Source of the DNA: Deinococcales bacterium
GTDB taxonomy: Bacteria > Deinococcota > Deinococci > Deinococcales > JAAFIG01
Direction of reading: 5' to 3'
NCBI GenBank assembly: GCA_013298595.1
Contig: JAAFIG010000020.1
Span: 16,926 to 80,925, forward strand
Length of the DNA stretch: 64,000 nucleotides
The notes beneath the pieces are model-generated. The model ran no database searches. It saw nothing but the letters and a program-made list of their open reading frames with translations, and was not told the origin of the DNA. The translations under genes were made by a program, and so were the position numbers. Shown here piece by piece: positions 1-64,000 of the stretch. Numbering within the stretch: the first letter of the stretch is position 1; each line of letters begins with the position of its first letter.

Positions 1-1333
1 CTGTAACAAGCGCAAAACCATCAGCAATCTTATCGATATTCACAGGTGGCTCTGGGGTTTCACCAGGACATGGAACATGGTTACTCGAGAATTTAAATGG
101 TCCTGTGAATTTAAAAGCTTGACCAAAAGCATGTTTGGTCAGACTCGGTTTTAGTTCAGCATTGACATAAAGAGTTTGATCTTTGTCTGGAACAAGTTCG
201 CCACGGTAATCATAGCTTTCGGTAAAAACTTCGGTAGCATTCTGACAAGGGCAACTCACTCTGGTGGTTTTATCGTAAGTCAAATAAACAATGCCTTCTT
301 CTTTAATTGTTTTTAACGTCCCATGGGTCAGAAATTCTGGATAGGTATTACCCAGATACGTTGTTGTTGGAAAGTACTCCGATGCCTTAGCAGTTTCGTA
401 TTGTCCAGACACAGATATGCCATATGTTTCAGAGTATTTTGCCCCAGAAATTTTTGAGTAATCATTGGCAACAATGTTGACCCAACCCTTGGAATCCATA
501 ATTTGCACCGAGCTTTGATACGTTTGACTATTTGCCACTGCTTTAACCGTAACAATACTCGGACTTGGTTTTACGCTAGGAGCTGTGTACGTGGCTTTGG
601 TCGCACTCGAGCTTTCCACTCGCCCAAGACTCGATGAACCACCAACGGTGTTATTAACCGACCAACTTTGCACCGCAGAAACACTGACACTGGCAAGATT
701 CGAGGCATCGGTAGTGATTTGCGACAAGGCAAAATTGACACTATCACCAATTCGTACCGAAGCACGTCTAGGAAGCAAAGCAAACTTTGCCGCCAAAGCA
801 TAATCGCCTTGTTTTGTCACAGGAATTTTAATCACACGCAATTGCGATAATGGTCGAGGCAAAATCCGATTCGCTCGAGACACAACACTTGGCACAGCCG
901 AAGCTGGCACGAGTGTAGGAGCAACTGCTTGCCAAGAACCATCCGCGTTTTGTTGACCAAAAACCAAATCCTCGAGATTCACTTCTTCTGGGTCAACGTT
1001 TAAGTATAAATCCAGTGGTGCAACCATGACCGCTGTTGGGGGATCAAAAGTAACCCGATAGGCTGTGTTAGAAACAGCATTTGGCATGGTGTTTTCTATT
1101 GTAGAAAAAATAATTTTCACGCCAGTAACTGTGCCAAAAGGAGCACTCGAGCCAAATAAATAGCTTTTGTCAGCCTCACCGATAACTGTACCTTGGGGTG
1201 TCACCGCACTAGGCAAGGGTGTATCCAAAACAGGCACGTCGAAAGGTTGGTCAATAATGGGTGGTTTAACTCCACCTGTACCACCACAAGCCAATAAACT
1301 TAGTAATAAACCAAAAACCAAGATTTGTTTCAT
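1..1333 (-). CDS. Putative lipoprotein, C-terminus beyond window edge
   Basis: An open frame runs from ATG at 1333 to the window edge with no stop, so the gene is partial (about 444 residues visible). The start follows a good ribosome-binding site (GAGGA). The first 16 residues form a lipoprotein signal ending in the lipobox LLACGG, so the mature protein should be lipid-anchored at Cys16. The rest is a Ser/Thr/Val-rich, beta-type exported protein without a family I recognise. A segment near residues 190-250 (NNTVGGSSSLGRVESSSATKA style) resembles the bacterial Ig-like stretch in the next gene, which suggests the two are distant relatives. It has its own SARP-like promoter just upstream. Confidence 0.8.
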   Translation of the reverse strand, partial: MKQILVFGLLLSLLACGGTGGVKPPIIDQPFDVPVLDTPLPSAVTPQGTVIGEADKSYLFGSSAPFGTVTGVKIIFSTIENTMPNAVSNTAYRVTFDPPTAVMVAPLDLYLNVDPEEVNLEDLVFGQQNADGSWQAVAPTLVPASAVPSVVSRANRILPRPLSQLRVIKIPVTKQGDYALAAKFALLPRRASVRIGDSVNFALSQITTDASNLASVSVSAVQSWSVNNTVGGSSSLGRVESSSATKATYTAPSVKPSPSIVTVKAVANSQTYQSSVQIMDSKGWVNIVANDYSKISGAKYSETYGISVSGQYETAKASEYFPTTTYLGNTYPEFLTHGTLKTIKEEGIVYLTYDKTTRVSCPCQNATEVFTESYDYRGELVPDKDQTLYVNAELKPSLTKHAFGQAFKFTGPFKFSSNHVPCPGETPEPPVNIDKIADGFALVT

Positions 1334-1382
1334 ATATCCTCCTCGAGAAAACCAGCCTTAGCAGGTCTGAACAGGTAAACCG

Positions 1383-1440
1383 TACAAAAATCACCGTGAC
1401 TGGAGCGTGACTGGCATCCGAGCAACTGGAGCGTGACTGG
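1383..1440 (-). promoter_or_regulatory. SARP-like direct-repeat promoter of the first lipoprotein gene
   Basis: On the minus strand the heptamer CCAGTCA occurs twice with CGCT between (1414-1408 and 1403-1397). Eight bases later comes TTTGTA (1388-1383) as the candidate -10. A second upstream pair with the same 11-bp period (1440-1434 exact, 1429-1423 with two mismatches) extends the array. The layout equals the known SARP promoter pattern. The leader to the ATG is about 49 nt. Confidence 0.65.
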
Positions 1441-1466
1441 GAAACTCGAGCCAAAAGCTGAAAATA

Positions 1467-1501
1467 GCTTTTCTCGAGCTTGTCATGAACTCGAGAAAAG
1501 C
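1467..1501 (-). terminator. Hairpin terminator after second lipoprotein gene
   Basis: A 12-bp perfect inverted repeat (1467-1478 with 1490-1501) whose arms include CTCGAG lies just past the stop codon of the minus-strand gene ending at 1509. The minus-strand tail is only moderately T-rich, so termination strength is uncertain. Confidence 0.55.
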
Positions 1502-1508
1502 GCATAGA

Positions 1509-3020
1509 TTAGTTAGTAGTGAAATTCCATGTTGCTGTCGTGACCCAAGTAGCAAATATTGTGCCATTGCTGCCAAGGTCTTCCCCTGTTTGTGTGGCAC
1601 TACCCGAGATTGTGTCTGTGTTGATGTAAGAAAGTGGTGTATTAATCTGAGTACCGCCAAGTGTGCTTTGAATTTGTACATTGCTACCAACATTGCACTT
1701 CATCTCACCAAGTCCAGATATTGGGAACCGAAAAATATATGTTTTGTTAACTTCATCAAAAATTAGTGTTGCGTTTTCTGTTCCGCCTGTATTGGTAATT
1801 GGCGAGGCACTGCAAGTTCTACTCCCAACCTTAAAACTCGCATCTGACGTGATAGCGTTTGTACTCCCGTCGCTGTAATTAGGAACTCCATCTGTACGAA
1901 TATTCCTAAAATCAAAAGTAGCCGTACCCTCACGAACTTGCACGCCGCCTTTGGCATAGGTATAAGTGGATTTAAAAGTAACTGTGCCACTTAACCTCTT
2001 TTTTCCATCTGTTAAGATTACAGACCCAATAATGCGGACTTTTTTGCTTGGATTTGCGTTATTGACACTGGTAAACACCACCGTATCGATTCTCCCAACT
2101 GCCGAAGTCGCTGTTGGAGCGGTATAAATGGCATTGGCAACACCAGAAGCAGCAATACTACCCAGTCCAGCCCCTGATACACTCCAATTGCGGGTAAAAC
2201 CAGATTTTGAATTTGTAAAAGGATACGGCTTAACAATGATCGCTGGCGTAAGTGGTACAAGTTCGTCATCATTATCTATTGGTTTGGTAACTGGTGGAGT
2301 CGGTGAAGTGCTGACTGGTGTAAGCGGCACAAGTTCATCATCGTCATCGGTAACAGCTGGTTTAACCAGACCCGACCGAGCCGACTGGCTTTTCTCCGAA
2401 ATTGCAACATTTGCATAAGCCGTAAACGTTAAAGTCTTACCGATTTGCAACCGAGATACCGATGGTTTCAAATAAAAGCGTTCAATCCGAATAATATCCA
2501 TTGGGTATAACTTATTGCCTTGTAATTGCAAACCTCTCGAGTAAGTGGTTGTTAAACTTGGCGGCACAGGCGAAATTCGTGCCGACATTGTACGGTTCGC
2601 CGTATCCACACTGACTTTCCGACTGACGACCCAAGCACCATTTGGCAATCTGACAGCAATACCATAATTTTCAGGAGCAGCTAAATCTGTGGGGTACGAA
2701 AATTGTATTGTAATTGGTTGCGTCCAAACATCACCCGTTAAACGCAAACCCTGACCTGAACCATTCACGGTGTCGTTAATAGCTTGGACACTCAGACTCG
2801 AGCCATCTGGCATTGCCCCAGCGGGCACAACAACTTTTGCACCAGCACTAAGCACATCGGCACTACCACCAGTGGCTGTGATAGGAAGGGTTTGTACTGC
2901 ACCAATGACAGTAGCCTCGGGAGTAATAAGTGTCTCGAGCCGTGCTGGTGGGATTGGTGCACCACCTCCGCACGCAACCAGAGCAAGGAACAGGGATGCA
3001 ACGGGTATCAAAGTTTTCAT
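1509..3020 (-). CDS. Putative lipoprotein with Ig-like region
   Basis: This 503-residue protein starts at ATG 3020, after an AAAGGAG ribosome-binding site; a longer frame upstream would break the signal peptide. Residues 1-17 are a lipoprotein signal with lipobox LVACGG. Residues about 30-120 contain a segment (AGAKVVVPAGAMPDGSSLSV) like the beta-rich domain seen again in the lipoprotein at 63261. Residues about 215-240 and 255-280 hold a duplicated acidic linker (DDDELVPLTP twice). A bacterial Ig-like segment follows (GLGSIAASGVANAIYTAPT). No enzyme motif is visible. It is probably a surface-exposed structural or binding protein. It has its own SARP-like promoter. Confidence 0.8.
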   Translation of the reverse strand: MKTLIPVASLFLALVACGGGAPIPPARLETLITPEATVIGAVQTLPITATGGSADVLSAGAKVVVPAGAMPDGSSLSVQAINDTVNGSGQGLRLTGDVWTQPITIQFSYPTDLAAPENYGIAVRLPNGAWVVSRKVSVDTANRTMSARISPVPPSLTTTYSRGLQLQGNKLYPMDIIRIERFYLKPSVSRLQIGKTLTFTAYANVAISEKSQSARSGLVKPAVTDDDDELVPLTPVSTSPTPPVTKPIDNDDELVPLTPAIIVKPYPFTNSKSGFTRNWSVSGAGLGSIAASGVANAIYTAPTATSAVGRIDTVVFTSVNNANPSKKVRIIGSVILTDGKKRLSGTVTFKSTYTYAKGGVQVREGTATFDFRNIRTDGVPNYSDGSTNAITSDASFKVGSRTCSASPITNTGGTENATLIFDEVNKTYIFRFPISGLGEMKCNVGSNVQIQSTLGGTQINTPLSYINTDTISGSATQTGEDLGSNGTIFATWVTTATWNFTTN

Positions 3021-3053
3021 GGATTTGTCTCCTTTTGTAACTGCTGGGAAGCG

Positions 3054-3085
3054 TACAAAAAACAGGATGACTGGAGCGTGACTGG
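3054..3085 (-). promoter_or_regulatory. SARP-like direct-repeat promoter of the second lipoprotein gene
   Basis: On the minus strand CCAGTCA (3085-3079), CGCT, CCAGTCA (3074-3068), eight bases, then TTTGTA (3059-3054). The element is 32 bp and the leader to the ATG is 33 nt. It lies in a block of about 52 bp that is almost identical to the one upstream of the third lipoprotein gene. Confidence 0.7.
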
Positions 3086-3121
3086 GAAACTCGAGCCATT
3101 GCAAAACAGTAGTGAATTTTC

Positions 3122-3157
3122 AAAAGCTCGAGAGGAGAACGTGCCTCTCGAGCTTTT
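3122..3157 (-). terminator. Strong hairpin terminator after third lipoprotein gene
   Basis: A 14-bp perfect stem (3122-3135 with 3144-3157) contains CTCGAG in both arms. It has T-runs on both sides, so it may work in both directions. It separates the minus-strand gene ending at 3176 from the next gene's promoter. Confidence 0.75.
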
Positions 3158-3175
3158 TTGATGCTAAGACTAGAA

Positions 3176-4966
3176 TTAGTATTTTACTCGAACATTGAAG
3201 TAGTTATATTGTGTGAAATCAGCATTCGCATTGACTCCATGAATTGTCATGACACTTCCGTTGATTGTAGCATGCCAAGCAATCAGGTTCACGTCTGAAC
3301 CTGACCTTGGGATGGTTGCACGTCCTGCTGTACCAAAAGTTAAATCTGGCAGACCGTTGGGTTTGAATCGCTGCATAGCAGCATCATTTGGGGCTTCAAT
3401 ATCACCAGTACCCAGGAGTACAAGTGAACCATCAGCAGCATAAGTACCACCGAAAGTACCTGTCCTAGAATTATTTAAATTTGTAATGAAGGAGGTGTTG
3501 GAATTTGTGACGAAGTAGATTTTATTATTGTATTCAAGCACTTCTACAACAAAATCAGGACCATTAACAAATTCCTGTATTCCTGTAACTGGATCAATTC
3601 GGATTCCATTAGAAGATCTATTGTACACCAAGACCGAACCATCACTGAGGACTTTGCCTGCTGCGTTGACTCGAGTGGATGAAACGTTGACTTGGATGCT
3701 AGATAACAGCGTACCGTTCGTACCAAACGCTGTATCAGGAGTTCCATCAACATTTAATTTTTGAAACATTGATGAAGAACCTGTCACAGTGCTACCTGCT
3801 AATATGAAGTTTCCTTCTCCAATAATCAGGATTTTTGCGTTCGGTAGTAAGACTGCACTAAAAAAGTTTTTGCTATTACTTGGGTCATCTATTACCAATT
3901 TGCCATTTGTGCCAAAACTCAGTACAGGTGCTCCTGCTGAATTTATGCGCCAGAGAGTCAGTTTGAAAAATCCTGAAACCTCATTGCGGCTACTAATTAA
4001 ATAATCACCATTGCTATTTCGTTGCATTGAAGTAACAGATTTTCCCGATGTAACAATAGTGGTTGTACCACCTGTACCAAAAGTTGTATCAAGGGTGGCA
4101 TCTGCATTCCAACGGGTTAAGGTCATGGTCTGGGTAACTGCTGGCAAAGCAGTTTCGTCTGTAAATGTGCCAAAGGCGACGAATTTACCATCTGGTTGTA
4201 GTATTGTCGAAAGCCCAGTATTACTGGCAATTGAATTGGTGCTGCGATTCATTGCGCCTATTACAGTACCCGGTTTTACAATGACACTTAGTGTTGCGCT
4301 CCAAGTCTCTTCAAATACTCCACTCGAGGTTGTTAGTGTTAATGGCACGCTGGCAGTGGTTTCGGGGGCTGTTAAACTGGCGGTCAGAACCAAGTCGCCA
4401 CTGGTGGTATTGGCTGGTATGGTCACACCACTCGAGTTTACACCTGTTGGTAAGCCTGTGAGTGTAACCGTAACGGGGTCGCTGTATCCTTGTGAACGAC
4501 CAAGTAAAATTTTGGTTGTAATGCTTGTACCTGCTGCGATTACTAAATTAGAATCAAGTATCGTTGTTGTAAAAGGCAGCACCTGTCCTACCGTGTTTTT
4601 TGAAACCAAACTAGCACCACTCGAGGCTTGGATACCAATGGTGTTGGTTGTGCCAGGAGCGGCGGCTGTAAGAATTTGGAGTGTGCCGCTGGTATCTGGG
4701 CTTCTAATAACAATTGGTGAGGCTGAAAATCCAAGAGTGCCTGTGTTTAATCCGACAGTAATATCGCCTGTGAAACCTGCTAAACGTTGAACGGTAACTG
4801 GTAACGAAGCGCTGCTGTTGGGTCGGAAGACCAATTTGGATAAGGCAACATTTAAGTCAAACATTGCCGCTGGGGGCGGGGGTGGTGGTTTGACCTCTGG
4901 GGTTGGACATGCAACCAATGCTATTGCTAATGCGAGTAAGCCCGAAAAAACTTGGTACTTTTTCAT
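3176..4966 (-). CDS. Putative lipoprotein with delta-60 repeats
   Basis: This 596-residue protein begins at ATG 4966 after an AGGAGG site. Its lipoprotein signal ends at LVACPTP, followed by a proline run (residues about 26-33). Residues about 35-245 are three similar Ig-like or Calx-beta-like segments with alternating Val/Thr. The C-terminal half carries repeats of the delta-60 type, recognisable by the motif LDTTFGTGG and its variants (TPDTAFGTNG, LPDLTFGTAG), which follow a phrase like RWNADA or KLNVDG. Delta-60 repeats are thought to form beta-propeller-like blades in secreted proteins. Its function is unknown; surface adhesion or binding is an inference. The gene has a SARP-like promoter and its own terminator. 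Confidence 0.85.
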   Translation of the reverse strand: MKKYQVFSGLLALAIALVACPTPEVKPPPPPPAAMFDLNVALSKLVFRPNSSASLPVTVQRLAGFTGDITVGLNTGTLGFSASPIVIRSPDTSGTLQILTAAAPGTTNTIGIQASSGASLVSKNTVGQVLPFTTTILDSNLVIAAGTSITTKILLGRSQGYSDPVTVTLTGLPTGVNSSGVTIPANTTSGDLVLTASLTAPETTASVPLTLTTSSGVFEETWSATLSVIVKPGTVIGAMNRSTNSIASNTGLSTILQPDGKFVAFGTFTDETALPAVTQTMTLTRWNADATLDTTFGTGGTTTIVTSGKSVTSMQRNSNGDYLISSRNEVSGFFKLTLWRINSAGAPVLSFGTNGKLVIDDPSNSKNFFSAVLLPNAKILIIGEGNFILAGSTVTGSSSMFQKLNVDGTPDTAFGTNGTLLSSIQVNVSSTRVNAAGKVLSDGSVLVYNRSSNGIRIDPVTGIQEFVNGPDFVVEVLEYNNKIYFVTNSNTSFITNLNNSRTGTFGGTYAADGSLVLLGTGDIEAPNDAAMQRFKPNGLPDLTFGTAGRATIPRSGSDVNLIAWHATINGSVMTIHGVNANADFTQYNYFNVRVKY

Positions 4967-5000
4967 AATTCCTCCTGTTGTTTGTAACTGTTGGGAAGCG

Positions 5001-5032
5001 TACAAAAAACAGGATGACTGGAGCGTGACTGG
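5001..5032 (-). promoter_or_regulatory. SARP-like direct-repeat promoter of the third lipoprotein gene
   Basis: On the minus strand CCAGTCA (5032-5026), CGCT, CCAGTCA (5021-5015), eight bases, TTTGTA (5006-5001). It is identical in layout and heptamer to the sites before the two other lipoprotein genes, which suggests one shared activator. Confidence 0.7.
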
Positions 5033-5189
5033 GATTTTGACCCTCGAGAAAACCGTCTATAACAACTTAGATTAAATTGTGATTTCTAGCTTTCTCGAGA
5101 ATGGCTTTGCAAACCAGATTACTTGTGAAAAAACTTTCTTGGTACTCGAGTGGTATACCTTACTAGGCATTCAGGGGTATAGTATTGCT

Positions 5190-5384
5190 ATGGTTGTCAT
5201 ACTCGAGCCTGAAAAAATTGATGCAAATGAACGACAAAAAGCCTTGCTGCTAACACAGGCAAGCTCGAGAATTGAGGGTTTGCAATCAGAAGAATTTGCC
5301 ACTGATTTACTCAAGAAAAAAGCACTTGGCGAATTAACAACTGAGCAAGTCAAAATGGCATTGGATGCTCGTTATAAACGCTAA
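5190..5384 (+). CDS. VbhA-type Fic antitoxin
   Basis: This 64-residue protein starts at ATG 5190, chosen because a TATAGT -10 ends 6 nt before it (leaderless type) and the longer frame upstream looks non-coding. Near residue 25 it holds the motif SSRIEG, which fits the inhibitory (S/T)xxxE(G/N) helix of class I Fic antitoxins; the Glu blocks the ATP gamma-phosphate site of the partner Fic enzyme. The rest (LQSEEFATDLLKKKALGEL) matches the three-helix VbhA fold. The fic gene starts 5 nt after its stop, so the two form a toxin-antitoxin operon. Confidence 0.8.
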   Translation: MVVILEPEKIDANERQKALLLTQASSRIEGLQSEEFATDLLKKKALGELTTEQVKMALDARYKR

Positions 5385-5389
5385 GCATC

Positions 5390-6232
5390 ATGTCTTACAC
5401 GAATAACAACGGTGTATTTAAAAATTTGCTCGGAATTTTAGACGCTAACGAATTACAATTGGCGGAAACTGCCTATGTAGAGAATCGTTTGTTCGATTTA
5501 CGAATCCGAAATTCACCAATGGGGAATTTTGATTTAGACCATTTGAAAGTCATTCATCATTTTTTGTTCCAAGATGTGTACGAATGGGCTGGAAAAACTC
5601 GAGCTGAACAAACCATCATTGCTGGGCAATCATTCATGCCGTTACCTGTGCTGATAAAAGGAAGTTCAGTATTTTTATTGGCAGATCAAATTAAACCAGT
5701 TTTAGAACAGGCTTTTGAAGATTTGAAGTAGCAAAATTACTTTCGTGGTATGACTAGAGCAGATTTTTCTGTTTCGGCTGGAAATTTGTTGTGTACGCTT
5801 AATCATGCCCATGCTTTCAGAGAAGGTAACGGCAGAACCCAACGAGAATTTATTTCGCAATTGGCAACTTTTGCCAATCATCCGCTTGATTGGACTGTGG
5901 TTAGCCAAGAGCGCATGATAAGTGCAAGTATTGATAGTGTTAATGGCAATACCAGTCCTATGCAGCGCTTAATCGAGGAAATCAGTGACCCGCAAAAAAC
6001 CACCGTGCTTGGTGACGCAATCGCATTCCTAGAAAGTCATGATATCAATTGGAATCAGCGTTATTTGGCAACGACCATCGTAGGACTCGAGTACGAGGGT
6101 ATATTGGTTAGTCATTCGGCAAAGCATTTTATTCTCATGACTACAGAACAGCAAATTATTATTGGGTTTCGTTCGGATTTACCAATGCCTCGAGTGTCAA
6201 ATGCAAAGATTTATTTTAAGGCAACACGGTAA
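5390..6232 (+). pseudogene. fic: Fic adenylyltransferase toxin interrupted by in-frame TAG
   Basis: Two stretches in the same frame (5390-5731 and 5732-6232) encode one Fic protein of about 280 codons, split only by an amber codon at 5729-5731. The N-terminal part has the usual Fic helices (GNFDLDHLKVIHHFLF, DVYEWAGKTR). The second part has the full catalytic motif HAFREGNGRTQR, with catalytic His and phosphate-binding loop. Fic enzymes transfer AMP from ATP to target proteins. With the stop, the first piece lacks the active site; a second start at ATG 5750 could give a truncated catalytic piece. It may be a natural inactivating mutation, a sequencing error or suppressor readthrough. Its end overlaps the convergent regulator gene by 17 bp. 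Confidence 0.75.
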
Positions 6233-9200
6233 GCCCTTGATTTCTGGCTTCCTCGAGAATGGCGACATTGGTTAGGTTTTTACTAAGAAATGTTGTTTGG
6301 TACTCGAGGTCTAAGGTTTTTTGCTGGCTCTGAATTAACTCGAGCACAGTTTTTAAGGTTGTTAATGCAGTCGTATCTTTTGTAGCGGTCTGTGCTTGGT
6401 AATGCGTCCATAAAATTTCTGCTATTGGAATACTCGAGCGAATTTCATCAGGGCTGTTTAGGGTTGCGGTTGTTAACTTGAGGGCTTTTTGGGCTTGTCC
6501 TAGGCTCAGTAAGGCTTGGGCTAATTTGATATTGGCAGTGAGAATAATGCTGTTCATATTGAAGGGCTTGACTGTTTTTAACAGATTTTTGGCTGTTTCT
6601 TTGGCATCTGTGGGTGCTTGTAGGCTGCATAGGACAAGGTCAATGGTGCTGATGTCTTTGATCGAAGTGGTTTTTTGGCGTAACTGCATTAATTCAGCTT
6701 CAATCACATCGGTGGGTTGGTTTAAGCTTTTTTTGGTTATTGCTAATTCGCATAAATACATGTTGTAAAATATCGGTATTTCTTGTGCTTTTGGTAAAAA
6801 ATCCTCGAGAATCAAAAGGGCTTGCTCTGGTTGTCCTAAACGTCTTAGAACAGCAGCGACTCGAGATTGTAACAAGGCAATTCGTTGTGGTACGGATTCT
6901 TCTGCAATTTTTAAGCCTTGGCGAGCGTGTCCCAAGGCAGATTGGTATTGCCCTAACACAACTTCGACACTGCTCAGGGTAGCAAGGGTGCCAGTACCGC
7001 CAAGTAACTTATTTGAAAACTCTTCGAGTATGTCTTTGGCTTGTAAGAAATACTGTTGGCTTTCGAGTAATTTGCCTTGATTGTATAAATTGATTCCTAA
7101 GTTCGATAATGCAGAAAATACGTGTTCACGTAACTCGAGTTGTTGCACCATCAGCAAGGATTCGCGGTGGAATTGCTCGGCTTTTTGGTGCATTCCTAGT
7201 TGATCGTTGATCGCAGCGGTGTTGCCCATAGAAACAGCTAATTGTTCTTTGGAAAGTCGTACTTCTATGGGTTGTAGATGCTGGTTTTTTTCGTATGCTT
7301 GTTTGCCAAGAGCTAATGAAGCTTCAAAGTGAATTGCTGCTTCTTTAATTTTATTTTGGTAATACAAAAACGAACCCAAACTGGTTTCTATATCTTGCTG
7401 GACATCTAAGTCTTGGGCTACTATGGCGTGTTCTAAACCACGAAAGGCAGATTTTTCTGCAGCGGGTAGATCACCTTGAGCTGCAAATAAGTGGGCTTGT
7501 AAACCAAAAGCTCGAGCGCGCATATCTTCGGTATTGGCGTACAGGAAAAAAGTATCCACCAGTTTTTTCATGGAGTCTGTGCGTTGCAACGGCAGGTAGT
7601 GTTTGGCTGCCCACATTAGCGCGGTGCAGCCTTCTCGAGCATCGCCAAGGCGAAATTGGGCAGCAGCTATGGTTTCGTATGTTTGCCCTGCTTCGATAAA
7701 TTTAAGCAATGAAGTAAAATAAATAGCGGCTTTCCAGAGGAACGGTATGGCTTTGCTATCTTCTTGTCCTTGCAGATAATGCTCGGCAACTCGAATAGCA
7801 CTGACATCACCAAGGTTTGCTGCTTCCAGAATTTGGGCAATTTGCCGATGTAAGTACCGTTGTAAACCTGCCCCAATCGAGGTTTTGACTGTTTCAAAAA
7901 TCAAGTCATGAACAAAGCGTTCTTGCTGCATCACTTGCGCTTGCTCGAGTTGCTGCATGGCATTGCTCAGGTCAAAAGGATTTTTCTCGAGAATCATCGC
8001 AGCACGATCCAACGTAAAATCTTGATTCATCACAGCCGCAATTTGGGTTAAGCGAGTGGCTTCTGGGCTAAGACTACCAAGTCGCCCAGCAATCAATTGC
8101 TTAATTCGTGGCGCATCTTTTATATCAGCTCCAGTCTCGAGGGTGTGGCGTAGTGCCTCGAGCAAGTACAGTGGGTTGCCATTGGTATAGGTTTGTAAAT
8201 CGGTGCTCGAGAAATCTTTGGCTAAAGCTAAGCTAGAAAGCAGTTCGGTGGTTTCGGAAGTCGAAAGTAGTTGTAATTCGATTTTTATGGCTAAACCTGC
8301 GGTGATCGTCTGCTCGAGTATTTCGTTGGCTTCTACTCCAAGTTCATTTGGACGATAAGCAAGTATGGTGCGGATACCAGTCGGGTTGCCCCAATGGTTC
8401 TGGAAAACATGTTGAAACGCTGCAAAACTAGCTGTATCCATAAATTGTAAATCGTCTAAAGCAATGTGTTTCATACCAGCCGCCAAGGCTAACTGACAGA
8501 CTTCGCTTTTTGCTTGGTAGAAACGCAGAACATCGCTATCGTTACTCAGAGGCGCAAGCACATCCTGATCTGCGCGTAAACTCGGCAAAATACGGCTTAA
8601 CTCGAGGCGCACCCAATCGGGTAAGATCACAGTGTACTTCTCGAGCATTTGCTGGTACGTGCGAGCACTGGTCGCATATGATACCGTTGCATCACCTGGA
8701 CGACCTGAGAAAATACTCGAGCTGGCTTTACTGGCGAGGAAATCCTCGAGCAAACGGCTTTTGCCGATGCCAGCTTCACCTGCTAGTAAAATTGCCTGAC
8801 CAGCCGCCCAAGCGTTTTCCATTTGTTGCCAAGCAGCTTCACGTCCGACAAGTTTTTGTGGGCGTAACACCGACAATGGTAATTCAACTCGAGTCTGTTG
8901 CACTGGTACTAAAGCCTGACTGCTCCTAATCTCTTCGAGTAAGGCAAGTGTGGTCGCTGATGGACGAACACCCAATTCGTTTTGCAGCGTTTGCTCGAGT
9001 GTGCCAAATGTTTGAATGGCAGCCCCTCGATCTCCAAGTAAGTACTGCAAACGCATGACAGTTCGATACGAACTTTCGGCAACTTTATCGCGCTTGATGC
9101 TTTCGAGTGCCCAAAAAAGTGCTTCGCTAAACTGCTGATTTTGCTCGAGACGAGCAGCTTCTAAAACACATGCCTGAAGCGAAACTTGCCATAATCGTTC

Positions 9201-9623
9201 GCGTTGCAATGTTAACCATTCGTCAAAATCAGGGCAATCCTCGAAATCGTAACCCTCGAGTAAACGCAAATTATTTTTTGCTGCACTGGCATACTGACGA
9301 TTAAACACTTGCGTCTCGAGCAAAACCACATCCACTTCGATATCCTCTAAACGCAAAGCGGAATCACCAAGAATCAGACTGTCTTGGGTGTAATCCTTAA
9401 TTCGTTTCAAGGCTTGTCGTAAATTATTGCGAGCTGTGGCTTCGGTACTATCCGCCCAGAGTAAACCCGCCAATCTCGAGCGAGTCTGAGCACCCTCGAG
9501 TGCTAAAAAAGCCAGTAAGCCAGCTTGTTTACGCTCGAGCCGATCTTTACGAAATTGGTCGCGCTGCAAGGTTGCCCCACCAAGCAATTGCAATTGCCAG
9601 CGACTATCTACTTCACGTAACAT
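6216..9623 (-). CDS. Giant SARP-type regulator with ATPase and TPR regions
   Basis: This 1135-residue protein starts at ATG 9623, since a TAGAAT -10 lies 7 nt upstream; a TTG start 45 nt earlier is less likely. Residues about 8-90 are an OmpR-like winged helix (KQAGLLAFLALEG, LAGLLWADS). Residues 95-240 are the bacterial transcriptional activation domain (BTAD). A STAND/AAA-type ATPase follows, with Walker A GEAGIGKS near residue 285 and a HIALDDLQFMD Walker B. The C-terminal half is TPR-like helical repeats. Such proteins are signal-gated activators; the ligand is unknown. It is a close paralogue of the next gene and lies 68 bp downstream of it, so co-transcription is possible. Confidence 0.88.
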   Translation of the reverse strand: MLREVDSRWQLQLLGGATLQRDQFRKDRLERKQAGLLAFLALEGAQTRSRLAGLLWADSTEATARNNLRQALKRIKDYTQDSLILGDSALRLEDIEVDVVLLETQVFNRQYASAAKNNLRLLEGYDFEDCPDFDEWLTLQRERLWQVSLQACVLEAARLEQNQQFSEALFWALESIKRDKVAESSYRTVMRLQYLLGDRGAAIQTFGTLEQTLQNELGVRPSATTLALLEEIRSSQALVPVQQTRVELPLSVLRPQKLVGREAAWQQMENAWAAGQAILLAGEAGIGKSRLLEDFLASKASSSIFSGRPGDATVSYATSARTYQQMLEKYTVILPDWVRLELSRILPSLRADQDVLAPLSNDSDVLRFYQAKSEVCQLALAAGMKHIALDDLQFMDTASFAAFQHVFQNHWGNPTGIRTILAYRPNELGVEANEILEQTITAGLAIKIELQLLSTSETTELLSSLALAKDFSSTDLQTYTNGNPLYLLEALRHTLETGADIKDAPRIKQLIAGRLGSLSPEATRLTQIAAVMNQDFTLDRAAMILEKNPFDLSNAMQQLEQAQVMQQERFVHDLIFETVKTSIGAGLQRYLHRQIAQILEAANLGDVSAIRVAEHYLQGQEDSKAIPFLWKAAIYFTSLLKFIEAGQTYETIAAAQFRLGDAREGCTALMWAAKHYLPLQRTDSMKKLVDTFFLYANTEDMRARAFGLQAHLFAAQGDLPAAEKSAFRGLEHAIVAQDLDVQQDIETSLGSFLYYQNKIKEAAIHFEASLALGKQAYEKNQHLQPIEVRLSKEQLAVSMGNTAAINDQLGMHQKAEQFHRESLLMVQQLELREHVFSALSNLGINLYNQGKLLESQQYFLQAKDILEEFSNKLLGGTGTLATLSSVEVVLGQYQSALGHARQGLKIAEESVPQRIALLQSRVAAVLRRLGQPEQALLILEDFLPKAQEIPIFYNMYLCELAITKKSLNQPTDVIEAELMQLRQKTTSIKDISTIDLVLCSLQAPTDAKETAKNLLKTVKPFNMNSIILTANIKLAQALLSLGQAQKALKLTTATLNSPDEIRSSIPIAEILWTHYQAQTATKDTTALTTLKTVLELIQSQQKTLDLEYQTTFLSKNLTNVAILEEARNQGLTVLP

Positions 9624-9636
9624 GCTTTGAATTCTA

Positions 9637-9656
9637 TATGAAGTAATATGAAGAGT
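9637..9656 (-). promoter_or_regulatory. Ten-base direct repeat abutting the -10 of the regulator gene
   Basis: On the minus strand CTTCATA occurs twice with TTA between, immediately before the TAGAAT -10 (9636-9631). The period is 10 bp rather than the 11 bp of the other SARP-like sites, so this may be a different operator or a variant. Confidence 0.35.
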
Positions 9657-9691
9657 TTTGCAGAACAACTAATCAACTCGTTACAGACAAG

Positions 9692-12600
9692 CTAAGTAAG
9701 ATTCTTTAAATCGAGATTATTGGCTTTAGCCGCCTCGAGAATCGCTTTGTTGATTGGATTATTGGTTAAAAAACTTTCTTGATACTCGAGTGGCAATGCT
9801 TTGTGTTGGGATTTTATTAGCGTTAGTGCTTGATGCAGAGGCTTGAGAGCATTTGCAGTTTGGTTGGCACTTAACACTTGATAATGAATCAAAAGTATTT
9901 CTGCAAATGGAGTCTCTGAACTCATGCCATCTGGGATTTGTGTTGCTAAACGGCTGTACTCGAGGGCTTTGGAGTTGCGTCCTAGTGCTAATAGCGCAGC
10001 GGCAGCTTGGGCATGAGCCGCAAAATTAAAAGATTGTAATTGCTTTTCTTTTGCTTCGGTTATTGTTTTGAGTGCTTGCTCGAGAGCTTCGTGTGGTTTA
10101 TAAATTGCACAGAGTAAAAGTTGGCTTTGTAAGCGCTGGTCACGAGGCAATGCTTGGAAGTCTTGTTGCTCAAGTTTTTGCAGTGTTGTTGGTTGTAACA
10201 GCCCTTGCCAAAGCTCTAGATAGCACTGCTCAAGGAGTAAATGATGTCCGAAAGATAGTTGTTTAAGTGTAGCTGCTTGTATTTGGTTTTGTGCTTCTGT
10301 GAATTGCCCAAGGTGACGTAAGCAACCAATGACTCGAGCTAAAGCAATTGGTACGACTTTTAGACTAAACTCTTCTGCTAAGGCAAGTGCTGATTTGGCA
10401 GTGTTTAAGGCAGGTGCATACATGCCAAGAACGGTTTGGACTTTGGCAAAACTAATGCGATGATGGGCTGCCGAGGTATGCAGTTCTTTGTTATTGACAA
10501 CTAAACTATCTGCTTCAAATTGTATGTTATAGGCTTGTTGATAATTTCCTTGATCGCGCAGGTTGGTCGAGTAATTACCCAGTGCTTTGTAAAGAAATAT
10601 TTGGTGATTAATGGTTTTAAAAATGGTAATGCTGTCCAAGTGATATTGAGCAGCGATTTGGTAATTGCCAAGTTGGTCGTGACAAATAGCAATGCTCTGC
10701 ATTGAAACGGCTAAATCTTGTTGAAATGATAGCGCATCTGCCGAAGTTTTTACTTCTGGAATTAAACTTTTATTGAGCGCTAAACTCCGCTCGAGGTAAG
10801 GAACGGCTAAATCGAGTTGATGATGATGCCAGTAAGCTGTACCAACGGTATTTTCGAGTTTTGCTTGTAAACTAACAGAGTTGGTTAAATTTGCTTGGGT
10901 CAGTCCTGCTAAAGCAGCTTTGATGGCTTCTTGGTATGTACCTTGCCACACCAGAACGGTACTTTTAGCAATCAGTGCACTTGCATGTTGGATTGGTGTC
11001 AAAGCACAGTTTACTAATGCTTGCATAACTTCAACAAGTGTGTCACTGAGTCCTAATAGTGTCAGATTATCGTAGGCTTGCTCAAAGGATTGAAAAGCGG
11101 CATTGTTATCGCTGAATTCGACTTCGATTCTGGCTTTTTTGATATATAAATCGGCTGTTTCTTTCAGACGGTATTGACTGCTTGAGAACACGGCAGCTTT
11201 TTCGAGGAAACCTAGAGCTTTGTTATTCTCGCCACCATTGATGTAATGGTCGGCTATTCTCATTGCCCCTGCGTCACCTAAGTTGGCTTGTTCTAAAACA
11301 TGAGCAATTTGCCGATGCAAATGACGTTTAATACTAGGATTGATTGACGAAATGACAGCTTCAAAAATAAGGTCATGAATAAATACCTCACCCTGCATCA
11401 CTTGGGTTTGCTCGAGTTGCTCAAGGATATCTGCTAGTGCGAATGCGTCTTGCTCAAAAATTTTGCCACCACGCTCAATGGTAAAATCTTGGTTCATAAT
11501 GGCAGCAATTTGTGCTAACTGCATGGTTTTTGCGGGCAGATTCTCGAGGCGTTGCGTTATCAGTTGTTTTATTCGAGGGGCGTGTTGTAATTCGTTGCCT
11601 GTCTCGAGGCAGTAGCGAATACTCTCGAGCATATAAAGTGGGTTGCCATTGGTGTAGGTTTGAACTGCACTCGGCTCGAGATCTATATCAAGTTCTAAAC
11701 TTTCTATTAACGCTTGGGTTTGCTTGGTGTTCAGTGGCTCGAGTTCGATGAGTACAGCCAGATTTGCAGCGATGGCTTGCTCGAGTCCTGCTTGGATTTC
11801 GGGTGGTAGTGTGCCTGTGCGGTACGATACGATGTTTTGGACTCCGTTTTGGGTTCCCCAGTGTTGCTGCATGACAAATTGGGATATTTCAAAACTGGCA
11901 TTATCAATATATTGGAGGTCGTCTACGACAATGCAACGCATGCCTTTTTCGTGGGCAAGCCGAGTGTTTTCGGCAGCGGCTTGAAAGAATCGTAATTGAT
12001 CGGCGGCTGATTCGAGGGGTTTTAAGCTGTCAGTTGCTTGGCGTAAATCTGGGATGACGCGGCTTAGCTCGAGTCTGACCCAATCTGGCATTTCGGGTTT
12101 ATATTGACTAAGCAGGTTTTTGCAAGTGCGGGCAAAAAATGCGTATGGCAAGTTAAGATCGCCAGGACGACTACTAAAATCGGTATATTCACCAAATAGA
12201 CTTAAAAAATCTTGAACTAATCTGGTTTTCCCCATGCCTGGTGAGCCTGATATAAAAATGGCTTTGTTTTCTGCCCAGGCTTGGTGCATGGCAGCCCAAG
12301 CGGTTTCGCGTCCAATCAGATGCTTGGGACGCAGTACTGATAAGGGTAATTCGGGTTTTTGTGGTGCAATCTGGGGTAATTCATGACTTTCAATCTGGGA
12401 TTTTAAGTGTAGTGTTTCTTTGGATGGTGCAACCCCGAGTTCTCGAGCTAAGATTTCGCTACATAGTGTAAAAGTTTTTAGGGCGGCACTGCGTTGACCA
12501 AGTAAGTACTGTAATTTCATGATACGCCGATATGAATTTTCGGCGACATTATCGCGTTTTAAAGCATTCTCTGCCCATTCTAGCGCTTGATTTAATTCAC

Positions 12601-13090
12601 CTGCTTGCTCGAGTCGAGCCGATTCTAAGGTGGCGGCTTTGATGCCTTCTTGCCAGAAGTACTCGCGTTTTAAGGCTAACCAATCGGCAAAATCTGGACA
12701 ATCCGAGAAATCGTACCCCTCGAGTAATAAGCCTTGTGATGAAGCGGCTTGGCTGTACTCGCCCATGAAGATGTTGGTTTCGAGCAGCAGCGCATCTACG
12801 GTGGTGTTAATTAATTGCAAATTGTTTTCACCAACAATAATGGTTTTTTCGGTGAAGTTACGAATGCGTTTGAGGGTTTGTGAGAGGTTATTGCGGGCTG
12901 TGGCTTCGCTACTATCTGCCCAGAGCCAACCTGCTATTTTACTACGGGTTTGTTCGCCTTCGAGAGCAAGTAATGCCAGTAAACCAGCCTGTTTGCGCTC
13001 CAAGCCAGATCGCATTTGTTGCTGCCGACGCAGCACAGTAGTCCCTAGAATAGATAACTGCCATAAGGTTGCTTCGGCTTCTGATTGCAT
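9692..13090 (-). CDS. Giant SARP-type regulator, paralogue of its neighbour
   Basis: This 1132-residue protein has the same plan as the gene at 6216: winged helix at residues about 10-90 (ERKQAGLLALLALEG, IAGWLWADSSEATARNN), BTAD to about 235, ATPase with Walker A GSPGMGKT near residue 285 and CIVVDDLQYID as Walker B, then TPR repeats. The two proteins align over their whole length, including the C-terminal motif LPLEYQ, so they arose by tandem duplication. A ribosome-binding site (GGGGAG) precedes ATG 13090. A SARP-like repeat promoter lies 19-50 bp upstream, which suggests autoregulation or cross-regulation. Confidence 0.88.
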   Translation of the reverse strand: MQSEAEATLWQLSILGTTVLRRQQQMRSGLERKQAGLLALLALEGEQTRSKIAGWLWADSSEATARNNLSQTLKRIRNFTEKTIIVGENNLQLINTTVDALLLETNIFMGEYSQAASSQGLLLEGYDFSDCPDFADWLALKREYFWQEGIKAATLESARLEQAGELNQALEWAENALKRDNVAENSYRRIMKLQYLLGQRSAALKTFTLCSEILARELGVAPSKETLHLKSQIESHELPQIAPQKPELPLSVLRPKHLIGRETAWAAMHQAWAENKAIFISGSPGMGKTRLVQDFLSLFGEYTDFSSRPGDLNLPYAFFARTCKNLLSQYKPEMPDWVRLELSRVIPDLRQATDSLKPLESAADQLRFFQAAAENTRLAHEKGMRCIVVDDLQYIDNASFEISQFVMQQHWGTQNGVQNIVSYRTGTLPPEIQAGLEQAIAANLAVLIELEPLNTKQTQALIESLELDIDLEPSAVQTYTNGNPLYMLESIRYCLETGNELQHAPRIKQLITQRLENLPAKTMQLAQIAAIMNQDFTIERGGKIFEQDAFALADILEQLEQTQVMQGEVFIHDLIFEAVISSINPSIKRHLHRQIAHVLEQANLGDAGAMRIADHYINGGENNKALGFLEKAAVFSSSQYRLKETADLYIKKARIEVEFSDNNAAFQSFEQAYDNLTLLGLSDTLVEVMQALVNCALTPIQHASALIAKSTVLVWQGTYQEAIKAALAGLTQANLTNSVSLQAKLENTVGTAYWHHHQLDLAVPYLERSLALNKSLIPEVKTSADALSFQQDLAVSMQSIAICHDQLGNYQIAAQYHLDSITIFKTINHQIFLYKALGNYSTNLRDQGNYQQAYNIQFEADSLVVNNKELHTSAAHHRISFAKVQTVLGMYAPALNTAKSALALAEEFSLKVVPIALARVIGCLRHLGQFTEAQNQIQAATLKQLSFGHHLLLEQCYLELWQGLLQPTTLQKLEQQDFQALPRDQRLQSQLLLCAIYKPHEALEQALKTITEAKEKQLQSFNFAAHAQAAAALLALGRNSKALEYSRLATQIPDGMSSETPFAEILLIHYQVLSANQTANALKPLHQALTLIKSQHKALPLEYQESFLTNNPINKAILEAAKANNLDLKNLT

Positions 13091-13108
13091 TTTCTCCCCT
13101 CGAGATAG

Positions 13109-13140
13109 ATTATTCTATACGATGAGTGCTATTTGAGTGT
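13109..13140 (-). promoter_or_regulatory. SARP-like direct-repeat promoter of a SARP gene
   Basis: On the minus strand ACACTCA (13140-13134), AATA, GCACTCA (13129-13123), eight bases, AATAAT (13114-13109), a 5-of-6 match to the -10 consensus. It precedes the regulator starting at 13090, and the layout is the same 32 bp as at the lipoprotein promoters. Confidence 0.65.
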
Positions 13141-13307
13141 GAATCTGGTTGTAAGAACAAACGTTTGCATCTTGTCAGTCTCGAGTATCTGGGGTTCAAT
13201 CAATCAAGAATTCACCTCGAGCCTTGCCACTGAGTAAGGAACACCGCAATACAACACCCGCTCGAGGTGTAAACTAGCTTATTTGTTCCACCCCCGAAGG
13301 AGTTGTT

Positions 13308-14474
13308 GTGACACAAACCATGCAAGATGTGCAAATTAGTACTAAACCCGCTGTGATGGAAGGCTTAAAAGGCGTGGTTTTCACCGAATCGAAACTATCT
13401 TTTATTGATGGCGAAAAAGGCATCCTTAAATATGTTGGTATTCCGATTCAAGAACTCGCCGAGAACAGCACTTACGAAGAAACCGCTTTTTTACTGTTCA
13501 ATGCACGTTTACCCAGCAAATCTGAACTCGAGGCTTTTGATGCCGAGTTGCGCTCAAGACGGGTTATTCCCGCTGGTTTAATCGAACAAATGCGTTTATA
13601 CCCAAAGGATTTGCATCCAATGCACGCTTTACGAACAGCCATCTCGAGTCTGGCGATGTTTGATCAGACAGCTGATGACACCTCAGAAGCGGGTAAACTC
13701 GAGAAAGCTCTGAATTTAACAGCCCAAACAGCTACTATTATTGCGGCTTTGTTTCGTTTACAACAAGGTCTCGAGCCTGTGGCAGCTAAAACCACCTTGA
13801 ATCATGCGGCTAATTTCTTGTATATGTTGCATGATGCCGAACCCAGTGCCGAACAAGCCCGTTTATTCGATATTGCTTTAATTTTACATGCCGACCATGG
13901 CATGAATGCCAGTACTTTCACGGGTATTGCCACTGCCAGCACTTTATCGGACATGTACTCGAGTATCACCAGTGCGATTGGAAGCCTTAAAGGTCCTTTG
14001 CATGGTGGTGCCAACGAAGCTGTGATGGATATGTTAGCGCAAATTGGTTCACCCGAAAATGCTGAAAGCTTTATCAATGCTAAACTCGAGAAAAAAGAGA
14101 AAATCATGGGCGTAGGACATGCGGTTTATAAATTCTTTGATCCTCGCTCTCGGGTTTTAAAAGAATATGCCGAAGTTGTTGCCAATAAACATGGTAAAAG
14201 CCTAGCTTACAGCACCCTCGAGAAAGTTGAAGAAATTGTGGTAGCACGCCTTGGTAGTCGAGGTATTTATCCTAATGTGGATTTTTATAGTGGTGTGGTT
14301 TACTCCGATCTTGGTTTACCAAAATCGTATTTCACACCGATTTTTGCCCTTTCAAGAATCGCAGGTTGGACTGCCAGCATTATCGAATACACCAAGAAAA
14401 ACAGTATTTTGCGTCCAACTGCTAATTACACTGGACCTTCAGATGCACACTGGATTCCGCTCGAGCAACGATAA
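13308..14474 (+). CDS. gltA: Citrate synthase
   Basis: This 388-residue protein joins acetyl-CoA and oxaloacetate to citrate at the entry of the TCA cycle, in the cytoplasm. Family residues are visible: GPLHGGANE with the active-site His near residue 232, GVGHAVYKFFDP with a second His near 271 and the catalytic Asp near 278, and the ADHGMNASTF substrate loop near 195-205. Length is normal for the short bacterial type. The GTG start at 13308 follows GAAGGAG. CTCGAG sits in many codons. It stands alone, followed by a hairpin, then pgi on the same strand. Confidence 0.95.
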   Translation: MTQTMQDVQISTKPAVMEGLKGVVFTESKLSFIDGEKGILKYVGIPIQELAENSTYEETAFLLFNARLPSKSELEAFDAELRSRRVIPAGLIEQMRLYPKDLHPMHALRTAISSLAMFDQTADDTSEAGKLEKALNLTAQTATIIAALFRLQQGLEPVAAKTTLNHAANFLYMLHDAEPSAEQARLFDIALILHADHGMNASTFTGIATASTLSDMYSSITSAIGSLKGPLHGGANEAVMDMLAQIGSPENAESFINAKLEKKEKIMGVGHAVYKFFDPRSRVLKEYAEVVANKHGKSLAYSTLEKVEEIVVARLGSRGIYPNVDFYSGVVYSDLGLPKSYFTPIFALSRIAGWTASIIEYTKKNSILRPTANYTGPSDAHWIPLEQR

Positions 14475-14494
14475 CCTAATCAGAGAACTATATG

Positions 14495-14519
14495 GGCGAG
14501 GCTTGCCTCGCCTGTTTTT
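14495..14519 (+). terminator. Palindromic hairpin terminator after gltA
   Basis: GGCGAGGC and GCCTCGCC flank two bases (14495-14512) and a T-run follows, so it is a good intrinsic terminator. The same palindrome recurs at 63147 and, in a degenerate form, at 41341, so it may derive from a dispersed repeat. Confidence 0.7.
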
Positions 14520-14530
14520 GAGAGGACACC

Positions 14531-16153
14531 ATGTCTACATTGACCACTTCCCCCGCTTGGCAAGCTCTCGAGCAGCACTACACAGAAATTCAAGAAACGC
14601 ATTTGCGTCAGTTATTTGCTTCCGATCCGACTCGAGGCACACGTTTTTCACTCGAAGCAGCCGAGCTATACTTGGATTACTCAAAAAATCGTGTCACCGA
14701 TACAACCATAGCTTTGTTACTCGAGTTAGCCAAGGCAGCTGGATTAGAAAATAAAATCAAAGCGATGTTTAATGGTGAGAAAATCAATACCACCGAGCAG
14801 CGAGCTGTTTTACACACGGCTTTACGTGCCGCTCGAGATGCTGATGTGCGGGTGGATGGCGTTAATGTTATCCCAGAAGTCTATGCCGTACTGGACAAAA
14901 TGGCAGAATTTGCCGAGAAAATCCGTACTGGGCAATGGCTGGGGCATACAGGTAAACGCATTAAAAACATTGTGAATATCGGTATTGGTGGCTCGGATTT
15001 AGGTCCAGTCATGGCATATAAAGCCCTTGGGTTTTACTCGCAACGCAATTTGGTCTTTCGCTTTGTTTCTAATGTAGACAGCACTGATTTTATCGAAGCT
15101 ACAAAGGATCTGCACCCCGAAGAAACCTTATTTATTATTTGTTCTAAAACCTTTACCACCCAAGAAACCATGCAAAATGCAGTTTCTGCCAGAGCATGGA
15201 GTTTAGCGGTCTTGCGCGACGAAACAGCGGTTTCAAAACATTTTGTGGCAGTCAGTACCAATGCAACCGAAGTCGCAAAATTTGGTATTGATACCAGCAG
15301 TATGTTTGGCTTCTGGGACTGGGTTGGTGGGCGTTACTCCATGACATCCGCTGTTGGTTTATCGTTAATGATAGCCATTGGACAAGCCAGCTATCATAAT
15401 TTGCTCGAGGGTTTCCGTGCCATGGATACCCATTTTAGAACTGCGCCTTTTGAACAAAATATGCCAGTCATTCTTGGTTTACTGGGTATTTGGTATAACA
15501 ATTTTTTTGGCGCTGCCAGCCATGCTGTGTTGCCTTACGATCATTATTTAACGTATTTTAGTGCGTATTTACAACAACTCGATATGGAAAGTAATGGCAA
15601 AACCACAACACTTGTTGGCTCGAGGACAGATTATGAAACTGGGCAGATTATTTGGGGGCAGCCTGGTACTAATGGGCAACACGCTTTTTACCAACTCATT
15701 CACCAAGGTTCTAAATTGATTCCTTGCGATTTTATTGCCTTTAGTAAAAGCCTTAATCCACTGGGGCAGCACCACGATCTACTGTTAGCAAATGTTTTTG
15801 CCCAAAGCCAAGCTTTGGCATTTGGTAAAACCCCCGAAGAAGTGATTCGAGATGGTGTTAAACCCGAACTTGTCGCCCATAAAGTCTTTGCTGGTAACAA
15901 ACCAAGTAATACGATTATGGCAGCCGAATTAACGCCCTTTACCCTAGGTGCTTTGGTGGCATTATATGAACACAAAGTTTTTGTTCAAGGTGTTATCTGG
16001 GATGTCAATAGTTTTGACCAATGGGGTGTAGAACTTGGTAAGGTATTAGCACAAAATATTGCACAGCAATTAATCAATCATCAAACACCGCCACTCGAGC
16101 AAGATAGCAGCACCAACGCGTTGCTCGCACGGCACTGGCAACGTCAGAAATAA
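14531..16153 (+). CDS. pgi: Glucose-6-phosphate isomerase
   Basis: This 540-residue enzyme interconverts glucose-6-phosphate and fructose-6-phosphate. Both family signatures are present: [15 protein letters not shown] near residues 197-212 (sugar-phosphate binding) and [10 protein letters not shown] near residue 495. The length matches the large E. coli-like type rather than the short bacillus type. The start ATG at 14531 has GAGAGGA upstream. The gene converges on the third regulator gene with a 29-bp gap. Confidence 0.95.
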
Positions 16154-16182
16154 ACAGCATAAACTGCGCGAAGCCGTTTAAC

Positions 16183-18375
16183 TCAAGCTCGAGTTATTGA
16201 ATATTGTTGTTTTAGGCGGCTTTGAAACCCCTGTTGCAATTCTGGGTATGTTTCAAGACTTTGGGTTAAATGCTCGAGCACTTGGTTGTACGGTTCTGCT
16301 AAGGCAATTCGTAGGGCAAGTTCTTCGAGACCTGTGACAGTAGGAAGCACTTTTTGCCCAGCAGCAAGATTTTCTTGAGTTGGCTCGAGCCGAATTTTTA
16401 AGGCTAAAATTCTTGTTGCAAATTGCTGATTGCCAGATAATTCCTCGAGAATTTCGCTTGGAATAGGTTGTTGCAATTGCTCAAGAGCGATGGCTTTGGA
16501 GTACAAACTGGCTAAGCGAATTTCTTGGTTTGTATGATCTACAAGTAATTCCAAAATGTCTAATGATTGTTTGTAGTTGCCTTCGGCAAGCAGTAAATCT
16601 GCTTTTTGTAAATTATAATGACTTTGTAATTCTTGTAAACCTGTTGATTCCATGAGTTGTTTAGCTTCTGCTAAATGATTCCAAGCTGCCACAAAATCAC
16701 CAACCTGAGCCACATATTCAACTTGGGCTAGTAAACGTGCAACAAGCCCTCGAGTATCTTTGATTTTGCGGGCACATTCAATACCAGCTAAACCTGTTTC
16801 AATAGCAACCCCTAAGTTGCCACGTTGATAATGGGATATCGCCAGATTATTCAAAATTGAACCCTCAAGCACTGGGTTTCCAGTCACTCGAGCCACTTCG
16901 ATGGCTTCCTCGAGGGTTGCAGTCAAAGCTGTGTTATCACCAAGATTGGCATAGACTTTAGAAATATTGACCAACACCATCGCCAGATTAATAGCGTTGT
17001 TGCTCGATTCGCATTCGCGTTTTGCCATCTCAAGCCACTCGAGTGCTTTCAGGTTCTCGCCGTCCATCATGGCAAAAATTCCTGCCATACTGAGGATTCC
17101 TGGGCGGTAAAATCGCTCGTCGGTATCTTGCAGCAGTGTTAAAGCAGTTTGATGTAAGGCTCGAGCTTCGCTGATATTGCCACGCTGCATTTCGAGTTGA
17201 GCTAAACCATAATGAGCATGGACACGTTCATTAATTTTTTGGATGGGTAGCAAATCCACGGCTTGACGAAAAGCGATGTTCGCTTCGGCTAATTTACCAA
17301 GCCGCATGTTGCAAGCTCCGGAGACATACTGAGCTAAGCTCGAGGCTTCCTTAGACAGCAATGGATTGCGTAAGGCAGCTGTGGCGGTTTCTAAAGCTGC
17401 TGCAAAATTTTGTGTTTGGGTTAACCATTGGGCTTTTGTGACCAATGCTTCGCCCTCGAGTCGGGAGTCTCCTCGACTGCATTGCTCTAATGCCAAAAGT
17501 TCTTTTTCGATTTCATCTACTTTAGACATCCGATATAACAATTCGATACGTTTTTTGTGCAAACCAGCTTTTTCACTCGGAATTTTTTGTAATTGTAATG
17601 CATTACCAAAATGCTCAAAAGACGCTGCGTAATCATGTAATTGCTCGGCTTCGGCAGCCGCTGCTAAGCGAAAAGTAATCGCTTCTTTGCCACGCCCTAA
17701 CCGCTCGAGCAACTTAGCGCTTCCTTCAGCATTGGCACTATCAGAAACCAAAAGTTGGGCAGTCTCGAGTTTAGGGGTTAAACCAATCTCGGCTAAACGC
17801 TGCTTAAACAAATCAAAAACCCGTTCGGCTTCGTCACGTTGTCCTTGGTTTAACAAACAACGCAATAAAGCTTGCGAATCAAAGTCAGATAAAGGCTCGA
17901 GCAACATAATTTCTTGATAAACAACTATCGCAGCGCTGACATCGGTTAACTCGAGTCTTGCTGCATGGTTTCGCATTTGCTCGAGCCGTTTTTTACTCAA
18001 ATCAAGTCGTTGCTGCTCGAGCCACGTTTCAAACTCGGGTGCGTCTGATAATTGCAGACCCTGTAAAAATTCACCAGCTTCGGAGAACACCTCGAGATCG
18101 GTTTGAAAAGCAAGCAATTGCACTGTGGTATTGGTAATCTCGAGAAAGTCTTTGATTTCCGTTTCGCGCAGCCGATGCAATTCGCGGCGCAAATTCCCAC
18201 TGGCATTACTGACACCACCCCAAAGCAATTCTGCTAGTGTTTGGCGTTGCACAACGCCCTCGAGCGCAAGGTACGCCAGTAAAGCTAAACTTTTTTTTGT
18301 CAATTTCACTTCACGTTTTTTTAGTAAAACCTGAGGAGTCCCCAACAGTTTTAACTCGAGTTTTTGCAGCTTCAT
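16183..18375 (-). CDS. SARP-type regulator without ATPase, with TPR repeats
   Basis: This 730-residue protein has a winged-helix region at residues about 5-85 (LELKLLGTPQVLL, SLALLAYLALEGVVQRQTLA), a BTAD to about 215, then only helical TPR-like repeats. Unlike the three other regulators it has no Walker A or B motif, so activation by ATP-driven oligomerisation is unlikely. Residues 460-580 have clear TPRs (LANLGDNTALTATLEEAIEVA, then GNPVLEGSILNNLAISHYQRG). It is divergent from a lipoprotein and papain-like protease pair, which may be its targets. A SARP-like repeat lies upstream on its own strand. Confidence 0.85.
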   Translation of the reverse strand: MKLQKLELKLLGTPQVLLKKREVKLTKKSLALLAYLALEGVVQRQTLAELLWGGVSNASGNLRRELHRLRETEIKDFLEITNTTVQLLAFQTDLEVFSEAGEFLQGLQLSDAPEFETWLEQQRLDLSKKRLEQMRNHAARLELTDVSAAIVVYQEIMLLEPLSDFDSQALLRCLLNQGQRDEAERVFDLFKQRLAEIGLTPKLETAQLLVSDSANAEGSAKLLERLGRGKEAITFRLAAAAEAEQLHDYAASFEHFGNALQLQKIPSEKAGLHKKRIELLYRMSKVDEIEKELLALEQCSRGDSRLEGEALVTKAQWLTQTQNFAAALETATAALRNPLLSKEASSLAQYVSGACNMRLGKLAEANIAFRQAVDLLPIQKINERVHAHYGLAQLEMQRGNISEARALHQTALTLLQDTDERFYRPGILSMAGIFAMMDGENLKALEWLEMAKRECESSNNAINLAMVLVNISKVYANLGDNTALTATLEEAIEVARVTGNPVLEGSILNNLAISHYQRGNLGVAIETGLAGIECARKIKDTRGLVARLLAQVEYVAQVGDFVAAWNHLAEAKQLMESTGLQELQSHYNLQKADLLLAEGNYKQSLDILELLVDHTNQEIRLASLYSKAIALEQLQQPIPSEILEELSGNQQFATRILALKIRLEPTQENLAAGQKVLPTVTGLEELALRIALAEPYNQVLEHLTQSLETYPELQQGFQSRLKQQYSITRA

Positions 18376-18468
18376 GCTGTATTTTACCCATTTGCAATAT
18401 TTGAAATCGAAACGAGCGTTACCAAGTTCAGGAATGGAATACGAAACACTATGTTTTTCCTTTCTAGG

Positions 18469-18500
18469 AAGCTATTTTTTTGGTAACGCAAAAGTAACGC
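18469..18500 (-). promoter_or_regulatory. SARP-like direct repeat upstream of the third regulator
   Basis: On the minus strand GCGTTAC (18500-18494), TTTT, GCGTTAC (18489-18483), eight bases, TAGCTT (18474-18469, a weak -10). A third, inverted copy of the heptamer lies at 18416-18422. The site also faces the lipoprotein gene at 18724 but lacks a good -10 in that direction. Confidence 0.55.
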
Positions 18501-18510
18501 CCCTACTGTC

Positions 18511-18564
18511 AAACTAATAGCATCAAACAAGCAAAGAGGCTTGCTGGTTTGATGCTATTAGTTT
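18511..18564. repeat. 18-bp perfect inverted repeat (long hairpin)
   Basis: 18511-18528 and 18547-18564 are perfect reverse complements around an 18-base centre that can pair further (CAAGC with GCTTG). No T-run follows on either strand, so it is not a standard terminator. It sits 11 bp from the GCGTTAC repeats in the 348-bp gap between divergent genes. It could be an operator, an RNA leader structure or a tiny mobile remnant. Confidence 0.6.
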
Positions 18565-18723
18565 GTACAACATCTCGAGCAAAGGTATAGAAGAAACATT
18601 CACAATTTTGGCAAATCGGCATCCGTAGGGTGACTCAACCATCTCTGAGTAAGGTTTGGTCGAAAATGCCCTAAAGCAGCGGCAGAATGCAATTATCTGC
18701 ACGCTTGAACCAAGGAGAATCAT

Positions 18724-19686
18724 ATGATTACCAAGAAAAGTACCAGTTCATTTATCGTAGCAAGTGTACTCTTGTCCATTGGCTTAGTGGCTTGCCCAGC
18801 CCCAGTGGTTGACACAGCACCACCTACGATTGTCAGTACCGTCCCAGCCAATGGTGCGACTGGAGTCGCAGCAGATGCAAATATTGTCATCACATTTAGT
18901 AAACCCATGAACAAAATTGCCACGCAAAATGCTTATCAATCGGCAACTATTTTGCCATTGCTGGTACAATTTTCGTGGAACGCCAATGGCACGGTATTGA
19001 CAATTGATCCAACAGGTAATCTCAACGTGGCTTCGGGTACAGACCCTGCCAATGTTGTCGCCACAGAATTTAGTTTCCAAATTACCAATGTCGCCTCAGA
19101 TTTGGCTGGAAACGCACTGACAACAACAAGCTCGAGTTTCAAAACTGCACGCCGTATTTCCCAGACTATGCCAGCAAATAGTACGTTATCAGGCGATATT
19201 TTTGCCGATGGAACTGTTGCTCCTAGCTTTCCAGCGCGAGTTGGAGATTTTACCAATAATTCGCAATTTAAAGGATTAGTAACTTTTAACATTGCTAGCC
19301 TCCCAACAGATATCGGCACCTTTGAAAAAGCAGATTTGATACTAACCCAAACATCAGTAGATGGAACGCCATATGGGAGCACTAATCTTGGAACAGTCAA
19401 TCTGGAACATGTTGCCTTTGCTTCCTTTACAAAGCCCTTGGCTTATGATGCACCATCGCTAGGAACAACTTTTTCACCAGATGCGATCTTTTCAACCAAT
19501 ACTGCTATTGAAGTGAAAACAAAAAGTGTGATACCTGCTGTGCTCAGCGACTACACCAACAGAACTAGTCGCGGTAATCGGTCACAGTACCGCCTTACCT
19601 TTACGACAGCAGCAACGTTTAATGGTATCCGAGATTCTGCTAGCTTCAGTAGTCCAGAACTCAAACTAACGTACTTGTTGCCGTAA
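18724..19686 (+). CDS. Lipoprotein with SbsA-type Ig-like domain
   Basis: This 320-residue protein has a lipoprotein signal (GLVACPAP, Cys near residue 24). Residues about 30-140 are a Big_5/SbsA Ig-like domain, typical in the phrases PPTIVSTVPANGATGV, ITFSKPM and SFQITNVASDLAGNAL. The C-terminal 170 residues are beta-rich (FPARVGDFTNNSQFKGLVTF, DLILTQTSV) and resemble the carbohydrate-binding CBM96/DNRLRE-type module, so cell-surface glycan binding is possible. It starts after AAGGAG. It lies 123 bp before the papain-like protease gene on the same strand and divergent from a SARP-type regulator. Only one CTCGAG is seen in it. Confidence 0.8.
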   Translation: MITKKSTSSFIVASVLLSIGLVACPAPVVDTAPPTIVSTVPANGATGVAADANIVITFSKPMNKIATQNAYQSATILPLLVQFSWNANGTVLTIDPTGNLNVASGTDPANVVATEFSFQITNVASDLAGNALTTTSSSFKTARRISQTMPANSTLSGDIFADGTVAPSFPARVGDFTNNSQFKGLVTFNIASLPTDIGTFEKADLILTQTSVDGTPYGSTNLGTVNLEHVAFASFTKPLAYDAPSLGTTFSPDAIFSTNTAIEVKTKSVIPAVLSDYTNRTSRGNRSQYRLTFTTAATFNGIRDSASFSSPELKLTYLLP

Positions 19687-19731
19687 GACACTGCCCCCTA
19701 CATAGTCCCTGATCAGGACTCGACTGCACCA

Positions 19732-19769
19732 AATTACGGCGTGAGGCAAGCCTCCTTTACGCCGTAATT
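19732..19769 (+). terminator. Hairpin between lipoprotein and protease genes
   Basis: An 11-bp perfect stem (19732-19742 with 19759-19769) with an inner GAGGC/GCCTC pairing. No T-run follows on the plus strand, so it may be a weak terminator or a processing hairpin within an operon. Confidence 0.45.
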
Positions 19770-19809
19770 CGTTGTCTTGCTGAAAAAATACGCAAAAAAG
19801 GAGCAAGTT

Positions 19810-22395
19810 ATGAAATACCAATGGACGTTTCTTATTAGCAGTTTAGTTGCACTGATGGTCGCTTGTGGCGCACCTCCACCGCCTCCTGAAGTTTTTGTAG
19901 CCGAGAACGCTTGGAAAACTCCGATTCCAACCGATTCCCAAATTGTGAGTCCCGAGGAGTTCCGAAGTCGAGTCAATTCAGGTGAACTCAGGGTTGTCAG
20001 TACCGAAGGAATTGCTGCCGAAAAAGCGTTCATACAAAAGCAGTACAACGACGATAAAGTGCTACTTCAAGGTATAGCGAATAAATCTCCTGCTTTACAA
20101 GCTTTGCTCGAGGAAGCTGCTCAACAAACCAAAGCAGATGGTGATCGTACCCTTCAATTGCCTGATGGAAGCAATGTAACGCTATTAGGATTAACCACGC
20201 AAATCCGAGAAGCAGTTGAAACGTATCAAACTTCGCAAGATGCTGGTAATGCTCTTGGTGTTTATAGCCTTAGCTACTCATTACTACCTGCAAATGTCAA
20301 AGCGCTTGTTCCAACCCCTGCTAGCATGAATGGAAAATCTTTAACTGAAATAAACGCTGCTCTAAGTAATATGAACCAAGCACTTGGAACTGCCTCGAGT
20401 GGCTTAAATACTGCGCGCTTAGAGCCAAGAAGTATTGCGCCATCTAGTGGGCAACTGCAAACACAATCATTTGCGTCTGGTAATGGCACTGATAATTCTG
20501 GAGCTTGCACACCCACCAACTACGTGGCAAAGTATTGGTTTCCACTGAAAAACTTTGTGAGTCCAGTCAAACAACAAGGTAAGCGTGGAACCTGCTGGGC
20601 ATTTACAGCTATTGGTGCAGTGGAGAGTCGTGAACGGGTTCAAAATAATAATCCCGCTGACCTTTCTGAACAGTTTTTGGTAAATAAAGTCAAAGAAGAC
20701 TGGGATTCAAGTAAATACACAGACGCATATCAGTCAGAAAAAGCCTTAAATTTGGCGGTTGATAAAGGTCAAGCATTTCCATCAGAAGGTAGTTGGACGT
20801 ATAACCCTGCATATGGACGACCAGATACAAGCAAAGACGATGAAAACACCGAAAAGGCGTATGTTAATACTTGCAAAGATTACACTGGAATGTGTTCAGA
20901 TACATCGCATCAAAGTCGGCGCACTTGTAGTACCTTTGTTGTTACTGTTTGTGCATACTCAACTGTTGGGTTCTCTGGATCTGGGGTGACGGCAAATCGA
21001 ACACGTCAAATCTATTCAAGTTACTTTTTTCCAGTTATAGGTTTACCACTGAATCTTCTTCGTGCCTTACTTTCACAAGGACACACCATTATGGCGTCTT
21101 TTCCTGTCTATACGGGATTTTCTAATGTAGGTAAAGACGGAATTGTCGGTAACTACGCAACCACTGGTTACGAAGGAGGTCATGCTGTACAAATCGTTGG
21201 GTTTTTGTCGAATAGTGAACTCTCAACTGCGGGGCAAAAAGTGAATGTTGGTGGCGGTGGTTATTTTATTGTTAAGAACTCTTGGGGGTGTAATAAGGGT
21301 GATGGCGGGTATTATTACATTCCAGCCGATTATGTTGCAGGCTATTTTTATAGATTAAGTGTGCTTGAATTTGATTCCCGCCGCTCGAGTCAATGGAATA
21401 GTGCCCAACAAAACCCAGGTGGTGCTCCAACAATCAACACTGCAAATATCACAGCCAATTTACGAGCCAGCAAAGATTTAGCAGATAGTTTTACCATCAG
21501 GCATCCGTATGCAAAGCAAGTTAGCTTAACAGTCACTTCTGATAAGGATGGGAAACTCTTTGAAGGAGGATGGAATACGCAAAATGCCACGGTTCTTGCA
21601 AGGCAAACTCTTCCAGTTGTTTTTACAAGCCTAGGAGTACGAACCATTAGTCTGGTGGCAAAAAATGCTGCCTTTGAGGCTCGAGCCAGTTTTACTGTCA
21701 GTGTTTTTAATTCAAATCCGAATATTCGATTGTTATACAATGGCAATCCAAATCAAGGCGAGAATTTTGTGCTCAATGCCATCATTTCAGATGATAACGA
21801 ACCAGAGGGAACAACGCTTTGTGCGAATGCTACGTGGTCTGTAAGCGCACCAGATACCCTGAATACCAATACGGGTTGCTTGGTGCAAGTTAAATTTGGT
21901 ACCACAGGTTCTCGGCAGGTTTCGGTTGTCACCAGAGATAGCGAAGGATTACCTTCACCAGTTAAAGTGGAGACTTTTCAAGTTTCGCCGCCACTGGCAA
22001 ATCCTTATCCACGCATACTAGCTTCAGGTGTTTACTCACGAGAAGTAAGCGGAATTTGCCGCGATATTGCCGTCAGCAGCGGAAATCGTATTGACTTACG
22101 AGAATCGGGTTGTGGCGGAGCAGCCCAGCGTTTTTCGGCACAAGTGCAAGTCGAAAATCCGAGTGGAGAAAACCTAACATATGACTGGAAATTGTTTGTT
22201 CCAAACATAGACAGTGAGAGTGTCTTGATTGGTGGAAACACCAGTACTTTACCGTTATCGTTTAATAATAATGGAGAAGTTTATACTGTACCGTGTCGTG
22301 TGGAACTGACGGTTGGTGCTCCTGATCCTAGCCGTAGCAAAACCCAAACCGTTTGGATAGGTTCGTGCACATATCGAAACTTCGGACCAAACTAA
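19810..22395 (+). CDS. Papain-like (C1A) cysteine protease lipoprotein
   Basis: This 861-residue protein starts at ATG 19810 after AAGGAG; an upstream start would spoil the signal. Its lipoprotein signal ends in LMVACGA. Residues about 230-540 are a papain-family domain: Gln of the oxyanion hole and catalytic Cys262 in KQQGKRGTCWAF, catalytic His458 in EGGHAVQIVG, and Asn490 in VKNSWGCNKGDGGYYYIP. Residues 20-230 are a pro-like helical region. The C-terminal 300 residues look like two PKD or Ig-like beta domains. It should act outside the cell, tethered to the membrane. It has only about four CTCGAG sites in 2.6 kb, far fewer than housekeeping genes, which may point to later acquisition. Confidence 0.88.
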   Translation: MKYQWTFLISSLVALMVACGAPPPPPEVFVAENAWKTPIPTDSQIVSPEEFRSRVNSGELRVVSTEGIAAEKAFIQKQYNDDKVLLQGIANKSPALQALLEEAAQQTKADGDRTLQLPDGSNVTLLGLTTQIREAVETYQTSQDAGNALGVYSLSYSLLPANVKALVPTPASMNGKSLTEINAALSNMNQALGTASSGLNTARLEPRSIAPSSGQLQTQSFASGNGTDNSGACTPTNYVAKYWFPLKNFVSPVKQQGKRGTCWAFTAIGAVESRERVQNNNPADLSEQFLVNKVKEDWDSSKYTDAYQSEKALNLAVDKGQAFPSEGSWTYNPAYGRPDTSKDDENTEKAYVNTCKDYTGMCSDTSHQSRRTCSTFVVTVCAYSTVGFSGSGVTANRTRQIYSSYFFPVIGLPLNLLRALLSQGHTIMASFPVYTGFSNVGKDGIVGNYATTGYEGGHAVQIVGFLSNSELSTAGQKVNVGGGGYFIVKNSWGCNKGDGGYYYIPADYVAGYFYRLSVLEFDSRRSSQWNSAQQNPGGAPTINTANITANLRASKDLADSFTIRHPYAKQVSLTVTSDKDGKLFEGGWNTQNATVLARQTLPVVFTSLGVRTISLVAKNAAFEARASFTVSVFNSNPNIRLLYNGNPNQGENFVLNAIISDDNEPEGTTLCANATWSVSAPDTLNTNTGCLVQVKFGTTGSRQVSVVTRDSEGLPSPVKVETFQVSPPLANPYPRILASGVYSREVSGICRDIAVSSGNRIDLRESGCGGAAQRFSAQVQVENPSGENLTYDWKLFVPNIDSESVLIGGNTSTLPLSFNNNGEVYTVPCRVELTVGAPDPSRSKTQTVWIGSCTYRNFGPN

Positions 22396-22418
22396 ACACT
22401 GAACTGATTTTAGCTATA

Positions 22419-22453
22419 AATGACTCGAGGTATTAAAGTTCCCTTGAGTCATT
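22419..22453 (+). terminator. Hairpin between protease gene and galT
   Basis: A 12-bp stem with one G-T pair (22419-22430 with 22442-22453) includes CTCGAG in one arm. No clear T-run follows. It lies just upstream of the galT promoter and probably ends the protease transcript. Confidence 0.4.
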
Positions 22454-22484
22454 CATGGTTTCGAGCCACCTGCTAGAATACATT

Positions 22485-23594
22485 GTGCATAAGAAAACCT
22501 TGACCAAACCCGACGGACGCGCTTTGCATCTGTACTCGAGCCATCCCATACCAGATGGCATTGTTGCGCCTAGTCCTGGTGCTGACCCGATTGTTGGTAA
22601 TCCGCATATGCGCTGGCATCCGCTTCGAGGCGAATGGATTACGTTTGCAGCGCATCGGCAGAGTCGTCCGTTTTTGCCACCCCCTGATTATAACCCACTT
22701 GCCCCAATGACCAATCCAGAAGTGCCCACCGAATTGCCCGTTGGTGAGTACGATATCGCTGTGTTCGATAATCGCTTTCCCAGTCTCGAGGTGGATGCTC
22801 ACGACCCACCAATGGCATTGGATGCTGGGCTTGTACCCACCACGGCTGGTATTGGTAAATGCGAAGTGGTGGTGTTTGATAAGGATGCCACCAGTAGCCT
22901 TGGGCGTTTGCCTTTAGCGCAAATCGAATTGCTGCTCGAGGTTTGGACAGATCGATACCGTGAAATTGGTTTGCTCGAGCAAATTAAGTACATCATGCCT
23001 TTCGAGAATCGTGGTGTCGAAATGGGCGTGACACTGCATCATCCACATGGGCAGATTTACGCTTACGATCATATTCCACCAGTTCCAGCCAAAGAACTCG
23101 AGTTGCAAAAGGTGCATTATGCAAAAACAGGTAAAGGTTTACTCGAGGAAGTTATTCAAGCTGAAATCGAAGCTGATACTCGAATCGTAGTCAAAACTGA
23201 AACAGTGATTGCCTTTATTCCTGCTTTCTCGAGGTACCCATTTGAAACGTGGATTGCGCCAATTGCGCCTAAACCCAGTTTACTCGAGTTATCCGATGCT
23301 GAACGCAAGGATTTGGCTTTGGTCTTAAAAACGTTGTTACTGAAATTCGATCATATGTTTGATAATCGCCCGATTTTTCCGTACTTAATGGTTATGCACC
23401 AAGCTCCAACCGATGGATTACCGCACCCAGAAGCGCATTTGCATCTCGAGTTTTACCCTCCTTACCGCACCAAGGATAAACTCAAGTACTTGGCGGGTAC
23501 AGAACTTGGTGCTGGTTTGGTAGCAATGGATGTATTGCCTGAGCAAAAAGCTCCTGAGCTACGAGCTGTGGATGTGGCACACTTGATAAAATAA
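22485..23594 (+). CDS. galT: Galactose-1-phosphate uridylyltransferase
   Basis: This roughly 369-residue enzyme exchanges UMP between UDP-glucose and galactose-1-phosphate (Leloir pathway). The motif [10 protein letters not shown] near residue 182 carries the catalytic His of the HPHGQ triad, and [16 protein letters not shown] and HLHLEFYPP supply the other family landmarks. I prefer the GTG at 22485 because a TAGAAT -10 ends 5 nt before it and the protein then begins [17 protein letters not shown], as family members do; an ATG at 22455 is the alternative. No other Leloir gene is next to it. Confidence 0.9.
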
Positions 23595-23661
23595 TTTTTT
23601 CGACTGCAATAAAGCCGTTAAGTAGAGTGGTTTTAATGCACTAAAGCTCGAGGAGTAGACT

Positions 23662-24600
23662 ATGAAGCTGGAGTTTGTTACTTTTCAACACTCGAGCCTT
23701 GAACATCACCAAGCTCGAGTCGATTTGACTAATATGATGTACAAGAATCATGTTTACACTGCCGAGCAGAGTTTGGCGGAAATGGCTGGTTTCATACCGA
23801 ATGAGCAATCTTTGATGGAATTGGTTTTTCATGACGGTCGCTGCGTAGCTGCATTTGAAGCAAATCCGTTTCAATCAGATTTGGCTGGGCAGGCATTTTT
23901 TCTAGACATTATTGTGCATCCCGAGTTTGTTCGGCAAGGCATTGGTACACAGGCAGTTCAGCGCATCGAGCAGCATTGCGCCAAATGGGATGGATTGCTC
24001 GAGGTGCAAATTCGTGAGGATTGGCAAGCCCACCTCGAGTTTTATGGTGACAATGGTTTTATTCTGGAACCTGCATTTTTGTGGTTTGCTTTCGAGCTCC
24101 AAATAGAGGTTCTGTCAGGTAGTTTTGGGCTTGCGAATGATCTATACTTGCAAACTTGGGCTGAGTTTCAAGATACCATTGTTCATCGCACTGAAATTCT
24201 CGAGTTTCGTAATTCACTGGCAATGGAGTTTGCTCCGTCTATGCCAACGAAGATTCTAAGTCAACAGTACTTTGATACAGAAGTACTTGGTGCGTTTGCT
24301 TTTAACCCAGAGTTTTTCTGGGTTGCTTTGTATAACAATAAAATTGTTGGTACATTACTTTGCACTGGCTATACCGATGATCCCACTTTTTTCTTTGAGT
24401 TTGGAGGAATCGCTGTTGAGCACAGACGTTCTGGTTTGGCAATTGCTTTGATTATTCGAGCGATGGGCACTGCTAAACAGCACGGTTTTCAATTGATTGA
24501 AGCACACGTAGACCCAAAGAATATTGGTGCGGCTCGGCTGCTCGAGAAACTTGGTTTTACCAGACGACCTGGCTATATGTTGGCACGAAAGAAACTATGA
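23662..24600 (+). CDS. Tandem GNAT-family acetyltransferase
   Basis: This 312-residue protein has two GNAT-like halves. The first (about 1-150) shows FLDIIVHPEFVRQGIGTQAVQRI, the acetyl-CoA pyrophosphate loop. The second (about 150-312) shows FGGIAVEHRRSGLAIALIIRAM and ends with AARLLEKLGFTRRPGYMLARKK, the usual GNAT C-terminal strand. The substrate is unknown. A GAGGAG site precedes ATG 23662. Its stop overlaps the start of the amidase gene by 4 bp (ATGA), so the two are translationally coupled. A related minus-strand protein is at 36790. Confidence 0.82.
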   Translation: MKLEFVTFQHSSLEHHQARVDLTNMMYKNHVYTAEQSLAEMAGFIPNEQSLMELVFHDGRCVAAFEANPFQSDLAGQAFFLDIIVHPEFVRQGIGTQAVQRIEQHCAKWDGLLEVQIREDWQAHLEFYGDNGFILEPAFLWFAFELQIEVLSGSFGLANDLYLQTWAEFQDTIVHRTEILEFRNSLAMEFAPSMPTKILSQQYFDTEVLGAFAFNPEFFWVALYNNKIVGTLLCTGYTDDPTFFFEFGGIAVEHRRSGLAIALIIRAMGTAKQHGFQLIEAHVDPKNIGAARLLEKLGFTRRPGYMLARKKL

Positions 24601-25253
24601 AAACCGCTTTATTTATTGTCTTGGCACTTTTTTCAAGTTTTGCATTCTCGAACGCTTTGAACATTGTGCAAAAACCGATTTCGTTTTCGGCTCAGCGTCG
24701 GGCTTTAACGCTCGAGTACATCAAACAGCATTACGACCCTAATGCCTCGAGTATTGCAATTCAACCTGTGATGGTTGTAACGCATTGGACTGCTACAACC
24801 AGTTTGCAAGGTACATGGAATGGTTTTAATAATGAAATTTTATCGGGTAGAGCCGATATTGCTAGGGGCGGCAGGGTCAATACCTCAGCCCATTATCTGA
24901 TAGACCGTGATGGCACGATTTACCAACTGATGCCTGAAAATATGATGGCTCGGCATACGATTGGTTTGAATCGACGGGCTATTGGTATTGAAAATATTGG
25001 CTCGAGAACAGCGCCTTTAACCAAGGCACAACTCGAGGCTAACGCGTTTTTGATTGCTGATATTGCGAAGCGTTTCCCAATTCAATATGTGATTGGGCAT
25101 CTCGAGTACGGGCGTTTTCGGCGGTCAGCCCTTTGGGAAGAAAAAGATCAAACGTATTTTACAGTCAAGGACGACCCAGGCACCGATTTTATGGTTAAGC
25201 TGCGCTTGAGATTAAGGCTTATGGGTTTAAAATTTCTCGAGAAACCAAGTTGA
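24597..25253 (+). CDS. Exported N-acetylmuramoyl-L-alanine amidase (Amidase_2 type)
   Basis: This 218-residue protein has a signal peptide (about 1-20, cleavage near FAFS-NA). It has an Amidase_2/PGRP fold: VVTHWTA supplies the first zinc His near residue 63, HTIGLNRRAIGIENIG is the family core near 120-137, and VIGHLEYGR plus DDPGTDF supply the remaining conserved residues. It should cleave the amide bond between MurNAc and the stem peptide in the envelope. It is coupled to the acetyltransferase gene upstream. A 130-bp gap follows. Confidence 0.82.
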   Translation: MKTALFIVLALFSSFAFSNALNIVQKPISFSAQRRALTLEYIKQHYDPNASSIAIQPVMVVTHWTATTSLQGTWNGFNNEILSGRADIARGGRVNTSAHYLIDRDGTIYQLMPENMMARHTIGLNRRAIGIENIGSRTAPLTKAQLEANAFLIADIAKRFPIQYVIGHLEYGRFRRSALWEEKDQTYFTVKDDPGTDFMVKLRLRLRLMGLKFLEKPS

Positions 25254-25383
25254 GGATGAGCAAAAGTATTAAGCTTCCCACATTTTTTTCACTTTAGGCT
25301 GCTGCGGTGGTTTACTCGGATTTCTCGAGGCTCAGCATTTTGGCGTACAGCGCTTCTTGTCAGTCAAGGCGTAAACTGTTTTG

Positions 25384-26556
25384 GTGCAAACCTCGAGTGT
25401 AAAATTAGCAGCTGCTTCTGGGACAACTATTGTGGCTGTGATGACGGCTAGTCATTTTATCAATGATAATTTCACCAGTTTATTAACGCCTTTGCAACCT
25501 GCGTTAACCGAAAAATTTAATGTCACACTTGGCGATACTGGTACACTGATTGCCATTCTTTCGTTTGTCGGTAGTGTTTCGCAACCACTTTTTGGTGCAC
25601 TTGGTGATCGTGTGGATCGTAGGTGGTTAGCCGCTGCGGGTCCGATTTTAGCGGCTTTAGGTATGACACTGATTGGTTATGCACCTAGTTTTTTTCTTGT
25701 GGCAGTGCTGATTGTACTCGGTGGTATTGGTAGTGCAGTTTTTCATCCAAGTGGTGCGGCATATGTCGCTCAGAACAGTCAGCTCGAGAGGCGTGGTTTG
25801 TATGCCAGTTTATTTAGTGCTGGTGGTACTGCTGGTTTAGCCCTTGGTCCACTGACTGCGACGGCGTTGGGTCTGCATGGCATTGTTTGGTTGATGCCAT
25901 TGGGCATTGCAATGGGTGTGGTGTCGTATATCTTGACACCCAGTAGCCGAGTCTCGAGTAAACCAATTGCCTTGCGTGATTATCTCGAGTTATTTCAAGG
26001 TCCGATTCGTAATTTGTGGGCAATGGGTGTGTTGCGTTCGCTCAGTACTGTGACGTATGCCAGTTTGTTACCGTTTGTATTAAAAGATAAAGAATCAGAT
26101 TGGGTGATTGCAGGTTCTTTGTTTATGCTTTCGATTGCCAGTGCAATTGGTGGTATTGCTGGTGGGCAAATTTCGGATAAAATCGGACGTACCACGGTGC
26201 TACGCTCGAGTGTGCTTCTATTGATTCCTTTATTTGTGGTGCTGGTATTTGTCAGTCCCTCGAGTATTGGTATTGTGCCATTTTACATATTGTGTTTTGC
26301 CACAGGTGGCTTAGCTAATGCCACTATCCCAGTGGCTGTGGTGGCAGCTCAGGAGTTTGCACCTGGTAAAACAGCCACCACCAGTGCTTTGATGATGGGT
26401 TTTAGCTGGGGTACGGCTGGGGTGTTGTATAAACTTGTGGCAGAGTTTGCCGAGATCACTACGCCTCAGATTGCCATGCTTTTAACCATCGCTTTATTGA
26501 TTCCAGCTTGGTTGATTACCTTAAAACTACCTGAACCACCTCGAGCAACCTTTTAA
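25384..26556 (+). CDS. MFS transporter, fosmidomycin-resistance (Fsr)-like
   Basis: This roughly 390-residue membrane protein has about 12 hydrophobic segments. Features typical of the Fsr-like branch are HFINDNFTSLLTPLQPAL near the N-terminus, GSVSQPLFGALGDRVDRRW (loop 2-3 signature) and GIGSAVFHPSGAAYVA. It is likely a drug or metabolite exporter at the inner membrane; the substrate cannot be told. I choose GTG 25384 because a TAAACT -10 ends 6 nt before it; TTG 25381 or ATG 25441 are alternatives. It converges on the iron-uptake gene with only a 1-bp gap. Confidence 0.82.
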   Translation: MQTSSVKLAAASGTTIVAVMTASHFINDNFTSLLTPLQPALTEKFNVTLGDTGTLIAILSFVGSVSQPLFGALGDRVDRRWLAAAGPILAALGMTLIGYAPSFFLVAVLIVLGGIGSAVFHPSGAAYVAQNSQLERRGLYASLFSAGGTAGLALGPLTATALGLHGIVWLMPLGIAMGVVSYILTPSSRVSSKPIALRDYLELFQGPIRNLWAMGVLRSLSTVTYASLLPFVLKDKESDWVIAGSLFMLSIASAIGGIAGGQISDKIGRTTVLRSSVLLLIPLFVVLVFVSPSSIGIVPFYILCFATGGLANATIPVAVVAAQEFAPGKTATTSALMMGFSWGTAGVLYKLVAEFAEITTPQIAMLLTIALLIPAWLITLKLPEPPRATF

Positions 26557-26557
26557 G

Positions 26558-27454
26558 TTATTTGTTTAGTTCTGGGTGCAAGGCTTTGCTTAACTCGAGC
26601 ACAGCTTTACCGACCCTAGGCGAAAATCCGAGTAAGTAATTGCCTTCGTATGCCAAAATATTTTTGTTGCGTCCTGCGTTGGTATTGGCTAATCCTGGGA
26701 GTTTGAGGATGCCATCTATACCACCAACACCTGTTAAACCCAAATTGGTCATCAGTATCACATCAGGGTTGCTGGTCAGTGCGATTTCTTGTGAGAGTGG
26801 TGCGTACCCTGTATAACTTTGCATCGGGTTGATGCCACCTGCTAATTTGATGATTGCATCTGCGGCTGTATCGCGTCCTGAGACTGTAATTTTGCCATTT
26901 GAGCCACTGTACAAAAACATCACTTTGGGGCGGGTACGAATACTCGAGTAGACGCTTTTAGCGATAGCAATATCTTTTTTGAAAGACCGAATTATATCTT
27001 CGCCTTGGTTTTGCAAAGATAATGCTTGGGCAACGTAGCGGATTTTATTTTCAGCATTTTCGAGGCTGTCTTTAGCACTGATGACCACAGTTGGTACATT
27101 TAATTTGCGTAAAGCTTTGATGGTATCTGGTAGGGCAGTGTCTAGGGTTAAAACCAAACTTGGTTTAGCGTTTATCACAGCTTCAACTGTGACGCTGCGG
27201 GCTGAAGGTAATTGCAACAGTTTTTGTGCCTCGAGTGGGTAATTGCTGGTGGCATCCACAGCGATTAAGCGCTTTTCGGCTTTTAAAGCATAGACAATTT
27301 CGGTCAGGCTCGAGCCAAGGGTGACAATGCGTGAGCTATCTTTAATTTCGATACGTTCGCCTGTGCTATCGGTGACGATGGCAGGGCTATTGGCTGCTTG
27401 CACAGCAATTAGACTCGAGACGAATAGGGCTAGTATGGCGGCATTTCTTTTCAC
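26558..27454 (-). CDS. Heme/iron ABC transporter substrate-binding protein (HmuT-like)
   Basis: This roughly 298-residue periplasmic binding protein has a signal peptide (KRNAAILALFVSSLIAVQA). Features include RIVTLGSSLTEIVYALKAEKRLIAVD, DPDVILMTNLG-like text (NPDVILMTNLGLTGVGG) and GFSPRVGKAVLEL near the end, as in HmuT/BtuF proteins. It would deliver heme or a metal chelate to an ABC importer, which is not in this window. I choose GTG 27454 because TATCCT lies 6 nt upstream; a TTG at 27484 is possible but lies on a TTGACA promoter-like hexamer. It is divergent from the phosphoesterase gene. Confidence 0.82.
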   Translation of the reverse strand: MKRNAAILALFVSSLIAVQAANSPAIVTDSTGERIEIKDSSRIVTLGSSLTEIVYALKAEKRLIAVDATSNYPLEAQKLLQLPSARSVTVEAVINAKPSLVLTLDTALPDTIKALRKLNVPTVVISAKDSLENAENKIRYVAQALSLQNQGEDIIRSFKKDIAIAKSVYSSIRTRPKVMFLYSGSNGKITVSGRDTAADAIIKLAGGINPMQSYTGYAPLSQEIALTSNPDVILMTNLGLTGVGGIDGILKLPGLANTNAGRNKNILAYEGNYLLGFSPRVGKAVLELSKALHPELNK

Positions 27455-27543
27455 AGTTGTAGGATACTTGAGTTCTTTTGTCAAGTAAAGAAGTGAACGC
27501 TTGTTTGCACAGTAACAACAGCAATTTGTTAGCCTCTGGAAAG

Positions 27544-28335
27544 ATGCGAGTTCTTTTTATTGGTGATATCTTCGGCAAACCTGGGCGGTTGTTGGTCTCG
27601 AGCCATTTGCCGCGTATCAAATCACAGTTTGATTTTATTATTGCCAATGGCGAAAATGCGGCTGGTGGACATGGTATCAATAAAGATTCTTTTGATGCTT
27701 TGATCAAAGCTGGGGTGCATTGTGTAACACTGGGTAATCATGCTTGGGATAACAAAGAGGTTTTGCAACTCACCGACGATCCAAGATTGATTCGTCCGCT
27801 CAATGCCTCTAAAGAAGCTGCTGGGCGAGGGTATGGCACATTTACAGTGGGTGCTGAAAAAATTACAGTGGTCAATTTATTGGGGCGGGTTTTTATGCAG
27901 CCTTCGGATAATCCTTACGATGCCTTAGAAGCTGTGCTCGAGACCACTGATGCACCTGTATTTGTGGATTTTCACGCCGAAGCAACCTCAGAAAAAACTT
28001 GTTTTGCCTACCATTTTGATGGCAGAATTGCAGCTTGTATTGGTACACACACGCATGTTGCCACAGCTGATACCCGTATATTACCAAACGGCACGTTGTT
28101 CCAATGTGATGTCGGTATGACAGGTGTGTTGCACTCGAGTATTGGTATGGGTTTAGAAGCCAGTACCTATAAATTACGCACAGGTTTACCAATGAAAGTC
28201 GAAGTTGCCCAGGGTGCAGTGCAACTATCGGCAGTGGCATTTGATCTTGTGGATGGCAAAGTGACTCGGGCTGTGCGGTACTCTTTTCTCGAGACAGATG
28301 AAGCAGGTAAGTACGAAGGTGAGGTAAAAGTATGA
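27544..28335 (+). CDS. ymdB: YmdB-family metallophosphoesterase
   Basis: This 263-residue protein matches the TIGR00282/YmdB family, which hydrolyses 2',3'-cyclic nucleotides. The start ATG 27544 follows GGAAAG; the longer frame upstream is shared promoter DNA. Metal-binding residues seen are Asp8 in LFIGDIFG, Asn-Glu in IANGENAAGG (about 36-43), GNHAWDN near 66-72, DFHAEATSEK near 140-150 and IGTHTHVATAD near 172-182. The length is typical. Its stop overlaps the start of ppc by 4 bp, so they form an operon. Confidence 0.9.
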   Translation: MRVLFIGDIFGKPGRLLVSSHLPRIKSQFDFIIANGENAAGGHGINKDSFDALIKAGVHCVTLGNHAWDNKEVLQLTDDPRLIRPLNASKEAAGRGYGTFTVGAEKITVVNLLGRVFMQPSDNPYDALEAVLETTDAPVFVDFHAEATSEKTCFAYHFDGRIAACIGTHTHVATADTRILPNGTLFQCDVGMTGVLHSSIGMGLEASTYKLRTGLPMKVEVAQGAVQLSAVAFDLVDGKVTRAVRYSFLETDEAGKYEGEVKV

Positions 28336-30920
28336 CTTCGGCAGATTTATTTGCAGATGCAGTTGCTCCTCGAGATGCGTTATCACGCGATGTGGATTTG
28401 CTAGGGCGTTGCCTTGGGGCGGTTTTAATCGAACAACAAGGACAAGAATTTTTTGATCTTGAAGAAGAGGTTCGTGAACTCACCAAACGTGCTCGAGCTG
28501 GAGATTTAGCTGCACCTGAGCGTTTAATGAAAATCGCAGCTGACATTGGTTTATCCGATGCCGAAGCTTTAATTCGGGCTTTTACGCAATACTTTCATTT
28601 AACCAACCTCGCCGAGGAACGCCACCGTGTGCGTTGGCGTGACACCCGTAGCTCGCAACTCGAGCCGCGCAAACAAAGCCTGCACGATGCAATACGGCAA
28701 CTTAAAAATCATGGCATGAATGCTTTACAAGTGCTTCAATTACTCGAGCGCATCGAATTGGGTAGCACGTTCACAGCTCATCCAACCGAATTGCGGCGGC
28801 GTACAGTGCGGGCGCATCTCGAGCATATTTCTGAAGAACTCAGTTACTTAGAATCTGAATCTGATCGGGCAGCCGCTTTAGAGCGTGTGATGGCTCGAGT
28901 CGAGGTGTTGTGGGGTACGCTTGAGTTACAAGCCCGTAACCCAACTGTGCATGACGAAGTGGTTAATGGTTTACACTATTTTACTTCGATTGCTACGGCA
29001 TTACCTGCTTTACAAGCCGATTTACAAACAGCCATGCAGCTCGAGTTTGGGGCTGGTCAACCCGAAGTGCTGTTACCATTAAAATTTTATAGTTGGATTG
29101 GTGGCGACCGCGACGGCAATCCCTTTGTGACACCAGAAGTGACTGCTGAAACACTCGAGTACCATGAAACCTCGGCTCGGGAAGCTTTGCGTAGCGATGT
29201 TAAACAATTGTTTGCGGTCTTGTCGCAACACCGCGAACGTGTGCATGTGCATTTAGATTCGACCGCCCCAGAACCGTGGCGGGCAGAACTCGAGGCATTA
29301 TATATTCGTTTAAAAACCGAAAGTGTGGATGCTGTACCGATTTTATTATCAGTGCGTGATTCCTTAGTTGCTGCTGGGCAAGACCGAGCCGCTAAAGTAT
29401 TTGTTGAACCTGTTTTGGTACGGGCACAAATGTTTGGTACGCATTTAGTGGCACTAGATATCCGCGAATTCTCGGGCAAACTCGAGATTGCAGTGGCTCA
29501 ACTTTTACAATTGGGTGGTGTGACCAGCGATTACTTAACTTTAGCTGAACCTGAACGTATGGCATTACTCGAGCACGAACTGGCTACCCGCCGTCCGCTT
29601 TTACCAATTGGTGAACCCATCTCCGAGGAATTGCGAGCTGTCCTCGAGCCTTTACGGGTGATGCGAGCCAAACTCGAGACCAACCCTAATGCCTTTGGGC
29701 GCTATGTGATTTCGCATGGCGAAGCAGCCTCAGATGTGCTGGAAGCCTTGATTCTTGGGCGCGAAGCAGGTTTCTTGACCCTTGATGTCTCACCGCTTTT
29801 TGAAACACCTCACGATCTCGAAAATTGCCCAGAGGTAATGAAAACTTTACTCGAGTCTACAGTTTATCGGGCTTACCTTGGTATGCGTGTGCAAGAAGTG
29901 ATGCTTGGCTACTCGGACAGCAACAAAGAAGCGGGTTTCTTAGCAGCAAACTGGGCACTGTACAAAGCCCAAGAAAGCCTTGCCAAATTATTCACGGCTG
30001 CCGCTGTACCATATCGTTTCTTTCATGGGCGCGGCACAAGTATCGGGCGTGGCGGTGGACCAGCAGCTCGAGGCATCATGGCGCAGCCTCCAGGCACCAT
30101 TGGGGCTGGTTTGCGTTTAACCGAACAAGGCGAAGCCCTCGCTGACCGTTATGCCAGCCCAGAAATGGCAAAGCGTAACCTTGAGCAACTTCTATACGCC
30201 ATTATTGTTGCGGCTGCCCAAAACGAACAACCTGTACCACTCGAATGGCGCGAAGCTTTGGATGCCGCTGCCACTGCCTCGAGCCAAAAATACCAAGCAC
30301 TGGTCTTCCATAAAGATTTTCTTGAATTTTTTGAAGCGGCTACACCGATTAACGAAATTGCCAGTTTACGCATTGCTAGCCGCCCTGTGCGTCGCCCTGG
30401 TAAACCAACCCTCGATAATTTACGAGCGATTCCTTGGGTGATGAGTTGGACTCAAAACCGCGCCACCGTTCCAGGTTGGTACGGAATTGGCACTGGTTTA
30501 GCAGTACTCGAGCAAATCGAAGTTGGATTAAGTGCCAAACTTTACAAAGAGTGGGCTTTTTTTCGCAGCTTACTGGATAATGCCCAAATGAGTTTAGCTA
30601 AGTCCGATATGGGTATTTTTGCTCGGTACGCAGCTCTATCGGATCAAATAAACCTTCGAGATGCAATTATGAGCGAATACCAACAAGCTGTCAAATTGGT
30701 TCGAGCTGCCATTGGCACAGATTTACTCGAGTCAGAGCCGCGCTTAAAACGCAGTATCGAAGTGCGTAACCCTTATGTAGACCCAATTCATATCGTGCAA
30801 GTCGAACTCTTACGCCGATACCGTTCCACCCCAACTGAAGCGGCTGAACGTGTCACCCTCGAGCGAGCATTGCTGCTGAGTATTCAAGGAATTGCAGCAG
30901 GTTTAAGAAATACAGGCTAA
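28332..30920 (+). CDS. ppc: Phosphoenolpyruvate carboxylase
   Basis: This 862-residue enzyme adds bicarbonate to PEP to give oxaloacetate, the citrate synthase co-substrate. Motifs: TAHPTELRRRTV near residue 147 with the catalytic His, GGDRDGNPFVT near 255, GYSDSNKEAGF near 526, FHGRGTSIGRGGGP near 564, and C-terminal RNTG. Two positions differ from the usual family text: GYSDSNKD is here KE, and the loop GRGGS is GRGTS. The start ATG overlaps the YmdB-type gene. CTCGAG is dense here (about one per 137 bp). It converges on the HupE-like gene with a 4-bp overlap. Confidence 0.95.
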   Translation: MTSADLFADAVAPRDALSRDVDLLGRCLGAVLIEQQGQEFFDLEEEVRELTKRARAGDLAAPERLMKIAADIGLSDAEALIRAFTQYFHLTNLAEERHRVRWRDTRSSQLEPRKQSLHDAIRQLKNHGMNALQVLQLLERIELGSTFTAHPTELRRRTVRAHLEHISEELSYLESESDRAAALERVMARVEVLWGTLELQARNPTVHDEVVNGLHYFTSIATALPALQADLQTAMQLEFGAGQPEVLLPLKFYSWIGGDRDGNPFVTPEVTAETLEYHETSAREALRSDVKQLFAVLSQHRERVHVHLDSTAPEPWRAELEALYIRLKTESVDAVPILLSVRDSLVAAGQDRAAKVFVEPVLVRAQMFGTHLVALDIREFSGKLEIAVAQLLQLGGVTSDYLTLAEPERMALLEHELATRRPLLPIGEPISEELRAVLEPLRVMRAKLETNPNAFGRYVISHGEAASDVLEALILGREAGFLTLDVSPLFETPHDLENCPEVMKTLLESTVYRAYLGMRVQEVMLGYSDSNKEAGFLAANWALYKAQESLAKLFTAAAVPYRFFHGRGTSIGRGGGPAARGIMAQPPGTIGAGLRLTEQGEALADRYASPEMAKRNLEQLLYAIIVAAAQNEQPVPLEWREALDAAATASSQKYQALVFHKDFLEFFEAATPINEIASLRIASRPVRRPGKPTLDNLRAIPWVMSWTQNRATVPGWYGIGTGLAVLEQIEVGLSAKLYKEWAFFRSLLDNAQMSLAKSDMGIFARYAALSDQINLRDAIMSEYQQAVKLVRAAIGTDLLESEPRLKRSIEVRNPYVDPIHIVQVELLRRYRSTPTEAAERVTLERALLLSIQGIAAGLRNTG

Positions 30921-31975
30921 GAAAATAAGGCACGTTCAAAAAACCAGAATAAACCTGCACAGACTGCAAAAAACGAGATACTCTGCCGAACTCGAGCTTC
31001 CCACGAAATGCGTTTAAGCAGTTGTAACAAAGCAAAAGCGGGTATCACTACAGCTAACTGTCCAATTTCCACACCAAGGTTAAAACCAAACAAAGACAAT
31101 GCCACATTGGTTTGTGGTAAACCAATATCCTCGAGTACACCAGCAAACTCTAAGCCATGAATTAAACCAAAAGCAAAAGTTAACCCCCAACGGCTGCGGG
31201 TCAGTGCGGTTGTGTCTTTACGCAATAAATTCTCGGCAGCAACAAAAGCAATGGTAAGTGCAATGCCGCTTTCGACAAATCTCGAGGGTAAATGCACAAT
31301 GTTTAAAGCGGCTAAGGATAAACTGATGGAGTGTGCCACGGTGAAGGCCGTAATCACTTTAAGTAAATAGGGTAATCCGCCACCCAGCATCAGTAAGGTT
31401 AGAACAAACAACAAATGATCGTAGCCTGTCAGAATATGTTCAATACCAAGTTTGATAAAGCCAAAAAAATCGGTGGAATCTGTTTTTTCGGCAAGCGCAA
31501 ATTCGCGGCTATCAGGGCGAAAAACAATTTCTCGAGCTTCGCCGTTATACAGTAAAGTAGCGACACAACTGGCAGTCGAGACACCTTCAACAAATAAATT
31601 GTAATTGATACGAAAATCTTTTGTGTCACCCAGTAATGCAAATGTCAGTACCACGGTACTATGGGTATTGGCTTTTGGTCCAAGATTTTTTTGTGGAGCA
31701 GACTCGAGCCTAAAATTGGCACTTTGTGCGCTCGAGAAGACCTGAATTTTTTGTTTAAAAAAAACTTGTAAAGCAGCGTTTTGACTTTCGACTTCTTGGC
31801 TCGAGAGCACTCCGTTTTTATCTGTGTCAAATTGTTCGGTTAAACGTGTAGGAAAGGTCAGTGTCAGTTGTGCACTTTTTCCCCCAAGCACTATTTCGGC
31901 GGCACTTAAATCCGACCAGTGAGCAAAAACGTTATTGCTTATTAAAAAGAAAAATAGAATTAAAAGCTTTTTCAT
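30917..31975 (-). CDS. HupE/UreJ-family membrane protein with EF-hand-like ectodomain
   Basis: This 352-residue protein has a signal peptide (1-18), an exported domain of about 150 residues and six to seven membrane segments. The motif GIEHILTGYDHLLFVLTLLMLGG near residues 178-200 is diagnostic of HupE/UreJ_2, as is GLIHGLEFAGVLEDIGLP. In the ectodomain, DTDKNGVLSSQEVE near residue 50 looks like one EF-hand calcium loop. Family members are thought to move nickel or other metals, but for this branch that is uncertain. It follows the TPR gene by 14 bp and is probably in its operon. Confidence 0.82.
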   Translation of the reverse strand: MKKLLILFFFLISNNVFAHWSDLSAAEIVLGGKSAQLTLTFPTRLTEQFDTDKNGVLSSQEVESQNAALQVFFKQKIQVFSSAQSANFRLESAPQKNLGPKANTHSTVVLTFALLGDTKDFRINYNLFVEGVSTASCVATLLYNGEAREIVFRPDSREFALAEKTDSTDFFGFIKLGIEHILTGYDHLLFVLTLLMLGGGLPYLLKVITAFTVAHSISLSLAALNIVHLPSRFVESGIALTIAFVAAENLLRKDTTALTRSRWGLTFAFGLIHGLEFAGVLEDIGLPQTNVALSLFGFNLGVEIGQLAVVIPAFALLQLLKRISWEARVRQSISFFAVCAGLFWFFERALFS

Positions 31976-31989
31976 AATATTCCCCTGTC

Positions 31990-33315
31990 TTAATTTGTGT
32001 TGTTCTCGAGCTGAGAAATACGCTCGAGCGTTGGATTGATTTTCTTGGCTTTAGCAAACCAAGCATCGGCTTCTTGTTTGTTCCCTAATGCAATTTCGAT
32101 TTGCCCTATACGCTGCATCAGCGCAGCATCTTGAACACCAAAACGCAGAGCACGTTGCAGTGTGGCTCGAGCTGCCAGTGCATTACCAGCCTCGAGTTGC
32201 GCCCATGCCAAGACATACAAGGTTTGGCTGTCCGAACGAATGGTGCTTTCATGGGTAGCAAGTTTTAAAGCTTCTGCTATCTCAGATTTTTGCCCAGCTT
32301 CAAGGAGCAACGCTGCTAATTCTCGAGCGTGTCCAAAAGCACCAGTTTTTAATTCTGCCCGCAATGAATCCTTAGCTTGTTGCCATAACGCACGGTCTTC
32401 TTGCCCGCGTAAGCGTTTGACTCGAGCCATGCCTCGTAAGGCAGCATGATTAAAAACAGTGATGGTTTTTTGCGAATCTTGCTCGAGTTGCTGGTATAAA
32501 GTCATGGCCGCATCGAAATTACCTAGTTGAACTTGTGTATCGGCTAAAAGCAAAATAGCTTGTGAATCATTAGGAACAATGCGGATAGCTTCAAGTAGCA
32601 AATCTCGCGCTAAAGGCAATTGCCCATTTCGCAAATACCAACGGGCTAAATAGGTTCTGGCTCGAGCTGAACCGACGAGGTCATCGGCTTCTTCGAGTTG
32701 TAAGGCTGCTTCGTAGTCGGTTTTAGCGTCTAAACCTTGGGCTTCATGAACCAATCCAGCTAGCAGTACATGCCCCATCGAAGGCGCACCTTGCATCAGA
32801 ATTTGTACGTTCTTAGCCGCAGCAGGAACATGACCTAAAGCCAAATCTATTGTGGTTTGTAAAGACAGCACAGCAGCGCTTTGTGGTGTGATTTTCTTAA
32901 TCCGCTCGAGTAAAGCTTGGGCTTGTGTAAATTGATGCTGTGCTAAAGCCACTTCTGCCAGTACCAATAAAGCACCGGCATTGAGTATCGGTAACGCTAC
33001 TAAACTGCGTTCAGCTGAATTTTGTGCCAACAAATACCAACTGGCTTCTCCAGAAACTCGAGCGCGTTGCAGATATGTAGCAGCCAGTGCTGCACGGTCT
33101 AAACCATCGTTAGGATTGCGCTGAATGCGGGTTAAATAAAAAGCAATTTCTTGCTGATACAACCCCGACCTCGATTTGGCTCGAGACTCAAGCAAATGAT
33201 TAAATCGGTACTGCAACGCTTGAGGTAAAGCCTGTCTGGAATTCATCCATAAAAATACAGCTAGAAAAAGGAAAATCGGAATTAGCAAAAAGCGTTTATC
33301 GTAACGAATCATCAT
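31990..33315 (-). CDS. Membrane-anchored TPR protein
   Basis: This 441-residue protein has one N-terminal membrane segment (FLLIPIFLFLAVFLWM) and then a chain of TPRs. Clear units include ALQLEEADDLVGSARARTYLA, NDSQAILLLADTQVQLGNFDAA and DAALMQRIGQIEIALGNKQEADAWF. There is no catalytic motif. It starts at the first of two ATGs (33315), with a weak ribosome-binding site. With the HupE-like gene 14 bp downstream it looks like one operon, perhaps a membrane complex for metal or exported-protein handling (inference). Confidence 0.8.
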   Translation of the reverse strand: MMIRYDKRFLLIPIFLFLAVFLWMNSRQALPQALQYRFNHLLESRAKSRSGLYQQEIAFYLTRIQRNPNDGLDRAALAATYLQRARVSGEASWYLLAQNSAERSLVALPILNAGALLVLAEVALAQHQFTQAQALLERIKKITPQSAAVLSLQTTIDLALGHVPAAAKNVQILMQGAPSMGHVLLAGLVHEAQGLDAKTDYEAALQLEEADDLVGSARARTYLARWYLRNGQLPLARDLLLEAIRIVPNDSQAILLLADTQVQLGNFDAAMTLYQQLEQDSQKTITVFNHAALRGMARVKRLRGQEDRALWQQAKDSLRAELKTGAFGHARELAALLLEAGQKSEIAEALKLATHESTIRSDSQTLYVLAWAQLEAGNALAARATLQRALRFGVQDAALMQRIGQIEIALGNKQEADAWFAKAKKINPTLERISQLENNTN

Positions 33316-33328
33316 AGTGCAACCTCGA

Positions 33329-33356
33329 GTCTGGGCGTAGCGCACTACGCCCAGAC
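33329..33356 (-). terminator. Perfect 12-bp hairpin
   Basis: 33329-33340 and 33345-33356 are perfect reverse complements around CGCA. It lies between the small ORF and the TPR gene. No T-run follows on either strand, so it may be an attenuator, an mRNA stability element or a REP-like repeat. Confidence 0.5.
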
Positions 33357-33368
33357 GAATAAGAAGTT

Positions 33369-33500
33369 TTAGTTAGGTTCGGCTAAGAATGGGAAATTCT
33401 CGAGCAATGGTTTATGTTTTGTCCCACCAGCATTTGGATCATCAAAGGAAACATTATCGCCTTCTGGGTATACGTTTGAGAATTTGTGATTGGATGACAT
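33369..33500 (-). CDS. Small hypothetical protein, 43 residues
   Basis: An ORF from ATG 33500 to TAA 33369 encodes an acidic 43-residue protein with the pieces VYPEGDNVSFDDPNAGG and LLENFPFLAEPN. No membrane segment or signal is present. The end resembles the C-terminal tail of DUF4331 proteins, which often neighbour TPR and HupE-like genes, so it may be the remnant of such a gene (weak inference). No strong ribosome-binding site is seen. It is separated from the TPR gene by a hairpin. Confidence 0.4.
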   Translation of the reverse strand: MSSNHKFSNVYPEGDNVSFDDPNAGGTKHKPLLENFPFLAEPN

Positions 33501-33601
33501 TTGGAAATACTTTGCTTTTGTTTTAGTCAAAAGCTGCAAGAAATTGCGACATCCAATTTATCGAACAGCCACGTATACCTTTGTAGGAAGTACTTCCAAA
33601 T
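33499..33601. promoter_or_regulatory. Inverted repeat in the divergent promoter region
   Basis: 33499-33512 and 33588-33601 are reverse complements with 13 of 14 matches (core AAGTACTTCC, itself palindromic at 33586-33597). One arm covers the start of the small minus-strand ORF; the other precedes the ferritin-like gene. A dimeric regulator could bind both arms. Confidence 0.4.
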
Positions 33602-33651
33602 CTTTCGCAGCTTGAGATGACATGGATCTCGAGCCAACTCTTGAGGTCACT

Positions 33652-34281
33652 ATGAATGTGGATAAAGTCTCGACACGACGTAATTTCTTAAAAGTATTGG
33701 GTGTGGCTGGGGTAAGTGCTGGTTTGGTTGGGCATTTAGGGGATGTAGCGCTTGCACAAAGTAACAGTGGCATCACCGATGTTGATATTTTGCAACTAGC
33801 TTTAACTGCTGAGTACTTAGCGACTGATGTATACCAAAAGGCACTGATGGCGAAATTCCCAGGAGGTATTAAAGACTATCTCGAGGAAGCTTTAGCACAA
33901 GAAGAAACACATGTAAAAGCTTTAACCGACACAATTAAAGCTTTTAAAGCAATGCCTGTTGCTCGACCCAAATTTACTTATGGTGGTTTGCAATTTGTTG
34001 AAGCAAACCAAATGAAGATTCTCGAAACGATGATTGCTCTTGAAACTGCATTCACAGGCGCGTATCTTGGCGCAATTCCATTGATTCAAAATAAAGATGT
34101 TTTATCGGCTGCGGCTGCGATTGCAATGAACGAAGAAAGCCATTTGGCTACGTTGCGTGGCGGCTTAATTGCTTTGGGCGGTATGGTGAGTGGTAGACAA
34201 GTACCAAACGGACGTGCTTTTGGTCTGGCGATTACACCTGCTCAAGCTACTGCTGCTGTAACAAGTTTCATTGCTAAGTAA
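33652..34281 (+). CDS. Tat-exported ferritin-like protein
   Basis: This 209-residue protein starts at ATG 33652 after GAGGT. It has a twin-arginine signal (STRRNFLKVLG, then a hydrophobic run to VALAQS), so it is exported folded. The mature part is a ferritin-like four-helix bundle with carboxylate motifs LTAEYLATDVY, QEETHVKAL, ETAFTGAYLG and NEESHLATL, which fit a di-iron or related metal site. Similar proteins are often called desiccation-related or ferritin-like; the reaction is unknown. It is a monocistronic unit with its own terminator. Confidence 0.85.
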   Translation: MNVDKVSTRRNFLKVLGVAGVSAGLVGHLGDVALAQSNSGITDVDILQLALTAEYLATDVYQKALMAKFPGGIKDYLEEALAQEETHVKALTDTIKAFKAMPVARPKFTYGGLQFVEANQMKILETMIALETAFTGAYLGAIPLIQNKDVLSAAAAIAMNEESHLATLRGGLIALGGMVSGRQVPNGRAFGLAITPAQATAAVTSFIAK

Positions 34282-34338
34282 ATTACACTGCCAACTTTAG
34301 AGTGGAACCTCCTATATCTGCTCTAAAGCAATCCTTTG

Positions 34339-34370
34339 AACAAACCGAATTTTTTCGGTTTGTTTATTTT
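34339..34370 (+). terminator. Intrinsic terminator after ferritin-like gene
   Basis: An 11-bp stem (34339-34349 with 34354-34364) and a following T-rich tail. Confidence 0.8.
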
Positions 34371-34417
34371 GCTAAAAAATACTCTGGTAAAAGAAGAAAT
34401 TTATTTTTACTAAGTAC

Positions 34418-34452
34418 TTGACAAATCCTAGAAAATATGTGTAAATACACCT
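34418..34452 (+). promoter_or_regulatory. Leaderless marR promoter with palindromic operator
   Basis: TTGACA at 34418-34423, 17-bp spacer, GTAAAT at 34441-34446 with an upstream TG, then 6 nt to the ATG. The palindrome GTGTA-AA-TACAC (34439-34450) covers the -10, so a bound repressor would block RNA polymerase. This predicts autorepression by MarR. Confidence 0.75.
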
Positions 34453-34917
34453 ATGGCAATTGAAATCCCAATTCAAATGCGCCAAGCCGTCCAACGCAAC
34501 TCGAGTCGTTGTGCTGCCACAAATATACGCAAAGCCAGTCGAGCTATCAGCCAATTTTACGACCATGCCCTCGAGCCAAGCGGCTTGAAATCCACGCAAT
34601 TCACCATGCTTGTTGCGGTTGCTTGTCATGCCCCAATCGCACTGACCTTGTTGGCAGAACGTATGGTCATGGATCGCACAACACTAACCCGAGATTTACA
34701 ACGCCTTGAGGAACAAGGTTTACTCGAGATCAGCCCAGGAACAGATCGGCGCTCGAGAATTATTGAATTAACCAAAGCAGGACAAACAGCTTTATTGGCA
34801 GCTGTACCACTAAGAGCCAAAGCCCAAGCTCATATTGTTGAACACATCGGCGAGGAACGTTTAAGTAGCTTGCTCGAGATCATCGAAGAAGTGGTAGTGG
34901 CTGTGAAATCTGATTAA
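34453..34917 (+). CDS. MarR-family transcriptional regulator
   Basis: This 154-residue protein has the winged-helix plan: LKSTQFTMLVAVACHAPIA, LLAERMVMDRTTLTRDLQRLEEQGL (recognition helix near residues 70-90), then the wing GTDRRSRIIELTKAG. Flanking helices form the dimer. The ligand is unknown. It is leaderless, and operators overlap its own promoter and lie after its stop, upstream of the MBL-fold gene. It probably controls itself and the next two genes. Confidence 0.88.
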   Translation: MAIEIPIQMRQAVQRNSSRCAATNIRKASRAISQFYDHALEPSGLKSTQFTMLVAVACHAPIALTLLAERMVMDRTTLTRDLQRLEEQGLLEISPGTDRRSRIIELTKAGQTALLAAVPLRAKAQAHIVEHIGEERLSSLLEIIEEVVVAVKSD

Positions 34918-34933
34918 ATTTTTTTATAGATAA

Positions 34934-34949
34934 ATGTGTATATACACAT
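34934..34949 (+). promoter_or_regulatory. Perfect palindromic MarR-type operator
   Basis: The 16-nt perfect palindrome ATGTGTATATACACAT shares the GTGTA and TACAC arms with the operator at 34439-34450. It lies upstream of the MBL-fold hydrolase gene. A degenerate half-site (TGTGTAAACAACAC) is further down at about 35004-35017. Confidence 0.7.
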
Positions 34950-35141
34950 AAATAAAATAAACTCGTAAATATCAAAACCTATAACCCGAAATTAGAAATC
35001 TCTATGTGTAAACAACACTTTGAATGACACATCAAATCGAACCTATCGTAACTTACAAGGAGGGGTATGAAATCCTAACCAAATCTCGAGACAACCAAGG
35101 TATTTCAGCTACTCGTTAAGAAACGCAGTCAAAGGAAAATT

Positions 35142-36182
35142 ATGAAAAATACAAATGTACAAATTATTAAACCTGAAGTCTCGAGACGCGATGCTCTGCG
35201 CTTACTTGGTATGGGCGGACTAGCCCTTGGTGGATTATCTGCACTCAGCCCAAATACCCTTGGACAAAGTGCCACAACGCCAGCCGAAACCACAGGGCAT
35301 TATCGTGTCAAAATTGGTGATTTTGAATTATTTGTCATTTACGAAGGCACAATCACTTTTCCTATCCAAGCTTACGGCATCAATGTACCTGTTGCCCGTA
35401 TCGGACAATTATTAACCGATAATTTTCTGGCAGCAGGAGCAACTGTCAGCCAACCAATCAATTGTTTAGTGATTAAAACACCGCAAGGCAATGTCCTTGT
35501 GGATGCTGGAACAGGTGGCAAAGCAGGCGTAGCCGATGGCGGACGACTGATTGGTAATCTCGCAGCTATTGGTATCAAACCGAGCGATATTAACTATGTC
35601 ATCATGACGCATTTACACCCAGACCACATTGGTGGACTCTTTGAAGGTGGGGCTGCCACTTTTTCTAATCAACTTATTTTTAAGTACGCTGAACATGTCA
35701 TCACCAAACGCGAATGGGATACCATCGATAACCCAAGCCCAGGAGCACAAGCCAGACCAGCTGCCATCCAACCATTCTTTACTACCGTATTACAATCTGC
35801 TAAAGCAGCCTTGACCAACAAAATCCGATTTGTACAAGCAGGTGACCAAATCATCCCAGGTATAGAAATCATCAGCACACCAGGGCATACCGCAGGGCAT
35901 ATCTCGGTCAGAATAAGCTCGGGTAACCAAGAACTGATTCATCTTGTAGATTCTGTCACCCATCATGTCCTAGGATTTGCCCAAGATTTACGTCTTCTAT
36001 TTGACGAAGACGCACCTACAGCCGCTGCCACTCGAGCCAAAATCCTTGACCGAGTTGCCACTGACCGCAGCTTAGTGATGGGTTATCACTTTCCGTGGCC
36101 CGGACTCGCTCACATCCGCAAAATCGCCACAGGTTACGAGTGGGTACCCACTGCTTGGGACTGGGCAGCCCAAACAAAATAA
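35142..36182 (+). CDS. Tat-exported MBL-fold metallohydrolase
   Basis: This 346-residue protein has a twin-arginine signal (VSRRDALRLLGMGGLALGG). The metallo-beta-lactamase motif THLHPDHIGG lies near residue 151, TPGHTAGH near 247 and a further zinc His in GYHFPWPG near 311, so a two-zinc site is complete. The family includes lactonases and other hydrolases; the substrate is unknown. It starts after AAAGGAAAA. A DinB-like gene follows by 45 bp, and the MarR-type operator upstream suggests induction by an unknown ligand. Confidence 0.85.
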   Translation: MKNTNVQIIKPEVSRRDALRLLGMGGLALGGLSALSPNTLGQSATTPAETTGHYRVKIGDFELFVIYEGTITFPIQAYGINVPVARIGQLLTDNFLAAGATVSQPINCLVIKTPQGNVLVDAGTGGKAGVADGGRLIGNLAAIGIKPSDINYVIMTHLHPDHIGGLFEGGAATFSNQLIFKYAEHVITKREWDTIDNPSPGAQARPAAIQPFFTTVLQSAKAALTNKIRFVQAGDQIIPGIEIISTPGHTAGHISVRISSGNQELIHLVDSVTHHVLGFAQDLRLLFDEDAPTAAATRAKILDRVATDRSLVMGYHFPWPGLAHIRKIATGYEWVPTAWDWAAQTK

Positions 36183-36227
36183 ATAATTACGCGGATCAAA
36201 AAATTCAATTCACCAAGGAGAAAATTA

Positions 36228-36676
36228 TGAATATTCCAACTTTAAAAATGCAGTACGGCACCACCTATGGCAACATTCAAAAAGCCCTCGAGAAATTTAA
36301 TACCAGCACCGCCCAAATCGAATTTGCAGATGGTGGCAGTGCAAATTGGCTGATTGCACACATGATCGCCTCGAGACAAACACCAATCTTGTTATCAGGT
36401 GGTAAAACTATTTGGGAAACCCCAAAACTCCAACGCTGGGGACGCAATGCTGTCGCCCTCAGCAAAGATGAAACCCTTGATTTCGAGCAATTAAAAACCG
36501 ATTTAACCACCTCGCAAGAAGCCTTGATGACCTACCTCTCGAGCTTGAACGAAGCCGATTTAGCCAAAGAAACACCACTTGGAACGGTTGGTGGAATGCT
36601 GGCATTTTTATTGATTCACGAAGCACAACACGTTGGGCAATTGCTATCGTTACCAAGATTGCTGAAACTTTTATAA
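36228..36676 (+). CDS. DinB-like metal-binding protein
   Basis: This 148-residue protein starts at ATG 36228 after AAGGAG; the longer upstream frame overlaps the previous gene. The DinB/YfiT four-helix bundle is indicated by NWLIAHMIASR near residues 40-50 and LLIHEAQHVGQL near 125-136, which hold three metal-binding His residues. Such proteins are thiol-dependent transferases or stress proteins, often with unknown substrate. It shares a transcript with the MBL-fold gene, so a joint detoxification role is possible. Confidence 0.75.
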
Positions 36677-36686
36677 GCTCGAGACA

Positions 36687-36720
36687 TAAGAATCCCCGCC
36701 GTCATTCGCGGGGATTCTTA
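36687..36720. terminator. Perfect 13-bp bidirectional hairpin
   Basis: 36687-36699 and 36708-36720 are perfect reverse complements with a GC-rich core. It lies between convergent genes. The T-tail is poor, so it may rely on hairpin strength or on Rho. Confidence 0.6.
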
Positions 36721-36789
36721 CTGCCCAAAACCTCAAAGATGCGCTCGAGAAAATCCGATACTTTGACAAACAAGGATAGAACTCGAGTT

Positions 36790-37656
36790 CTATTCTTGTT
36801 TAAAGGAATAGCCTAGAAATCTGTTAACCACACAAAAACCACAAGATTCGTAAAAATCACGATTTTTTATACCAGCAAAGACTTCTGCGGTTTGCGCTCC
36901 TAAAACCTGTAAGCGCCTGAATCCCTCGAGAATAACAGCCCTTCCCAAACCTTGCCGCCTAAACGCTGCTTGAGTTCCTACAGGTTCAAAATAACCAACA
37001 CCACCAGAAAGCCAAATAACACAAAAGGAAGCCAATTCGTTTTCTGGTGTTGAAACCACCAAATCAAGTTCGGGGTTATACCCAAACATCGAGCGAACTC
37101 GAGCATACCGTTGTAACGTAAATTTTGTTGAATTAAACGCGTCCTGGTGAGTATTGACTCGTTTTTCAAATTCAGTCTCGAGAACATGACGTGCTTGGAA
37201 ACCTGATGGCAATTCTACGGTTGGAATTTTTGTTGTTAAGTCAAAATGAAAAAGAAAATTTTCGTCATTGTTTGGTGTAAATCCACTTGACTCGAGAACC
37301 CGAATCAACCTTGAATTCTCAGCAAAGCAGTCTGTAAATATTTCTGTTGAACAAGCACTTTTTGCCCAATCAACAATTTCTCGAGCAAGGTTGTCAAAGT
37401 CGGCATCATTCAGATTTGGATGCGACTGAATTTCAAAGTGTCCAGCAATCAGCCAACCTAAACCAATCAGTTTTTCTGATTCAAACCATAAGTGAAGCAG
37501 GTGTTGTTCGAGTTCATTACGCCCGAAGCGCCACCAAACATCACCAGCGTGAAGAAAGCCTCGGTTGTTACTAACCAAATCTCGAGCTTGATCAAAAAAT
37601 GCAGTGATGCTCGGTAAATCAGTAATTCCAATAAAATCCCTGCTTGATACGGTCAT
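36790..37656 (-). CDS. GNAT-family acetyltransferase
   Basis: This 288-residue protein starts at ATG 37656, since a TAAACT -10 ends 5 nt before it. The C-terminal half has a GNAT core: YFEPVGTQAAFRRQGLGRAVIL (acetyl-CoA loop) near residues 215-236 and DFYESCGFCVVNRFLGYSF at the end. The first half looks like a degenerate second GNAT domain. The substrate is unknown. It resembles the tandem protein at 23662 in architecture. Confidence 0.8.
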   Translation of the reverse strand: MTVSSRDFIGITDLPSITAFFDQARDLVSNNRGFLHAGDVWWRFGRNELEQHLLHLWFESEKLIGLGWLIAGHFEIQSHPNLNDADFDNLAREIVDWAKSACSTEIFTDCFAENSRLIRVLESSGFTPNNDENFLFHFDLTTKIPTVELPSGFQARHVLETEFEKRVNTHQDAFNSTKFTLQRYARVRSMFGYNPELDLVVSTPENELASFCVIWLSGGVGYFEPVGTQAAFRRQGLGRAVILEGFRRLQVLGAQTAEVFAGIKNRDFYESCGFCVVNRFLGYSFKQE

Positions 37657-37803
37657 ACTCGAGTTTAAAGCGTGCAAGATGACTCGAGTATTGGCACAAT
37701 AGCTTAGGCGACTTCAAAGTATTTTTGGAAGTAGTGGCTCGAGATAAGAAAGCATGAGAATCAAAAGCTTTTTAAGGTTTTAGTTCACATAGTGTTACTA
37801 TCG

Positions 37804-37815
37804 TATAATCAGATC
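37804..37815 (+). promoter_or_regulatory. Leaderless promoter of the ATPase-HNH operon
   Basis: A perfect -10 TATAAT (37804-37809) stands 6 nt before the ATG at 37816. This decides the start and rules out the ORF start 24 nt upstream, which would lie above the transcription start. Confidence 0.75.
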
Positions 37816-39126
37816 ATGTACATAGACGAATTGCACATTGAGAATTTTAGATGTTTTGCTAAACAGACTGTGCGGTTCATGCACCCCGATTCACCTCGAG
37901 CCGAAGGGGTAAGATTTCCGAATGTTAATGTTGTGCTTGGTGCGAATGGCGTGGGCAAGACGACATTGCTTAGAGCGGCAGCTTTGGCAACATTAAACCC
38001 AATGATGGGACAATCTGGGTTTCGACCATATACATTAATACGTCGAATTCAAAAAGGAGAAGAAAAATACTATAAACCAATACGTGAAAGAAAAACGTTA
38101 TTTAATAGTTCTCTTATGCTTCATAAAGAAGTATCTTTTGATGGTGCCACTTATATTGATAATTTGAAATCTAAATTTGCAATCCGTGAGGGTCATCAAG
38201 AAGAATTTATTAGCCCAATAGATGTAACTCCATCTTTATATATTTTCAATAATCAAGTGGACTCATCATATATAATGCAGTACGCTTTTTTTGCTGTTTC
38301 CTATGGTGCAATGCGTCGAGTAGAGCGCCTTCCGAGCTATGAACTCGAGGATCAAAATAAACAATATTCTTATCGTTACTCGAGAATGGCGAATCTTTTT
38401 GATAGTCGAGTTGTTTTAACGCCACTTGTCACTTGGCTTCCGCAACTCCCGAAACGTGAGAAAAAACAAATTCTCGAGATTTTTTCTTCACTCATGCCCG
38501 CAAAACTCGAGTTCAGCGATTCTATTGATGGACGCGAATTCAACTTTTATCACAATAAAATCCTTGTTCCGTTTGATGCGCTTGCTGATGGACACCGCAG
38601 TTATATTGGTTGGATTTCGGATTTGCTTTATCATTTACATCGGGCGAATCCTAAGAATATTTTGGATGTTCACGGTGTGGTGCTAGTGGATGAAGTGGAT
38701 TTACTGGCGCATCCAACTTGGCAACGTACGCTTGTACCAACTCTTTCTAAAACCTTTCCTAAATTGCAGTTTATCCTCACAACGCACAGCCCAATTGTGG
38801 CTGCTAGTGTTGAGATGGCAAATCTTTTTATTCTCGAGCCAGCCCGTAATGGCACAGCAAAATTAACTCGCCCAGATGCCGAGGTCTATGGTTTGAATGC
38901 CCAGCAAGTGCTGCATGAGGTTTTTGGAATGGATAGCACTCGAGCTGAGGGTTTTGATAAGTATTTGCGTTCTTTGATGAAAAAAAGTCGTACTGGGGAC
39001 AGGGTAGCGGCTCGGGCTTTAACGCAAGGCTTGGCGTTTGGAGCTGGTGAACCTTTGATGCTTGAGGATGATTCAGAATTGGCAGGTATTCAAAAAGCAG
39101 CTCAGGAATTGCTCGAGAAGGCATGA
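37816..39126 (+). CDS. Septu-like ATPase (PtuA type)
   Basis: This 436-residue protein is an SMC/RecF-like ABC ATPase: N-terminal IDELHIENFRCFAK, Walker A GANGVGKTT near residues 42-50, Walker B VVLVDEVD near 289-296 and the switch His in LTTHSPIV near 321. A downstream HNH nuclease gene overlaps by 4 bp, the arrangement of Septu (PtuAB) anti-phage systems and of retron-linked ATPase-HNH modules. No reverse transcriptase is next to it. The ATPase is expected to sense infection and license the nuclease. The first part of the gene has few CTCGAG sites. Confidence 0.78.
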   Translation: MYIDELHIENFRCFAKQTVRFMHPDSPRAEGVRFPNVNVVLGANGVGKTTLLRAAALATLNPMMGQSGFRPYTLIRRIQKGEEKYYKPIRERKTLFNSSLMLHKEVSFDGATYIDNLKSKFAIREGHQEEFISPIDVTPSLYIFNNQVDSSYIMQYAFFAVSYGAMRRVERLPSYELEDQNKQYSYRYSRMANLFDSRVVLTPLVTWLPQLPKREKKQILEIFSSLMPAKLEFSDSIDGREFNFYHNKILVPFDALADGHRSYIGWISDLLYHLHRANPKNILDVHGVVLVDEVDLLAHPTWQRTLVPTLSKTFPKLQFILTTHSPIVAASVEMANLFILEPARNGTAKLTRPDAEVYGLNAQQVLHEVFGMDSTRAEGFDKYLRSLMKKSRTGDRVAARALTQGLAFGAGEPLMLEDDSELAGIQKAAQELLEKA

Positions 39127-40001
39127 TTCGGATTTGTTTACCAAGTGGGAAGTCACTCGAGGATGTGATAGACGAGTTTAACCCAAGTTGGCGTGCTGAT
39201 AATGTTGTTTGGGATGGTGCCAGTAGCCCGTGGTCTGATATTAAAGAGGTTTTTGCGTCTTTGCAGGGTTGTAAGTGTGCCTACTGTGAACGTGTTTTGC
39301 AGGGTACGCCCTCTGAGAATAAGGTCGAATCAGACATTGAGCATTTTCGTCCAAAGAAAAAAACAGTTGTAGGACGTGGTGAAATACCAGCTAAATCGGG
39401 TCGAGCAGATGGTTATGCTTGGTTAGCAACTAATGTCGCAAATTATTTGTTGTCTTGTAAAACCTGTAATTCGAGTTTGAAGAAAAATTTCTTTCCAATT
39501 TCTGGTTCGGTGGGTTTGAAGAATCAATCTGTGCCTAAGTTGAATGCTCGAGAAAAACCAGTGTTACTGTATCCGATTGGTGAATTCGATACTGACCCAG
39601 AGGATTTGATTGACTGGGAAGGCTTTACACCTGTAGCTAAAATCTCTGTGGCGACAGATGCGTTTGCCAATGCTCGAGCTGAACGAATTATTGCGTTTTT
39701 TGGGTTAGCTCAACGTCAAGATATTCAGCGAGGTTGTGCAGAGCAAATTATTAAGGTTTGGAGAGCTTTTCAACTGCGAAACGACCCTGAAGAAGGTTTG
39801 AGTACATCAGATTTTTTGCGGCGTTGTCAAAGTGAACATACTGAAGTTCATGCGGCTTGTACAAGAGCCTTTTTACGATTGGTTGCAACAGATTCTCATC
39901 AAGCTAGGATTGAAGTGCGAAAAGCAGAGAAGTATTTAGCGGAACTCAAAAATCTGTATCAGTTACCAAAAAAGCTAAAGCGTTCAAGGAAAATACCCTA
40001 G
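39123..40001 (+). CDS. HNH endonuclease (PtuB/TIGR02646-like)
   Basis: This 292-residue protein has the HNH core of the TIGR02646/PtuB group: CKCAYCERVL near residue 50 (zinc Cys pair), ESDIEHFRPKK near 69 with the catalytic His, and YLLSCKTCNSSLKKNFFP near 109 (second Cys pair). It should cut nucleic acid, with the ATPase encoded upstream as partner. The start ATG lies inside the last codons of the ATPase gene, so translation is coupled. Few CTCGAG sites are present, which may reflect recent acquisition as a defence module. Confidence 0.78.
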   Translation: MIRICLPSGKSLEDVIDEFNPSWRADNVVWDGASSPWSDIKEVFASLQGCKCAYCERVLQGTPSENKVESDIEHFRPKKKTVVGRGEIPAKSGRADGYAWLATNVANYLLSCKTCNSSLKKNFFPISGSVGLKNQSVPKLNAREKPVLLYPIGEFDTDPEDLIDWEGFTPVAKISVATDAFANARAERIIAFFGLAQRQDIQRGCAEQIIKVWRAFQLRNDPEEGLSTSDFLRRCQSEHTEVHAACTRAFLRLVATDSHQARIEVRKAEKYLAELKNLYQLPKKLKRSRKIP

Positions 40002-40024
40002 ATTGCCTTGGTAATTTCAGCTTA

Positions 40025-40053
40025 TTGCTCCAACTGTCTCGAGCCAGTAAATT
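40025..40053 (+). promoter_or_regulatory. Leaderless promoter of the reductase gene
   Basis: TTGCTC (40025-40030), 17-bp spacer, TAAATT (40048-40053), then 6 nt to ATG 40060. The CTCGAG hexamer sits in the spacer. Confidence 0.7.
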
Positions 40054-40059
40054 CTTGGT

Positions 40060-40578
40060 ATGCAGATTTCAGTTTTTATCGCCACCAGCTTAGATGGTTT
40101 TATCGCTCGAGACAATGGTGCGTTGGATTGGTTGCCACAAGACCAAACCGAAGATCATGGGTACAATGCGTTCTTCTCGAGCATAGATACAATGCTGATG
40201 GGGCGTAAAACCTATGAAACGATTCTGGGGTTTACCCCCTTTCCATATGAGGGTAAACGTGTTGTGGTTTGTAGTCGCACCCTGACCGAAGTACCAACGC
40301 CTTTACAAAGTAAACTTGAGATTCGGGCTGAGCCTTTGCCAGCATTACTGAAAATACTCGAGACCGAAGGTACAAAACATCTTTATGCCGATGGCGGTCA
40401 GATCATCACGGCTTTGCTCGAGTTAGGCGTGGTAAACAAGTTGGTGTTGACTCGAGTACCTGTTTTGCTGGGTGCAGGTATTCCTCTTTTCGGACGATTA
40501 AGCGCAGATATTGTTTTGCAACACCAAGAAACCAAGACTTTTGCTAGTGGTTTGGTGCAAAGTATTTATTTGGTTTGA
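40060..40578 (+). CDS. Dihydrofolate reductase-family protein (RibD C-terminal type)
   Basis: This 172-residue protein shows ISVFIATSLDGFIARDNGALDWL at the N-terminus, MLMGRKTYETILGF near residue 46 (NADPH-binding helix) and LYADGGQIITALLELG near 110. These are marks of the RibD_C/YwjB group of NADPH-dependent reductases, not of true folate DHFR. The substrate is unknown. It is leaderless, starting at ATG 40060. Confidence 0.85.
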   Translation: MQISVFIATSLDGFIARDNGALDWLPQDQTEDHGYNAFFSSIDTMLMGRKTYETILGFTPFPYEGKRVVVCSRTLTEVPTPLQSKLEIRAEPLPALLKILETEGTKHLYADGGQIITALLELGVVNKLVLTRVPVLLGAGIPLFGRLSADIVLQHQETKTFASGLVQSIYLV

Positions 40579-40655
40579 GCAGATAAACTCGATTTGCTTT
40601 TCAAAGCGCATTCCTCAGTACCAATCATCAATCTTGTCTCGAGTAGAGTGATGGA

Positions 40656-41294
40656 GTGATTACAGTTTTTTATGATTTTCTCTGTCCATATGCGTGGCGT
40701 GGTCTTGAATTGTTAGCTGCCCTCGAGATTCCGTTTGTGCATAAACATTATAGTTTGGTGCAAGGGAATCACCCTGATAATGCGGGTTTGCCGCGTCATC
40801 TTCCCAAGTGGCAATTGGTTACACAAACCCTTGGTGATACAGCCAATGCGGGTTTGCCAGCCTATTTAAATGTGGATGGTAGCCTTGAAGCGTTTCTGGC
40901 TGCTCGGGCGGCAATGCAGCAAGGCAATGCAGCATATTTGCGATTTGCTCTCGAGTTATTTCGGGCACGGCATCGGGATAAAAAGGTTTTGAATGCCGAA
41001 ACTGCATTGGAAGCTGCCAAGGCTGCCAATCTGGATATTAATGCTTTTACTGTGGCTCGAGCCGATGTTGTAGCTCGAACAGTTGAACTTGGAGCTGATC
41101 TCGAGGAAGCTGGGCAGTTAGGGGTGTTTGGTACGCCAACCATTCAACTTGAAAGCGGTGATATTGCTTATTTTCGGTTTGAGCATTTACCGCAAACCCA
41201 AGCAGCAAAACTCGAGGCTTGGCAAATTTTTGAGCGTGCAATGCTATCTGAGGCAGGGATTGCAACCATTAAACGAGCAAAACCATCGGTTTGA
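40656..41294 (+). CDS. DsbA-family thioredoxin-fold protein
   Basis: This 212-residue protein starts with GTG 40656, where a TAGAGT -10 lies 6 nt upstream. It has the FrnE/2-hydroxychromene-2-carboxylate isomerase type of DsbA fold: YDFLCPYAWRG near residues 6-16, where the usual CxxC has only the first Cys (CPYA), then a helical insert, and GVFGTPTIQL near 164 with the cis-Pro loop. A lone Cys suggests isomerase or glutathione-type chemistry rather than disulphide oxidation. It is cytoplasmic, with no signal peptide. Confidence 0.78.
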   Translation: MITVFYDFLCPYAWRGLELLAALEIPFVHKHYSLVQGNHPDNAGLPRHLPKWQLVTQTLGDTANAGLPAYLNVDGSLEAFLAARAAMQQGNAAYLRFALELFRARHRDKKVLNAETALEAAKAANLDINAFTVARADVVARTVELGADLEEAGQLGVFGTPTIQLESGDIAYFRFEHLPQTQAAKLEAWQIFERAMLSEAGIATIKRAKPSV

Positions 41295-41340
41295 ATGGTC
41301 AGTAAATCCGAAATAGATAGTTAAAAGTTGGTTGAGCCGT

Positions 41341-41362
41341 AGGGGCGGGGCTTGCCTCGCCT
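41341..41362. repeat. Degenerate GGCGAGGC palindrome
   Basis: An imperfect copy of the palindrome at 14495 and 63147 (left arm GGGGCGGGGC, right arm GCCTCGCC). The context is a TAGGGGCG start, as in dispersed REP-like elements. It lies between the DsbA-family gene and mfd. Confidence 0.45.
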
Positions 41363-41437
41363 GTTCAGTACGACATTTTTTAACAATCTGCGTATAGGTC
41401 AATCGGATTGTGCTGTTGTGTCTAAATCCGTGCCCTA

Positions 41438-41465
41438 TTGACTCGAGGGTCATCAACAGTATTCT
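41438..41465 (+). promoter_or_regulatory. mfd promoter
   Basis: TTGACT (41438-41443), 16-bp spacer, TATTCT (41460-41465). CTCGAG overlaps both elements. It is followed by a 24-nt stretch with a GGGGAGAGG ribosome-binding site, so this mRNA is leadered, unlike many neighbours. Confidence 0.7.
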
Positions 41466-41489
41466 CGAGCTGTCTTGTAGGGGAGAGGC

Positions 41490-44400
41490 ATGCGTCGTTT
41501 AGTTACGCCACTTGCAGAAAGCCTCGAGTGCGGTATACTGCTTGGCGTGACGCGACGTTCCGCACAAGCGGCGGGGTCGTCGGGCGTTTTACAACCAGTC
41601 AGCAAACCAACAGCTAAACCTGCTGCTGGTGCTGCGCGGTTGCTTGCCCGCGCCCAAATCGCCATTGAATCTTTAACACCACTCGAGACTGGCTTATACG
41701 CTGGGCTACCACAAGTGGCAAGGTTGATGTTGTTTGCCAGGGATAACCATGCTGTGCTTGTAACCACACCTGAACGGATGCGTTTGTACAAGGATTTACC
41801 TGTACTTGGACGCAAAGCCAGTATCAATCCTGGGATTGCAGATTGGTCTGAACTCGAGCAACATGTGGTACTTGATATTGCCACTGCACTCGAGGATTTT
41901 CCTTCTGAACCAAATTTGTTTCGGCTCGAGTTGCGGGTTGGGCAAACGTACACCCGAGATGATTTTCTAACCAGTCTTGAAGGTTTGGGCTATGAACGCG
42001 AAGAGAATTTAGATAAGGCGAGTTTCGAGAAAACTGATGGGTATTTTAAGGTTTTAGGCGATACTCTCGAGATTGTTATTAACCGCTCTGGGCAGGATAA
42101 AACCAAACGTGAAATCCGAGCTGAGTTTTTTGGTGATACCCTTGAAACGCTTAAACTTAATAACGAGAAAGTCAATCATTTTTCACTAGCACCACTGGGC
42201 GATTATGTACCCGAAGTGGCATGGGATAGCACCCGTCTCGAGCGAATCGGTGGGCGAGTTTATCTGGATTCACCTGAATTCTTTGAAGGTTATTTAACCA
42301 CCAAGCAAAACCAGCGTCTTTGGGCGCACCTCGAGACTCGAGATATTGTTTCTTTTGGGGCTACTAAATTGGCACTCGAGACCAAGCAATCTGCTCTTGA
42401 ACCAATGGCGTTTTATCGTGCCAGATTAAAAATGTTCGCCGAGGATGCCAAGCGTTGGCTCGAGGAAGGCTACCGTATTCAAGTGCTTTTAAAGCACGAA
42501 CGTACTGGTGTGTATTTGCAAACCAATGTGCTTAATGCCGAAAGCGGTGTGCCAGTGGTTTGGGAATGGCGTGCTGAACCACAAGTTGGCAAAGTGACTT
42601 TAACCTTGGGGACTGCCGAAGCTGGTTTTATTGATCGGGCGAGTAAACTGGTGGTTTTAACCGAAGATGCCTTGTATGGCTTTACAGGTGGTGCCAGTCT
42701 GCGAATGCGGAAGTTGCGTGGTAATCCTGTCTCGGATACGATGGCATTAACAGTTAACGATTATCTGATTCACCCCGAGCATGGTATCGGACAATTCCTC
42801 GGACTCGAGGCGCGGTTAGTGCTGGGTGTGATGCGAGATTACATTCATTTGCGTTACGCTAACGATGCCCGAATTTACTTACCAGTCGAACAATTGCCAT
42901 TCCTCAAACGCCACCCTGGAACAACCGACGACCCACCACGCCTCAGTACCCTTGGTACCAACGATTGGGCAAAAGCTCGAGAAAAAGCTCGCAAGAACGC
43001 CGAGGAATTGGCACAAAAACTTTTGGTACAATACGCAGCTCGCCAAGCCACTTCGGGTATTTCTTATCCAAGTGCGCCAATGGAATGGGATGACGATTTT
43101 AATAAAAACTTCCCATTTGAATTCACCAAAGATCAAGGCAGAGCGGTTAAAGATGTCTACAGAGACCTCGAGCGTGCCATGCCGATGGATCGGCTTGTTT
43201 CGGGTGATGTAGGCTTTGGTAAAACCGAAGTGGCAGTCCGAGCCGCTCACCGAGTGGTTGCTAATGGCAGACAAGTTGCCATTCTGGTACCCACGACACT
43301 CTTAGCCGAACAGCACCTCGAGACGATTCGTAAGCGCTTTGATGGCACACCCGTGATTGTGGCTGGGCTAAGCCGCTTTACGCCGAACAAAGAAGTCGAA
43401 GGGGTTTTTAAGCATTTACGTGAAGGCAAAATAGATATTGTGGTTGGTACACACCGCTTACTTGCCGAACAACTTTCGTTTAAGAATTTGGGCTTACTGA
43501 TTATTGACGAAGAACACCGTTTTGGTGTGATGCAAAAAGAAAAACTCAAAGCCCTCAAAGCAGGTGAGTTATCGCTCTCGAGTTTTAAAGATGTCGAACT
43601 TGATATCGAAAAAAATGCAAAACCCAAAGCCCGTAAAGCAGGCACAAAAACCGCACAAGTCGCCTCCGATATCGCTCACGATCTCTCGAGCATTATGGGC
43701 AATGTGATTGGTGTTAAACGCGAACGCAAAGTCGAATTGACCGAACATGCCATAGATGTTTTAACCCTGTCTGCTACGCCAATACCACGAACCCTGTACA
43801 TGAGTATGGTTGGTCTGCGCGATATGTCGCATATTGCCACGCCACCAGCGGGACGTAAACCAATTCAAACAGTTCTCTCGCCATTCGACCCATTTACTGT
43901 CCGAGATGCAATACTTTACGAAATGGAACGCGGCGGCAAATGCTTTTACATCCACGACCGCGTTGCCAGCATCGGTAGGCGTGCCCAGTACTTACAAACC
44001 CTGATACCAGAAGCACGAATTGCTGTGGCACACGGTCAAATGCCAGATGGTGAAATCGAAGAAATTATGCAAGGCTTCGAGGAAGGTGCTTTCGATGTGC
44101 TGGTTGCCACCACCATTGTCGAATCGGGTTTAGATATTCCAGAAGCCAATACCATCTTAATAGAACGCTCCGATAGGCTTGGATTAGCCCAATTGTACCA
44201 ATTGCGAGGACGTGTTGGACGCAGACAAACCGAGGCATTCGCCTACTTTTTCTACCCTCCACGCTTATCCGAAAATGCTGAACGTCGCCTCTGGGCAATT
44301 GCCGATTTAACCGATCTTGGTAGTGGGCATTTACTCGCCGAAAAAGACATGGAAATTCGTGGTGTTGGAAATATCCTTGGTGCAGAACAACACGGACACA

Positions 44401-44918
44401 TCCAAAACGTATCACTCGAGGTTTACACCGAATTATTAGGCGAAGCAATTTCTAAACTCAAAGGCGAAGAAAAAATTATCCCACCACGCCTTGCCATAGA
44501 CCTGAAAGTCAATGCCCGTCTCGAGCCAAGTTATATTCCCGAAGAACTTGAGCGTATCGAATACTACGGGCGTTTATCCGAAAGTACCAGTTTAGGTGAA
44601 ATCAGCCGAGTTGAACGCGAAATGAAATCCAAACATGGTGCATTACCGCTTGAGGTGCAAAATTTCCTCGAGTTAGCCCGTTTACGCGTGATAGGAACAG
44701 CTAAAGGTGCAATGAGTGTTGGTGAAACCATGACGCAACTGGTGGTGCAATTTGCGCCCAACCGAGGCAACCTTGATTACGATGCTAAAGCAGCTAAAAA
44801 CCATCCGAATAAGTTATTGGTAACCAAATACCCACCTGGTTTTACCCTCGAGAAAAAAGGTTTGAAACCCGATGAGTACGCAAGGGCAATCCTCGAGGCG
44901 CTGTACGCGTTCGCTTAG
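41490..44918 (+). CDS. mfd: Transcription-repair coupling factor Mfd
   Basis: This 1142-residue protein removes RNA polymerase stalled at DNA lesions and recruits UvrA. An N-terminal UvrB-like region (about 1-300) precedes the CarD-like RNAP-interaction domain ([17 protein letters not shown] near 420-436). The motor has Walker [10 protein letters not shown] near 571, DEEHRFG near 673 and [17 protein letters not shown] with RGRVGR near 875-910. A C-terminal UvrA-binding TRCF domain ends the protein. A lysine-rich insert near residues 705-740 (between motor lobes) is an addition. The N-terminus is shorter than in E. coli. Confidence 0.95.
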
Positions 44919-45020
44919 ATTTTTTTAGGACTTGCACTATAGTATCAGTCGGCTTGGTATACGGAGCGCTGCGTGAATTCGTTCCTTCTTGTATCGCTAA
45001 AAAACTGGAAAAGGTTTCTT

Positions 45021-45293
45021 ATGGAAAGAGATATTTGGCAAGAAGTTTTAGACAGTGCCATAGAAATTAAAACAGGTCGCGGCAAGCGCCTTACTGTCCT
45101 ACCTGATAACTTAGTAGCGCGAACTCGAGTTCAAACAAAGTTGAGTCAGTCCGAATTTGCTGCTTTACTCGGCGTATCTAAACGTACTCTCGAGCAATGG
45201 GAGCAAGGTCGGCGTGAACCAAGTGGTGCAGCAAAAACATTGCTTCGGGTAGCACAAAATCATCCAGAGGTTTTGCGTGAATTGGTTATTTGA
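45021..45293 (+). CDS. XRE-family regulator, HigA/NadS-like antitoxin
   Basis: This 90-residue protein has an HTH domain near residues 40-90: LSQSEFAALLGVSKRTLEQWEQGRREPSGAAKTLLRV. That text is typical of HigA-2/NadS-type antitoxins. No toxin gene of the HigB type is present on either side, so it is an orphan or a lone regulator. ATG 45021 with an AAAGG site is preferred over an ATG 48 nt upstream. A TATAGT -10 lies at about 44938. Confidence 0.7.
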   Translation: MERDIWQEVLDSAIEIKTGRGKRLTVLPDNLVARTRVQTKLSQSEFAALLGVSKRTLEQWEQGRREPSGAAKTLLRVAQNHPEVLRELVI

Positions 45294-45358
45294 ACCTTTG
45301 CCACCATTCTTCGTGCCAGCGCACTGTGATTAAAACCTAAATCCTCGAGAATAGCTTG

Positions 45359-45979
45359 GTGAATACGCTTATCGTTGGTGCAACTGGTGGTATTGGTGAG
45401 GCACTGGCTCGAGTTTTGCCTAAACCGCAGATTCTGGTGGCTCGAGATGCTCGAAAATTGTTTTCCTTGGCGCAGGAATTGGGTGTTTTTGCGGTGCCTG
45501 CCGATGTGACCAACGAACTCGAGTTGCAAGCTTTGGCTTTGGAAGTACAGGATGTCCAGACCCTTGTGTATGCAGTTGGTGATGTGGCACTTGCACCGCT
45601 CGAGGGGTTTTCGGTGGCGGATGCGACGCGGATTTGGCAGGCGAATGTGTTGGGTTTTCAATTGGTTTGTAAGCATCTCGGCTCGAGGTTATTGCCGAAT
45701 GCTCGAGTGTATGCGATTGGGGCACGCCCCGAGTTGGTGACGTACCCTGGCTTTGCTGCGTATGCCAGTGCTAAGGCTGCATTAGCGGTGTCTTGTCGAA
45801 TTGCGGAACTCGAGTTAAAACGTTCTGTGACATTGGTGTTACCGCCTGCGGTGAATACGGCGTTTTGGCAGCGTTTGGGTAAACCCGTGCCGCGCAATGC
45901 GGTTCAACCAGAAACTATTGCTGCTGGTATTCTCGAGGATTTGGCTCGAATGCCGAGTGCCGAATTGCGAATTGGTTAA
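45359..45979 (+). CDS. Short-chain dehydrogenase/reductase
   Basis: This 206-residue SDR has the nucleotide loop VGATGGIGEALAR near residues 6-18 and the catalytic YASAKAAL (YxxxK) near residue 138. It is shorter than the classic 250-residue SDR because the substrate-binding tail is small. I take GTG 45359, with a GAGAAT -10-like hexamer 6 nt upstream; TTG 45356 is also possible. Its substrate is unknown. Its last bases overlap the end of smc (convergent). Confidence 0.8.
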   Translation: MNTLIVGATGGIGEALARVLPKPQILVARDARKLFSLAQELGVFAVPADVTNELELQALALEVQDVQTLVYAVGDVALAPLEGFSVADATRIWQANVLGFQLVCKHLGSRLLPNARVYAIGARPELVTYPGFAAYASAKAALAVSCRIAELELKRSVTLVLPPAVNTAFWQRLGKPVPRNAVQPETIAAGILEDLARMPSAELRIG

Positions 45980-48900
45980 TCTGCGGCGGCTGCGGCAACG
46001 GCTGCTTCTCGAGTTTCGTTTTTGATGCTGTAAACCCGAGAAATTCCGCCTGTGTCGGTGGTGACTCCCCAAAGTGCATCGGCGATTTCCATTGTGGCTT
46101 TTTGATGGGTGACTAAAATAAATTGGGTACCTTGGTCGGCAAGTAAGCGCAAAAAATGGGTAAAACGGCGAATATTGGCTTCGTCGAGGGGTGCGTCTAC
46201 TTCGTCTAAGGCAGCAAATGGTAAGCCTGCATGTCCTTCTGGCGCTCGAGAGAGGGCAAATAAAAACGCAAGGGCTGCCATGGTGCGTTCGCCTGCGCTG
46301 AGTAAGTGCAAGGCTCGAGTGCGTTTGCCTTTGGGTGTGACTCTCAGGGCTAAGCCTTCAAGTGCGCCTGCTTCATCACGAACAATTTCCAGTTCGCCTT
46401 CGCCGCCAAGTAATTCGGTGCTGTATTCGCGGAAAGCATTGGAAACTCGAGCGATACTTTCGCGCAGTCTGGCAGTCACATCGCGCTCGAGTTCGTCTAA
46501 GGCTGTCTCGAGTTCTTGAACAGCAGCTAATGAATCGGCGGTGCCTGCTTCGAGATCTTGTAAACGTGCTTGTTCGCGCAAAAATTCTTCGGCTGCTAAC
46601 ATGTTGACTGCGCCTATTTCTTCGATGTGGTTGCGGAGTTGGTTGGCTCGAGTTGCCCAGGTGCGTTGTGTGCCTTCTGGGTCTGGTAATGCCAGTAGTG
46701 TCTCGAGAATGGTGGCGCGGGTTTCTTCGTCTGGTTCTTGGCTTGTTTGTTGCCCTTTGCCATCGGCTGTCAGTAATTCGGTTTCGATGGTTTCCAGATT
46801 GGTTTCACGGCGAGCAATGGCAAGGCGTGTATTTTCGATACTTTCGCGTTCTGCCGATAATTTTCGGGTGGTGTTGCTGAGTTCTGTTTCGAGGTGTTTA
46901 CGGGTGGTCTCGAGGGTGTCTATTTCGGTTTTAGCTGCGTTCACACCAAGGTTTTCGGCTTGTTGCTCGAGTTGCATAATTTCTGGGTTGGTGCTGTCTA
47001 AACGGTTTTGAATCTCGAGTTCTTGTAAATGAATACTTTCAAGGCGTTCGCGGATGCGTTCGGCACGGTTTTGATTATCTTGGATGCGGGCAAGTGTGGT
47101 TTGATAAGCGCGTTGTTGTTCTTGGTAGAGCGCAATTTTACCAATGGCAGCACGCAATTGATTATCGGCTTGGCGTTCGGTTTCACGGGCAAGCTCGAGG
47201 TTGGCTGTAGCGGTTTGCACAATCTGTTCAAAAGGTGCAAGTTCTGGCAAGGTGCTGTTGCTGTTTTGGCTGGTTGCAGGCGAGAGGGTTTTGAGTTTTT
47301 GCTCGAGTTGCGTGGTTCTAAAAGCAAGCCCTTCGCGTTTGGTTTCGGTTTGCACCGCTAATTGCCGAGCAGCATCGGTGTCTTTACGCAGTTGCACCAC
47401 TCGAGAATCTATTTGTTGTACGGCTTGACGGGCGTTGCTGGCTGCTTCGCGGTCTGTTTCGATGGTTTTCTCGAGTTTGGCATAGGCTTTTTCAAGGGTA
47501 TCTAACTCGGCTTTGGTTTCGTCAAAACGGCGTAACTCGGCAAAGGTTTCGCCTGTGGTATCACGTCCTCGTCCACCTGTGACGGCTCCACCTGCTTCGA
47601 GTAATTCACCATCTCGAGTGACCAACCTTGGGCGGTCTTTGTAGGTTCTGGCAAGGCGCAAACCCACATCCAAGTTCTCGACTATTAAGGTTTCACCAAA
47701 TAAACTTTCTAAAACTGTTTGGTACTCAGATTCAACCAGTTCAGCAGCAAAGCCAATCACACCTTCTTCGCGTTGAATCTCGAGTTTACGGCGCGGACGA
47801 ACTCGGAGAATGTCTAGTGGTAAAAATGTGGCTCGCCCACCGCTTTTTTTAAGGATTTCGATCACACTTTTTGCAACATTGCCATTTTCAACCACAATAT
47901 TTTCGATGCGCCGACCCAAAGCTGCGCCAACGGCTGTCTCGAGGTGTTGTGGTACACGCACCAAATCCGAAACAGGTCCGATCATACCTTTGACTCCGCT
48001 GCCAAGAGCGCGACGCGGACCTTCGGACAGGTACGAATGTGCGTTTTTAGCTGCTTCCAAGCGGGCAAATTCTTTTTGTAAACTGCTTTTAGCCGCCCGT
48101 AATTCAGTTTGTCGGTTGCCTGCTTCGGACATTCGGGCAGAGACTGTCGCCGCTTCTCGCTCGAGTTTATCGAGTTGCTTATTGGCAGTTTCTAATTCGT
48201 TTTTGCTGTCCTCGAGGGCTGTAGCAGCTTTGGCTGCTATTTCTTGAGCAGCCGTTAATTCCTGTTGGTTACTTTCAAGTTCGCGTAGCAATGTATCGCG
48301 TTCGGCATCAGCTCTGGCGAGGGCTTCGCGTTGCACGCGTTCTTCTCGTTCGAGTTTATCACGCTCGGAGCGCTGCTTAGATAAATTAATTTTAGCATCA
48401 AGTTCGGCTTGACTAGCGGCTCGTAACTCGAGTTTTTTAGCGGCTAAATTCGCTTCGAGTTCAGCCACATTTTCGGCTGGTAATTCTGGTTCGTTTGGCA
48501 TCACTTGGGTTGCTAAACTCTGTATTTCATGCTCGAGGCGTTGGCGTTCAGCTGCTAAGGTTTTGCCGTTGGCATCGGCATTGGCGGCTCGTTCTCGAGC
48601 CAGTTTTGCTTCGCCGCGTAAACGCTCGAATTCAGCAGTTAATTCAACAAAAGCCACTTGCTTACCTTCGCGTTCAAGCCGTAATGCCTCGAGTTGATTG
48701 GTTAGGTTGGCAGCGCTGCTCGAAGCATTTTCGGCTCGGGTGGTACTGTCTTGTAATTCGGTTTTGAATTTAACAATTTCTTCGCGTAAAACCCGCACCT
48801 TAGCTCGGCGTAATGCACCATCTAACTCGAGTAATTCTGCACTAAGAGCGGCATATTCTTGAGCAACAATTGCTTCGGCTTCGAGTTTTTGCACCCGAGT

Positions 48901-49482
48901 TCGCACTTCACGGGTTAAATCATCAGCTCGAGCTAAATGAATTTTGGCTTGTTCAAGGCGTTCAATACTTTGTGCTCGGCGGTGTGTGGCTCGAGATAAA
49001 CCAGCAGCTTCCTCGAGATAGCCAAGTAGCGTTGTTGGATTAGCACTAATCACCGTACCAATTTCGCCTTGCCCAACCACAGCAATACCACCAGGTCCTA
49101 AACCAGAACCTCGCAAGGCATCGTGTAAATCTCGAACTCGAACGTTTTTACCACCTAACTCGAGGTCGGAATCGCCATCGCGGTATAAACGCCGTGTGAT
49201 ACTTAATCCGCCACTGGGTTGCTCGAGTTCAAGTTGGACTTCGGCTAAGTTTAAGGCTTGCTTGCCACTTGAGCCATGAAAAATCAGTTCGGTGCTTTCT
49301 TTGACCCGTAATTCTCTGGTACGCGCTGTATGGCTTGCCCAGCGGATACCTTCGATGACATTGGATTTACCGCTGCCATTAGGTCCAATAACAGCATTGA
49401 CTTTTGCTGAAAAATCTAAGCGTACGCGCTCACCAAAGCTTTTAAAGCCCTGAATGGTGATGGCGCGTACTCGGATGGTCAT
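45976..49482 (-). CDS. smc: Chromosome segregation protein SMC
   Basis: This 1168-residue protein shows the SMC plan: N-terminal Walker A GPNGSGKSN near residue 32, long coiled coils, a hinge near 500-660 (GVKGMIGPVSDLVRVP starts it), a second coil, then the signature LLSAGERTMAALAFLF and Walker B FAALDEVDAPLDE near the C-terminus. It forms the condensin core with ScpA/ScpB, which are not in the window. The start ATG 49482 overlaps the GerMN stop (ATGA), so a slightly longer start at 49491 is less likely. Confidence 0.95.
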   Translation of the reverse strand: MTIRVRAITIQGFKSFGERVRLDFSAKVNAVIGPNGSGKSNVIEGIRWASHTARTRELRVKESTELIFHGSSGKQALNLAEVQLELEQPSGGLSITRRLYRDGDSDLELGGKNVRVRDLHDALRGSGLGPGGIAVVGQGEIGTVISANPTTLLGYLEEAAGLSRATHRRAQSIERLEQAKIHLARADDLTREVRTRVQKLEAEAIVAQEYAALSAELLELDGALRRAKVRVLREEIVKFKTELQDSTTRAENASSSAANLTNQLEALRLEREGKQVAFVELTAEFERLRGEAKLARERAANADANGKTLAAERQRLEHEIQSLATQVMPNEPELPAENVAELEANLAAKKLELRAASQAELDAKINLSKQRSERDKLEREERVQREALARADAERDTLLRELESNQQELTAAQEIAAKAATALEDSKNELETANKQLDKLEREAATVSARMSEAGNRQTELRAAKSSLQKEFARLEAAKNAHSYLSEGPRRALGSGVKGMIGPVSDLVRVPQHLETAVGAALGRRIENIVVENGNVAKSVIEILKKSGGRATFLPLDILRVRPRRKLEIQREEGVIGFAAELVESEYQTVLESLFGETLIVENLDVGLRLARTYKDRPRLVTRDGELLEAGGAVTGGRGRDTTGETFAELRRFDETKAELDTLEKAYAKLEKTIETDREAASNARQAVQQIDSRVVQLRKDTDAARQLAVQTETKREGLAFRTTQLEQKLKTLSPATSQNSNSTLPELAPFEQIVQTATANLELARETERQADNQLRAAIGKIALYQEQQRAYQTTLARIQDNQNRAERIRERLESIHLQELEIQNRLDSTNPEIMQLEQQAENLGVNAAKTEIDTLETTRKHLETELSNTTRKLSAERESIENTRLAIARRETNLETIETELLTADGKGQQTSQEPDEETRATILETLLALPDPEGTQRTWATRANQLRNHIEEIGAVNMLAAEEFLREQARLQDLEAGTADSLAAVQELETALDELERDVTARLRESIARVSNAFREYSTELLGGEGELEIVRDEAGALEGLALRVTPKGKRTRALHLLSAGERTMAALAFLFALSRAPEGHAGLPFAALDEVDAPLDEANIRRFTHFLRLLADQGTQFILVTHQKATMEIADALWGVTTDTGGISRVYSIKNETREAAVAAAAAD

Positions 49483-50051
49483 GAACCGCATTCCTTTTTG
49501 GAAAAGGTTTTATCAGTTGGAATATGCCCACCAATGGTTTCTACGGGCTTGCCTGCCAACAAATACTTGACTTTTTGTACTCCCTCGAGTTCAAGCATGG
49601 TATTGGCAATACCACAGACCAAAAGTAATTCGCTTTGTGTACCCAGTTGCACTTTTTTCCAAGTTGCTTCTAAATCCACATAGACTGTGTCCTGATGGGC
49701 GAAAACAGTGGGTAATGGCATTTTACTAACTAGCAGCATTGCCCCTTCGACTTTTGGACCTTCTAAATAATTTCGCATGGCAACAGCTGCTCGAGTCTCG
49801 AGATCATCAAGTTCTAAGCCAGCATCGCGTTTTTCGACAGCAAAAGAACGACCATCTGGCGTGGCAAAGTACAAAGAAAGTGTTAAACGGCTACGGGTGC
49901 GATCTGTGGATTGCAATAATTTAGGATCAATTGCCAGCGGGGTTGGACGGGTTTGAATGTAGCGTATGCCTAGTACACCCAGTAGCAAAATCGAAAAAAT
50001 AATGTTCCACGGCGAGAACAACCAACGAAAAAATAGTTTTAACCATTTCAC
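49479..50051 (-). CDS. GerMN-domain membrane protein
   Basis: This 190-residue protein has one N-terminal membrane segment (PWNIIFSILLLGVLGIRYI) and a GerMN domain after residue 50 (TLSLYFATPDG, VAMRNYLEGP, VYVDLEATW, ANTMLELEGVQKVKYLLAGKPVE). GerMN proteins act in the envelope and often pair with cell-wall amidases; here the amidase gene overlaps it by 4 bp. A role in peptidoglycan remodelling is inferred. Confidence 0.85.
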   Translation of the reverse strand: MKWLKLFFRWLFSPWNIIFSILLLGVLGIRYIQTRPTPLAIDPKLLQSTDRTRSRLTLSLYFATPDGRSFAVEKRDAGLELDDLETRAAVAMRNYLEGPKVEGAMLLVSKMPLPTVFAHQDTVYVDLEATWKKVQLGTQSELLLVCGIANTMLELEGVQKVKYLLAGKPVETIGGHIPTDKTFSKKECGS

Positions 50052-51493
50052 TTTGGAGCCTCCGGTTTAGCTGCAGGTACAGGTTTACCAAGGTACTCGA
50101 GTACAGCATAGGCAACGGCTTCGGCACGGCTGACACTGGCATCGGTATTTTGTAAAGCAGCACGGTCTTCATCGTTGGATAAATAGCCCAACTCGAGCAC
50201 AATGGCGGCTTTTGGGGCACGTTCCAAGGCAGTGTGGCTACCGAGACTCGAGACTCGAGCTTCGCCATTTGGTACAGCTAAAATACGAGCACTAATCATA
50301 TCGGCAAGTTTTTGCGAAGCAGCTCGAGGGGCAAGGAATCTGGATAATAATTTGCGTTCACGTTCGGTTTTGGCATTCTCGAGTGCAGTGCGCCCAGCAT
50401 CTAAAATACCTTCGGAGGGTGCATCTGGCGATAAGTAAAAAATTTCTGCGCCTTTCGCACTGGAATTAGGTTGACTCGAGACATGCAATGAAATCAGCAC
50501 ATCCGCTTTGACCGATAAAGCTTGACGAGTTTCGATAGAAGTGTCTTTGTCTTCGTTGCGAGTGTATTTCATGGCAATACCACGTGGTGCCAGAATAGAA
50601 GCAATGCGTTGCGCCATTTTTAAAGTGATATCTTTTTCGCGTAAATTGCCACTGACCACACCAAGGTCGTTACCACCATGCCCAGGATCGAGCACCACCA
50701 CACTCGGACGACTATCGAGTGCCACACTTGGACGACCAAAACGTGATCCAACATCAATAATCACTCGAGCAGGAATGCCTTGACTACTTGCCACAGCAAA
50801 AATTTGGAAACCATCGCTGCTTTTTAACGGAATTTTTGCCTCGAGTTTATTGGCAACGGGTTTGACTTCAAAAACATCAATAAATTTTCCACCTACCAGA
50901 TAGGGTGAAGCTGTGCCATTGGTAAAACGCAACGTGACAATTAAATCCGATTTTTCAATCCGACTTGAGAAACCAACATCGCGGTCAATTTCTAAAACTA
51001 CCCGATCTGAACGCTCGGTTTTATCACTCGAGACAGTACCAAGAATGGCTTGAGGCATATTAACAATGACTGTATTACCCGATTCTTCAAAGGTGCCACC
51101 AGCAGCTTCGGCAACCGATTTAACAGGTATCAGTAAGCGTCCGCCGCCCAAGCCAGCTGCTGGGCTTTTTTGCCTCACACCATTGACTTCTAGCCCATTT
51201 GTCCATTGAGTAGCCGCTTCATAAGCACCATCTGCCAAGGCAATTCGTAACACTTTGCCACCTTGTTTTAAAACCACGGCATCGTTGGTCACTTGGGTTT
51301 CTAAACCCAAAGCAGACGCAAACTCGAGCGGAGCAAAAGCAAAACCATTGTAAACACTGGCTTTTAAGCTGGTGCCAGCCACTTGTAAATCCTTGGTCTG
51401 AGGCGTTGTTTGCCCTAAACCAAGCCAAGCTAAACCAAGTAAAGCCATAACAAAAAGCCATCTGGTATGTGTTACTTGCCATTTGGGTTTCAT
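50048..51493 (-). CDS. N-acetylmuramoyl-L-alanine amidase (Amidase_3)
   Basis: This 481-residue protein has a signal peptide (to about residue 27), two beta-rich N-terminal regions (copper amine oxidase-like stalk and AMIN-like, about 35-250), and a C-terminal Amidase_3 catalytic domain. Zinc ligands are visible: His in VLDPGHGGNDLG near residue 270, Glu in LREKDITLKMA, His in LISLHVSSQP, and catalytic Glu in VLELGYLSNDED. It cleaves peptide stems from glycan strands, as in cell separation. It is coupled to smpB upstream and the GerMN gene downstream. Confidence 0.9.
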   Translation of the reverse strand: MKPKWQVTHTRWLFVMALLGLAWLGLGQTTPQTKDLQVAGTSLKASVYNGFAFAPLEFASALGLETQVTNDAVVLKQGGKVLRIALADGAYEAATQWTNGLEVNGVRQKSPAAGLGGGRLLIPVKSVAEAAGGTFEESGNTVIVNMPQAILGTVSSDKTERSDRVVLEIDRDVGFSSRIEKSDLIVTLRFTNGTASPYLVGGKFIDVFEVKPVANKLEAKIPLKSSDGFQIFAVASSQGIPARVIIDVGSRFGRPSVALDSRPSVVVLDPGHGGNDLGVVSGNLREKDITLKMAQRIASILAPRGIAMKYTRNEDKDTSIETRQALSVKADVLISLHVSSQPNSSAKGAEIFYLSPDAPSEGILDAGRTALENAKTERERKLLSRFLAPRAASQKLADMISARILAVPNGEARVSSLGSHTALERAPKAAIVLELGYLSNDEDRAALQNTDASVSRAEAVAYAVLEYLGKPVPAAKPEAPK

Positions 51494-51915
51494 CGGTACA
51501 TCTCCATTTCGCGTTTAGCCGATTTGGTTTTTTCAGCTTCACGCTTATCATGCAGTTTCTTACCCCGAGCCAATGCAACCTCGAGTTTCATGCGTCCTCG
51601 CACCATGTACATTCGCACAGGTACAACCGTTAAGCCTTTACGGGTAACAGCTTGAAAAATCTCGGTTAATTCTTTGCGGTGTAATAATAATTTTCGTTTC
51701 CGACGAGCTTCATGGTTATTATACGAGGCTTTACCATATGGTGGTACATACAAATTCTCGAGAAATAATTCGTTATCCGAAAATCGAGCAAAACTATCGC
51801 GGAAATCCACGCCACCGCCTCGCATGGATTTAATTTCGGTACCACGCAACTCTATGCCTGCCTCAAAGCGATCAAGCAATTCGTATTCAAAGCGTGCGCG
51901 GCGATTCTCAAACAT
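51490..51915 (-). CDS. smpB: SsrA-binding protein SmpB
   Basis: This 141-residue protein carries tmRNA to stalled ribosomes. The start at ATG 51915 gives MFENRRARFEYELLDRFEAG, as in the family; longer frames upstream lack a signal. Conserved parts are GTEIKSMRGGGVDFRDSF, NLYVPPY and HDKREAEKTKSAKREM. A TACAAT -10 lies 11 nt upstream with TTCACA at 18-bp spacing. It is the first gene of the operon smpB, amidase, GerMN protein, smc, all joined by 4-bp overlaps. The tmRNA gene itself was not recognised in this window. Confidence 0.93.
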   Translation of the reverse strand: MFENRRARFEYELLDRFEAGIELRGTEIKSMRGGGVDFRDSFARFSDNELFLENLYVPPYGKASYNNHEARRKRKLLLHRKELTEIFQAVTRKGLTVVPVRMYMVRGRMKLEVALARGKKLHDKREAEKTKSAKREMEMYR

Positions 51916-52035
51916 CAGCAGCAAGTATTGTACCGTTCTCAAGTGAGGAGTGTGAAGTACCTCCATCTAAGGTATGGCAACTTTTCAAGTCAAAACGGCG
52001 TACAATGAGTTGGGAATTACCCCAAGGAGATAACC

Positions 52036-52476
52036 ATGAGTGATGAAATTAAAAATGCTGCTGAAAAAGCCGCCGCTGTTGCAGGACAAGCCACCACTGT
52101 TGCCAGCCAAGCCGCAGGTCAAGTTGTTGGTCAAGCAGGAGAACTCGGTGCAAAAGCTGCTGATGTGGCTGGTAATGTAGCTGCCAAAGCAGGAGATATC
52201 GGAGATAAAGTTGCCGATGCCGCAGGCGATGCTCTCGAGAAAGGCAAAGAGTTTGCTGCTGATGCCGCTGAAAAAGCCAAAGAACTGCTTGGTGATGCTC
52301 CAGAAAAAGCCATGGAATTTGCTGGTAATGCCGTAGAAACTGTCAAAGACGTTGCTGAAGATGTAGCTAAAAATGTCTCTGAAGCTGTTGGTGGTGCAGT
52401 CGAAACCGCTAAGAACTTATTGGGCGGATTATTTGGCGGCAAAGACGACGGTAAAGACGACGACAAAAAAGCTTAA
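52036..52476 (+). CDS. LEA-like Ala/Lys-rich helical protein
   Basis: This 146-residue protein is built of Ala/Lys/Glu/Asp-rich repeats of roughly 11 residues (AADVAGNVAAKAGDIGDKVAD, EKAKELLGDAPEKAMEFAG), like group 3 late embryogenesis abundant proteins, and ends with an Asp/Lys tail. Such proteins are disordered in water and fold to amphipathic helices on drying or at membranes. Desiccation protection is therefore likely but inferred. It has a TACAAT -10 at 52001, an AAGGAG site and its own terminator, so it is a stand-alone transcript. Confidence 0.75.
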   Translation: MSDEIKNAAEKAAAVAGQATTVASQAAGQVVGQAGELGAKAADVAGNVAAKAGDIGDKVADAAGDALEKGKEFAADAAEKAKELLGDAPEKAMEFAGNAVETVKDVAEDVAKNVSEAVGGAVETAKNLLGGLFGGKDDGKDDDKKA

Positions 52477-52494
52477 ATTTAACCAATGTTTCAT

Positions 52495-52522
52495 AGCCTC
52501 GAGATAAACTCGAGGCTTTTTC
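52495..52522 (+). terminator. Intrinsic terminator after LEA-like gene
   Basis: A 9-bp stem, AGCCTCGAG with its complement (52495-52503, 52509-52517), a 5-base loop and a T-run. CTCGAG is part of both arms. Confidence 0.85.
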
Positions 52523-52550
52523 TAGGCTAAATCCGTTAGACTGGCAGCGA

Positions 52551-53567
52551 ATGCAGAAATACCTTGCGGGAATTCTTGTTTGCTTTGCCATTGCCGTGCT
52601 GGCAGCCCTGATTGCAGGTATTCCCAATGTCCTGCCAGGAATTGTGGGTCTGAAAATCCTTGGAATTCTGGGTTGGGCACTGATTCTTGGCATTATTATT
52701 CGCTCGAGTTTAGTATTGCCAAGTCATTTCAAAGCAGGCATAACATACAGCGCTAAAACCATTTTGCGCTTAGGTATAGTGCTGCTTGGTGTGCGCTTAA
52801 ATTTCTCGAGTTTAGCCAGTAGTGGCGTTCTGATTGTGTTACTTGATGCGATTATTGTGCTAGTTGGTATTTTAGTAGTTAACGAACTGGGTCGAAAAGC
52901 TGGTTTCTCGAGAGGATTACGGCTATCCTTGGCATTCGGAACGGGTATTTGTGGAGCTTCGGCAGCTGTTGCCGCAGGTAGCATCTCGAGTGCTAAAGAT
53001 GAAGAAGTGAGTTTAGCCGTTGGAACAGTCAGTTTACTTGGCACTCTGGGCGTACTTGGTTTTATTTTAATCCGTGAACCACTTGGGCTAAGCGACACCC
53101 ATTACGGTATTTTAACAGGCAGTACCTTACAAGAAGTTGGACAAGTGATTGCCGCTGCCAGTGTCAACAGCAACGCCTTGGACACTGCTACCTTAACGAA
53201 ATTAGCTCGAGTGGCATTACTGGCACCAGCTTTGGTGATTGCCTCGAGTTTGCTACGTTACCGCGACAATCAAAGCAGCGCATCTCTTGGGCAAAAAACA
53301 GAACGCCCGCCAATACTGCCACAATTCTTGATTGGTTTTTTAGTGGTTGGGGCTGTTAATTCCTTGGGTTGGCTACCAAAGGAATTCTCGAGTCTGGCAC
53401 AAACTTTATCGATTGCTTGTACAGCAATGGCAATGGCAGGCATTGGTTTAGGTGTGGATATCCGAACAGTCCGCCGAGTTGGTATTAAGGCATTAGGTGT
53501 TGGTGCAATGGGTTTTATCTTATTAGTGGTTATTTCCAGCATTGTCACAATTATTGCTCGAGTCTGA
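52551..53567 (+). CDS. YeiH/UPF0324-family membrane transporter
   Basis: This 338-residue protein has about ten hydrophobic segments and the family text TAKTILRLGIVLLGVRLNF (here SAKTILRLG...), FGTGICGASAAVAAGSI near residue 127 and GSTLQEVGQVIAA near 185. Members are called putative sulfate exporters, though the substrate is not firmly known. The start ATG 52551 has a TAGACT -10 8 nt upstream, so it is probably near-leaderless. Confidence 0.88.
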   Translation: MQKYLAGILVCFAIAVLAALIAGIPNVLPGIVGLKILGILGWALILGIIIRSSLVLPSHFKAGITYSAKTILRLGIVLLGVRLNFSSLASSGVLIVLLDAIIVLVGILVVNELGRKAGFSRGLRLSLAFGTGICGASAAVAAGSISSAKDEEVSLAVGTVSLLGTLGVLGFILIREPLGLSDTHYGILTGSTLQEVGQVIAAASVNSNALDTATLTKLARVALLAPALVIASSLLRYRDNQSSASLGQKTERPPILPQFLIGFLVVGAVNSLGWLPKEFSSLAQTLSIACTAMAMAGIGLGVDIRTVRRVGIKALGVGAMGFILLVVISSIVTIIARV

Positions 53568-53579
53568 GCATACCTAGGT

Positions 53580-53608
53580 TTGCAATACTATTGAATCCGA
53601 TGTATCCT
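53580..53608 (+). promoter_or_regulatory. Leaderless promoter of padR
   Basis: TTGCAA (53580-53585), 17-bp spacer, TATCCT (53603-53608), then 5 nt to ATG 53614. Confidence 0.7.
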
Positions 53609-53613
53609 GAAGT

Positions 53614-53928
53614 ATGAACCTCAAAGGCAGCTTACCCGCACTTATTCTCGAGACCCTCGCTCGAGGCAGCAGCCACGGCTACGAAATCGCCTCCGTCATC
53701 AAACTCAAAAGCGAAGGAGTCCTCGATTTCAAAGAAGGCACACTGTACCCAGCCCTTCACACCCTCGAGCGAGACGGCATGGTACAAAGCCACACCGAAC
53801 TCGAGAATGGCAGAACCAGAAGGTACTACCAACTGACAGACAAAGGCACAAAGCATCTCGAGAAAAGCAAACTCGAGTGGCAAAAAATGAGCAGCGCTAT
53901 CAGCGGCGTACTTGGTGGAACGGTATGA
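53614..53928 (+). CDS. PadR-family transcriptional regulator
   Basis: This 104-residue protein has the PadR winged helix: LPALILETLARGSSHGYEI at residues 7-25, EGTLYPALHTLERDGMV near 42-57, and the wing TRRYYQLTDKGTKHLE near 68-83. It probably represses its own transcript. The next gene overlaps its stop by 4 bp. PadR genes next to small membrane proteins with a helical prefix, as here, are a known gene pattern; the signal is unknown. Confidence 0.9.
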   Translation: MNLKGSLPALILETLARGSSHGYEIASVIKLKSEGVLDFKEGTLYPALHTLERDGMVQSHTELENGRTRRYYQLTDKGTKHLEKSKLEWQKMSSAISGVLGGTV

Positions 53929-54557
53929 AAGCAGAATTTGTTATCTGGGTGGAGGCAGTTGTCACAAACCTTGCACCTAAAGCAAAACAACTTGTTAGGG
54001 AGCAATTGTACGAACATTTTGCTGCTGCAGTTGAAAATTATCAGACACAAGGGAAAAGTTTCTATGAAGCGGAAGATCTTGCATATACTGATTTAGGAGA
54101 TATTCAAGAAGTTACAGAGAAATTTGAAAGAGCATATTTGACAAATATGCAGTATCTCCAATTGGAAAAAAAGCTTCATTCACAAAGGAATAGTTTTTGG
54201 ATAATTATGGTTTGGTTCAGTCTTTATGTGATATTTAATTTCTTGAATCACAAATCACTTGTTGACTTAGATATTGAATTATTCTGTATTGTTACCTGTT
54301 TAGTTGGAATTGTAATAGCAAAGAAATCTACTTTAAGAAATTATATTATTTTTTTGACAGCGAAATATTTTTTAGTGATGATGTACTACATGTATTACTT
54401 GGGTTGGGTGGTTTTTAATTTTCAATCAATTCTTCAAGCGTTTGCCAAAATTCCTGCCGCTCTAGTAATCCTTATTCTTCCTGTGGGCATGTTTTTCTTT
54501 TTCCTCACCAAATTCCGTGAGAGTCTTTTTGGATACAAAAAATTGAAACTGTTATGA
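53925..54557 (+). CDS. PadR-linked membrane protein, no CTCGAG sites
   Basis: This 210-residue protein overlaps padR by 4 bp (ATGA). Residues 1-75 are a helical prefix (LAPKAKQLVREQLYEHFAAA, EAEDLAYTDLGD) like permease-prefix domains. Four membrane segments follow, near residues 88-105, 120-135, 145-170 and 185-200. I see no CTCGAG in its 633 bp, although the window average would predict about four. It is also more AT-rich, so it may be a recent arrival. The next gene is a paralogue. Confidence 0.75.
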   Translation: MKAEFVIWVEAVVTNLAPKAKQLVREQLYEHFAAAVENYQTQGKSFYEAEDLAYTDLGDIQEVTEKFERAYLTNMQYLQLEKKLHSQRNSFWIIMVWFSLYVIFNFLNHKSLVDLDIELFCIVTCLVGIVIAKKSTLRNYIIFLTAKYFLVMMYYMYYLGWVVFNFQSILQAFAKIPAALVILILPVGMFFFFLTKFRESLFGYKKLKLL

Positions 54558-54593
54558 ATAAATTTCGTTCTGTAACTACGACTGGGGAGTTCT

Positions 54594-55208
54594 ATGAACC
54601 AAGCAATCACAAATTGGCTCGAGATAGCCCAAGCAAACCTTGCTCCTCGAGCTAAAGAAATTGTGCAAGAACAAATCCTCGAGCATTGGAATAGTGCTTT
54701 AGAAAAATATGTTCTCGAGGGAAAATCTGTTCTCGAGGCTGAAGCGTTGGCATTAGCAGATTTAGGTGATGCTCGAGCGGCTGCGAAAAAATTTGAGAAA
54801 GCTTATTTGACAACTCGAGAACTTGAAAAACTAACAGCAGTAAAAGACAGTGCTGCAAATGTTGGTTTTGCCCTTGAAATAATCTTGGGTGGTTTCTTAT
54901 TATTTTTGCAATTGTTCAAAATGAATCATGACTTTATATTTGCAATGTTTCCTGTTTTAGTAATTAAAGTGCTTTCTAATTTACTTGATCGTTCTATAGC
55001 AAGACGTACTGTGTTGCAAGATTATATTCTGTTTCAAATCAAGGCAAGTCTTGCCGTTTTTTTTGTTGTGATGCTGGTTTTTATACTTCAACAGTTCCAA
55101 GGTTTTATGGTTGATTATTGGGACATTGTTTTAGTTTTTGGAACACTGATATTTATTGGAACAACAGGAAAAAATATTTGGGCATGGCGCAAACTTTCAT
55201 CGCTCTAA
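54594..55208 (+). CDS. PadR-linked membrane protein, paralogue
   Basis: This 204-residue protein repeats the plan of its neighbour: helical prefix (LAPRAKEIVQEQILEHWNSA, EAEALALADLGDARAAAKKFEKAYLTT) and four membrane segments after residue 88. Its prefix aligns clearly with the previous protein (LAPKAKQLVREQLYEHFAAA). Unlike that gene it contains several CTCGAG sites, all in the prefix-coding part. The ribosome-binding site GGGGAG precedes ATG 54594. Function unknown. Confidence 0.75.
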   Translation: MNQAITNWLEIAQANLAPRAKEIVQEQILEHWNSALEKYVLEGKSVLEAEALALADLGDARAAAKKFEKAYLTTRELEKLTAVKDSAANVGFALEIILGGFLLFLQLFKMNHDFIFAMFPVLVIKVLSNLLDRSIARRTVLQDYILFQIKASLAVFFVVMLVFILQQFQGFMVDYWDIVLVFGTLIFIGTTGKNIWAWRKLSSL

Positions 55209-55218
55209 ATTCTCGAGT

Positions 55219-55989
55219 TCAATTCAAAAATACATAATCAGCACTGACTTCGTTCCAAACAATCCGAATCGGTTGTTTTAAATTAAAGGTACTGGGTAAT
55301 TTTATTGCTCCAATACTGGTTTCTGGGAATGTACCAGTAAAGCTGTACAATCCTGCATTATTTTCAACAATGTACCGCGAAGCACCTTGAATAAACTCGA
55401 GTTCGGCGGGTGGTAATCCGCCTGGCTCGAGGGCAACAGAAAAGTACAGGACTTTACCAATTTTACCTGTGTTAAATTTATTGATTAAGGTTTTTGTGGT
55501 TTGTTCGAGGTCTTTATCTAAGTATTTGATTTGTTCAAATGGCATTAAAAAAATGCTAGCTTCGTCTAGGCTGCTGCCTTCTGGACGATAAAAAATGTGT
55601 ACACCTTTGGCTTTGGGTTTTAACTCGAGTTCTTCCCACGGTAGTTCAAAAGCACTGATTTCTACTGGTGCTGCTATGGCTTCTGGGGCTTTAAGTTGTA
55701 ATGCCTCGAGTAAGGCAGTTGGTGCCAGCCATTGCTTTTTTTGCACGGTGATGGGTGCGTTTAAGCGGACATCTTGTCCGTCTATAATAATTTCTGGGCT
55801 ATTCGGAAACAGGTACACAATACGGCTCGAGAAGCGTAAAACCCCTCGGTATTCATCGGCGGTAAAGCTGCCTTGGTTGAGGTTCGCAACGGCGATTAAG
55901 TCGTACATCGCGCCGTTATTGCTTAGCAGATTGGTAGACAATGCCCAACTCGAGAAGAGTAAGCAAAGTAATCCAATGGCGCGTTTCAT
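55219..55989 (-). CDS. Exported protein with stalk-like domain, unknown function
   Basis: This 256-residue protein starts at ATG 55989, with a TACACT -10 6 nt upstream. It has a signal peptide (RAIGLLCLLFSSWALS). Residues 20-110 resemble a copper amine oxidase N-terminal (stalk) domain (VYLFPNSPEIIIDGQDVRLNAP, KKQWLAPTALLEAL). The rest is a beta-rich region with no motif I recognise. It is probably periplasmic. Confidence 0.7.
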   Translation of the reverse strand: MKRAIGLLCLLFSSWALSTNLLSNNGAMYDLIAVANLNQGSFTADEYRGVLRFSSRIVYLFPNSPEIIIDGQDVRLNAPITVQKKQWLAPTALLEALQLKAPEAIAAPVEISAFELPWEELELKPKAKGVHIFYRPEGSSLDEASIFLMPFEQIKYLDKDLEQTTKTLINKFNTGKIGKVLYFSVALEPGGLPPAELEFIQGASRYIVENNAGLYSFTGTFPETSIGAIKLPSTFNLKQPIRIVWNEVSADYVFLN

Positions 55990-56086
55990 GGTTTTAGTGT
56001 ACGACAAGTTTTTGCTTGAGGCTGTGATGGATAGGCTTTTGCCTTTCAGGGGTTTTTAAGACCCTCCTTTGTATTGTGTATTTCGG

Positions 56087-56206
56087 AAGTGGTTACGCTG
56101 GTGTTTTGGTGGTAGTTGAGGCTGTCCGGAGGGGCTTTTGCGTCTCGAGTATCACGAAGGGCTGAAATTGGATAGGAGACAGTTTCGGCGTTTAGCGTAA
56201 CCACTT
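56087..56206. ncRNA. Candidate structured RNA or long hairpin
   Basis: In the 265-bp gap 56008-56272, 56087-56099 and 56194-56206 are 13-bp perfect reverse complements about 95 nt apart, and inside them CTGTC (56122-56126) can pair with GACAG (56178-56182). A further GU-extended helix is possible. The shape is like a closed-stem small RNA of about 120 nt (for example 6S-like or a riboswitch), but I recognise no named motif, and the strand is not known. A T5 run follows on the plus side (56211-56215). Whether it is transcribed is unknown. Confidence 0.35.
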
Positions 56207-56272
56207 TCAGTTTTTAGGGTTTGTTAACTCGAGATGGAATGGGCTGCAAAGAGTCTCGAGTTAGGTGATGTT

Positions 56273-57229
56273 CTAGGCTAATCCCACCATTTCCTCGGAA
56301 ACTTGCCATAGTTGTTCGGCTCGAGCTTGGTCAAGAACATAGGGCTGATACCCAGAGTAAGGTTTTGCTGGGTCAAACGGCAATGCCTCTTGGCAATCCT
56401 CGAGGTACAAACCACCAATGCCTGTTAATTCGTTGCCTACGGCTGCCCAGATGGAAGTAGAAGCACCTTGTTGGATGGTTTTGAACAGTGGGTTTGGGGT
56501 TCCGTGTTCATCAATCCAACCCATCGCTCGTTGTTCTTCTTCTGGTAAGAATTTTTGTAAACCAGTTAAGATTCCACCCGGATGTAAAGCATTGGCAGTG
56601 ATTCCATCTTTGCCATAGATTTGATTCCAACCAACAGCAAATAAGATATTGGCTGTTTTGGATTGCCCGTAAGCCTCCCATTTTTCATAGGGGCGTTGCT
56701 GATAATTTGGATCCTCAAAATTGATATCTGAACGGCGATGCCCCATTGAACTGACCATAATAATTCTCGAGGGAGCCGCTGCCAATAAAGCAGGTTGGAG
56801 TAATCTCGAAAATAAATAATGCCCAAGGTGATTGGTGCCGAACTGCATTTCAAAACCATCCTCGGTTCGTGGGAAAAGAGGTGTTGTCATGACTCCAGCG
56901 TTGTTAATTACTATGTGCAGTTTTGACCAACGCGAAAGTACTTGTGCGGCTGCTTGACGCACCGAAGTCAACGAACTGAGATTTAACTCGAGCACATGAG
57001 CCGCTGGATTCTTGGTTTCTTGGCGCAATTGGGCTGCGACAGCTTCGCCTTTTACGGTGTCACGCACTGCCATAATCACTTCGGCACCAGCAGAAAGTAA
57101 TGCTCTAACAGTTTCGATGCCAAGACCAGAACTTGCACCTGTCACCAGTGCTGTCTGACCACTGAGGTCATGACCATGAATAACCTCGAGGGCGGTTGAA
57201 CGTGCACCAAATGGGGATGTGATCGGCAT
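56273..57229 (-). CDS. Short-chain dehydrogenase/reductase (WWOX/retinol dehydrogenase-like)
   Basis: This 318-residue SDR has VTGASSGLGIETVRALLSAG near residue 28 (TGxxxGxG), INNAGVM near 108 and YGQSKTANIL near 187 with catalytic Tyr and Lys. The N-terminal lead (PFGARSTALEVIHGHDLSGQ) and long C-terminus fit the WWOX-like oxidoreductase group. An AAAGGAG site precedes ATG 57229. The substrate is unknown. Confidence 0.88.
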   Translation of the reverse strand: MPITSPFGARSTALEVIHGHDLSGQTALVTGASSGLGIETVRALLSAGAEVIMAVRDTVKGEAVAAQLRQETKNPAAHVLELNLSSLTSVRQAAAQVLSRWSKLHIVINNAGVMTTPLFPRTEDGFEMQFGTNHLGHYLFSRLLQPALLAAAPSRIIMVSSMGHRRSDINFEDPNYQQRPYEKWEAYGQSKTANILFAVGWNQIYGKDGITANALHPGGILTGLQKFLPEEEQRAMGWIDEHGTPNPLFKTIQQGASTSIWAAVGNELTGIGGLYLEDCQEALPFDPAKPYSGYQPYVLDQARAEQLWQVSEEMVGLA

Positions 57230-57660
57230 ATAAAACTCCTTTTACGACAGTTTGTAACCTAGACTCGAGGCTCGTAGCTGAGTGTAGACCATTTTTCCTT
57301 ACTCAACACTTTTTCCTGAGTGGTTTCTTGAATACTGAACAGTTGCACTCAAGTACCTTACAACTTGGAGTTGACTTTACACTAAGTCGCACTAGCTAAA
57401 ACATCAATATCTTGCTCGGAACGGGTTATTTATGTGACGTTATGTTTTGACGCTGTTTTGACGCTGCTTACTCCATAATCAAATCAGAGGTAAAAGGTGC
57501 TCGATGATTGGCTAAAAACTCGAGGTTAGCCGATTGGTAAGGCAAGTAATTAGGCTGTTGAAAACAAATGATTTGCGTTCAGGTTTTTTTCAGGGCAGCA
57601 TTTGTAAACTCTACGTACAAATTTAAGCCACACCAAACTCTTGTTTTAAAGGACGTGAAT
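57230..57660. other. 431-bp intergenic region with divergent promoters
   Basis: This gap separates the divergent SDR and the small lipoprotein genes. It holds a SARP-like repeat (57448-57479) and a short GGCTAA/TTAGCC hairpin with CTCGAG in the loop (57510-57531). On the minus side, AGGAAAAA occurs twice 18 bp apart within the SDR promoter region. I see no tRNA or further ORF. Confidence 0.5.
57448..57479 (+). promoter_or_regulatory. SARP-like direct-repeat promoter
   Basis: TGACGCT (57448-57454), GTTT, TGACGCT (57459-57465), eight bases, CATAAT (57474-57479, 5 of 6 -10 matches). It faces the small ORF at 57661 and the lipoprotein at 57759, leaving a leader of about 175 nt. Confidence 0.65.
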
Positions 57661-57762
57661 ATGAAACCAATGGCATTCTCGAGTTTATTTTTAGCATTGG
57701 CTTGGACTGAAAATATTTCTAGCCAAAACTGTGGGAAATTTAGTTGGAGGACAACAATATGA
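57661..57762 (+). CDS. 33-residue leader-like ORF
   Basis: An ORF of 33 residues (KPMAFSSLFLALAWTENISS) begins after AAAGGACG and its stop overlaps the next ATG by 4 bp. The start looks like a signal peptide, but the lipobox Cys is not placed as in a lipoprotein. It may be a leader peptide coupling translation, or a decayed lipoprotein gene. Confidence 0.4.
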   Translation: MKPMAFSSLFLALAWTENISSQNCGKFSWRTTI

Positions 57763-58253
57763 AAGCATTTCTACTACGTATGTTCTTGGGTATTTCATTG
57801 ATATTTATGCTCAGTGGGTGCTTGTTATCTGATATCCTTAGGATTCCACCTGCGCCGCTGCCTGAGCCTGTTGGGAAAATGGACGTTGTTTTTAGTAATG
57901 CAGCAGGACTGCAAGTGCCGTATTTGCTTGATGCCATTTCAGGTGGCGTTGTTGTGAGTAAACGTCCACAATTTCAAACAATTTTTTATGTGAAACAAGA
58001 TACTCGCGTAGTTGCAGTCAGTCTTCCTCAAAATCCATTACAAGATAATCAGAGCTGTGACCTGAGTGTAAGGACTTTGTGTTTTGTAAGTGTCTACGAT
58101 AACTTTACGGAATTTTGGAGTATTAGCGGCACGGTAATTGCTACACTCGCTGACGGTCAGCTTGCGTTAAATGGTAGGGCAAAAGTGCAACTAGATAAAG
58201 GTACGGCTACGTTTGATATAGCTATTAACGCCACCCTGCCGTTTCAACCATAG
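57759..58253 (+). CDS. Putative small lipoprotein
   Basis: This 164-residue protein starts at ATG 57759 after TTGGAGG. The signal ends in lipobox LSGCLL. The mature part is a beta-rich domain (MDVVFSNAAGLQVPYLLDA, GTATFDIAINATLPF) with two Cys that may pair (QSCDLSVRTLCF). I do not recognise the family. No CTCGAG is seen in this gene, unlike most of the window. It precedes the SARP-type regulator at 58555 by about 300 bp on the same strand. Confidence 0.72.
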   Translation: MKAFLLRMFLGISLIFMLSGCLLSDILRIPPAPLPEPVGKMDVVFSNAAGLQVPYLLDAISGGVVVSKRPQFQTIFYVKQDTRVVAVSLPQNPLQDNQSCDLSVRTLCFVSVYDNFTEFWSISGTVIATLADGQLALNGRAKVQLDKGTATFDIAINATLPFQP

Positions 58254-58554
58254 TGGTTTCTGGTGTCGTATCGTGGTTTTGACTTATCGAAATTTTTAAC
58301 ACAAACGTTTTGCAAATTAAGCATACAGGGTAAAAAGGACTTTGGTTAGTTCTAGCCAAATACTAATTCCAACTTTTTAGACTATTTAGGAGCATATACG
58401 AGTCTGAAACATGAATTTTTAATTCATACTTTGTCTAGGAATTTTTTCGCTGAGAGAGTTTTTGATTTTTCAGAGGGTTTTCAGACCATATTTCTTATGG
58501 TATTTGGGTGGCAAAAACTTTTCATTTCTCGAGGTTCTGGTACGCTTTTAACCA
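58254..58554 (+). other. 301-bp gap before the fourth regulator
   Basis: The gap holds a 7-bp inverted repeat (ATGAATT with AATTCAT, near 58410-58428) and the SARP-like promoter at 58470-58501. No further gene is seen. Confidence 0.5.
58470..58501 (+). promoter_or_regulatory. SARP-like direct-repeat promoter of a SARP gene
   Basis: TCAGAGG (58470-58476), GTTT, TCAGACC (58481-58487), eight bases, TATGGT (58496-58501). The heptamer TCAGACC is the same as in the promoter of the lipoprotein at 63261, so one regulator may read both. It faces the regulator at 58555 with a 53-nt leader. Confidence 0.65.
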
Positions 58555-61443
58555 ATGGCATTGGCGCTTTTATGGCTGGGTATTCCCGTCGTCCGTTTGG
58601 ACGGCGTGGAATTGCGTCTTGGAGCCAAGGCGGTAGCCATGCTTGCCATGCTTTCTGTGGATGGTCGAGCCAATCGCCGCGATGTCGGAAGGTTGCTGTG
58701 GGCAGATGCGTCCGATGCTTTAAACAGCGTTTCGGCGGCTCGAGTACAACTTGGTAAGGTTTTGGGCGATTACTTAGGTGGGGATACTGAAACCTTGGTT
58801 TTGCAAGGCGATTGGTCGTGTGATGTGCCAAGTGTTCGCGCTGCATGGCAATCGGGACAGGATACCGCCAGTGCTTTTGCGTTGTACCGAGGTGATTTTC
58901 TCGAGGGTTTGCGTTTACCCGAGTGGTCACGTGGGGTCGGTGAGGAATTTGAATCGTGGTTATATCAAAATCGTGAATCCTTAGCCGAAATCCGTTTTGA
59001 TTTAGCAACGCGGCTGGGTTCGGGTTTAGCAACGAATCAGCAACTCGAGCAAGCTGTGCAATTTTTACAAGTCACGCAAAGCAGTTTGCAACCTCGAGAA
59101 GATGCTGCGCGTTTATTGTTGTTGTGTCTCGGGGCATTGGGTCGTTTAGACGAAGCAATATCCGTTTTTGCTCGGCTCGAGAAAGCCTTACTTGAAGACC
59201 TAGGTGTGCCGCCGTTGGCAAAGACCCGAGATGCGCTCGAGATGGTACGAACTGGGCGTGAAGCGGCTCGAGCTGAGTTACTGCGTGAACTGGGGATGGC
59301 AAAACCAAATCTGTTACAGATCTCGCAAGCCGAAACCGATGTGCCATTGGTGGGGCGTGCGCTCGAGCAGCAGCGTTTGCAAGATGAATTGACGCGAACT
59401 CGAGCAGGGGAGACGCGTTTGGTTTGGTTGGCTGGGGAGCCGGGTGTGGGTAAAACCCGTTTAGCTCGAGAAGTTATGCAATTGGCAAGTCAAGAAGGTT
59501 GGCTGGTTGCGCTTGCCGAAGCTACGCAATCTGATGGTGTGCTGGCATTGCTCGAGCGAGTTTTGCGCCGAGTAATGCGCCAAACTTCCTTGGCTGCTTT
59601 GCGGCTCGAGTTACAAGAAGCTGTGCAACAATTACTGGGTGAGTTGCCAACAAAAAGCGAATTCTCCGAGCGGATGTTACTCGAGGCTTTACGAACTTTG
59701 CTGGTACAAGTTTCCGAGCCAGTGGTTTTGGTACTCGATGATGTGCAATGGATAGATGCAGCCAGTTTACGGGTGGTGATGCAGTTACTCCGAGCCAATA
59801 TCAAACAAGGTTTACTGCTGATAGCGACGATCCGCGATACCGAAATTCCACGTAGCGATTTACAAATGCTGATCGAGTTTATTGGGCGTGAAGGTCGAGG
59901 GACTCGTCTTAAATTAACTGGTTTAAGTGTTGCTGAAACACTTTCGCTGGCAGCAATGCTTGGGCGTAACACCACCCAAGCTGAATTACTCCATCAATCC
60001 TCGGGCGGTAATCCATTTTTCTTACTCGAGTTATTCCGTTCCACAGGTACAGTTGTGCCAGAGCGAGTCCAAGATGCGTTGCGGGCACGGATTGCACGTT
60101 TACCTGCGATTGCCAGTCAAATGCTCGATGCTTTAGCAATTTTAGGCAGCACTAACCAAGGTGTGTTGCGTGAAGTAGCAGGGCGTTCGCTCGAGGAAAG
60201 TGCCGAAGCCCTCGAGTACCTAGAATTTGCTGGTTTAATTCGCTTTGAAAACAGCGATGTTTTCTTTGCCCATGATTTAACTCGAGAAGCAGCTTTGCGC
60301 GACCTCAGTTATGCGCGTTGCGAAGTGTTGAACTTACGCGCGGCTCGAGCTTTACGAGCACCAGTGCAGGCAGCACTGCATTACTGGGCAGCCAAGAATT
60401 TATGGGACGAAACCGATACCGAAAAAGCGGCTGTGGTTTTTATTCAAGCGGCTGTGCAGGCAGCGCAGCGCGGTGTATTGCAAACCCATTGGTTTGAACG
60501 TGCCCAAGAAGTCAGCAAAGATTATCAGACTCGAGCCAAAGCACTGACTGAACAAGGACGTGCTTTGGAACGCTTTGGACAGCATCAACAAGCCCTCGAG
60601 GTGCTCGATCATGCCGAAGTGATTTTACAAAATAGTGCCAATTTGATGGCTCGAGCAGCGCCGCTGGTGGTACGAGCCAATCTGCTGGCATTAAAATTGG
60701 GCAGGCTCGAGGAAGCTGTGCCACTGGCAGAACAAGCCTTGGAGTGGTTAGCTACCGAGCACTCTGATGAAGCACGATTATTGCAAAGCGATGCCCAAAG
60801 TACCCTTGGCACGGTGGCACGTTTGCGTGGGCAATTTACCGAAGCTGCCGAGTTTTTTGCGGGTGCACTGCGTTTACGCCAAGCCCTGCGCGACCGCCCA
60901 CGAATTGCGGCGGCGCTGAACAATTTAGGAACTGCTTTGGTAAAATTACAAGACCCAAGCGCCGAGCAAACATTACTTTCGGGTGTGCAACTCTGCGAAG
61001 AAATTGGTGATGTAATTAATATGGCACGTTGCCTCAATAACCTTGGTGTACTTTATAACGATGTACTTAAACGCCATGATGCGGCTCGAGCTGCGTACTT
61101 AAAAGTCCAACAATTGCAAGAAGAAATTGGTGATACATGGGGTATTGCCCTCAGTACCCTGAACTTAGGTGTAACAGCTTTCCACCAACAATTACTCGAG
61201 GAAGCTAAAACCCATTATCTCGAGACTTTGCGTTTAACAAATGATTTTCCGCAATTACAACATGAAGCGTTGTACAATTTAGCCGAAGTCGAATTAGCTT
61301 TGTCTAATTATCAAATTGCCAAAGTACACATTGAGCATTTAATGCGATTACTATCCCAGATTCCTGAACAATCCAGCGAGTATGATGCCGCGTTTATTGC
61401 CGATGCAAAAGCCTTAGCTGCCAGCATTCAAGGAGGTTCTTAA
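58555..61443 (+). CDS. SARP-type regulator with ATPase and TPR repeats
   Basis: This 962-residue protein has a winged helix at residues about 5-85 (LGAKAVAMLAMLSVDGRANRRDVGRLLWADASD), a BTAD to about 235, a STAND/AAA-type ATPase with Walker A GEPGVGKTR near residue 294 and VLVLDDVQWID near 390, then TPRs (GTALVKLQDPSAEQTLLSGVQ). The first in-frame start is ATG 58555. The stop TAA overlaps the next ATG (TAATG), so the subtilisin-like lipoprotein is translated with it. A SARP-like promoter lies just upstream. It is more distant from the other three regulators. Confidence 0.87.
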   Translation: MALALLWLGIPVVRLDGVELRLGAKAVAMLAMLSVDGRANRRDVGRLLWADASDALNSVSAARVQLGKVLGDYLGGDTETLVLQGDWSCDVPSVRAAWQSGQDTASAFALYRGDFLEGLRLPEWSRGVGEEFESWLYQNRESLAEIRFDLATRLGSGLATNQQLEQAVQFLQVTQSSLQPREDAARLLLLCLGALGRLDEAISVFARLEKALLEDLGVPPLAKTRDALEMVRTGREAARAELLRELGMAKPNLLQISQAETDVPLVGRALEQQRLQDELTRTRAGETRLVWLAGEPGVGKTRLAREVMQLASQEGWLVALAEATQSDGVLALLERVLRRVMRQTSLAALRLELQEAVQQLLGELPTKSEFSERMLLEALRTLLVQVSEPVVLVLDDVQWIDAASLRVVMQLLRANIKQGLLLIATIRDTEIPRSDLQMLIEFIGREGRGTRLKLTGLSVAETLSLAAMLGRNTTQAELLHQSSGGNPFFLLELFRSTGTVVPERVQDALRARIARLPAIASQMLDALAILGSTNQGVLREVAGRSLEESAEALEYLEFAGLIRFENSDVFFAHDLTREAALRDLSYARCEVLNLRAARALRAPVQAALHYWAAKNLWDETDTEKAAVVFIQAAVQAAQRGVLQTHWFERAQEVSKDYQTRAKALTEQGRALERFGQHQQALEVLDHAEVILQNSANLMARAAPLVVRANLLALKLGRLEEAVPLAEQALEWLATEHSDEARLLQSDAQSTLGTVARLRGQFTEAAEFFAGALRLRQALRDRPRIAAALNNLGTALVKLQDPSAEQTLLSGVQLCEEIGDVINMARCLNNLGVLYNDVLKRHDAARAAYLKVQQLQEEIGDTWGIALSTLNLGVTAFHQQLLEEAKTHYLETLRLTNDFPQLQHEALYNLAEVELALSNYQIAKVHIEHLMRLLSQIPEQSSEYDAAFIADAKALAASIQGGS

Positions 61444-62942
61444 TGCACAAATTTTTTGTTTTCTTTGTCTTATTGGTTGGTTGCACCAACCCAGTTACAC
61501 CAACCATTTCGGAGATCAACAATGTTACCCCTCGAGTTGCCCAAACTGGTGACAGCGTTATTTTACGAGGCAAAGGATTTGTGGCAGGGAGCAACGTCAG
61601 TATTGGAACCAGCAATGCAGCCATCATCTCGAGCACAACCACCGAACTGATTGTGACGATGCCAAACCTTCCCATAGGCGAATACGACCTTGTGCTGCGC
61701 CAACCCAACGGTACAGAAACTCGAGTCGCGGGACCTGCTGTGCTTGGAGCAGACAATACCGATTTGGTGGCTCGCGAAATTATTGTTACAGGGGTATTTA
61801 CCCAAAGTGAAATCAGCAGTATCGCCTCGAGCAACGGCTATCAAGTCTTGCAATTGAACAGTACCAGCATTGGCGATATGCCCAGTTGCAACCGCAGTTA
61901 CGCAGCACTGCGCGACACTCGAGGACGCAGCACCAGTACAGCTATCAATGAATTACAAGCTGCGTTGCAAATTATTAACCCAGCTTACGAAGCAAATCCT
62001 CGTTCAATACTGGCGGGTAGCCAAACCACAAGCACAAAAGTTTACCCACAAGGAACCATTCCAATTCCAACGCCATCACCCACCGACATTAACCTTGCCA
62101 ACATCAAAGTCGCTATTCTCGATAGTGGAGTCTCGGGTCACCCAAGCCTTGGCACCCTCGAAACAGGACACAACCTGACCAACTTCGACAACCCAGCCGA
62201 CCCTCGAGCCATTGCCACCGATGTCAGCGATCTCGGCATCTACGGCAATAGCACTACAGGGCATGGCACAGGAGTCGCTGCCTTAATTAGTGCCTCGAGT
62301 ATCGGGTTGAGTACAGGTTACGCTGTTGGTACACCAATCCAACCCATCAAAGTCTGCCAAACCACCAATAACAAAAACCAATGCGATGGCATGGATGTTG
62401 TCCTTGGCATCTGCCAAGCCGTTGCAAGGGGCACAAACATCATCAACCTTTCACTTGGCGGCAAACAACCATTTCGTGCCCTCAAACAAGTCTTACTCGA
62501 GACCAGCAACAAAGGCATCAGCATCATTGCCGCCGCAGGTAACAACGGCATACAAAACAACCCACCAGCCAACTACCCAGCCGCCTACGCCCTCGAGATA
62601 CCTGGACTGATCGCCGTTGCTGCTACAGAAAACAACGGCACCAACTGGGTAGGCTCGAGTTACTCCACCCCAGGAAACTATGTCACCATTGCCGCACCCG
62701 GCACAAACGAAACTGCTATTGTCACCGATAATGGCGTAGCAGGATACGGCACAGCTACACTTGAAGGCACAAGTTTTGCCACACCTATTGTCAGTGCTGC
62801 TGTGGCTCGAGTCAAAGCCAAAAATCCAACATGGACACCAGCCCAAATTAAATCCCGCCTCGAGAACACCGCCCAAAGTATTCCGTGCGAAAAAAATAAG
62901 TGCGGAGCAGGATTATTAGACATCACAGCTGCTGTTCAGTAA
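61443..62942 (+). CDS. Subtilisin-like (S8) serine protease lipoprotein
   Basis: This 499-residue protein has a lipoprotein signal ending LLVGCTN, an IPT/TIG Ig-like domain (about 18-95: PTISEINNVTPRVAQTGDSV), and a subtilase domain with the triad Asp227 in VAILDSGVSG, His274 in GHGTGVAAL and Ser444 in GTSFATP. It should act outside the cell, membrane-tethered. Its ATG overlaps the regulator's stop (TAATG), so regulator and protease are made together; this suggests the protease output or a cleaved peptide is tied to the regulator (inference). The SARP-like site at 58470 drives both. Confidence 0.9.
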   Translation: MHKFFVFFVLLVGCTNPVTPTISEINNVTPRVAQTGDSVILRGKGFVAGSNVSIGTSNAAIISSTTTELIVTMPNLPIGEYDLVLRQPNGTETRVAGPAVLGADNTDLVAREIIVTGVFTQSEISSIASSNGYQVLQLNSTSIGDMPSCNRSYAALRDTRGRSTSTAINELQAALQIINPAYEANPRSILAGSQTTSTKVYPQGTIPIPTPSPTDINLANIKVAILDSGVSGHPSLGTLETGHNLTNFDNPADPRAIATDVSDLGIYGNSTTGHGTGVAALISASSIGLSTGYAVGTPIQPIKVCQTTNNKNQCDGMDVVLGICQAVARGTNIINLSLGGKQPFRALKQVLLETSNKGISIIAAAGNNGIQNNPPANYPAAYALEIPGLIAVAATENNGTNWVGSSYSTPGNYVTIAAPGTNETAIVTDNGVAGYGTATLEGTSFATPIVSAAVARVKAKNPTWTPAQIKSRLENTAQSIPCEKNKCGAGLLDITAAVQ

Positions 62943-63046
62943 TAAAAACTGTCATACAAACCGATTTATTTTTGCCTCTCGAGGTTTGTGGCAACGATAC
63001 TATCAGTTTCTGTTTTTGTATACAGCAAGTAAAATCGGTTTGGTAG

Positions 63047-63067
63047 GGGCGAACCTTGTGTTCGCCC
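63047..63067 (+). terminator. Hairpin after the subtilase gene (GTAGGGGCGAAC type)
   Basis: GGGCGAAC and GTTCGCCC (63047-63054, 63060-63067) form an 8-bp stem followed by TTT. The text TAGGGGCGAACCTTGTGTTCGCCC resembles a dispersed repeat found in many genomes. Confidence 0.5.
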
Positions 63068-63121
63068 TTTAGGACATCACGAATCGTATTGTTGCAGGGT
63101 ATTCAGCTTTTCATATGGTAA

Positions 63122-63172
63122 GCCGCTACGGCTAGATGCAATGTAGGGCGAGGCATGCCTCGCCGCTACGGC
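63122..63172. repeat. REP-like palindrome flanked by direct repeats
   Basis: GCCGCTACGGC occurs at 63122-63132 and 63162-63172. Between them, GGCGAGGC and GCCTCGCC around AT (63147-63164) repeat the palindrome found at 14495 and 41341. The layout suggests a small dispersed repeat rather than a gene; the 318-bp gap 62943-63260 holds no ORF I can support. Confidence 0.55.
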
Positions 63173-63207
63173 AGCATGTTTTAGGATATTTAACTCACTG
63201 CCCAATT

Positions 63208-63239
63208 TCAGACCCATTTCAGACCTGATTTTCTAGACT
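63208..63239 (+). promoter_or_regulatory. SARP-like direct-repeat promoter of the last lipoprotein
   Basis: TCAGACC (63208-63214), CATT, TCAGACC (63219-63225), eight bases, TAGACT (63234-63239, 4 of 6 to TATAAT). It faces ATG 63261 with a short leader. It shares the heptamer with the site upstream of the regulator at 58555. Confidence 0.7.
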
Positions 63240-63260
63240 GCTCGAGTCGAAAGGAGTGTT

Positions 63261-64000
63261 ATGAAAAGAGTTTTGCTTGTGTTTGTTCTGGCTTTGATAG
63301 CGGCTTGTCAAAGCACAAATCCGCTACCCGTGGTGGTTCCCGATTCTGTGTCAGATATCACCGTGAAAAGTATTGATGCCAGGGTTGGTGGTGAAATCAA
63401 ACTTGGTAATGGCGTGCAACTCGAGATTCCAGCGGGTGCTCTGGGTAGTAATGCCAGTGTATCTGTGCAAAATGTGGCTGCCCCTCAAGACAACACTGAT
63501 CCTGCTTTAGCTTGGGCTGATAACAGCATTACTGTGGATTTAGGTAATGCCGATGTTAATGCCGATCTCGAGGTGAGTTTTCCGATTCCTGAAGCATGGG
63601 CTGCTGATGTTGCAGCGGCGGCTCGAGCAGCGCAGAGTCGGAAAGTTATTTGTCGGATAATTCTTGATGATACCGCGCCGATTGTTTTTGCAACTCGAGA
63701 TGATGAGGGACGGTTGTGGTTGCAAAAAGCTGAAGTGGATTTACAAGCCAAACGAGTGGTGAAAAAATTTCGCCCTTCGCGGATTCGTCCTCTACCACCA
63801 ATTGGGATAATTATTGTTCGTCCTCCTAAACCATCGCCAGTCCCAGTTGAGTGTCCGCCTGAACCCACTCCAGACCCATTCCCAACGCCAGATCCTGACC
63901 CACAACCTCAACCAGATCCTGTGCCAAATCCAGAGCCAACACCTGACCCAAATCCTGCTCCTGACCCGAATCCCATTCCTGACCCGAATCCCATTCCTGA
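63261..64000 (+). CDS. Lipoprotein with Pro/Asp-rich repeats, 3' end outside window
   Basis: The frame is open to the window edge (about 246 residues visible). After an AAAGGAG site, the signal ends in lipobox IAACQS. Residues about 30-110 hold a beta-rich segment (VGGEIKLGNGVQLEIPAGALGSNASV) similar to one in the lipoprotein at 1509. Residues about 190 onward are a Pro/Asp/Asn repeat (PDPNP, PTPDP) that could be a cell-wall-spanning stalk, so a C-terminal domain is expected outside the window. Function unknown. Its promoter carries TCAGACC repeats. Confidence 0.8.
   Translation, partial: MKRVLLVFVLALIAACQSTNPLPVVVPDSVSDITVKSIDARVGGEIKLGNGVQLEIPAGALGSNASVSVQNVAAPQDNTDPALAWADNSITVDLGNADVNADLEVSFPIPEAWAADVAAAARAAQSRKVICRIILDDTAPIVFATRDDEGRLWLQKAEVDLQAKRVVKKFRPSRIRPLPPIGIIIVRPPKPSPVPVECPPEPTPDPFPTPDPDPQPQPDPVPNPEPTPDPNPAPDPNPIPDPNPIP

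Follow-up and report, generated by a model that had tools for sequence, protein, structure and literature searches.

Period-11 direct repeats as candidate operator-promoters of SARP-type regulators in Deinococcales

The stretch of DNA analysed here (the window, 64 kb on contig C13) belongs to a Deinococcales draft genome of 4.58 Mb and 45% GC, and carries short words repeated in direct orientation upstream of regulator and lipoprotein genes (Table 1). An initial annotation had described eight such sites, each made of a heptamer, 4 bp, the same heptamer, 8 bp and a -10-like hexamer, and had suggested that each of the four SARP-type regulators encoded in the window may read its own word. Citrate synthase encoded in the window shares 91% identity with the enzyme of an uncultured 'Deinococcales bacterium' MAG. 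Are these repeats more than chance, and which proteins would read them? Our analysis makes it very probable that the sites are operator-promoters of SARP-type activators acting by sigma adaptation, with paralogs that would recognize different words.

Table 1 Genes and candidate sites of the window (positions counted from its first letter)
Feature	Position	Strand	Remarks
Lipoprotein gene	2..1333	minus	Probable target
Candidate operator-promoter, CCAGTCACGCT CCAGTCACGGT	1379..1414	minus	-10 TACGGT 1379-1384; toward lipoprotein gene 2-1333
Lipoprotein gene	1509..3020	minus	Probable target
Candidate operator-promoter, CCAGTCACGCT CCAGTCA	3050..3085	minus	-10 TACGCT 3050-3055; toward lipoprotein gene 1509-3020
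Lipoprotein gene, DUF5122 beta-propeller repeat	3176..4966	minus	Probable target
Candidate operator-promoter, CCAGTCACGCT CCAGTCA	4997..5032	minus	-10 TACGCT 4997-5002; toward lipoprotein gene 3176-4966
Large SARP-type regulator	6216..9623	minus	N-terminal winged helix (by AfsR similarity), BTAD, AAA_16, TPR
Large SARP-type regulator	9692..13090	minus	N-terminal winged helix (by AfsR similarity), BTAD, AAA_16, TPR
Weak candidate, CACTCA 6-nt repeat, period 11	13109..13140	minus	Before regulator gene 9692-13090; not above chance
SARP-type regulator	16183..18375	minus	BTAD and TPR, no AAA domain found (Pfam)
Candidate site, GTAACGC-N4-GTAACGC	18483..18515	plus	CAAACT 9 nt on; probably toward lipoprotein gene 18724-19686
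Lipoprotein gene, Big_5 domain	18724..19686	plus	Probable target of 18483 site
Candidate operator-promoter, GTTTTGACGCTG twice	57443..57479	plus	-10 CATAAT 57474-57479; upstream of lipoprotein gene 57759-58253
Lipoprotein gene	57759..58253	plus	Downstream of 57443 site; lipobox read by eye
Candidate operator-promoter, TTTTCAGA twice	58467..58501	plus	-10 TATGGT 58496-58501; upstream of regulator 58555 and overlapping S8 protease gene 61443
Large SARP-type regulator	58555..61443	plus	BTAD, AAA_16, TPR (Pfam)
Secreted or lipoprotein S8 (subtilase) protease, TIG domain	61443..62942	plus	Start overlaps stop of regulator 58555
Candidate operator-promoter, ATTTCAGACC twice	63205..63239	plus	-10 TAGACT 63234-63239; upstream of lipoprotein gene 63261
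Lipoprotein gene	63261..63998	plus	Probable target; runs off window

Excess of period-11 repeats in upstream DNA

Genes were called on 820 kb, comprising the window, 19 stretches around other BTAD genes and 20 control stretches, from which 507 upstream regions were drawn. The genome was sampled as these stretches, supplemented by whole-genome pattern searches, and 60 dinucleotide shuffles of the upstream DNA served as the control for repeats. Repeats containing CTCGAG were treated as chance and left out, because this palindrome is extremely common in the genome. Coding and intergenic DNA both carry it, at about 6-7 copies per kb, across the whole window and in the four family genomes compared in this work (G000-G003, three genera). 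Relative to the expectation from base composition, its frequency is 31x in this genome, 19-27x in the three relatives and 5-11x in other families. CTCGAG is a highly iterated palindrome like the cyanobacterial HIP1, but in Deinococcales; the HIP paper is silent on CTCGAG in this order (PMC4390886).

Exact repeats of at least 7 nt with a period of 11 were found 55 times in the 507 upstream regions, compared with a mean of 5.4 in the shuffles (maximum 11) and about 9 for each other period from 8 to 45 (2-21, mostly 4-15). The full layout as first described, with NANNNT at its exact spacing, was present 17 times against 0.45 in shuffled DNA (maximum 2). The initial annotation had named a comparison with shuffles as the check on its pattern, and on both counts the pattern therefore passes it, not being equally frequent there. 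The window's upstream DNA alone holds 9 period-11 repeats, where a control period yields 0.5. Expressed per 10 kb of upstream sequence, the density is 10.6 for the window, 7.4 for the surroundings of other BTAD genes and 2.9 for the control stretches, whereas other periods reach 0.6-1.1.

All eight sequences originally listed are present as written, and seven of the sites stand. The remaining one, at 13109, is at chance level: its repeat (CACTCA) spans only 6 nt, and repeats of that length abound whatever the period (about 15-40 for each). The exact repeats counted above range from 7 to 13 nt, and the repeating unit is better described as 8 bp followed by 3 bp than as a heptamer plus 4 bp.

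Word grammar and position of the -10

The sites at 1383, 3054 and 5001 are the strongest, yet they lie outside the start coordinate 13109 given by the initial annotation. Their word, CCAGTCA-N4-CCAGTCA, occurs in seven copies genome-wide, and in all seven TANNNT follows exactly 12 nt after the second CCAGTCA, the promoters otherwise differing past the word. The hexamer first assigned to the three window sites, TTTGTA at 8 nt, is therefore not the -10; the conserved one, TACGGT or TACGCT at 12 nt, lies 4 nt away. In some CCAGTCA promoters CCAGT units stand in tandem, three or four together, alternating with TGCTTCGGATG-like segments (1383-1450 on the minus strand; C13:12915-12990).

Most words have a common core, NNNN-ACGC, in which the first bases vary. 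Among ACG-containing repeats of the four family genomes, the -10 was searched for in the orientation given by ACG and not by the gene. Of 42 intergenic sites, 31 have NANNNT at a gap of 9 after ACGN and 9 have it at a gap of 8, any other gap being found in 0-8; TANNNT stood at gap 9 in 18 of the 42. Forty of these 42 sites are directed at the downstream gene. The grammar can be written as an 8-bp NNNN-ACGC repeated with an 11-bp period and followed, after 9 (8) bp, by TAnnnT, and it accounts for 54 sites in the four family genomes against 0-6 at control periods. A whole-genome scan for ACGC-N7-ACGC-N9-TANNNT gave 335 matches in 111 Deinococcales genomes, compared with 34 for the reversed pattern, and gaps 9 and 8 recur in stretches taken from eight genomes outside the family. 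The window thus shows a small part of a genuine and much wider pattern.

Words lacking ACGC are TGTTGCG, around a BTAD regulator on contig C3, and TTTCAGAC, around regulator 58555. There are several words, as first proposed, but mostly they are not unrelated, being variants of NNNN-ACGC. TCAGACC was rejected as a genome-wide word, having a single site only; the 58470/63208 pair rests on TTTCAGA. Likewise, GCGTTAC at 18469 had been taken as the word of a SARP gene's own promoter, but its ACGC orientation is that of the plus strand. Because this strand reads GTAACGC with CAAACT at the canonical 9-nt gap, its probable target is the gene of the Big_5 lipoprotein, 18724, and not that of the regulator, although the minus reading, GCGTTAC with TAGCTT toward gene 16183-18375, may also fit.

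The first repeat copy starts 29-25 nt before the start of the -10, and the operator overlaps the predicted -35 region. Direct repeats, an 11-bp period and a distance of about 8 bp between the 3' repeat and the -10 agree with published SARP operators, as the initial annotation had claimed. AfsR contacts the first 8 bp of each 11-bp repeat and not the last 3, and its operator covers the -35 (PMC10936776); judged by sequence, the layout described here matches that operator nearly to the base pair. Streptomyces also has three-copy SARP operators. As a separate observation, an array of TGTGACGCT/TGACGCTCG in multiple copies, with a TATACGAT-like element after it, precedes the gene at L058:6793 (contig C16 of G000).

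SARP-type regulators, neighbouring words and downstream genes

Of the 23 BTAD proteins encoded in the genome, four belong to the window. BTAD scores over the Pfam cut-off in all four; three combine AAA_16 with TPR, the nucleotide-binding and TPR domains of a large SARP, and regulator 16183 has TPR only. Neither a receiver nor Trans_reg_C was matched by Pfam in these four proteins. A profile of 33 N-terminal domains matched AfsR (8hvr, residues 45-287, E 1.6e-13) and EmbR (2fez, residues 11-263, E 5.1e-12), in both cases over the whole SARP domain. Foldseek with the AlphaFold model of regulator 9692, a low-confidence model (pLDDT 65), also placed AfsR and EmbR chains on top. Because the winged helix is weak in this model, the domain assignment rests on the sequence profile, which bears out the presence of four SARP-type regulators in the window. 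In AfsR, the DNA-contacting helix residues are R87, T88, S91, R92, R94 and K95 (PMC10936776), and their positions would map to the NLRxxLxRLR segment of our regulators. A contig scan of the genome with regulator 9692 found nothing.

Only about 4-5 of the 23 BTAD genes have a site in their own promoter. In many BTAD genes (L001, L002, L011, L014, L020, L023) the start codon follows a TATACT-like hexamer within a few bases, as would be expected if their transcripts were leaderless.

Several words cluster around particular regulators. Five of the seven CCAGTCA sites lie within 9 kb, beside the tandem regulators 6216 and 9692, and four of the five exact TGTTGCG-N4-TGTTGCG sites lie within 17 kb around the C3 BTAD gene, where two one-mismatch sites join the cluster. 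Among 57 regulators of the four genomes, a period-11 site lies at most 4 kb away from 34, compared with 2-9 at other periods. In a tree of these 57 regulators, clades go with words: three orthologs from three genera each stand beside GGCTACGC, two regulators beside AGCAACGC, and at least five members of a six-member clade beside (T/C)GCGACGC. The window's clade has AGTCACGC in this genome and AGTGACGC and AGTAACGC in another genus.

Tested by permuting the words between the regulators of each genome, regulators that resemble one another across genomes had words in common beyond expectation (p 0.0005; 0.0002-0.0003 in further runs). After removal of pairs above 55% identity the association weakened to p 0.012, and to p 0.053 with the strictest cut, at 48%. 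Counting against the SARP reading, the nearest BTAD gene is over 10 kb away from many sites in the genome, most BTAD genes have no site in their own promoter, and the numbers of BTAD genes and of ACGC-type sites correlate only moderately across genomes (Spearman 0.49). The suggestion that each regulator has its own word is upheld at the level of statistics: different regulators go with different words by neighbourhood and descent.

The predicted bias toward lipoprotein and secreted genes was also observed. In this genome, lipoproteins follow 9 of 31 sites against 51 of 751 genes overall (odds ratio 6.6, p 1e-4), four of the nine cases lying in the window. Among 27 unbiased grammar sites inspected family-wide, 16 precede genes that a crude motif marks as lipoprotein or secreted, although at least one call (L255) is doubtful and two sites (L243 and L247) share one gene. 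Functions at the surface or in nutrition are suggested by the secreted proteases and by the Ig-like, TIG and propeller lipoproteins.

Two further groups of genes were noted. Proteins of about 60 aa that share a YxLRxW-like motif are encoded beside BTAD genes or close to them, each with a period-11 operator of its own (L026:9169-9354, L025:11166-11351 and C13:16539, the last in L064, outside the window); Pfam gave no match for the two that were searched. At 5139-6232 on the plus strand, a VbhA-like antitoxin is followed by a split Fic gene (frames 5390-5731 and 5750-6232), whose second piece carries an HxFxxGNGRT motif.

Candidate readers of the words and comparison with known systems

Our model suggests that two 8-bp words, 11 bp or one helical turn apart, would span the -35, with TAnnnT starting 9 (sometimes 8) nt on. 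By homology to AfsR, each word would be occupied by one of two adjacent SARP domains, which would dock sigma region 4 in lieu of a -35 element. In AfsR, ATP binding relieves a block that the nucleotide-binding and TPR domains impose on the SARP domain (PMC10936776), and ATP may act on our regulators in the same way. The expanded family would thus consist of paralogs with different words, mostly NNNN-ACGC variants, which would activate secreted-protein and lipoprotein genes in their own neighbourhood and, in some cases, far from it. It is possible, though we put it forward tentatively, that the paralogs are kept orthogonal by a code in which NNNN follows the recognition-helix residues, word and regulator being mutually predictable across the order. 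Candidate examples are ARRNLRQRLYR with GGCT, ARRNLRRELHR with AGCA and ARKNLRHLLSR with (T/C)GCG.

One or a few global SARPs could instead read the ACGC core everywhere, the word differences being neutral drift, as the core common to most words and the many sites far from BTAD genes would allow. We consider this unlikely, however, as the variable four bases repeat in both copies and agree across genomes by regulator clade, and neither TGTTGCG nor the word around regulator 58555 contains ACGC.

The PhoB pho box consists of two 7-mers with 4-bp spacers, has an 11-bp period and replaces the -35. This layout is alike, and the genome has 17 OmpR/PhoB-type genes over the Pfam cut-off, one of which lies 1.6 kb from the distant site C1:190492; ordinary response regulators of this type might therefore be the readers, and Streptomyces PhoP also binds the AfsR site (PMC10972967). 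Yet none of the 17 is on contig C13, the word families cluster around BTAD genes, and word similarity across genomes tracks the BTAD regulators, which makes this reading quite improbable.

That the words merely reflect duplicated lipoprotein genes with their promoters, or dispersed repeats, and have no word-specific regulator is very improbable: although the spacer CGCT is common to all seven CCAGTCA copies and two window promoters are alike beyond the word, the seven copies keep the word and the place of TAnnnT in otherwise differing flanks, the genes that follow are of different kinds, the same words stand near orthologous regulators in other genera, and the grammar excess holds across many unrelated words.

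Taking SARP-type activators as the readers, the layout is already known from Streptomyces and hence not of a new kind. A 2024 review describes SARPs as exclusive to actinobacteria (PMC10972967), and the one paper found on a Deinococcus SARP leaves its regulator's targets open (PMC3564903). The literature searched, which covers few subscription journals, gave no account of such operators beyond actinobacteria, of a paralog set with many words or of a common ACGC grammar, and an earlier report is possible. An order-wide grammar with a -10 fixed to the base pair would provide target lists for SARPs in Deinococcus and Thermus-type genomes, the paralogs and words would be natural material for studying how SARPs choose DNA, and the role of SARPs would extend from antibiotic clusters to secreted and lipoprotein genes.

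Among known systems, the pho box differs in having one consensus word, read by a response regulator with a receiver domain. Deide_19260 of Deinococcus deserti is a SARP-type DNA-binding regulator from the same phylum, but it has a CheY-like receiver and no operator has been described for it (PMC3564903). The operators of Streptomyces SARP and SARP-LAL regulators such as PimR also have heptamers with 4-nt spacers in two or three copies, although in the case of PimR the operator lies clear of the -35 and serves antibiotic genes. Streptomyces coelicolor AfsR (PDB 8HVR, 8JKE, 8K60) shares with our regulators the winged helix, BTAD, nucleotide-binding and TPR domains, and its afs box has two 11-bp direct repeats over the -35, each with 8 contacted and 3 free bp, and a suboptimal -10 close downstream. 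Unlike AfsR, the system described here belongs to another phylum, uses other words before secreted and lipoprotein targets, and includes more than 20 paralogs with different words in one genome.
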